Positions 1-25,355 of a DNA stretch of 25,355 bases are shown in pieces. The notes beneath the pieces are model-generated. The model did not search any database and was not told the origin of the DNA. It was given only the letters and a program-made list of their open reading frames with translations. This DNA is from a virus. Numbering within the stretch: position 1 is the first letter of the stretch; every line of letters begins with the position of its first letter. The stretch covers positions 1 through 25,355 of IMG/VR virus record IMGVR_UViG_3300043313_000634; one strand, given 5' to 3'. A program made the translations under genes and the position numbers.

Positions 1-20
1 TACCATTAAGCTACAGGCCC
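1..20 (-). tRNA. 5' end of a tRNA, truncated by the window edge
   Basis: Read on the minus strand, the first 20 bases give a 7-nt acceptor strand (GGGCCTG), the invariant TA at positions 8-9, and the D-arm start GCTTAATGGTA, the usual opening of a bacterial or phage elongator tRNA. The anticodon and 3' half lie outside the window, so the amino acid cannot be named. A GC-rich hairpin lies 3 nt upstream of the first G. The alternative is a chance match, but the combination of TA, GCTT and AATGGTA is specific. Confidence 0.65.
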
Positions 21-23
21 ACG

Positions 24-40
24 GTGGGATACGCTCCCAC
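24..40 (-). terminator. Short hairpin between a CDS and a tRNA
   Basis: GTGGGA and TCCCAC form a 6-bp stem around a 5-nt loop, directly after the stop codon of the upstream minus-strand gene and 3 nt before the tRNA. There is no T-tract. It may be a weak terminator or a processing element. Its sequence closely resembles the core of the much longer hairpin at 563-603, including the loop end ACGC. Confidence 0.4.
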
Positions 41-48
41 AGGGTGTC

Positions 49-306
49 TTATCGTTCCAAGATCTCAATGGCATCTTCCGTCTTGTCTGGTGACTCCCAG
101 TCGTTGAGATCAATCTTTTCCTGGTGACACAGCTTCGGCACACCCTTCGTGAACGCCTTATTCTCGGCAAGATCACGAATCATCTCCGCGTCGAGCTCCT
201 CGATCGTCACACCGTATTCAGCAGCGATGTCCTCAAGTTCATCATCTGTCAACTCAACGCTCGCGGCGTAGTGCGCGTAGGTTCGCATGTAGACGTTGAC
301 CTTCAC
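49..306 (-). CDS. Small acidic hypothetical protein (85 aa)
   Basis: This is an 85-residue acidic protein that I do not recognise. The N-terminus (KVNVYMRTYAHYAASVEL) looks like a beta strand and is followed by an acidic helix-turn-helix-like pair of helices (TDDELEDIAAEYG, TIEELDAEMIRDLAE). The start is taken as GTG at 306 because GGAGG lies 5 nt upstream; the ATGs at 318-321 would place that ribosome site inside the gene. It has its own candidate promoter (388-417) and is followed by a hairpin and a tRNA, so it is probably transcribed alone or together with the tRNAs. No function is assigned. Confidence 0.7.
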   Translation of the reverse strand: MKVNVYMRTYAHYAASVELTDDELEDIAAEYGVTIEELDAEMIRDLAENKAFTKGVPKLCHQEKIDLNDWESPDKTEDAIEILER

Positions 307-387
307 TTCATCCTCCATCATTTGACTTTGGTCGACAAGGTAGGATATCCAGTTGCCCCGGAACCTCGCTACCTTGCTGATGAGATA

Positions 388-417
388 ACTATAACAGGAT
401 CGATGACACTGTGTAAA
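388..417 (-). promoter_or_regulatory. Candidate sigma70-type promoter for the 85-aa gene
   Basis: On the minus strand TTTACA (412-417) and TATAGT (388-393) are separated by 18 nt. This predicts transcription from about 381 with a leader of roughly 75 nt before the gene that starts at 306. The rest of the gap 307-638 holds the hairpin at 563-603 and an A/T-richer stretch (421-562) in which I see no gene. Confidence 0.45.
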
Positions 418-562
418 TAGACATCATAAGATCTTTTCTCAGCGTGTTGATGTCGAAAAACATCCGTTTTCGTCCGTTAGTCGACTATCAGGCCGCTCCG
501 GTACGTGTCTCCAGGGAGGTCTCAGAACCTCATATTTTGACGGTTTTTGTCGTTTTTTGACA

Positions 563-603
563 CGACATTGCCCAGTGGGTCACGCTCCCACTGGGCAATG
601 TCG
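563..603 (-). terminator. Strong 17-bp hairpin after the lysis cassette
   Basis: The arms 563-579 and 587-603 are perfect 17-bp complements around a 7-nt loop (TCACGCT). It lies 35 bases beyond the holin stop, so it most likely ends the lysis transcript. The minus-strand flank is A-rich rather than T-rich, so it is not a classical intrinsic terminator. The stem is built from two oppositely oriented copies of the dispersed CCCA(C/G)TGGG motif. Confidence 0.6.
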
Positions 604-638
604 ATCGGAGCAGCGACGTTACTCGCGCATCACGATGG

Positions 639-986
639 TTAGGGTGCCTCCTCTGGTGGCACACTTGCCACAACCTGGGGACGCACGCCGAGGAGAGCTG
701 CCGCCGTTGCGACGAGAGTTAGGAAGAGACCCTGCTGCTCGGGTGTCCAGTGTAGACCGAATGATACAGCGACGGCGATGAGTGCCTTCGCCAGCCCAAC
801 GATGGCCGGGACAAACTTCTCCCTGGCGACCAGCGCTGCGGTGATGAAGCCGAAGATGGCAGCGACTGCGGCGTTGAGCACGCCCTGCTGCACATCACTC
901 AGGGGGAAGATGAACGCACTGAGCACAGCGATCGCTGATGTTAGAAACGCCATGATGAGTGCTGGTTCACGTCCAAAAATTCTCAC
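639..986 (-). CDS. Putative holin (3-4 membrane segments)
   Basis: This is a 115-residue, strongly hydrophobic protein with likely membrane segments near residues 11-27, 36-54, 62-78 and 86-100, and a short proline/glutamate-rich tail. Size, topology and its place as last gene of a cassette that begins with a lysin fit an actinophage holin, which permeabilises the cytoplasmic membrane at lysis. The GTG start overlaps the upstream stop by 4 nt (GTGA), and AGGAGAG precedes it, so translation is probably coupled. The assignment rests on context and hydropathy, not on a specific motif. Confidence 0.7.
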   Translation of the reverse strand: MRIFGREPALIMAFLTSAIAVLSAFIFPLSDVQQGVLNAAVAAIFGFITAALVAREKFVPAIVGLAKALIAVAVSFGLHWTPEQQGLFLTLVATAAALLGVRPQVVASVPPEEAP

Positions 987-1348
987 TGCTCTCTCCTAAT
1001 GGGTGGTGGTTCTTCCGGTATGTTCCATACCGAACGATGCGCACGCCGCGTGAGAACCTGTACACGTGCGATAATCAGAAGCCACCTCAACATCACCGTT
1101 CCGATGATCGCGCAAATGACTGCACGCGGTGGCATTGTTGACGAGTACTCATGAAGAGGACGAATGAAGGTGATTGAGACAAACCAGTAGTCGATAATGA
1201 TTGCGAGACACGCCTTCGTTACCATGAACTGACGCCCAACCTGTGTTTTTTCCCACTGGGTGAACGCATACGTCGCAACGAGTGCCGTTGTGACGAGTGC
1301 TGCGTATGCGAGCGAGACATAACTCGCAATGAACCAGAACTTGTTCAT
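983..1348 (-). CDS. Lysis-cassette membrane protein (121 aa)
   Basis: The protein has three probable membrane helices (about residues 5-29, 46-62 and 76-96) and a basic, proline-rich C-terminus (RRAHRSVWNIPEEPPPIRREQ region). The ATG follows the preceding stop directly (TAGATG), and the gene's own stop overlaps the holin start. Many actinophage lysis cassettes carry a second or third small membrane protein next to the holin, and this probably plays that role as a second holin or holin modulator. I do not recognise a named family with certainty. Confidence 0.65.
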   Translation of the reverse strand: MNKFWFIASYVSLAYAALVTTALVATYAFTQWEKTQVGRQFMVTKACLAIIIDYWFVSITFIRPLHEYSSTMPPRAVICAIIGTVMLRWLLIIARVQVLTRRAHRSVWNIPEEPPPIRREQ

Positions 1349-1537
1349 CTAACGTGTGCTCCGCAGTATCTGCTCGATGAGCGGTGCGAGATGATTAGGT
1401 CGACGAACACTATCACGCAGTGATGTCGCAACTTTCTCAACTTCTTCTCGCTGTGCGACGATGTTGTCGCGTACGTTTCGTGCCTCTTGTAGCTTCTCTG
1501 ATGGTCCCCGCTTAAGCAACTTAGTAAGCCAGCTCAT
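1349..1537 (-). CDS. Small helical lysis-cassette protein (62 aa)
   Basis: This 62-residue protein has an amphipathic, basic N-terminus (MSWLTKLLKRG) followed by a long heptad-like charged helix, consistent with a coiled coil. It ends in a segment resembling the small partner proteins that sit beside the one-helix membrane protein in actinophage lysis cassettes. The ATG overlaps the upstream stop by 4 nt (ATGA), which indicates translational coupling. It may bind the membrane or the neighbouring coiled-coil protein. The function is inferred from position only. Confidence 0.6.
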   Translation of the reverse strand: MSWLTKLLKRGPSEKLQEARNVRDNIVAQREEVEKVATSLRDSVRRPNHLAPLIEQILRSTR

Positions 1538-1794
1538 GAGATCTCAGTCTCTTTTGTAGCGACATCCTTGAGTGCCTTGAATGTGGCATCCGCGACGTGC
1601 GCCGATTCGAGGAGCTTACTATTCTGTCGCAGAAGTTCGTTGGCACTCTGCATCCACGTATCTCGCTGCTGCTTCATCTCGCGGTAGAACCTAACCGGTA
1701 CGAGAAGACCTGTGAGAATTGAGATGATGCAGAGTGACAACAACCCAGTGGGGCCCCACTCACGAAGAAAGATCTCGAGCGAAAGGCCATTCAC
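1534..1794 (-). CDS. Membrane-anchored coiled-coil protein of lysis cassette (86 aa)
   Basis: One membrane helix near residues 14-33 (PTGLLSLCIISILTGLLVPV) is followed by a charged helical stretch (residues 37-65) likely to form a coiled coil. This architecture is common immediately downstream of actinophage lysins and is sometimes compared with spanin-like or holin-like proteins. The start is GTG at 1794, just after the lysin stop, with a poor ribosome site, so translation may depend on ribosomes finishing the lysin. The coding sequence contains a perfect 14-bp palindrome at 1747-1760 that includes a copy of the dispersed repeat. Confidence 0.6.
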   Translation of the reverse strand: MNGLSLEIFLREWGPTGLLSLCIISILTGLLVPVRFYREMKQQRDTWMQSANELLRQNSKLLESAHVADATFKALKDVATKETEIS

Positions 1795-1798
1795 TTGA

Positions 1799-2734
1799 TT
1801 AGGAATCTTCAGCCTTGTTTACCGCGCCAACGAGCGCCGCTTGTCCAGCCGGTGACTCGAGTGCCGCAGTCACCGTTTCCGCGGACACCTCGACACTCAA
1901 ATGCTCGGCCAGCACCGCAGCGAGTGCGACTGCGTCGTATGTCGGCCGCGCCTGTAGTTCGTCGAGGTCGGCCTGTGTGACACCCTGCGCGTGAAGAACA
2001 GCGTCGAGCTTCGCGTTGATGGCCGCGGTCGCGTCGGATGCCTTGTTCGGCCACGGGATGGTCGCGGTCGGATTTGCGGCGACCGGAATGATCGGAACTG
2101 GACCCGCGTGAACGCCAACTAGCTGACGTAGCCACGCATCGATGTTGTATAGTAGGTTGTGTTCGTCAGGCGTCAGCATGTCGTCTCCCAGTGGTGTGTT
2201 TGTGATGGCTGCGGCGATGATCTGCTCGACGCGTGTGAGTGTCACCGTACGTGCCATCGTCCCGGCGGTGTTGCGCCAAAACTCTAGGTGCGTGTGAATC
2301 GTCACCGAGTCCGTTGACGAGATGATGCCTTGCTCTGGATGAAGTGTGTCATATCGACGTTGTGATACTCCATCAGGCGAGAAGTTTACCGCTCGCAGGG
2401 TAGACAGTGCTGGGTCACCACTGCGTAGTTGCGCGACGAGGAGGTTGTTGAATCGCAGCCACGCGGCTCGACCGCCGCGTGGCCAGTCATCACCGATGTC
2501 TTCCGCACTGGCTACGTTCCCACCGACGCGATCACGAGGCTGACGTGTGGAGTAGTCGCCGTCCGGATACGTGCCAAGGTCACGAATGTCTTGGACACCG
2601 CAGTGATAGCCGCCACCACTCTTGTGAGATTGATCGGGCTTGATACCAAGCGCCCCACTGGTGATCGTTAGCCCGGTTAGCACAGCGACACGCTCACGAT
2701 GTGCAACGATGTCACCCGGTGCGATTGTTTCCAT
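1799..2734 (-). CDS. Putative lysin with M15-like zinc peptidase domain
   Basis: This is a 311-residue protein. Residues about 20-155 show the pattern of an M15-type (D-Ala-D-Ala peptidase-like) fold: SHKSGGGYHCG near 36-46, SAEDIG at 76-81 and HTHLEFW at 147-153, giving His, Asp and His as probable zinc ligands. The C-terminal half (170-311) is alpha-helical and alanine-rich and may bind the wall or mediate assembly. As first gene of the lysis cassette it probably cleaves peptidoglycan stem peptides. It has its own extended -10 promoter (2764-2774) and a strong GGGGAGG site 6 nt before the ATG; that site overlaps a CCCACTGGG copy. A tail-associated hydrolase is the main alternative. Confidence 0.6.
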   Translation of the reverse strand: METIAPGDIVAHRERVAVLTGLTITSGALGIKPDQSHKSGGGYHCGVQDIRDLGTYPDGDYSTRQPRDRVGGNVASAEDIGDDWPRGGRAAWLRFNNLLVAQLRSGDPALSTLRAVNFSPDGVSQRRYDTLHPEQGIISSTDSVTIHTHLEFWRNTAGTMARTVTLTRVEQIIAAAITNTPLGDDMLTPDEHNLLYNIDAWLRQLVGVHAGPVPIIPVAANPTATIPWPNKASDATAAINAKLDAVLHAQGVTQADLDELQARPTYDAVALAAVLAEHLSVEVSAETVTAALESPAGQAALVGAVNKAEDS

Positions 2735-2763
2735 AACGTCCTCCCCACTGGGTGGTTCAACTG

Positions 2764-2774
2764 ATTATATCAAG
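2764..2774 (-). promoter_or_regulatory. Extended -10 promoter for the lysis cassette
   Basis: The minus strand reads TTGATATAATCAG, a TGN-extended consensus -10 with no recognisable -35. The expected start near 2757 gives a leader of about 23 nt before the lysin ATG. The same TGATA(T/C)AAT core recurs at 19596, 21086 and 25142. Confidence 0.6.
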
Positions 2775-2788
2775 TTCGCGCACATAGC

Positions 2789-2827
2789 ACACCGCCCCAC
2801 GCTAGGGGTTATGGCGTGGGGCGGTGT
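2789..2827 (-). terminator. 14-bp hairpin terminator after the methyltransferase
   Basis: The arms 2789-2802 and 2814-2827 pair perfectly around an 11-nt loop, 30 nt beyond the stop of the methyltransferase/winged-helix gene. It has no T-tract, as is common in high-GC phages. The lysis promoter lies immediately downstream, so this site separates the DNA-modification operon from the lysis operon. Confidence 0.65.
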
Positions 2828-2856
2828 TGGAAGAGTGTCGTTCGCTGTCGTGGGGA

Positions 2857-3243
2857 TCAGATAGCGACTGACTCTTCCACGGGTGCGGCCGCCGACTCAT
2901 CCGAGGTCACGGCAGGAGCCTCGTTCGCAGGAGCCTCGCCAGCCACCCATCGAACGGCGCCACCACTGGACGTCTTGTGGATCTCGCCGTCACGCTTCAG
3001 TCGCCAGAGCGACAGGTAGACCTCGTTCGCGGGGAGCTCAGTGCCCTTCGCGATGTCGTCCTTGGACTGGCCCTCGGTCTGCTGCGCGAGGTACTCGAGG
3101 ACCTTGGCGTCGCGCTCGAGCGTCGCCTGCGGACGCGGACGGCCTCCACCACTCGCATTGGCGACGGGCGCCTCGGTGGCACCCTCGGTCGGCGTCTCAC
3201 CCTCGGTGACGGGAACGGCGGGCGCCTCAACAGGCTCGGTCAT
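2857..3243 (-). CDS. Winged-helix DNA-binding protein, internal in-frame start
   Basis: Inside the methyltransferase frame, TTGGAGGAAACATC immediately precedes an ATG at 3243, an ideal ribosome site with 7-nt spacing. From there a 128-residue protein is encoded. It has a low-complexity P/A/E/T-rich N-terminus (1-35), a GGGRPRPQ basic hook, and a winged-helix core (LERDAKVLEYLAQQ, then SKDDIAKGTELPANEVYLSL, then LKRDGEIHK, then a wing GGAVRWV). It closes with a low-complexity acidic tail. I infer that this was, or still is, an independent gene whose upstream neighbour lost its stop codon. It probably binds DNA as a regulator. Confidence 0.55.
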   Translation of the reverse strand: MTEPVEAPAVPVTEGETPTEGATEAPVANASGGGRPRPQATLERDAKVLEYLAQQTEGQSKDDIAKGTELPANEVYLSLWRLKRDGEIHKTSSGGAVRWVAGEAPANEAPAVTSDESAAAPVEESVAI

Positions 3244-4497
3244 GATGTTTCCTCCAAGTAGCTTCTTGAACTTTTTGAGTGTCGAGTCCAACTGTACCAG
3301 GTTCTGGGACCAGGCGTTGGTGACATCGATCAGAAACTCTCGCGTTCCGATCTCTGCGCCGCGATGGGTTCCCGGCTGACCGTCTAGTGCGGAGTGAATC
3401 CACTCACCGATCCAGCGACCACAGTCGACCGTGATGCCCTTTCCCCACGTAGCGACGAGTCCCGGTGTGTTCTTGAGCGGCTCGATCAGCCACGTGTCCG
3501 GGAACCCCATCACACGTGCTACCTCACGGTGTGTTAGCGGTCGATGAAGCCGTGGATGGAACGCAACGATTGGTCCAGCACCCGTGATAACTCGGGCAGG
3601 TGCGTCACCGATCCACCTGACGGGTGTGTTGTACCCGAGGTTGAAGTCAGATGCGACGACCTTTGCCTCGGTGTGCTTCCATGAATCGGGCAGTCGTCCG
3701 TGTGTTTGATGGTAACGTCTCGCAAGCTTAGCGAGGTGTTCACCGCCGTTCCACTGAGCTCCCTGCATGAGATCAACCACTCGCTGAACGATAGGAGCAC
3801 GAACCGACATGTGCCCATCCACGAGCCCGTCGTCACGTGTTCTCGATGTAGCCCACCAAGAAGGAGTGCTCCGACGCTCGGTAGCCGCCCACGCTTGCGG
3901 CTGGTGCTCCAGGTCGCCAATAGCGTCGTCCAGCACCGGCAGTCGGTCTCGATGAGGCCACTCGATGCCGAAGGGGACGCGAGCTGCGACCCAAAAATAG
4001 CGTCGGCGATGCGCGACTCCGCCGATGCTGTACGCGTTGTGAAGAACGTGGTAGAGCGTCCATTGATCACCTGTCTTCGCCTCCAGGTTCTCTCGGAGTG
4101 CGCGCATCAGGGCGAGGCCGTCCGGACGCGTGAAGGCTAACTGCACAGACTCGAATACCGCAACCTGGGGTCGGACTCGAGCAGCGAAATCCACAAAACT
4201 CCACATGCAATGATTAATGGGACTATTAGCCCCACGAAAATGCTTGGCAGACATCCCAGAGAAGCCACTGCAAGGCGGGTTGCCGGTAACAACATTAGCG
4301 GAAGGAACACTCCACTGGGCAGGATCACCGGCCTCGCTCTTCCAGTTTTGTCCCAGGAGATGCCGATTAACCTCGCAGTTGGGTACACCGAAACCTCCCT
4401 TCATCTCACGCTTGCCGACGAGCTCGAAACCCGCTTGGACCATACCTAGGGTGAATCCGCCCGCGAATCCGAGCGCGTCGACAAACGTGTGTGCCAT
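2857..4497 (-). CDS. C5-cytosine DNA methyltransferase fused to a winged-helix domain
   Basis: The 546-residue product begins with an AdoMet-binding motif I (FVDALGFAGGFTLG, 5-18). It continues with the catalytic motif IV Pro-Cys (GNPPCSGFS, Cys76), motif VI (FESV, Glu116), motif VIII (HRRRY, 163-167), and a late motif IX/X region (MGFPDTW and GKGITVDCGRW). The catalytic residues are intact, so it should transfer a methyl (or related) group to C5 of cytosine in DNA. After about residue 400 comes a proline/alanine-rich linker and a winged-helix domain (about 455-515). An internal GGAGG-ATG at residue 419 suggests that the tail is also made separately. The start at 4497 is chosen because motif I follows at once, although its ribosome site is weak. 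Confidence 0.8.
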   Translation of the reverse strand: MAHTFVDALGFAGGFTLGMVQAGFELVGKREMKGGFGVPNCEVNRHLLGQNWKSEAGDPAQWSVPSANVVTGNPPCSGFSGMSAKHFRGANSPINHCMWSFVDFAARVRPQVAVFESVQLAFTRPDGLALMRALRENLEAKTGDQWTLYHVLHNAYSIGGVAHRRRYFWVAARVPFGIEWPHRDRLPVLDDAIGDLEHQPQAWAATERRSTPSWWATSRTRDDGLVDGHMSVRAPIVQRVVDLMQGAQWNGGEHLAKLARRYHQTHGRLPDSWKHTEAKVVASDFNLGYNTPVRWIGDAPARVITGAGPIVAFHPRLHRPLTHREVARVMGFPDTWLIEPLKNTPGLVATWGKGITVDCGRWIGEWIHSALDGQPGTHRGAEIGTREFLIDVTNAWSQNLVQLDSTLKKFKKLLGGNIMTEPVEAPAVPVTEGETPTEGATEAPVANASGGGRPRPQATLERDAKVLEYLAQQTEGQSKDDIAKGTELPANEVYLSLWRLKRDGEIHKTSSGGAVRWVAGEAPANEAPAVTSDESAAAPVEESVAI

Positions 4498-4518
4498 GGT
4501 GTCTACCGTATCGGGCGG

Positions 4519-4908
4519 TCACCCAGTGGGGCTGGTGTAGCCCTCATCGATGCGTTCGTGGTTGATACCGTTCTTGCGGAGATATCGTCTGAAGAACTCT
4601 TTCGCGTCACAGTTCGCGACGATCAGGAGATTCATGAAGAAGTGAAACGCGTCAACGAGTTCGTCGACGAACGCGTCACGATTCATGCCGTCGGCGTTGC
4701 TCCATGGTTTCCACGCCGTTTCACGCAGCGCCTCGTGGAGCTCGTCCGTGGTGGCGAGCACCATCGTGCGAATGTAGTCTTTCTGCTCGTCATGCTGCAG
4801 CTCCCAAGGTAAACGTCCCTTGAGGTAGCGCTGCTGTAGCTTCACCTGAAGATAAAGCATCTCTTTGAGGCAGTCTTCATGCACCGCGTCATCCCATTCG
4901 TTCATCAT
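4519..4908 (-). CDS. All-alpha dUTPase/dCTPase (dUTPase_2 / MazG-like)
   Basis: This is a 129-residue all-helical protein with the two acidic metal-binding motifs of the all-alpha NTP pyrophosphatase superfamily: ELHE at 56-59 and DELVD at 82-86. It also has the dimeric dUTPase_2-like elements WKPW (66-69), HFFMNLL and a terminal KN-x-N-x-R-x-x-x-GY stretch. It hydrolyses a dNTP, probably dUTP and/or dCTP, to the monophosphate plus pyrophosphate; T4 gp56 (dCTPase/dUTPase) belongs to this superfamily. Such an enzyme would supply dCMP/dUMP to the thymidylate-synthase-like enzyme and remove normal dCTP. The ATG overlaps the epimerase stop by 4 nt. Confidence 0.75.
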   Translation of the reverse strand: MMNEWDDAVHEDCLKEMLYLQVKLQQRYLKGRLPWELQHDEQKDYIRTMVLATTDELHEALRETAWKPWSNADGMNRDAFVDELVDAFHFFMNLLIVANCDAKEFFRRYLRKNGINHERIDEGYTSPTG

Positions 4909-5807
4909 CCATCCTTCATCTGCTTGATGGCTCGGTGAACACCCTCCTCGAGCGTTACCTTCGGTTGATAGTACTCGAAGAACCGAGTGGGATCACCCAC
5001 ACGGTTCATCACACCCAGTGGCTTCGTCTCATCGACTTGGATGCTCCACGCGTCACGCCCGATGACGTTCATCATGAGATGGACAAGGTCACTCATCGCC
5101 GTTCCCTGACCCGTGCAGAGGTTAACGGGATCCTCCGTACCGGACTCCGCGACGGCGAGCATGCCGTTCACAACATCATCGATGTGGATCCAGTCGCGTC
5201 GTTGCTTGGCGCTACCCCAGATTGTGAACGGGTTCTCACTGTCGCGGATCCGCTGGACGAACGCTCCGAATGGCCACTCGGTGCCCTGATCCTCACCGTA
5301 GCCACTGAACGGTCGAACAACGGTAACTGGTACACCAGCGGCTCGCGCGGCCACTGAGAGATGCTCTCCGGTCAGCTTCGTGATGCCGTACGTACCATCG
5401 GCCAGCATCGGCCGCCAGAGCTCGATGTCGTCTTCCTGCAGACGATAGTCCGTGATCGTGTCCTGTAGCTCGTACGGGTATGCCGCACTTGATGAGATGT
5501 AGAGCACGTGCCTCTGCTTGGTTCGCATTGCCCAGTGGAAGAGTGTCGCGTCCAACTGCATGTTCTGCGCGAATGTCATCGGCTGACCGTCGATGGCCGC
5601 CCGGTGTGCACCCATGGCCGCGCAGTGAACGACGAGGTCATACACATTTGTGTTCCAGCGAACGACATCGTTGAAGTCCTTCATCGTCTGGATCATTGGC
5701 GCGTTGACGTCACACAGGTGAACGTCGAAGTCACGAGCGCGTAACTCACGTGTCATGTGACGTCCAACGAATCCGGATGAACCCGTGACGAGTGCTCGCT
5801 TAGTCAT
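4905..5807 (-). CDS. NAD-dependent nucleotide-sugar epimerase/dehydratase
   Basis: This is a 300-residue extended short-chain dehydrogenase. It has the NAD(P)-binding TGSSGFVG at 8-15, the catalytic serine region SSSAAYP (106-111, Ser107), and Tyr140-x-x-x-Lys144 (YGITK). Further family features are VRPFSGYG (166-173 region) and RRDWIHIDDV (about 204-213). Enzymes of this group act on UDP-, GDP- or dTDP-sugars in the cytoplasm, as 4-epimerases, dehydratases or reductases; substrate and reaction cannot be read from the sequence. It sits between two glycosyltransferase-like genes and the dUTPase, overlapping both neighbours (8 and 4 nt), so it most likely supplies the activated sugar used by those transferases. 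Confidence 0.8.
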   Translation of the reverse strand: MTKRALVTGSSGFVGRHMTRELRARDFDVHLCDVNAPMIQTMKDFNDVVRWNTNVYDLVVHCAAMGAHRAAIDGQPMTFAQNMQLDATLFHWAMRTKQRHVLYISSSAAYPYELQDTITDYRLQEDDIELWRPMLADGTYGITKLTGEHLSVAARAAGVPVTVVRPFSGYGEDQGTEWPFGAFVQRIRDSENPFTIWGSAKQRRDWIHIDDVVNGMLAVAESGTEDPVNLCTGQGTAMSDLVHLMMNVIGRDAWSIQVDETKPLGVMNRVGDPTRFFEYYQPKVTLEEGVHRAIKQMKDG

Positions 5808-7113
5808 TCCAGATCATCTCCTCGATGAGCTTGAGGTATCGCTTCTCGGTCATTGCCTTGTCGAAGTGCTCACGCTGCTTTGTAATCAGCCACTTGGCGG
5901 TGTTGCGATTTTCAACGACCGCGGTCACTCGAGTCTTGAGATCACGCGGTGTCTTACAGCGAAGCCAGTCGCGAAGTCCTGGGTGAGCGTCCTTGAGGAT
6001 GTTGTCCTGGTCGTCGTAGTCTGGGTGGAAGAAGCAAATCGTTCCGCCTGCGAATGCCTCCCACGGCTTCGCCGTCGCCCAGCCGCTTCCTGATGACGGT
6101 GTGGTGAACGTGCATAGTGTGTCATTGAGTGTCGGGTAGTACTGATCCCACGGTGCGGGAGAAATGCTAAGTCGCATCTCATCCTGTGACTTCTGTGACC
6201 ATGTGCCGTGAAACCATGACCGGTTTGCGTGGTCCTCGATGAGCGGTAGAACCCATTCACTCATTGCTGAGAGACGATCCATTCCGGTCTTCACGCCGAT
6301 GGCACGTGCCTCGTTGATGAACATACCGAAGTTGTACGCACGCCCAACTGGGTTTGGGTTGTACGTGATGAGGTCGCCGAACGGAGTGCCGGGAGCGAGA
6401 CCGTTCACCTCTAGCCGTGAGTAGATGTTGCGTACGACGCCGGTCTCTGGTGGTGAACCGTCGTACTGCTCGTGCTTGATGTTGTTCTTAAACGTGTACT
6501 GGGTGAGGATCGGATTCTTGAGTGGATGCTTCAGATCCCGCATCTTGTGCGTGTTCCGGGCATCAGCATTGAGCCAGATGACGTCACGGTTAAGATGGAC
6601 GTCACGCCAGGCATTCACACCCTGCAGGATGTGTGACGCGTAGTACGCGCACCAGTCGTGTGGTTTTGTGACGATGGATGGATCACTGATCTTAGGTACG
6701 GGTGTGTTCGTCGAGCCGTGTTGACCGACCCAGAAGACGTGGCCATCACACTTGACGAACGTCTCTTCGGTGATGTCACGAAACAGATCACGCATCTCAA
6801 TGTGACCCTGGATCGCCAGATTTGAGCCGTTCGGATTGATCGCGTACTTCTTGCGAATGGGTGTACCTTCTCGCAAGAGGCGCTCTGACCAACCCCACTC
6901 CGCCCAGGGGTTGATGATGTTTGACGGCATGTCGACCTGTGTGGGGATCTCACCCGTGTTGCGACCAAGTAGAATGAATGTGTCGTCAGGATGACGAAGT
7001 GCCATCTCCTTGACGACGGCGACCATCTCCACGTCACCGCCGAGGTTGGCGCACTTCTCCAGTGTGAGTGGCATGCTCCGTCCGAGCTTACCGTAGCCGA
7101 TCAGCTTCCCCAT
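5800..7113 (-). CDS. Putative glycosyltransferase (GT-B-like, 437 aa)
   Basis: The N-terminus has a glycine-rich Rossmann-like opening (GYGKLGRSMPL) followed by GGDVEMVAVVKEMALRH and FILLGRN, typical of the acceptor-binding half of GT-B enzymes. The C-terminal part (FTTPSSGSGWATAKPWEAFAGG, then CFFHPDYDDQ) resembles the donor-binding half, where a conserved Glu and Gly contact the nucleotide sugar. Related large proteins occur in phages with sugar-decorated components. The likely acceptor is modified phage DNA or a virion protein; I favour DNA because of the neighbouring epimerase and the dCMP-modifying enzyme. The ATG at 7113 (stop/start overlap TGATG) is preferred over GTG 7116 or TTG 7119. 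The family call is moderate. Confidence 0.55.
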   Translation of the reverse strand: MGKLIGYGKLGRSMPLTLEKCANLGGDVEMVAVVKEMALRHPDDTFILLGRNTGEIPTQVDMPSNIINPWAEWGWSERLLREGTPIRKKYAINPNGSNLAIQGHIEMRDLFRDITEETFVKCDGHVFWVGQHGSTNTPVPKISDPSIVTKPHDWCAYYASHILQGVNAWRDVHLNRDVIWLNADARNTHKMRDLKHPLKNPILTQYTFKNNIKHEQYDGSPPETGVVRNIYSRLEVNGLAPGTPFGDLITYNPNPVGRAYNFGMFINEARAIGVKTGMDRLSAMSEWVLPLIEDHANRSWFHGTWSQKSQDEMRLSISPAPWDQYYPTLNDTLCTFTTPSSGSGWATAKPWEAFAGGTICFFHPDYDDQDNILKDAHPGLRDWLRCKTPRDLKTRVTAVVENRNTAKWLITKQREHFDKAMTEKRYLKLIEEMIWND

Positions 7114-8159
7114 CACCAACCACCCTGTGCGCGACGAACGTCTGCAATCCAGTGGGAAAAGGCTCGCACTGTGTTGTGCGGAAGAATACCCGTGTTTTCA
7201 GCAGCGATGAAGAGATCTGCCGTCATGGCGATCGGCGAGTCTGAGTCTGATGCAAAGCGTGCCTCACGAAGAGCCTTGATGATCGTTTCGTTGTGTTTCA
7301 TGCCGAAGATCTCTGCCTTGAGATCCTTGATGAGATCGTGCGGATTGCGGTCCTGATGCACCACTGGGTGACCGTAGTACGCTCCCCAGCCAAGCTGATC
7401 CATCACCGCACGTGTGAGGTAGCTGGCCCAGATGTCATCATAACGACCAACATGTGGCCACATGAACATCGCGGGAGCGAGTTCCGCGCGAAACATCGTG
7501 GCCTGCGTGTTGAACGGTGCCCACGTGCCAGGAGTCACAACGACGTCGTCATGATAGATGCGAGTGATCTCAGGATCTGAGACGATGCGTTCCACAGCGT
7601 CAATGTCCGGTGCACCGGTCCACAGCATCGCAGCGACACCGATGGGACACTTGGCATCAGCTGTGATAAATGGCTTGATGTGTCGCTGACTGAGCGGAAA
7701 GCCGCGGTGTGTGACGAAACGATAGTCATTCGTCATGCATGAGCGACCTGGGTTGTACCATCCCGTGTTCGTCTTGCTGAAGTCGTGCTTGTCACTCTCG
7801 ATCGCAGTGATGAGACGCTCGACCTGGTTCTTTTGCGTGGGAGCGTTGTCGTCATCGATGGTGAGGATATATCGAGGATTGTGCTCCATCGCATTAAGCA
7901 GCGCGATGTTTCGACGCTGGATACAGTTCCAGCCGATGACCTCGGAGACAGCGTACCGCTCCTGCACGTCTGGTGTGAGATACACAGTGTCGACACCGGT
8001 GGACTCGCTGATCTCAATGAGCAGATCGATGATCTCATCGTGTGGCGACTTCTTATCACCCGCGATGACGATAAGATCATCCTTCGTCATGCTGGTTGCC
8101 CACTGGGTGAGCACGGTTGGAACGTTGATGGTCGTGGTGATGAGCGCAATGCGCGTCAC
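7113..8159 (-). CDS. Putative GT-A glycosyltransferase, RGP/STELLO-like
   Basis: The 348-residue protein starts with a nucleotide-sugar-binding strand (RIALITTTINVP), has VIAGDKKSP at about 31-39 and the metal-binding DDDN at 102-105 (YILTIDDDNAPT). It continues with features reminiscent of reversibly glycosylated polypeptides / UDP-arabinopyranose mutases (GT75) and STELLO-like proteins: HRGFPL, GAPDIDAVERI and FNTQATMF. It may transfer a sugar or interconvert a UDP-sugar. The GTG at 8159 overlaps the upstream stop by 4 nt (GTGA) and GGAGAGG precedes it, so I prefer it to an upstream in-frame start. Together with the epimerase and the second transferase it forms a sugar module. Confidence 0.6.
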   Translation of the reverse strand: MTRIALITTTINVPTVLTQWATSMTKDDLIVIAGDKKSPHDEIIDLLIEISESTGVDTVYLTPDVQERYAVSEVIGWNCIQRRNIALLNAMEHNPRYILTIDDDNAPTQKNQVERLITAIESDKHDFSKTNTGWYNPGRSCMTNDYRFVTHRGFPLSQRHIKPFITADAKCPIGVAAMLWTGAPDIDAVERIVSDPEITRIYHDDVVVTPGTWAPFNTQATMFRAELAPAMFMWPHVGRYDDIWASYLTRAVMDQLGWGAYYGHPVVHQDRNPHDLIKDLKAEIFGMKHNETIIKALREARFASDSDSPIAMTADLFIAAENTGILPHNTVRAFSHWIADVRRAQGGW

Positions 8160-8323
8160 TCGTCTGCTTCCTCTCCAACGAGAACCCACTGATTGTTCTC
8201 TGCGTCCCAGTTCAGTGACAAGATGTCGTATGTCTCACCATTTGGTGAAAGAAGACGAACAGGCTTGTGAAGACCTGAACCGTCCTCGTACTGGATTCGT
8301 TCGAGCAGAACGTCAAGTGTCAT
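8156..8323 (-). CDS. Small hypothetical protein (55 aa)
   Basis: An ATG at 8323 follows GGAGGATAG closely, giving a 55-residue acidic protein that ends in GEEADE. The sequence alternates short strands (PVRLLSPNGETYDILSLNWD, then NQWVLVG) and probably forms a small beta sheet. It is the first gene after the terminator at 8345-8379, and its stop overlaps the glycosyltransferase start, so it is translationally coupled to the sugar module. I do not recognise a family. Confidence 0.7.
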   Translation of the reverse strand: MTLDVLLERIQYEDGSGLHKPVRLLSPNGETYDILSLNWDAENNQWVLVGEEADE

Positions 8324-8344
8324 CTATCCTCCTAAGATGAAGAA

Positions 8345-8379
8345 GGCGCCCGAGCAAGCCACAATCAAGCTCGGACGCC
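8345..8379 (-). terminator. Intrinsic terminator of the recombination/replication operon
   Basis: An 11-bp stem (8345-8355 with 8369-8379, one C-A mismatch) has a 13-nt loop and is followed on the minus strand by the T-rich tract TTCTTCATCTTA. This is the best intrinsic terminator on the minus strand. It follows the DUF669-like gene and precedes the sugar module, so some read-through or an unseen promoter must feed the latter. A possible -10 (TGGTATAGT, 8390-8398) lies just upstream of the hairpin. Confidence 0.65.
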
Positions 8380-8419
8380 CTCACTACTGACTATACCACA
8401 GGTCGTCGTACTTCGTTCG

Positions 8420-8998
8420 TCAGATCGGCAGGGGCGGCGGTGCATCCGCTGGTGCGCTTGGACCGGTGCCGACGGTCGGACCTGCACCAACCGTTGGAGC
8501 GGCCGTGGGGGACGAGCTGGTGGTCGGTAGCGGAGGTCCGGCGGGACCGACCACGGCGCCCGGAGCGATCGGACCACCCGCGGCACCCGGCAGTCCACCG
8601 TCCAGTGGTGCGACCCACCGATCGATGTCTCCACGCACCTGGCCGTTCCACGTGCGATGCCTGATCACCACATGCGGCATGCGACCGATGCAGTTGCTCG
8701 CCACCTGGTCGAACGACGGACCCTGATTGAGGAAGTTCTCGTCAAGACCGATCGCCTCGAGGTTGCGGAAGAAGATCGCGAGTGCTGTGCCGTTCTCCTC
8801 ACTGAGCACGAGGTTGCCGTACACCTTGCGCTTCGCCGCGGGTCCCTCGACGATCTCCGCCGTGAGCTTCAGCATCGGCTTGCCGTTCGACGACTGCGTC
8901 GCCTGGCAGTCGATGATCTTCACCGGGTGCTCTCCCTCGGGCACCGGCTCAGCCGCCACCTTGGCGTTCTTCATGAGGTCTGACCAGTTAAGCTCCAC
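8420..8998 (-). CDS. DUF669-like putative ssDNA-binding protein
   Basis: This is a 192-residue protein. The first 130 residues have the pattern of the DUF669-type phage protein often encoded beside a RecA/Sak4-like ATPase: NWSDLMKNAK near the start, PEGEHPVKIIDCQATQSSNGKPML at 20-43, and strands through VYGNLVLSEENG and the conserved FFRNLEAIGL. The C-terminal 60 residues are proline-, glycine- and alanine-rich low complexity, as in flexible tails of ssDNA-binding proteins, but not acidic. The GTG start at 8998 follows GGAGATGTAGC. It probably binds single-stranded DNA during recombination-dependent replication with the ATPase encoded just upstream. Confidence 0.65.
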   Translation of the reverse strand: MELNWSDLMKNAKVAAEPVPEGEHPVKIIDCQATQSSNGKPMLKLTAEIVEGPAAKRKVYGNLVLSEENGTALAIFFRNLEAIGLDENFLNQGPSFDQVASNCIGRMPHVVIRHRTWNGQVRGDIDRWVAPLDGGLPGAAGGPIAPGAVVGPAGPPLPTTSSSPTAAPTVGAGPTVGTGPSAPADAPPPLPI

Positions 8999-8999
8999 G

Positions 9000-9737
9000 C
9001 TACATCTCCATCATCTGTACGTTCGCAAAGATGGTCTTCATCATCTCCGCGATGTTTGGCTGCTCGATGTCATCGGGCAGTGTTCCCTGGACACGCTCAC
9101 CGGACTCGAACTGTGGGTGTGGTCCGATCCAGAGCTTTCGCACCTTCTTCGTTGGCTGCCCGTTCTCATCCATTGTCATACCCACGTAGAGGTACCCACA
9201 GATGTCGACGAGGTACGGCAATGACACACCGATCTGCCCCTGCATGTACGGGCGCCACTTGCCCTTGTCCTCACGTGTCTCCGCGATCATCGTCACACAG
9301 CGAACGGGAATCGGCAGCAGTGTGAGGTCACGGTACGCACGGATCGTGCTGTCCATCTTCGTGAGCAGCTGCCCCCAGTCCTGGATCTGCATCGCATCGG
9401 TGCCCTTGAGATTCTGCTTGAGGCGACGCTGGATCTCGGTGATGGAGTCGATGACCACGGAGACGAAGTCATGCTCGACCTGGGTGAGGTGTCGGTAGAT
9501 CTGGTCAACCTGTGCCCACTGGGTAATCGTCACAACGCAGGCGTCCCACGTGCCGTCGTAGCGCGGGATTGGCTGAGACATCGGATCCCAGTAGATCTTT
9601 CGCACCTTGATGAACTTCCAGGATCCCTCTGCGTCGAGCACGAGCACGGGTGGTGGTGCCGTTGACGACAGCGTTGACTTACCCACCTTCGCTGCGGCAT
9701 GAATGAGCACAGAGAGTGTCTCAGTCTTCGTTGTCAC
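9000..9737 (-). CDS. Sak4-like RecA-fold ATPase (phage AAA)
   Basis: This is a 245-residue P-loop ATPase with an atypical Walker A (HAAAKVGKST, 13-22), LVLDAEGSW at 33-40, and a Walker B strand (FVSVVIDSITEI, Asp97). Size, early P-loop and the pairing with a DUF669-like protein match Sak4-type recombination ATPases, which promote annealing or strand exchange with a partner ssDNA-binding protein. The GTG start at 9737 is chosen because upstream residues (MVRSRRAR) look non-native. It overlaps the preceding 37-aa gene by 17 nt. The Cas4/RecB-like nuclease upstream completes a probable recombination module. Confidence 0.75.
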   Translation of the reverse strand: MTTKTETLSVLIHAAAKVGKSTLSSTAPPPVLVLDAEGSWKFIKVRKIYWDPMSQPIPRYDGTWDACVVTITQWAQVDQIYRHLTQVEHDFVSVVIDSITEIQRRLKQNLKGTDAMQIQDWGQLLTKMDSTIRAYRDLTLLPIPVRCVTMIAETREDKGKWRPYMQGQIGVSLPYLVDICGYLYVGMTMDENGQPTKKVRKLWIGPHPQFESGERVQGTLPDDIEQPNIAEMMKTIFANVQMMEM

Positions 9738-9834
9738 TCGAGCTCTTCTTGATCTTACCACCGAAGATCGCGATCGTGGTCAGTGCGACGGAGATCGATC
9801 CAATCGAGATTGCGATTGACGCGGGCCAGTTCAC
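9721..9834 (-). CDS. 37-aa single-pass membrane microprotein
   Basis: A GTG at 9834 overlaps the nuclease stop by 4 nt (GTGA), with GAGGTG 6 nt upstream. It encodes 37 residues: one hydrophobic helix (about 5-25, ASIAISIGSISVALTTIAIF) and a basic-then-acidic tail (GGKIKKSSSDNED). The coupled start, the overlap into the ATPase gene and the clean membrane profile argue that it is real. Its role is unknown; it might tether the recombination proteins to the membrane. The small size leaves some doubt. Confidence 0.6.
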   Translation of the reverse strand: MNWPASIAISIGSISVALTTIAIFGGKIKKSSSDNED

Positions 9835-10892
9835 TTCATCACCTCATCACGGTAGTAGTACGCGAGTGGGTCACCCGCGACGTAGTACTGATCGATCATA
9901 GACTCCACTCGTGAGCCATCATTGAAGAGTGGGCAGATGACTCGATAATCACATGACCACGAGCAGTCACCCAGTGGGTTAGGATACGCTACATTCTGGT
10001 GATCACGTCCCTCATCGAGACGTTCCTCTAGCTTGAGGAGGTCGTGCACGGTTCCCCACAGCTGCTGGTAGAACGCTTGCACTTGATGATGATTGTGCAA
10101 CACTTCCTCACGCATGAAGAACGGTGGCTTGGCCTTCACCGTCCGCTTCACACGTCGAAGCATGTTGTAGATGGCACCACCGGAACGCTCACCGGCGGGA
10201 GTGTTTGTGAGGATCTCGATCAGATCATACCAGAGCATCTGCTCATCGATGGCGAGGCCACTGCTCTTTGAAGAGAAGTCAGCGACAGTCTTGTGGTCAA
10301 CGAAGCGAAGTACTTCATCAGTGAGTCGACGAACCTTCGCATCGAGCTTAGCAATGATGAAAACAGCGAGTTCACCTCGTCCTTGAACTCCTGGGAGAAG
10401 TGCATCTTGATACGTCTCGGAGGCGAGTACTTCATAGTTATCGTCAGCTCCCGTTTCGTTGAGCCACTGGACGTAACCAGCGATCATGGCCCGCTCGAGG
10501 TCGTCGTCCTTCTTCATCGTCAGTAGGATGCCGGCGATGTTGTCGTCATTCTTGAACTTCTGAACGACCTGCTCTGTGTCACTCTTGATCAGGTCCTCGA
10601 GTGCTGCTCGAGGATCTCTCGCCAAAGCTCGGTCAGGGACGTACCACTGCGCAAGCGCTCGATGGACTCGATCACCCACTGCTCTGACCCCGGTAGGTGA
10701 CTCCTTGGCGAGTCGGAGTCCGCGGTACCACGCGAGCCACCACTTACGACGGCATCGCTTGAACGTTGCGACCTCGCTGTGCGAGATGAGCCGCGCATCT
10801 TGGCGAAGAGTGATCTGCCTTGCGCGATCTTGATAGTGAGAAAACGGGTCGATGAGCGTCGACGGTGTCTCGCTTGCGCTCCCACTGGTCAC
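9831..10892 (-). CDS. PD-(D/E)XK nuclease, Cas4/RecB-like with Fe-S cysteines
   Basis: This is a 353-residue nuclease. It has an early Cys47 in ISHSEVATFKRCRRKWW, the usual start of Cas4/AddB-like enzymes. The core metal site is a strand with Asp then a D-x-K (LRFVDHKTV, about 197-205). A C-terminal cysteine cluster (DCSWSCDYRVICPLF) would complete a 4Fe-4S cluster with Cys47. It probably acts as a single-strand or end-processing exonuclease in recombination with the neighbouring Sak4-like ATPase. The GTG start overlaps the helicase stop (GTGA). Confidence 0.8.
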   Translation of the reverse strand: MTSGSASETPSTLIDPFSHYQDRARQITLRQDARLISHSEVATFKRCRRKWWLAWYRGLRLAKESPTGVRAVGDRVHRALAQWYVPDRALARDPRAALEDLIKSDTEQVVQKFKNDDNIAGILLTMKKDDDLERAMIAGYVQWLNETGADDNYEVLASETYQDALLPGVQGRGELAVFIIAKLDAKVRRLTDEVLRFVDHKTVADFSSKSSGLAIDEQMLWYDLIEILTNTPAGERSGGAIYNMLRRVKRTVKAKPPFFMREEVLHNHHQVQAFYQQLWGTVHDLLKLEERLDEGRDHQNVAYPNPLGDCSWSCDYRVICPLFNDGSRVESMIDQYYVAGDPLAYYYRDEVMK

Positions 10893-12766
10893 TCCAGTTG
10901 TCCGAGGAACGAGTTCATGATCTTACCTTCCTCGTCGTCTAGGTGGACGATCGATCGACCAGCCTTGAGGAGTGTCGCACGGTCACGAGTGATCTCATCG
11001 AGACGTCGCGCCTTGTCGTAGAGGCGAGCGATCTGTGTCTCCTCCACTGTGTCCTCCGTCACGATGTCGATGATGTTGATCGACTCATGAATCTCCGAGC
11101 CGATGCGGTGAACACGGTCCTCTGCCTGCTTGTTATCGATCATGGACCACGATCGCTGCAGGAAGATGATGGTGTCCGCGGCTGTCATCGTAAGACCTGT
11201 GCCACCAGCCTTGAGAGTGAAGAGGAGTACTCTAAGTCTTCCTGCTTGAAAAGACTCCAGGGCGACCTGTCGATCGTAGGCATCCACCGCGCCGGTGATG
11301 AGTCCATACGATATACTGGCCTTGTCAAGTCGTACGCAGGCCAGCTCAATGAGGCGACGTTGTTCGGCAGCAACCACGACCGGACGATCTCCAAGCTCAT
11401 CCAGTACCGCCATAAGTTCATCGAGCTTGGGGCTCGGCTCCGTGAGTTCCACAGTCCACTGTGTCGGGTCATGAGGTGCGTCATGGTAGTCGACGAGACA
11501 GTACGAAGAGGCCAGCTGCAGGAGGCGGATCTGCGCAGACAAGTCTGACTTAGCGACCAGAATGCTTCCATCGTCAAGCCGCGTGAGAAGACGACTGGCA
11601 ACCTCATCATACGCCTTTCTCTGCTTCGGCGTCATCTCCACCATGCGACGCTGACGAATCTTAGGCGGCAGCTGCGACAGGACGAGTGCCTTGGGCATGC
11701 GACGGAAGCGTGGATCGAAGATCTTGTAGAACTCTTCCTTGCGCTCTGGGTTGATGCCGACGACGTCTATTCCACCGTGCACGTTCCACGAGAGGAGGCA
11801 GTAGAGATCTACGAACTTGGACTTCGTCGGGTACTCGTCCGGAGTGACGAAGTGCATGATGGACCATAGATCGCTAGGATCGTTCGCGAGAGGAGTGCCC
11901 GTGAGTGCCCAACGTCGTTGTACCGCATCACCAGATCCCAGTGCCCAGACTGCCCGAGTCTGTTTTGCCTTTGGATCCTTGATACGGTGCGCCTCATCAA
12001 CGATAACCGTGTGAAATGGGATCTGGTTGAGCGGACGTGGGTGGACTTCGCAACCCGCTGGCTTGAGTCCTTCGACACCATACTTCGGATCACACTCCCG
12101 GCAACGCAGTAGGCGGATTGAGCCATACCCGCTGAGACGGCTCAACCTGTGAGTCGACTCGAAGTTCGTGATGACCAGCGCAGTTGGATCCTTCGCAGCG
12201 GCGGCGATCAACTTCGCCCTTACGGAAGCTGTCCCAGTGAGCACGTACGGAGTCGCCTGTGGCAACCACGTCGCTGTCTCCTTTGCCCAGTTCATCTTCA
12301 CGGAGTTGGGAGAGACCACAAGTGCGGGAAGTACCGATGTGCTGTCAAGTTCGTCGAGATGCGCCATCGCGGCGAGAACCTGAATGGTCTTACCGGTTCC
12401 CATCTCGTCACAGAGAAGACCGGAACCGGCAGCGATGAGCCACGACGCGCCCCACTGCTGAAAGTCGTAGAGACGCGAGTCAATGACGAAGCCACTGTCG
12501 TTAAACGCAAACTTCTCACGCTGCTCAAGTGCCGGTTTCACACGTCTGTTGTACTCGTTCCACACCCACTGGGTGAGTTGTGGTCCGACCTGAAGCGTGT
12601 CCTTGAACTGACCCTTGAGCTGCGAGCATGCGACCATCGTGAGCGGAACGGTCCACATCTTCTCGACGGCGTTCCAACGTGAACCTGGAATGGCCTTGAC
12701 GAGTTCCTTCTCGTTCCACGCTGTGTCGACACGAATGGCGTCTTCATGAATCTCAGCAAGCGGCAT
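10889..12766 (-). CDS. SNF2-family (SF2) DNA helicase/translocase, HARP-like N-terminus
   Basis: The 625-residue protein opens with a HARP-like segment (IPGSRWNAVEKMWTVPLT, 26-43) as in annealing helicases of the SMARCAL1 group. It then carries Walker A (DEMGTGKT, 120-127), DEAH (257-260), motif III (LTGTPLAN, about 288-295) and motif VI (QAEDRVHRIG). An insertion before DEAH carries Cys222, Cys225, Cys239 and His242, probably a zinc site. It would use ATP to move on double-stranded DNA and remodel forks or joint molecules. The ATG shares an A with the upstream stop (TAATG). Confidence 0.85.
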   Translation of the reverse strand: MPLAEIHEDAIRVDTAWNEKELVKAIPGSRWNAVEKMWTVPLTMVACSQLKGQFKDTLQVGPQLTQWVWNEYNRRVKPALEQREKFAFNDSGFVIDSRLYDFQQWGASWLIAAGSGLLCDEMGTGKTIQVLAAMAHLDELDSTSVLPALVVSPNSVKMNWAKETATWLPQATPYVLTGTASVRAKLIAAAAKDPTALVITNFESTHRLSRLSGYGSIRLLRCRECDPKYGVEGLKPAGCEVHPRPLNQIPFHTVIVDEAHRIKDPKAKQTRAVWALGSGDAVQRRWALTGTPLANDPSDLWSIMHFVTPDEYPTKSKFVDLYCLLSWNVHGGIDVVGINPERKEEFYKIFDPRFRRMPKALVLSQLPPKIRQRRMVEMTPKQRKAYDEVASRLLTRLDDGSILVAKSDLSAQIRLLQLASSYCLVDYHDAPHDPTQWTVELTEPSPKLDELMAVLDELGDRPVVVAAEQRRLIELACVRLDKASISYGLITGAVDAYDRQVALESFQAGRLRVLLFTLKAGGTGLTMTAADTIIFLQRSWSMIDNKQAEDRVHRIGSEIHESINIIDIVTEDTVEETQIARLYDKARRLDEITRDRATLLKAGRSIVHLDDEEGKIMNSFLGQLE

Positions 12767-12960
12767 TAAACACGCTCGATCCGCGTGATGTGTTCGTACT
12801 TCGTCTTGATGAACTCGAGGTCAGCATCATTGTAAGCGACGAAGCTGTGATGCTGTCCCGTCACATCGGTGCAGTCCTCACTTACTGGACACGCTCCGGT
12901 CTTCTTGTTCCTCGGATCATGATGAGGATCACGAGGAAACTTTACCGTCACAACGTACAT
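12766..12960 (-). CDS. Small hypothetical protein (64 aa)
   Basis: GGAGGACGAACG precedes the ATG at 12960, giving a 64-residue protein. It begins with a strand (MYVVTVKFPRD), has a central loop with two cysteines (ACPVSEDC) and ends VAYNDADLEFIKTKYEHITRIERV. Two cysteines and several histidines could bind a metal, but no family is recognised. It sits between the resolvase and the helicase and its stop overlaps the helicase start. An in-frame extension upstream would run into the resolvase gene and is rejected because of the strong ribosome site here. Confidence 0.75.
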   Translation of the reverse strand: MYVVTVKFPRDPHHDPRNKKTGACPVSEDCTDVTGQHHSFVAYNDADLEFIKTKYEHITRIERV

Positions 12961-12997
12961 CGTTCGTCCTCCGTCGGTTCGTCGATTCTGTTTTCTA

Positions 12998-13483
12998 CTA
13001 TACACCCTCGAGAAGTCGCAACCACAGCTCTGGATGAAACTGATGGAGGAAATATCCTGCCTGACGAGACGCGTCATTGGCGTGACCGTCCTTCGTCTTG
13101 TGATACCACTTGAGCTTACGGAGCACTGCGTCGGTGACAACCTTCTTGGCGTCTCCCCTAGACTGTTGCCGAAAGGTTACACCGCACTGCGTGGCAACGT
13201 ACTCCAACGCTCCATTAGCCATCTGTGCAGCGGGTTGCGCGGTGAGTACACGACGTCCCGGCGTGTTGTCGTAGCGCTCCCAACACAGTGCGACGTTGGA
13301 GGTTTGGCGCACCCAGCGTTCGGCGTATGACACTGCCTCGAGCCAGGGTCGCTCTGCGATGGAGTGTGTGACTTGCGGCGACGTCGCCGTAAGACCTAGT
13401 CCCAGTGTCAGTGCGCAGATACCCGTGATGTTGCCAGTGTCAAGCGCGATGATGGTGAACGTGCGTGATTGCTCAGTCAACAT
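12998..13483 (-). CDS. RuvC-like Holliday junction resolvase
   Basis: This 161-residue protein has an RNase H-like fold with the RuvC pattern of acidic residues: Asp15 (IIALDTGNITG), Glu69 (ALCWERYD) and the C-terminal HANDA (134-138, Asp137). It should cut four-way junctions or branched DNA before packaging. The start is ATG at 13483, where AAGAAGAC precedes it within the polymerase C-terminus; the genes overlap by 11 nt. Longer upstream starts would add unconserved sequence. The context with polymerase, SNF2 helicase and nuclease fits replication and recombination. Confidence 0.75.
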   Translation of the reverse strand: MLTEQSRTFTIIALDTGNITGICALTLGLGLTATSPQVTHSIAERPWLEAVSYAERWVRQTSNVALCWERYDNTPGRRVLTAQPAAQMANGALEYVATQCGVTFRQQSRGDAKKVVTDAVLRKLKWYHKTKDGHANDASRQAGYFLHQFHPELWLRLLEGV

Positions 13484-15260
13484 CTGTCTTCTTCCCCCAT
13501 CGCTCTCCATACGCGAGACCCGCGGTGACGGGAACACTCAGCATCTTGTCGTCGTTCATGATGTCTCTGAGTGTTGTGATGACATCTTCGTACTCATCGT
13601 TGGGAACGTCGAGGATGACCTCATCATGCACAGCGAGAATCATGCGATTACCAAGTCCAGCGTTCTCCAGCTCGATGAGCTTCATCTTGAACATCTCCGC
13701 GGCCAGGCCCTGGACGAGGTAGTTTACGAGTGCATATTCCTTGCCGTCATCCGACGGATGACGACGATGCGTGAGAGGAGAGCGGACGTAGCCGACTCCC
13801 TCGGCAGTTTTACGCTCAAGAGCAGTTCGCTGGACACGGTTCTGAAAAGCACGAACGCCGGGAAACGAAGCGTCAAAGGCGTGCATAGCGGCCGCCGCTT
13901 GCTCCTCTGAGATGTGAGCCGTGAGTGCCAGCTTCGTGATCCCGGCACCGTAGATCTTGCCGTAACCCACGTTCTTGACGACTTGGCGACGTGGATCTTT
14001 CTTGGACGAGATCGTCTGATCATTGAAGACAGATCGAGCGAGCTCGATGAAGAAGTCGTTCGGTGAAAGGAACGCATCTCGTAGTCCTTGATCTTGAGAC
14101 ATGTGAGCTAGGCCACGCATCTCGATCTGGTCGAAGTCGCAGAACACGAGGCGGCCGTCGCCTCCGTAGCGGGTGGTGTAGCAGTTCCGTACAGTTGTTG
14201 CCGCGGGGTTGGATTCCGATGCTCTGGGGAGGTTCTGCAGGTTCGGTTGTGCCATCGACATCCGGCTGGTCCGAGCACCCAGTGGGTTGATGCTGGGGTG
14301 CATGAGATCGTCTGCGTCTGCCTCGGCAACGATGTGGCTCAGGTTTGTCGACGATATCTTTTGAAGCTTACGACGCGAGAGAACGGCCGTCGCCAGCGGA
14401 TGATCAATATCCGCGAGTACCTCCGCGTCGAGAGATGCAGCGCCACCCTTGGTTCGCTTTGTGAACTCGAAGCCCTCTCGAAGTAGAACGCCAATGATGG
14501 CCTGGTTCGACCCGGCTGAGATGCCATATGTGTCCTTAACCCACCGGGCGGTGTCGACGCAGTACTTCTCGTACTTCTTGAGGTACTCGGCGGCGTACGC
14601 GCGGTCGACGTGTGCGCCGTTCTCTTCCATTCGCTGGGTCACCCACGAGGCACCGAGTTCAACCTCGTAGCCACGCCACGATCCATCTCGCTTAACCGCG
14701 TCCTGGTGGTGCATGAAGAGACGCTTCGTGAGGATCGGATCGAGCGCACCGTACGACCAGTACGGCTGGAAGTCGATCGGCACGGTTGCCCACGTCCAAC
14801 CACCAGACTTGCCGATCGCATTGTCGAGCTCGTCCTGCATCGACGCCGCTCGTGCGTCGACGTATCTCGAGGCGAGTGTCTTGAGTGCGGTGGAGTACGT
14901 GGGTTCGAGAATATGCGCCATAGGACGAGTGTCGTGAAGCCGATCACGAGGTAGAGACACCCCAACACGGTCCAGAAATCGCCAGTCGAAGCTAACGAAG
15001 TTGTGTCCAACCCACCAACCGTCCCATTTGCGAACAACCTCACGAACGACGCCACCCCAGTCCTCCCAGGGGATGGACCAGCCAGTCATCTCATCGCCGA
15101 CCTGGACGAGGCGCACTCGATCATGACGCTGCTTGAGACCAGTCGTCTCGATGTCGACTCCGAGCACCTCATCTGGTCGTCGCTCACCCAGCCAGCGCAT
15201 GAGTGCGAATGCCTCGTCCACTGAATCCACAAGATGTAGCGATACATTATCCAGTGACAA
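13473..15260 (-). CDS. Family A DNA polymerase with 3'-5' exonuclease
   Basis: The 595-residue protein carries the exonuclease motifs DIET (36-39), a motif II region GHNFVSFDWRFL (85-96) and YGALD (170-174). The polymerase motifs are A (CDFDQIE, 374-380, Asp375), B (RRQVVKNVGYGKIYG, 424-438) and C (VHDEV, 544-548). There is no 5'-nuclease domain, as in most phage polymerases. Tyr433 sits where E. coli Pol I has Phe762. The likely start is TTG at 15260, overlapping the deaminase stop; no ATG lies nearby. This is the replicative polymerase of the phage. Confidence 0.92.
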   Translation of the reverse strand: MSLDNVSLHLVDSVDEAFALMRWLGERRPDEVLGVDIETTGLKQRHDRVRLVQVGDEMTGWSIPWEDWGGVVREVVRKWDGWWVGHNFVSFDWRFLDRVGVSLPRDRLHDTRPMAHILEPTYSTALKTLASRYVDARAASMQDELDNAIGKSGGWTWATVPIDFQPYWSYGALDPILTKRLFMHHQDAVKRDGSWRGYEVELGASWVTQRMEENGAHVDRAYAAEYLKKYEKYCVDTARWVKDTYGISAGSNQAIIGVLLREGFEFTKRTKGGAASLDAEVLADIDHPLATAVLSRRKLQKISSTNLSHIVAEADADDLMHPSINPLGARTSRMSMAQPNLQNLPRASESNPAATTVRNCYTTRYGGDGRLVFCDFDQIEMRGLAHMSQDQGLRDAFLSPNDFFIELARSVFNDQTISSKKDPRRQVVKNVGYGKIYGAGITKLALTAHISEEQAAAAMHAFDASFPGVRAFQNRVQRTALERKTAEGVGYVRSPLTHRRHPSDDGKEYALVNYLVQGLAAEMFKMKLIELENAGLGNRMILAVHDEVILDVPNDEYEDVITTLRDIMNDDKMLSVPVTAGLAYGERWGKKTDVD

Positions 15261-15879
15261 CGGTCAACCCACAACTCTCGAGGAATTGATAAGACTTCTC
15301 ACTATTTCGGTGTGAGCCCGGGTTGCCATCCTCATCGATGATGACGAGAATAAGACCGGAGTTTGCGATCAACTTTGCGCAGCCCCAGCACACACCACTC
15401 GTGATGTAGATCGTACCACCATCTCGGGCGGAGCGATCGCCTCGCATCAAGGCGTTGGCCTCGGCATGGAGCGAGGGGCAGTCGGAGTAGTCAGGTGAGA
15501 GGTCATACCCTGGCATGAAGCCATACCGAATCATCTGCTCGTCGCTGACAACGGGACGCTTCAAGTCTCCTTGCACAATGTATGTGGTACCGTTATCGAT
15601 CTCCCAGTCGAGACCTGGATTCGTATCGGGAGTCATCACCCATTTCGTTGGTTTCATCTGTGCACGGGTGCACCAGCTCGAGCAGCCGACATCGTTAGTC
15701 ACGTATCCACTGGGTGGTCCGTTGTATCCCGTCTCGAGCAGTCGGTTGGCCTTGGATACGACGACCGCGCCGACCTTGTCACGATCGCACAGTGAGCGCT
15801 GCGCGACAACACGTGCGACGTTCATCCATGTGCTATCCCACGTCGGCCGCTTCAGACTTGTCGCCATGGAGCCGCTCAC
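15247..15879 (-). CDS. dCMP deaminase-like zinc enzyme
   Basis: The protein is about 210 residues with the cytidine/deoxycytidylate deaminase signature: HAEANAL (His and catalytic Glu; 134 and 136 counted from the ATG at 15867) and VCWGCAKLI giving the two zinc cysteines. It converts dCMP to dUMP and balances the dCMP and dUMP pools beside the synthase-like gene. A segment of about 70 residues between GYNGPPSGY and the HAE motif is longer than the minimal fold and contains extra Cys residues. GTG at 15879 with GAGAGG 7 nt upstream is preferred; ATG 15867 is the alternative. It overlaps the upstream gene by 47 nt. Confidence 0.85.
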   Translation of the reverse strand: MSGSMATSLKRPTWDSTWMNVARVVAQRSLCDRDKVGAVVVSKANRLLETGYNGPPSGYVTNDVGCSSWCTRAQMKPTKWVMTPDTNPGLDWEIDNGTTYIVQGDLKRPVVSDEQMIRYGFMPGYDLSPDYSDCPSLHAEANALMRGDRSARDGGTIYITSGVCWGCAKLIANSGLILVIIDEDGNPGSHRNSEKSYQFLESCGLTVVTG

Positions 15880-16717
15880 GATACCACCTCTCACTGTTCG
15901 TCTCATTGTCGAGTGGGTCGTTGTTGATGATGTTCACCGCGCGTCCCGTGATGATGGTAAATGGATCACCCACACGTCCGATGCCATCTGGCTGCCAGAC
16001 CTTCGCGTAAGATTCACGAGCCACTCGAGGAGACCAGCCATCAAGTAGTTCAGTCGCTGCAGCGTGATTTCTCTCATAGAGATGAAGTGATAGTGCCGTG
16101 TGTCGATACACTCCTGGTTCGAGATGAAGTGCACTGGCGATGGACGACTGCAGCTGTGTGAATTGGAACACGTCATATGGAAGACCGAGCCACGCGTCAT
16201 TTGATCGCATGATTGTGTTCATGCACAGCGTTGCGTCCTGCACGAAGAACTGCAGCGCGATCGTACACGGATAATCGTGCTTCCCGTTCACGTTATCGAG
16301 CCACGGATCCCACAACGTGATCACTGCCTGGCGAGTATCATGATCAAGCACAATCTTACGAGTTGCGAGATGCGCTTGCATCTTGATGCGTTCGCCATAC
16401 GCACCCCAGAACATCCGCTCGGAATGATCATACTCCGCTGGATCGGTATACCGCTCCATCTGCGGAGCGAGTCTCAGGACGAGCTCAGGGTCTGAGATGC
16501 CCGCGATCAACTGGATTGCCTCGACGGCACCGATGGCTGGGTTGAGCTTGCGACCGATGCCAAGTGGCATGCCGCCCAGTGGGTTGAGCAGCACAATGCT
16601 AGTGAATCCAAGGTCAGTGGTAGGCAAGCCACGTGGGCTCCGCCACTCTCCATACTGGAAGATGCGACGAAGCACCTGTGGGTACTCACTCATGTTGTGG
16701 AGTACGATCTCACTCAT
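15833..16717 (-). CDS. Thymidylate-synthase-fold enzyme, predicted dCMP (hydroxy)methylase
   Basis: The 294-residue protein shows the thymidylate synthase fold: WGAYGERI (104-111), active-site Cys151 (YPCTIALQFFV), the phosphate-binding Arg-Ser (RSND, 171-174), EPGVYRH and LHLYERN (211-217). The spacing from Cys151 to Arg171 is exactly as in E. coli (146 to 166). The residue equivalent to Asn177, which selects dUMP, is Asp182 (LGLPYD). Asn-to-Asp at this site is the established feature of dCMP hydroxymethylases and of engineered dCMP-preferring synthases. It therefore probably makes 5-hydroxymethyl-dCMP or 5-methyl-dCMP with methylenetetrahydrofolate. The start could be 16717 or, 24 nt on, 16693; both follow ACAAC. 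Confidence 0.75.
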   Translation of the reverse strand: MSEIVLHNMSEYPQVLRRIFQYGEWRSPRGLPTTDLGFTSIVLLNPLGGMPLGIGRKLNPAIGAVEAIQLIAGISDPELVLRLAPQMERYTDPAEYDHSERMFWGAYGERIKMQAHLATRKIVLDHDTRQAVITLWDPWLDNVNGKHDYPCTIALQFFVQDATLCMNTIMRSNDAWLGLPYDVFQFTQLQSSIASALHLEPGVYRHTALSLHLYERNHAAATELLDGWSPRVARESYAKVWQPDGIGRVGDPFTIITGRAVNIINNDPLDNETNSERWYRERLHGDKSEAADVG

Positions 16718-16722
16718 GTTGT

Positions 16723-17064
16723 CTACAGTACCTGCCGCAGACTCATGGCCTGCCACACGGTGGCGTCCCCCTGGGCCAGCCACGCGACGAACTGCTCCCA
16801 CGTCCAGCCGGTGTTGATGGACGCGGTGATCACGCCGTTCTGCGGGATCAACCGACCAGACAGCCAGTATCGTCCAGCGGTCTTCACGGCGCCGTATGCG
16901 TACGTTCGCGCCGTGTCGCGGTACTTCATGTCGATCTTCAGCACGGTGCCGTTCTTGAATGGGTCCTCGCCGTACTTGGCCCGCTGCGCCGCGATCTCCT
17001 CGAGACGCTCCGCCTGCAGTCGCAGGTTCTCCGCCTCGGTGCGCAGCTCGTCGCTCGTCCTCAT
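16723..17064 (-). CDS. Coiled-coil plus beta-domain small protein, internal start (113 aa)
   Basis: The minus strand reads GAGAGGCAGAAT before an in-frame ATG at 17064, a good ribosome site. The resulting 113-residue protein begins with a charged coiled coil (SDELRTEAENLRLQAERLEEIAAQR), then GTVLKID and strands ending in RYWLSG, and finally WTWEQFVAWL. I recall this overall pattern from small hypothetical proteins encoded singly in many actinophages. Its role is unknown. That the upstream frame runs in without a stop is the oddity here. Confidence 0.5.
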   Translation of the reverse strand: MRTSDELRTEAENLRLQAERLEEIAAQRAKYGEDPFKNGTVLKIDMKYRDTARTYAYGAVKTAGRYWLSGRLIPQNGVITASINTGWTWEQFVAWLAQGDATVWQAMSLRQVL

Positions 17065-17316
17065 ATTCTGCCTCTCGTCGTGGGTGGGCCACTGAATCCC
17101 ATCACGCTGTACACTGATCACTGGAATTAGTGGGTAGATCGTACCAAAATCTCGCTCATTCTGTGTTGCCTGCTGCGCGCGTGATAGACCACGTGGGTTG
17201 ACGAATGAGCGCGGTTGTGGTGTATCATCGTACTCATCGCCCATGAACGTGTCGACTTCCTCATTCCACTCACCGTTGAGATACGTGGTCTCGGCGGCGT
17301 CGTATTCGTCACCCAT
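16723..17316 (-). CDS. Hypothetical protein, possible in-frame fusion (197 aa)
   Basis: The ATG at 17316 overlaps the kinase stop by 8 nt with AAGGATG upstream, so the frame starts in a normal coupled position. Residues 1-84 are acidic, tyrosine-rich and not recognised; GDEYD occurs twice (2-6 and 26-30). From residue 85 the frame continues into a coiled coil (about 87-112) and a beta-rich domain (KNGTVLKIDMKYRDTARTYAYGAVKTAGRYW) that ends with WTWEQFVAWLA. The latter part resembles short stand-alone actinophage proteins, and a ribosome site lies at the junction. Either one long protein, or two products from one frame, is made. Confidence 0.55.
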   Translation of the reverse strand: MGDEYDAAETTYLNGEWNEEVDTFMGDEYDDTPQPRSFVNPRGLSRAQQATQNERDFGTIYPLIPVISVQRDGIQWPTHDERQNMRTSDELRTEAENLRLQAERLEEIAAQRAKYGEDPFKNGTVLKIDMKYRDTARTYAYGAVKTAGRYWLSGRLIPQNGVITASINTGWTWEQFVAWLAQGDATVWQAMSLRQVL

Positions 17317-18217
17317 TCTGCATCACATCCTTGATCGCCTGTCCGTATCGCTCCATCTTTGCGTAGTGGAACCGACGCTCATGCTGCGGGTGATTGAGGT
17401 AGTGCGCAGACTGAATCGTCACGCCGGTCATCCATGCTCGCTGTGCGTTGCGGCCGAGTGTGATGACGGGTGGTCTGCCGAGTGCATCCCACTGGGTGAG
17501 CAGTTGCTGTGCGTTCGTCTCGTTCGCGTTCATGATGCCAACGTGCATGTGGTTCACGTCCGCCGCGTGAAGTGCACCCATGAGCCAGTGCCCGGATGTC
17601 GCTCGAGCGGGAACGAACGGAAAGACGAATCGATGATCTGCGCGTTCATCACCCAGGAGCAGCACCTTGGGATTGCGAGGACCGATGTACGACCCGGCCA
17701 TTGGTGATTGTGGACGCTCTCTCATCTCGAAACCATGATGATCGATGCCAACGGTCTGCTGCCCCGCCCAGTGGGAACGTTGACTCATCCACTCGCTGTA
17801 GTCATGGTAGAGATCCGCGAGCCACTCACGCTTGATGAGACCGTCGCCACGCACGTCCCATCGCTGCTCGAGGACGCGTGGTGACTCGGTGACGTACGTG
17901 AAGTTGCAACCGAAGGTCTGGAGCACCATGTCGATGTAGTCCGCCTGCTGCCCCGTGAGAAGACTCTTGCCACGCAGGAGTGGTCCGTAGAAGAGCTCGC
18001 CTACGTGCCAACGATCGAGGATGAGCCACCTGGGACGAACGAGCATGGGCTCGTAGCACCAGTCCTGGATGGGACGAAGGTACTGCTCAAGGATGTCCAC
18101 TGACCCACTGGGTGGTCCCTGCTTGAGACATTCCGCATTGACGAGTCGCGCAGACAATTGTCGCGCGAGGGTAGATTTACCGACGAGATCGGGACCCTCG
18201 AGGACGATGATGGCCAT
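17309..18217 (-). CDS. Thymidylate-kinase-like P-loop domain fused to a UDG-like domain
   Basis: The 302-residue protein has two parts. Residues 1-160 form a nucleoside-monophosphate kinase: P-loop EGPDLVGKST (7-16), LDRW (67-70) with the following GELFYG, and an arginine-bearing lid region (QRWDVRGDGLIKREW). Residues 175-302 have the layout of the uracil-DNA-glycosylase fold: KVLLLGDERAD (184-194), SGHWLMGAL (208-216), VITLGRNAQRAW (251-262) and NHPQHERR (275-282). The kinase part would phosphorylate dTMP and perhaps hydroxymethyl-dCMP, as T4 gp1 does. The second part may recognise or excise a base, or be inactive. The ATG at 18217 follows AGGATCAAGTT. Confidence 0.7.
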   Translation of the reverse strand: MAIIVLEGPDLVGKSTLARQLSARLVNAECLKQGPPSGSVDILEQYLRPIQDWCYEPMLVRPRWLILDRWHVGELFYGPLLRGKSLLTGQQADYIDMVLQTFGCNFTYVTESPRVLEQRWDVRGDGLIKREWLADLYHDYSEWMSQRSHWAGQQTVGIDHHGFEMRERPQSPMAGSYIGPRNPKVLLLGDERADHRFVFPFVPARATSGHWLMGALHAADVNHMHVGIMNANETNAQQLLTQWDALGRPPVITLGRNAQRAWMTGVTIQSAHYLNHPQHERRFHYAKMERYGQAIKDVMQNG

Positions 18218-18226
18218 AACTTGATC

Positions 18227-18625
18227 CTAGCCGATCGTGGCGAACTGTGTCGCCCACTGGGCGCGCTGGTACGGGTCAGTGAGTTGATTCTTGGGCTGCC
18301 GCACGAAGAGGAACTCTGCCGTTGACTGGGTGAGGACGGTGACGAGTCGGTCACCGATGTACGGCATCCAGTCGTCCGCTACACGCACGTTGCGTACCGC
18401 CGAGTATCGACCACGCCGACCCACTTGCGAGTACATCTCGAGGTCCTCAACGATTCCCTCGAGGACATCACGTGTGGTCTCATCGACGTGCATGACGTGT
18501 CGAGCGGTGGTCATCGACTCGTACGGATCCGGTACGGTGATCTGTGAGATGAGAATGAGGATGAGTCCAAACAAGATCACGACAGACGGTGCGGCGATGA
18601 ACGCCAGCGTCTCGAGATCATTCAT
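18227..18625 (-). CDS. Membrane-anchored hypothetical protein (132 aa)
   Basis: One strongly hydrophobic helix (about residues 7-30, LAFIAAPSVVILFGLILILI) anchors a soluble domain of about 100 residues. That domain contains an acidic helix (DETTRDVLEGIVEDLEMYSQV) and a beta region (NVRVADDWMPYIGDRLVTVL). It is most likely a single-pass inner-membrane protein with its C-terminus on one side; orientation is not clear. No family is recognised. GGAAG lies 12 nt upstream of the ATG. It lies between the secreted-type gene and the kinase fusion. Confidence 0.6.
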   Translation of the reverse strand: MNDLETLAFIAAPSVVILFGLILILISQITVPDPYESMTTARHVMHVDETTRDVLEGIVEDLEMYSQVGRRGRYSAVRNVRVADDWMPYIGDRLVTVLTQSTAEFLFVRQPKNQLTDPYQRAQWATQFATIG

Positions 18626-18655
18626 CGCCGCACTTCCTATCGTTGTGTCGTATGC

Positions 18656-19138
18656 CTACTGAACCGTGTGAAGCGTGCAGATCGCTTGGTACGGTGACCC
18701 ACCCTGCGCGCGAATGGATCGGAGTGAGTCCTTGGTGTAGTTGTTGGCGTCGGTGATGGAGCAGTAGCCATCACGACTCTTCTCGCCCTCGTAGTGCAAC
18801 GTTACGTTGATCGTCATCTTGACACCCGTGCGATACACGAGGCTGTGCTTCCAGCCACCTGATGCAATGGGAATGTGAGGTGGATACGCGCCGTTGCCGC
18901 CGTCGATCCGAATGTACACATCGTACGGACCGAGGCGAGACTCAACGAACGTCTGGATCGTGAGGCATCGCTCTTCAGGCGAGCGAAACGCAATGTCTGG
19001 ACACGTCGGACGAGTATCCGCGGGTCTTGGATTTTCCTTGTGCTCTGTGCCACCGCCACCACTGGTGCCACACTTACCATTGGTGCCAGCGATGAGTACC
19101 ACCAGCAGCCATCCCACGAGTGATCTCTTACGCATCAT
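18656..19138 (-). CDS. Exported protein with signal-like N-terminus, MmpS-like pattern
   Basis: The 160-residue protein begins MRKRSLVGWLLVVLIAG, a basic start plus hydrophobic core typical of a signal peptide or membrane anchor. It is followed by a glycine-rich linker (GTSGGGG) and a beta-rich domain. The domain (RIDGGNGAYPPHIPIASGGWKHSLVYRTGVKMTINVTLHY, then GYCSITDANN) recalls small exported actinobacterial proteins of the MmpS type. The cysteine after the core (NGKCG) lacks a proper lipobox, so lipidation is doubtful. AAGGGAC upstream favours starts at 19138 or 19135 over the ATG at 19153. It may act at the host envelope. Confidence 0.55.
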   Translation of the reverse strand: MMRKRSLVGWLLVVLIAGTNGKCGTSGGGGTEHKENPRPADTRPTCPDIAFRSPEERCLTIQTFVESRLGPYDVYIRIDGGNGAYPPHIPIASGGWKHSLVYRTGVKMTINVTLHYEGEKSRDGYCSITDANNYTKDSLRSIRAQGGSPYQAICTLHTVQ

Positions 19139-19156
19139 TCGTCCCTTCGTCATTGG

Positions 19157-19186
19157 GGGAGGACGAGGTGCCGTTCTCGTCCTCCC
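19157..19186 (-). terminator. 11-bp hairpin upstream of the exported-protein gene
   Basis: The arms 19157-19167 and 19176-19186 pair perfectly around an 8-nt loop. It lies after the tRNA-like element and the 8-codon ORF, and just before the exported-protein gene. There is no T-tract. It may terminate the tRNA transcript or stabilise the downstream mRNA. Confidence 0.5.
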
Positions 19187-19207
19187 AGCCGGCCAAAGTA
19201 ATTGCGA

Positions 19208-19234
19208 CTACTCCCAACCGTAATCGGAGCGCAT
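19208..19234 (-). CDS. Possible 8-residue minigene
   Basis: An almost ideal ribosome site (AGAGGAGG followed by ATCATC) precedes an ATG at 19234 that encodes only MRSDYGWE before TAG. It lies between the tRNA-like element and a hairpin. It could be a leader peptide, a ribosome-holding minigene, or the remnant of a longer gene. The ribosome site is the only evidence. Confidence 0.3.
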   Translation of the reverse strand: MRSDYGWE

Positions 19235-19259
19235 GATGATCCTCCTCTCATCTCAACGT

Positions 19260-19327
19260 GGGACGGGAGGGACTCGAACCCTTCGTCTCTGCCGTCGCAT
19301 AGCTCTCTCCCGTTGAGCTACCGTCCC
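19260..19327 (-). tRNA. tRNA-like gene with a degenerate anticodon arm
   Basis: The minus strand has a perfect 7-bp acceptor stem (GGGACGG with CCGTCCC), TA at 8-9, a D-arm beginning GCTC, and a T-arm with loop TTCGAGT and the invariant GG-TTCGA. Only 68 nt separate the acceptor ends, about 4 fewer than normal. The best anticodon stem (CTATG with CAGAG, one mismatch) closes a 6-nt loop CGACGG that lacks U33, so no anticodon can be assigned. No CCA is encoded. It may be a decayed tRNA, a tRNA mimic, or a tRNA missing a base. Confidence 0.6.
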
Positions 19328-19330
19328 CGG

Positions 19331-19359
19331 CCGGCGACGGCTGATGAGGCCGCCGCCGG
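19331..19359 (-). terminator. GC-rich hairpin 3 nt upstream of the tRNA-like gene
   Basis: The arms 19331-19341 and 19349-19359 form an 11-bp stem with one A-C mismatch and a 7-nt loop (TGATGAG on the plus strand). It lies between the stop of the 54-aa gene and the first base of the tRNA-like element, with a 3-nt gap, the same arrangement as at 20-40. It could terminate, or guide 5' processing of the tRNA. Confidence 0.45.
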
Positions 19360-19379
19360 TCTCTGTGCGAGAGTAACGC

Positions 19380-19544
19380 CTAGACGAGCTGCTTACTGAG
19401 TGCCTTCGCGGCGCCCGCGGCGAGCTCCTGCTTCTCCGCGGGGGTGAGCGCCTTGACCTCCGCCGCCCAGTCCTTCATCGGACGCTTGCCGGCGCCCTCG
19501 TTGAAGTAGTCGATCAGGGCCTTGAGCGCGGTGATCGTCTCCAT
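19380..19544 (-). CDS. Small helical hypothetical protein (54 aa)
   Basis: GGAGGATGAACG precedes the ATG at 19544. The 54-residue product starts METITALKALIDYFNEG, continues KRPMKDWAAEVKALTPAEKQELA and ends in an alanine-rich helix. It should form a small three-helix bundle. Similar short proteins are frequent in actinophages, but no function is known to me. It has an extended -10 promoter at 19596-19604 and is followed by a hairpin and a tRNA-like element, so it may be a single-gene early transcript. Confidence 0.75.
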   Translation of the reverse strand: METITALKALIDYFNEGAGKRPMKDWAAEVKALTPAEKQELAAGAAKALSKQLV

Positions 19545-19595
19545 CGTTCATCCTCCACCTGAGTTTGTTCACTTGCTGACCGGTGTGGTAGTTCG

Positions 19596-19604
19596 ATTGT
19601 ATCA
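19596..19604 (-). promoter_or_regulatory. Extended -10 promoter of the 54-aa gene
   Basis: The minus strand reads CCTGATACAATCGA, almost identical to CCTGATATAATCGA at 25140-25153 on the plus strand. No good -35 is seen. The predicted start near 19589 leaves a leader of about 45 nt. Confidence 0.55.
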
Positions 19605-19639
19605 GGACTTGAGTGAATGTGGAACCGCGAGTTGTCCTA

Positions 19640-20305
19640 TTACTTGACGGTGTTGATGCCCTTCAACGCGGCCTGCAGTACGTCGTACTGCTGCGCCTTG
19701 GCGAGGATCTGCGGATCGACTCGCTGTTCCATGGTGGCGGTCTGCGCCATTCGCATGTAGCCGATGAACACGTCCTGAAAGGTGTTCGTGCACTCCTGCA
19801 GGGCGTTCCACGCGGTGATGACACGCTGCGCGGCCTTGGCGAGCTCCTGGTCACCGATCGCGCTGCTGGTCGGGTTGCCCTTGCCACTGTCACGCCCGGT
19901 TCGCCCACCGACCTCCGTGGGAACGGGTGTCAGTTCACGCTTCTGCTTACGCGTCATCGCTGCCTGTCGACTACCGCTTGAACGTCGTTCGATGCGAGCG
20001 GCGAGCTCAGCCTCCGCGGCCTCAGCGCGGGCAATGGCCGCCTTGGCCACTCGGCGGTCGTTGCGAATGCCGTGTGCCGTCTGGTGCGCGGTGACGCTTC
20101 GCATGTTGATGTGCACGTACTCGCAGTCGCCGGCCTTGGGATGCACGCACTGGTAGAGAACGGTGCCGTCCTCGAGCAACACCTCGTCCACGGTCGGGAC
20201 CTCGGCACCGATCATCACCTGTTCGTTGGGTCGGTTCTCGGCGGTGTACTTGGCGCGCTCACGCGCCTCGACCTTGACGCCGTTGACTCGGGTCAGATCC
20301 TTCAT
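19640..20305 (-). CDS. Hypothetical protein with C2H2-type zinc-finger-like motif (221 aa)
   Basis: Residues about 52-79 read YQCVHPKAGDCEYVHINMRSVTAHQTAHG when joined across lines; that is two cysteines seven residues apart followed by two histidines, a plausible zinc finger for nucleic-acid binding. A long alanine/arginine-rich helix (80-110) and a basic, serine/glycine-rich linker (108-150) follow. The C-terminal 70 residues are helical (QRVITAWNALQECTNTFQDVFIGYM). GGACGAACG precedes the ATG at 20305, and a promoter lies at 20342-20370. It is probably an early DNA- or RNA-binding protein, but no named family is recognised. Confidence 0.65.
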   Translation of the reverse strand: MKDLTRVNGVKVEARERAKYTAENRPNEQVMIGAEVPTVDEVLLEDGTVLYQCVHPKAGDCEYVHINMRSVTAHQTAHGIRNDRRVAKAAIARAEAAEAELAARIERRSSGSRQAAMTRKQKRELTPVPTEVGGRTGRDSGKGNPTSSAIGDQELAKAAQRVITAWNALQECTNTFQDVFIGYMRMAQTATMEQRVDPQILAKAQQYDVLQAALKGINTVK

Positions 20306-20341
20306 CGTTCGTCCTTTGTCTCGATTTGCCGTGCTAGGATT

Positions 20342-20370
20342 ACCATATCAAGACTTGCGTCCTGATGCAA
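20342..20370 (-). promoter_or_regulatory. Promoter of the zinc-finger-like gene
   Basis: On the minus strand TTGCAT (20365-20370) is followed after 17 nt by TATGGT (20342-20347) carrying a TGA extension. The expected start near 20335 gives a leader of about 30 nt. Confidence 0.55.
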
Positions 20371-20389
20371 ACAGGTGGTGACGATGAGT

Positions 20390-20884
20390 TTACGCTACCG
20401 CGCGGTTCACGTACGCGTCGGCGACGTCGTCGTCCACGTTCGCCGCCATCGCGAGCGCGCGGGCGTGTGCGGCCGGTAGGAACGGAGCACCACGCTCACC
20501 ACGTCGCACTGTGCAGAGTTCCACGACCTCGAACCCGCTGGTTGCCCAGCGAACGTTGGCGCGAGTGTTCTCACCCGGGACGATGCTTGGCCCAAGTGTG
20601 TACACGCAGTAGCGCGCACCGGGCGGAACGTTGCGATCACGGTCACTCACGCTGAAGACGTAGATCTCGGACCACCGGCACGCGGTGCAGCGACCGCGGT
20701 CTGTCGTGGCTTCGTTGCGAAGATTGTGATTGTGTGCTTCGCGCCGCGATGTTCCAATGCCGATCAGCTGACCAACGAACTCACGGTCACCGCCGCGATC
20801 CTCGATGACCCAGTCATCAACGTGGAACGGTCGCTCGTACTCATCGAGCACCGCGTTGCTGGGTCCCATGCGAATCTGCTTCAT
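20390..20884 (-). CDS. Hypothetical protein with CxxC motif (164 aa)
   Basis: The ATG at 20884 is chosen because GGAGG lies 8 nt upstream; an in-frame ATG 30 nt earlier would place that site inside the gene. The protein has a CxxC knuckle (GRCTACRWSEIYVF, about 66-79) preceded by HNHNLRNEAT, a beta-rich middle (ARYCVYTLGPSIVPGE) and a C-terminal alanine-rich helix. I recall similar proteins, with HNLR and CSACRW-like segments, as conserved hypothetical proteins of actinophages. It is the first leftward gene beyond the divergent control region, hence probably early. Function unknown. Confidence 0.7.
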   Translation of the reverse strand: MKQIRMGPSNAVLDEYERPFHVDDWVIEDRGGDREFVGQLIGIGTSRREAHNHNLRNEATTDRGRCTACRWSEIYVFSVSDRDRNVPPGARYCVYTLGPSIVPGENTRANVRWATSGFEVVELCTVRRGERGAPFLPAAHARALAMAANVDDDVADAYVNRAVA

Positions 20885-20920
20885 GCACTCATCCTCCGTC
20901 ATTCGTCTAAAGAACTTAGG

Positions 20921-21010
20921 TGTCGGCGAGTCGTAGTTACCGTGGAGGCGACAGGAGGTCTTTGGACGAGCAACCCGCGTGGACTCGGAGGTGGGACGTG
21001 CTCGCCGACA
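20921..21010. promoter_or_regulatory. Divergent control region with a 10-bp inverted repeat
   Basis: TGTCGGCGAG (20921-20930) and CTCGCCGACA (21001-21010) are perfect inverted copies separated by 70 nt, inside the 217-nt gap between the leftward and rightward genes. A possible leftward -10 (TGGTACTAT, minus strand, -10 hexamer at 21016-21021) lies beside the second copy. This is a candidate operator pair for the RHH protein encoded next door; that link is inference. Confidence 0.4.
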
Positions 21011-21085
21011 GGTCGATAGTACCAGGTCCAGGTGTCGAGAGGTGGTGCCGTCCGGCACACTGCGAGATCAACACGTCGGAGTTCT

Positions 21086-21093
21086 GATATAAA
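21086..21093 (+). promoter_or_regulatory. Extended -10 promoter giving a leaderless RHH transcript
   Basis: TGATATAAA ends 8 nt before the ATG at 21102, so the expected transcription start falls on or within about two bases of the start codon. No ribosome-binding site exists. The downstream bases ATCGACGC repeat those after the 25145 promoter. Confidence 0.6.
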
Positions 21094-21101
21094 ATCGACG
21101 C

Positions 21102-21317
21102 ATGACGGTAACCGTGTCGGCGGACGCAACCGCCGCGGAGAAGATCACAGCGAGCGTAAAGGGTAAGTCGTGGCGGGCGGACCAACGTGGCTTTTGCCTG
21201 CGACTGTCGGTTGAGGTGGACAGGTACGTCCGTGACCAGGCCAAGCGTCGCGGCATGTCCATCACAGCGATCATCAACGAGGCGCTGGCGGAGCACGCGA
21301 CCGTCCGCCTACGGTAA
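21102..21317 (+). CDS. Ribbon-helix-helix (Arc/CopG-like) DNA-binding protein
   Basis: This is a 71-residue protein. Residues 29-70 show the RHH layout: a strand (GFCLRLSVEVD), a first helix (DRYVRDQAKRRG) and a second helix (SITAIINEALAEHA). Such proteins dimerise through the strand and bind operators. The N-terminal 25 residues are a polar extension. It is the first rightward gene, has its own promoter, appears leaderless, and is followed at once by a strong terminator, so it is a monocistronic regulator. Candidate targets are the inverted repeat at 20921-21010 or the dispersed CCCASTGGG sites. Confidence 0.75.
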   Translation: MTVTVSADATAAEKITASVKGKSWRADQRGFCLRLSVEVDRYVRDQAKRRGMSITAIINEALAEHATVRLR

Positions 21318-21353
21318 GAGGCCGGACCCGTTGCCTAGACGGATCCGGCCTCT
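21317..21353 (+). terminator. Intrinsic terminator after the RHH gene
   Basis: A perfect 10-bp stem (21317-21326 with 21344-21353) continues past a C-A mismatch into CCGT/ACGG with a 7-nt loop. TCTTGTCC follows as a short T-bearing tail. The stem begins within the stop codon of the RHH gene. Confidence 0.8.
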
Positions 21354-21384
21354 CTTGTCCCCCTACGCCGGTCGGAGGTTTTCG

Positions 21385-22440
21385 ATGCCAGATCAGATTC
21401 TACCACAGAACGTCGATCCACAGTTAAAGATCTTGATCGCACGCCGATACCAGGAACTCGGGTGGCCAGTCTTCGTGCTCGGATCTGGTAAGACACCGAT
21501 CCGCAACTGCCCACGCTGTGACTCACGGCGACCAGACACTTACGTTCGTCACTCACCCAGTGGGTGTCACTGTCTCACGTGTCATGGCTTCTACGCCGCA
21601 TCACTGGATTGTGATAAGGTTGCGGCGCAGGTAGCCGCGCGACCGGATGGGATGTTAGCCGTTCGCACCGGTGGCGTCAGTCGCCTACTGGTCATCGATG
21701 CGGAGTCGAGTGCGGCTACCGTAGATGACGTAGACGTGACTGGTCTGGGTGTCCTGGACTCGTGGGAATCATGGGTCGAGGGTGCATGGTCACTTCCCGT
21801 AACGCTGCGGCAGCGAACGTCATCGGGCGGGTTGCACCTCGTGTATCGTCTGCCCGTTGGCATGGCGATCGGTTGTCACAACCGCATTCTCCCGCAGGTG
21901 GACATCAAGGCAGACAGTGGGTACATTCTCGTCGCTGACGGCTCAGATGATCGTCACTGGCTAGACCCCGTGGAGACACTCGCGGACGCACCGCCGGAGA
22001 TGCTACGGTGGATCTCCTCCAGCATCGGCCGGAGTGTGATGAGTGGCGGTCGTGGCGCGGGTCGTGGTCAGCTGCTCAAGGGTGAGGACTATGAGCGAGC
22101 ACTGCGCGAGGGTGCGCGTGACGGTGAGCGTGAACCATTCTTCGCAACACTGTCGTTTAGGCTGCGAAAGGCGGGTAAGACCGAGCAAGAGATCTTTGAG
22201 ACAATGTACGCCCACTGGGAGGCATGCGCACAGCCACCCGAGGCTACGGCTTACTTTCACTGGTCATACGTTGAGTACAAGATCGAGCGTGATCGCAACA
22301 TTCAACCAGACGTACTCCCCGTGCAGCGGAAGTGGGTCCAGCGCTTTGGCTCTAGTGCCTCTTCCACGACGATGAGTGAACATAGGAAGGCCGGTCGAAT
22401 CACTGTGGTGACACCTACGAAGTCTTGGCGGTCACGTTGA
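21385..22440 (+). CDS. Bifunctional primase/polymerase (Prim-Pol, AEP family)
   Basis: The 351-residue protein begins with a zinc-ribbon-like segment (Cys42-x-x-Cys45, then Cys61, Cys63, Cys66 in CHCLTCHGFYAAS). The archaeo-eukaryotic primase core follows: VIDAES (104-108; Asp105 and Glu107 as metal ligands), SGGLHLVYRLP and VDIKADSGYILVA. It synthesises primers, and possibly extends DNA, at the replication start, in partnership with the helicase encoded next. The start is ATG at 21385 with GGAGG 6 nt upstream. A longer in-frame reading back to 21187 crosses the terminator and the RHH gene and is not real. Its end overlaps the helicase start. Confidence 0.85.
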   Translation: MPDQILPQNVDPQLKILIARRYQELGWPVFVLGSGKTPIRNCPRCDSRRPDTYVRHSPSGCHCLTCHGFYAASLDCDKVAAQVAARPDGMLAVRTGGVSRLLVIDAESSAATVDDVDVTGLGVLDSWESWVEGAWSLPVTLRQRTSSGGLHLVYRLPVGMAIGCHNRILPQVDIKADSGYILVADGSDDRHWLDPVETLADAPPEMLRWISSSIGRSVMSGGRGAGRGQLLKGEDYERALREGARDGEREPFFATLSFRLRKAGKTEQEIFETMYAHWEACAQPPEATAYFHWSYVEYKIERDRNIQPDVLPVQRKWVQRFGSSASSTTMSEHRKAGRITVVTPTKSWRSR

Positions 22441-23936
22441 CCGACGTCGAGGAAACCACGCTCACGATCGATCAGGTTCTCGCGCAGGTAGAGCCAGAGT
22501 TTCTGACGCTCACCGATGACGGCAACGGACGACGCTTCGCCGATCTCTTTGATGGCATCATTCGCTACGTCATCGACCTGGATCAGTGGCTGGTCTGGAA
22601 CGGGAAGTGCTGGGAACCAGACATCGGTGGGCTCAAGGTTCTCGCACTGGTCGCGGGACTGACACGGTGGTATCGCGCGGAGGCAGAGGACGCATCGAAC
22701 GAGGAACCAGAGAACGGCGGTGACTCGCCACGTGAGCGACTACGAAAGCACGCCACAGCGACGGAGTCGCTGGACTCAAGGCAACGCACGGTGAAGATCG
22801 CGCGTACGCTGAAGGAACTGCAGGTAACGGAGGATGAACTCGATAGCAATGCACATCATCTCGTGGCGCAAGATTGCACGATCAACCTGCAGACGGGTGA
22901 GCGCATCAAGACAAGCGCCGAGCAGATGAACACACGTGTGCTCAACGTCGCGTATGACCCAGAGGCGACGTCGCCGTTTCTCACGCAGTATCTGGAGACG
23001 TTCATTCCAGAGCCGGAGGATCAAGATGTGATCTTTGCGATCCTAGGTAACGCACTTCGCGGGGGCAACATTGGTCGTCTCTTCCCAATCATTGTGGGTA
23101 ACACGACGTCAGGTAAGTCACAACTCGTTGAGGCGCTCGAGGCGCTCCTGGGTCGCTACACGACGAGCATCGGCTCAAGCATCTTTCGCGGCAACCTGGA
23201 TGATAAGCCACGACCAGACCTCGTAAAGGCGATGTACACGCGGCTGGCGATCGCGGTGGAGGCATCAAAGCAGTGGGAGCTACACGCGGATCAGATGAAG
23301 CGACTCACGGGTGGTGAGCGAGTCCCATACCGTGGTCTGTATCAAGGAAGCATCGAGGCGAAGCCGCGATTCACACCGCTCATCGTCACAAACGAGATGC
23401 CACGCATCAAGGGCGCAGACACGGCACTTAAGCGTCGTGTCATCGTCATGCGCTTTGATCATACGCTGCCAAAGGAGAAGGAAGACACTCGCATCAAGGA
23501 GCGATTCATTCACGACACGCGGTGTCAGCAGGCACTCGTGGCGCGTCTCGTACGGGGAGCGCGCAGCCCAATGGTAGTGAATGGTCTTCGTTGGGATCTC
23601 GTGCCACAGCGATTCGCATTAGAGACCATGGAGTCGTTCGGGCAGATGAATCACGTGGATGAGTGGCTCATGTGGATGCGCACCGAGGGTCGCCTGCATG
23701 ACGCCGTGGATGGTCCACTGACGTCGATGGCGAAGGCGTCTGTGCTTCATCGATGGTACACGCTGTGGGTCAATGAGCACGGCGATAAGAACGATAAGCA
23801 GGAGGCATTGAGCCTCAAGGACCTCGGTGTCGCGCTTCGTGAGCGTGGTTGGGAGTCAAAGCCAAGTGCCGGTATGCGGTGGATCGGCCGCCGTCTCACG
23901 CGTGGCGACGAGATTCCCATCATGGGTTGGCTGTAG
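22425..23936 (+). CDS. SF3 helicase (D5/P4-type phage DNA helicase)
   Basis: This is a protein of about 500 residues with a D5-type N-terminal region (residues 30-200) and a superfamily 3 ATPase core. The core has Walker A GNTTSGKS (225-232), Walker B RLAIAVEA (273-280) and motif C FTPLIVTNE (316-324, Asn323), then an RRVIVMRFDHTLP strand. It unwinds DNA as a hexamer next to the Prim-Pol. The start is TTG at 22425 or TTG at 22437; the latter overlaps the primase stop by 4 nt (TTGA), the same device used at 24446. Neither has a strong ribosome site, so translational coupling is likely. Confidence 0.88.
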   Translation: MAVTLTDVEETTLTIDQVLAQVEPEFLTLTDDGNGRRFADLFDGIIRYVIDLDQWLVWNGKCWEPDIGGLKVLALVAGLTRWYRAEAEDASNEEPENGGDSPRERLRKHATATESLDSRQRTVKIARTLKELQVTEDELDSNAHHLVAQDCTINLQTGERIKTSAEQMNTRVLNVAYDPEATSPFLTQYLETFIPEPEDQDVIFAILGNALRGGNIGRLFPIIVGNTTSGKSQLVEALEALLGRYTTSIGSSIFRGNLDDKPRPDLVKAMYTRLAIAVEASKQWELHADQMKRLTGGERVPYRGLYQGSIEAKPRFTPLIVTNEMPRIKGADTALKRRVIVMRFDHTLPKEKEDTRIKERFIHDTRCQQALVARLVRGARSPMVVNGLRWDLVPQRFALETMESFGQMNHVDEWLMWMRTEGRLHDAVDGPLTSMAKASVLHRWYTLWVNEHGDKNDKQEALSLKDLGVALRERGWESKPSAGMRWIGRRLTRGDEIPIMGWL

Positions 23937-23967
23937 TGGCCGTAGTAGTGGCCGTAGTGGTTGTAAC
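23929..23967 (+). repeat. Short tandem repeats GGCYGTAGT across the helicase stop
   Basis: Three near-identical 9-mers (23929, 23938 and 23950) plus a degenerate fourth (GGTTGTAAC, 23959) run through and past the helicase stop codon. There is a 3-nt AGT insertion between the second and third. This may be a slippage product or binding-site array at the edge of the noncoding region. Confidence 0.5.
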
Positions 23968-23975
23968 GAGGTGAG

Positions 23976-24099
23976 GTACAAACGGGAGACAGACTGCGTA
24001 CAATCACGAGACACAAGATCAAGAAAGATCGGAGGAGAACGATGGATCTTGATGTTTTGAAGCAATTGTACGCAGTTTGTACACTGGCTGAAGTCTCCC
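23976..24099 (+). promoter_or_regulatory. Nested inverted repeats flanking a leader ORF
   Basis: ACTGCGTACAAT (23993-24004) and ATTGTACGCAGT (24065-24076) are perfect 12-bp inverted copies. Outside them, GGGAGAC (23984-23990) pairs with GTCTCCC (24093-24099), and GTACAAA (23976-23982) with TTTGTAC (24076-24082). The GTACAA core thus occurs four times, two per strand. The 60-nt loop holds the ribosome site and start of the 22-codon ORF. It could be an attenuator-like RNA or an operator/iteron cluster. Confidence 0.5.
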
Positions 24100-24110
24100 A
24101 CTTACTGTGA
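24042..24110 (+). CDS. Candidate 22-residue leader peptide
   Basis: CGGAGGAGAACG places a strong ribosome site 4 nt before the ATG at 24042. The 22-residue peptide runs from MDLDVLKQLY to AEVSHLL and resembles the first part of a helix-turn-helix. Its start lies in the loop, and its second half inside the right arm, of the inverted repeat described here. It could be a regulatory leader or the stub of a lost DNA-binding protein. Confidence 0.4.
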   Translation: MDLDVLKQLYAVCTLAEVSHLL

Positions 24111-24111
24111 T

Positions 24112-24265
24112 TTGATCTTCGTTTACCAACATCAGTGTATTATTCTTCTCTATTTTGTAAGCTGTAAGGGAGAGGGTGGAAAAAGTTAGATCTAACGTAC
24201 GCATGTATACGCGCTAGCGCGCTAGAAGTGAAATTATCGAGGCACCAGCTTTCAGCTTACAAATC
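24112..24265. other. Palindrome-rich, A/T-richer noncoding region: candidate replication origin or control site
   Basis: No gene is seen here. An 11-bp inverted repeat (TTTGTAAGCTG at 24154-24164, CAGCTTACAAA at 24253-24263) encloses several palindromes: GTTAGATCTAAC (24185-24196), GCGCTAGCGC (24211-24220) and CTAGCGCGCTAG (24214-24225). There is also a 20-nt stretch of strict purine/pyrimidine alternation (24195-24214). The position just after Prim-Pol and SF3 helicase genes suits an origin. A recombination or packaging site is an alternative. Confidence 0.45.
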
Positions 24266-24287
24266 ACTGTTGATCAGTAGTTAGATC

Positions 24288-24449
24288 ATGGCACATCATA
24301 GGTTTACCTGGGATCAGGAGGCAAATGATCTCTACGACAGTGGGTACGCTTGCCTCTGCGGTGTGACGTATAACCCAAGTGAAGTCATGGAGCACATCGA
24401 TGAGGAATGTGAACGCTGGAGTGAGAAGAACGAGAAGGAGGAAAGTTGA
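24288..24449 (+). CDS. Small zinc-ribbon-like hypothetical protein (53 aa)
   Basis: The 53-residue protein has a half zinc-finger pattern, Cys22-x-Cys24 (YACLCGVTY), followed by an acidic helix with His and Cys (MEHIDEECERW). That suggests one bound metal. No good ribosome site precedes the ATG at 24288, and an in-frame stop just upstream excludes a longer start. Its stop overlaps the next TTG start by 3 nt (TTGA), coupling it to the terminase-like gene. Function unknown. Confidence 0.6.
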   Translation: MAHHRFTWDQEANDLYDSGYACLCGVTYNPSEVMEHIDEECERWSEKNEKEES

Positions 24450-25144
24450 TCAGTGATTCGCGCGTAACAGTGTTATCCCGACAGCAAGAATCAGGACGTC
24501 AGGCGGCCGAGCAGCTGTGGCAAAGGCAGGATGACCTAGCGCACTGTCCCGCGATCTGGCAGCGTGGGAGGTTGGTCGGTAAGCGGTGTCCAAGTAGGTC
24601 GGGTCGCGGTGGACCGTACGAGGGTCTCGGTGGACCGTGCATGGCGCACGGTGGTATGAAGAAGCAGGGACGAGCCATTGGAGCATGGATCATGGCACAC
24701 GCATACGCGCAGGAGTACGACGTGTCCCCCTGGGAGGCGTTGCTGCTGGTGATTCGCATCACCGCTGGGAAGTTGCGGTACATCGAGTCGGTGTTGGCGA
24801 CGGCGGAGAGTGATGACGAGCACACGGGAGCCGCGGCCAGCACCCCACTGGGTGAGGTGCGGGGTGGTGCACTCGACGGCGCGCCGATCACAGGGAGGAA
24901 CCTCTCATGGTGGGTGGAGCAGTCGCAGGTGGAGCGGCAGACGCTGGCGAAGGTCTCGAAGGCGGCGATCGACGCGGGTGTGGCGCAGCTACTCATCGAG
25001 CGTGAGCTGCGAGGTGGGGAGGCACTGGCACAGACGTTCGTCAAGGCGCTGGAGGACATGGAGAAGGCGGGGATGACCGAGGAGTCGCTGGAGATCGCTC
25101 GAGGAGTGATGCGAAACCAGTTGCAGCTAGCTCTTGAATCCTGA
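24446..25144 (+). CDS. Putative terminase small subunit (232 aa)
   Basis: The protein has an N-terminal cysteine/histidine cluster (Cys34, Cys48, Cys65, His68 in CMAHGG) followed by helices with the SPWEALLLVIRITAGKLRYIES pattern. That is typical of actinophage small terminases, whose HGG-type segment precedes a helical region. It also has a long C-terminal helical domain (about 150-232) suited to oligomer formation. It would recognise phage DNA for packaging. TTG start with AAGGAGG 4 nt upstream. The neighbouring large subunit is not in the window. A DNA-binding protein of unknown role is the alternative. Confidence 0.6.
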   Translation: MISDSRVTVLSRQQESGRQAAEQLWQRQDDLAHCPAIWQRGRLVGKRCPSRSGRGGPYEGLGGPCMAHGGMKKQGRAIGAWIMAHAYAQEYDVSPWEALLLVIRITAGKLRYIESVLATAESDDEHTGAAASTPLGEVRGGALDGAPITGRNLSWWVEQSQVERQTLAKVSKAAIDAGVAQLLIERELRGGEALAQTFVKALEDMEKAGMTEESLEIARGVMRNQLQLALES

Positions 25145-25150
25145 TATAAT
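25121..25150 (+). promoter_or_regulatory. Promoter TTGCAG-18-TATAAT with TGA extension
   Basis: TTGCAG (25121-25126) and TATAAT (25145-25150) are separated by 18 nt, with TGA just before the -10. It lies over the end of the terminase-like gene and drives the gene starting at 25196. The core CTGATATAATCGACGC parallels the promoter at 21086. Confidence 0.75.
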
Positions 25151-25195
25151 CGACGCAACGGCAGGTAGCCGGAGACGTAATGATGAGGAGCACAC

Positions 25196-25355
25196 ATGCG
25201 CATCGAGCTGGACACGGTCATCGAGGATGGCGAGACGGTGGAGAGCGTCATCGACGCAGTGACGCAGGGCCTGGACGTGAGGACCGCGGTCGTCGCAGAG
25301 CACGGACCGGCTGGTGGCTGGCCGATCATCGCGTACGAGGGCAGCGAGGAGGACC
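25196..25355 (+). CDS. Hypothetical protein, 3' end outside the window
   Basis: GATGAGGAG precedes the ATG at 25196. The visible 53 residues (MRIELDTVIEDGETVESVIDAVTQG, then AVVAEHGPAGGWPIIAYEGSEED) are acidic and read as two strands around a helix. No family is recognised. It has its own strong promoter just upstream. Confidence 0.6.
   Translation, partial: MRIELDTVIEDGETVESVIDAVTQGLDVRTAVVAEHGPAGGWPIIAYEGSEED

Follow-up and report, generated by a model that had tools for sequence, protein, structure and literature searches.

The stoperators of cluster A mycobacteriophages occupy short gaps between genes and are oriented with transcription (PMC9283540, PMC6550527). Chi sites are enriched in phages without RecBCD inhibitors (PMC3784561); for phage Chi enrichment, the median observed-to-expected ratio is about 2–5 at a density of about 0.2 per kb. 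HIP words lie within genes, are strictly spelled, vary between lineages and go together with methyltransferases (PMC4390886). Among primase-polymerases (PrimPols), the NrS-1 enzyme recognizes 5′-TTTGGTTA and 5′-GTGA/GTGG, and the pRN1 enzyme recognizes 5′-GTG, each via a helix bundle (PMC8718748). In the literature searched, there is no primase site long and strict enough to imprint a whole genome, and no established Chi word for actinobacteria.

The window analyzed here is an entire 25.4-kb IMG/VR contig. The word CCCASTGGG occurs 19 times in it, between positions 571 and 24852, which reproduces the count of the first-pass annotation and its expectation of about 0.2 copies. In particular, dinucleotide shuffles yield 0.21 copies on average, with none of 100 shuffles reaching 19, while a third-order Markov model expects 0.52 copies (P about 2e-23) and ranks the word first for enrichment among all 9-mers of the window. 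Another 16 copies carry one mismatch, giving 35 in total compared to 5.6 expected; nine of them differ at the first or last base, in agreement with the at least eight edge-mismatch copies claimed earlier. Synonymous-codon shuffles that preserved the proteins and codon usage, and left intergenic DNA untouched, contained a mean of 4.8 and a maximum of 9 copies (500 shuffles), indicating that the element goes beyond what codons explain. The enrichment is therefore 90-fold against composition, where the original figure of about 100-fold was right, about 37-fold against the Markov model and about 4-fold against the codon null, which is the strictest and retains three intergenic copies. Overall, the dispersed, enriched element is real. 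Its extended 12-mer form, CCCACTGGGTGA, has 8 occurrences (5 on the plus strand and 3 on the minus strand). Sites are separated by about 1–2 kb on average and lack the regular short spacing with unique spacers of a CRISPR, a class that had been correctly set aside. The inverted pair at 571/587 indeed forms a hairpin, its divergent spacing of 16–17 bp recurring in three relatives, and the copy at 2744, previously placed by a ribosome site, does precede a minus-strand start (2734).

Table 1. Sites of the word and candidate reader genes in the window.
Feature	Position	Strand	Remark
Site CCCACTGGG (on minus strand)	571..579	-	Intergenic, left arm of inverted pair
Site	587..595	+	Right arm of inverted pair
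Inverted-pair hairpin	563-603		17-bp perfect stem, 7-nt loop
Site, full 12-mer	1252..1263	+	12/12 conserved in G002 and G004
Site	1744..1752	-	
Site	2744..2752	+	Just upstream of start of gene 1799-2734(-)
Site, full 12-mer	4519..4530	-	Last codons and stop of dUTPase-like gene; 12/12 in G001-G004
Near-site ACCACTGGGTGA, one edge mismatch	7360..7371	+	
Site, full 12-mer	8099..8110	+	
Site	9515..9523	+	Sak4/RecA-like gene; all four close relatives have 12-mer
PD-(D/E)XK (RecB/Cas4-like) exonuclease and SNF2 helicase	9831..12766	-	Alternative directional readers
Site, full 12-mer	9967..9978	-	PD-(D/E)XK exonuclease gene
Site, full 12-mer	12565..12576	+	SNF2 helicase gene
Site	14278..14286	-	DNA polymerase gene; encodes NPLG, protein motif explains part
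Site	16575..16583	-	Thymidylate-synthase-like gene
Site, full 12-mer	17488..17499	+	
Site	17767..17775	-	
Site	18104..18112	+	
Site	18253..18261	+	
Ribbon-helix-helix (RHH) small protein	21102..21314	+	Directly upstream of PrimPol; RHH_1 E 0.011
PrimPol (AEP primase-polymerase), C-terminal helix bundle	21385..22440	+	Pfam Prim-Pol E 5e-19; proposed reader
Site, full 12-mer	21553..21564	-	Inside PrimPol gene
Site	22211..22219	+	Inside PrimPol gene
D5_N/DUF5906 replicative helicase	22425..23936	+	
Site, full 12-mer	24844..24855	+	

The word is also present in phage contigs syntenic with the window. These come from metagenomes and, in one case, probably from an isolate, a 61-kb contig (IMGVR_UViG_2721755317_000001) whose identifier suggests an isolate or single-cell genome. 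The phages bearing it form a family of soil phages, probably with actinobacterial hosts, the host group being assigned via the nearest named phages. For example, relatives contain 10 copies of CCCASTGGG in 18.8 kb, 9 in 25.5 kb, 26 in 65.9 kb and 15 in 66.7 kb, extending the count beyond the window as the first-pass annotation had proposed. The many enriched phages have one core and a differing base, with CCCACTGGGTGA in the window, CCCGCTGGA or CCCGCTGGGT elsewhere, and also CCCCCTGGGT, which has 47 copies compared to 0.5 expected in one 59-kb genome (G030). Flank preferences are common to the lineages (a C before the core; after it T or C but never G, then G, then A), and the spellings are therefore versions of one site. 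Across the family, the word takes the asymmetric form C-C-C-N-C-T-G-G-(G or A)-Y-G-(A), where N is A, G, C or probably T, and where N and the G/A choice are constant within one phage and differ between lineages. The core behaves as all-or-none, and every lineage extends the word on its 3′ side only, so the directional extended form described earlier is real. Observed-to-expected ratios range from about 5 to about 100, with 0.4–1 sites per kb. Five named actinophages show the word weakly or not at all. No close relative emerged from a host search covering GTDB contigs, plasmids and named phages, scans of genome contigs found no related prophage, and paired-word scans outside the family yielded chiefly local repeats, plus a distinct group of podophages whose palindromes are clustered. 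The CCGAACACC words of G020 are locally clustered, mostly in two arrays at about 41.0 and 42.0–42.45 kb, and were rejected as dispersed sites.

The word is kept genome-wide by selection on the DNA itself. Within the 8-bp core, 81% of synonymous codon positions are conserved compared to 53% expected (z of 12.7), the elevation being confined to the core and not extending into the flanks; homologous phages do not freely lose the sites at synonymous positions, the outcome that was to count against the element. About 88% of sites are intragenic, the proportion expected from gene coverage, and they point either way with respect to the gene; the remaining 12% or so equal the non-coding share. Both strands are occupied (281:174). 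A strong one-strand bias in an early count (196:119) was largely due to the CTGG background in plus-strand genes, but a residual bias persists in minus-strand genes, where 88 of 147 sites have the plus orientation. The share of sites opposite the PolA strand is about 0.60–0.67 in plus-strand genes, minus-strand genes and intergenic DNA alike, despite CTGG backgrounds of 0.64, 0.42 and 0.55, respectively, indicating that orientation follows the chromosome and not transcription. A coding-strand CTGG artefact is excluded by the synonymous shuffles and the core-only conservation. (EM motif fitting was dropped, as it drifted into codon periodicity.)

Moreover, each orientation is separately evenly spaced, with same-strand gaps that beat per-strand random sampling (combined P of 1.2e-9), as are the pooled sites (combined P of 5e-6). 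For the given positions, it also matters which orientation each site has (combined P of 2.2e-4, close pairs removed), a signal that comes mostly from G030, G015 and G031; the five close relatives share sites. In an early tally, the largest gaps of six genomes were close to 3.3 kb. Because the sites ignore genes and transcription, and because each orientation is evenly spaced, we infer that the word is recognized by a phage-encoded directional DNA machine and not by a repressor; its most likely role is to flag positions at which a machine that copies or repairs DNA goes to work, as opposed to positions at which gene expression is shut down.

We tentatively propose the phage's PrimPol as that machine, a reading whose chances we place somewhat short of even. 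The enzyme would read the word on a single-stranded template via its helix-bundle domain and start primers there, so that a site would be needed every 2–4 kb on both strands; when its preference shifted, the genome-wide set of sites would follow. The modelled PrimPol has C-terminal helices, and the predicted structure, of middling confidence (pLDDT of 69) and with low TM-scores, matches only the NrS-1, pRN1 and, weakly, RepB' primases among PDB folds (E below 0.05). The gene is present in nearly every family member long enough to hold it, and it also occurs in relatives without the word. The word's 3′ half is CTGGGTGA; GTG(A) is preferred in three lineages and lost in the CCCGCTGGA lineage, and finding GTG within a 12-mer counts for little as evidence.

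Even spacing and strand asymmetry would likewise be predicted by the main rival to PrimPol priming, in which the word is a Chi-like site: an asymmetric octamer-plus word read by a travelling helicase-nuclease, either of the host's RecBCD/AddAB type or composed of the phage's PD-(D/E)XK exonuclease and a helicase. DNA would be spared or recombined when a correctly oriented copy is met, and each orientation would therefore have to lie within reach of any break. We consider this rather unlikely but a serious contender, which keeps alive the recombination hotspot that was among the options first listed. The even spacing per orientation, indifference to genes, chromosome-following strand bias and all-or-none core are all consistent with it, as are the CTGG common to E. 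coli GCTGGTGG and P. syringae GCTGGCGC and the Chi enrichment already known in phages. However, the word far exceeds phage Chi in enrichment and density, it changes within one phage family and is missing from named actinophages, and the family encodes its own Sak4-like recombinase and exonuclease.

The remaining explanations fare worse. Binding sites of a DNA-organizing or packaging protein (partition, condensation or nucleoid-like), used in either orientation, are improbable: the even pooled spacing and near-palindromic outer CCC...GGG would fit, but the orientation labels and one-sided extension would not, and ParB_N is absent from 23 contigs, which may be incomplete. The first-pass annotation was correct that the element is dispersed, directional, selected, beyond codons and not a CRISPR, but its stoperator analogy fails as a mechanism. 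Integrase (Phage_integrase) and serine resolvase (Resolvase) were likewise not detected in 15 word-bearing contigs, which may also be incomplete, HTH_3 exceeds its cut-off in only 2 of these 15 and is not shared family-wide, and the sites are intragenic and independent of transcription; a stoperator-like repressor or elongation block, or another transcription-control element, is thus very improbable, in spite of the dispersed asymmetric sites with a lineage-specific consensus. Two regulators had been nominated as readers. The RHH protein has homologues upstream of PrimPol in 10 relatives, or 11 contigs counting the window (G000, G002-G004, G006, G020, G026, G027 and G029-G031, the G002 contig ending there), and none was detected in word-lacking contigs; because G000, G003 and G004 have strongly divergent versions of it despite an identical word, and because other word-bearing contigs lack it, it is disfavored as the reader and is more likely a local regulator. 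The winged helix at the C-terminus of the C5 methyltransferase (2857-4497) is rejected, as that gene family is about equally frequent in relatives with and without the word. The same lack of association makes it hardly credible that the word is a methylation-linked iterated word like cyanobacterial HIP1, with which it would share strictness, intragenic placement and lineage variation, whereas HIP words are palindromic and every lineage here spells its word asymmetrically. Site-specific nicking, as in T5, phiKMV or phage tf, is just as remote; a dispersed 9–12-bp consensus with single-base differences among related phages recalls the tf/LUZ24 group, but known nick sites lie on one strand only, and one-strand nicking is disfavored by the use of both strands.

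These phages, with N as A, G, C and probably T, are natural replicas of one genome-wide, strand-directed recognition code on which selection can be measured. A priming code would show how primase specificity shapes whole genomes and would make site use testable in cells; if the code is Chi-like, the spellings are candidate Chi words, probably for actinobacteria. Under either reading, the sites can serve as pull-down probes for the reader protein. More generally, and more doubtfully, a phage replication enzyme with a strict word of about 10–12 nt may force the tiling of both strands at regular per-strand intervals, with point changes rewriting the sites upon shifts in preference, which would amount to a previously undescribed replication code that co-evolves genome-wide.

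Compared to known systems, the word resembles cluster A stoperators in having 20–30 or more dispersed asymmetric sites with a consensus varying between related phages, though stoperators are mainly intergenic, transcription-following and dependent on an immunity repressor, none of which applies here. HIP1 is also a strictly spelled octamer, repeated many times within genes and replaced by other versions in particular lineages, but it is palindromic, chromosomal and linked to specific methyltransferases. The nick sites of T5, phiKMV and tf have a short dispersed consensus in lytic phages with one-base variation among relatives, strictly on one strand. Chi shares an asymmetric GC-rich word with a CTGG core that is over-represented, intragenic, orientation-dependent and lineage-variable; the word is far more enriched and dense, and changes within a phage family. 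Known primase sites are 3–8 nt and tolerant, whereas the word's core is strict; yet, as with NrS-1 and pRN1, the sites are directional and would be read on one strand, nearly all family members encode a PrimPol belonging to that fold class, and the 3′ half of the word resembles TTTGGTTA and GTGA.

The 19 exact copies of CCCASTGGG that the first-pass annotation had located in the window, a whole viral contig record of 25,355 bases, were all recovered in place, and their excess stands under a third-order Markov model, which expects 0.52 copies (P ~2e-23) and by which no other 9-mer of the window is as enriched. Dinucleotide shuffles yielded a mean of 0.21 copies, with 0 of 100 reaching 19; 500 synonymous-codon reshuffles of the window, which held all proteins and codon usage fixed, yielded a mean of 4.8 (maximum 9), 3 of them untouched intergenic copies. 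The inner core positions are strict, with most single changes at about background level, and the first core base tolerates A or T. The 12-mer CCCACTGGGTGA occurs 8 times in the window, with both strands represented.

A family A DNA polymerase (PolA) query of IMG/VR retrieved 23 loci at first and 35 later, and whole contigs were then read in pieces (contig names beginning with G; G000 is the window). The retrieved phages have a common gene order (PolA, RuvC-like, SNF2 helicase, PD-(D/E)XK exonuclease, Sak4-like ATPase, DUF669, C5 methyltransferase, PrimPol, D5 helicase, terminase, portal, phrog_777 capsid), and the hosts of the nearest named phages are actinobacteria. Counting the motif in relatives, as the annotation had proposed, shows the word enriched in many, with a lineage-specific base; several members lack a clear form. 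In particular, CCCACTGGGTGA is common to a clade of five close relatives (PolA identity 73-86%), which have 28 copies in 202 kb where 0.13 would be expected. Other lineages have a different central base (N) in the word: G006, G013, G026 and G027 carry CCCGCTGGA; G012, G023 and G033 carry CCCGCTGGG(T); G015, G030 and G031 carry CCCCCTGGG(T); and G007 probably carries CATCTGGA. G030 is the clearest case, with 47 copies of CCCCTGGG in 59 kb (0.49 expected) and 35 of CCCCCTGGGT (0.04 expected). Because the flank is common to three lineages differing in N (C 5' of the core; on the 3' side a first position of T or C where G is very rare, followed by G and next by A or G), these spellings are treated as versions of one site. 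The clear form is absent from G009, G018, G021, G032 and G035, weakly likewise from G010, G011 and G025, and from the stretches read of DSL-LC01, Big4, Kurnik, phiSAJS1 and GTE6.

Other words are over-represented in G018 (IMGVR_UViG_3300005546_000004) and G035 (CTCGGCGA, 52 versus 15; CAAGATCA, 86 versus 19), possibly codon-driven or alternative codes. G020 (IMGVR_UViG_3300038996_000001) carries ACCCGAACACCC words in two dense clusters (~41030-41430 and 42020-42450), with looser copies at 46-50 kb; these could be origin-like or coding repeats.

The sites are under selection. Several keep all 12 bases in every close relative that aligns, at 70-78% nucleotide identity (4519-4530, 9515), and the conservation at synonymous positions that the annotation had named as a check is present: among codons whose amino acid is shared by the two genomes compared, third bases lying no more than 4 bases from the site centre are kept in 81% of cases, versus 53% expected from identical codons at other places of that genome pair (z 12.7); this becomes 59% versus 56% at 5-8 bases and background or below farther out. 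In the first version of this test all 10 genome pairs, which are not independent, agreed. Distant relatives have sites at different positions, so density is maintained while positions turn over.

Pooled spacing is evener than random (combined P 5e-6), and same-orientation gaps, after removal of pairs <60 bp apart, exceed in regularity both random samples drawn per strand (combined P 1.2e-9) and orientation labels shuffled over fixed positions (combined P 2.2e-4), exact values that are not to be over-read because the label effect comes mainly from G030, G015 and G031 and some sites are common within the close clade. Very close neighbours are mostly in opposite orientation. A handful of close inverted pairs, present in phages that spell the word differently, resemble hairpins made up of copies of the word and are exceptions to the layout rule. 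The largest gap is 3.29-3.33 kb in G000, G001, G002, G003, G015 and G030, which may be coincidence and in part shared ancestry.

Coordinates of the features discussed
Feature	Location	Details
C5 cytosine methyltransferase	window 2857-4497	extra winged-helix-like C-terminal domain (TrmB-type, E 0.0045)
tRNA	window 19258-19327	ARAGORN; anticodon undetermined
Ribbon-helix-helix (RHH) protein gene	window 21102-21314 (+)	
PrimPol gene	window 21385-22440 (+)	
Inverted pairs of the word	window 563-603; G030 25280-25305 and 48973-48997; G004 10871; G003 21481	16-17-bp offset
Clustered 15-bp palindromes, DSL-LC05-like contigs	L294 (OR003940.1) 33447-33961; L236 2079-2440; L231 1245-1400	TGACCCA(G/C)TGGGTCA, same 9-bp core; beside rightward early genes

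An HTH_3-like match lies within a 478-486 aa frame in G030, G028 and G012, which may encode the same kind of protein as the window methyltransferase. The tRNA locus has no Rfam match at the gathering threshold. Further, a scan of viral contigs for two close copies returned numerous members of another group, the DSL-LC05 podophage relatives (PrimPol, RecB-type exonuclease, SNF2), where TGACCCASTGGGTCA palindromes form iteron- or operator-like clusters (7 of 9 within ~500 bp in DSL-LC05); this may have arisen by chance, or a reader of the same kind may act there at an origin or operator.

The annotation had likened the sites to stoperators, which are intergenic, aligned with transcription and dependent on an immunity repressor (PMC9283540, PMC6550527). 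This analogy fails on placement and alignment, as the share of sites in genes matches gene coverage, in several frames and both orientations relative to the gene; moreover, neither integrase nor resolvase was detected in 15 motif-bearing contigs, nor ParB in 23 contigs. The strand opposite PolA carries a fraction 0.62 of the sites in plus-strand genes, 0.60 in minus-strand genes and 0.67 in intergenic DNA, while the CTGG background shifts (0.64, 0.42 and 0.55, respectively), indicating that the preference follows the chromosome and not transcription. The tf-type nick sites are confined to one strand (PMC3517423), and the word occurs on both; the HIP1 type was also set aside, its words being palindromic and tied to a methyltransferase (PMC4390886). 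The RHH protein, which the annotation had proposed for ChIP, lies directly 5' of the PrimPol gene in 11 contigs, the window and 10 relatives, and was not detected in motif-lacking contigs; despite this recurring neighbourhood it was rejected as the reader, since it diverges fast while the motif stays fixed.

The existence of the site, the selection on it, its spelling by lineage, its strand-wise spacing and its indifference to genes are shown; a phage-coded directional reader, and likewise its identity, we infer. A helicase-nuclease reading the word as a Chi-like site would fit as a directional machine, as would a primase, and is the somewhat less likely of the two: O/E in the clearest phages is far above the ~2-5 of Chi in phages (PMC3784561), and Chi is a word of the host, while this one changes within one phage family. 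That the word is a priming site is a tentative proposal, in which a primase starting on both strands would require a directional site on each. PrimPol is carried by almost all members whose contigs are long enough to include its gene, and also by phages without the word. A model of the window PrimPol built from eight relatives (pLDDT 69) has the NrS-1 and pRN1 PrimPols as its only PDB fold matches with E <0.001; through a helix bundle, the former reads 5'-TTTGGTTA or GTGA/GTGG and the latter GTG (PMC8718748). The word ends 3' in CTGGGTGA, a likeness that is suggestive only in pointing to PrimPol, GTG being a short match that is missing from the CCCGCTGGA lineage. To our knowledge, no known primase requires a site as long.
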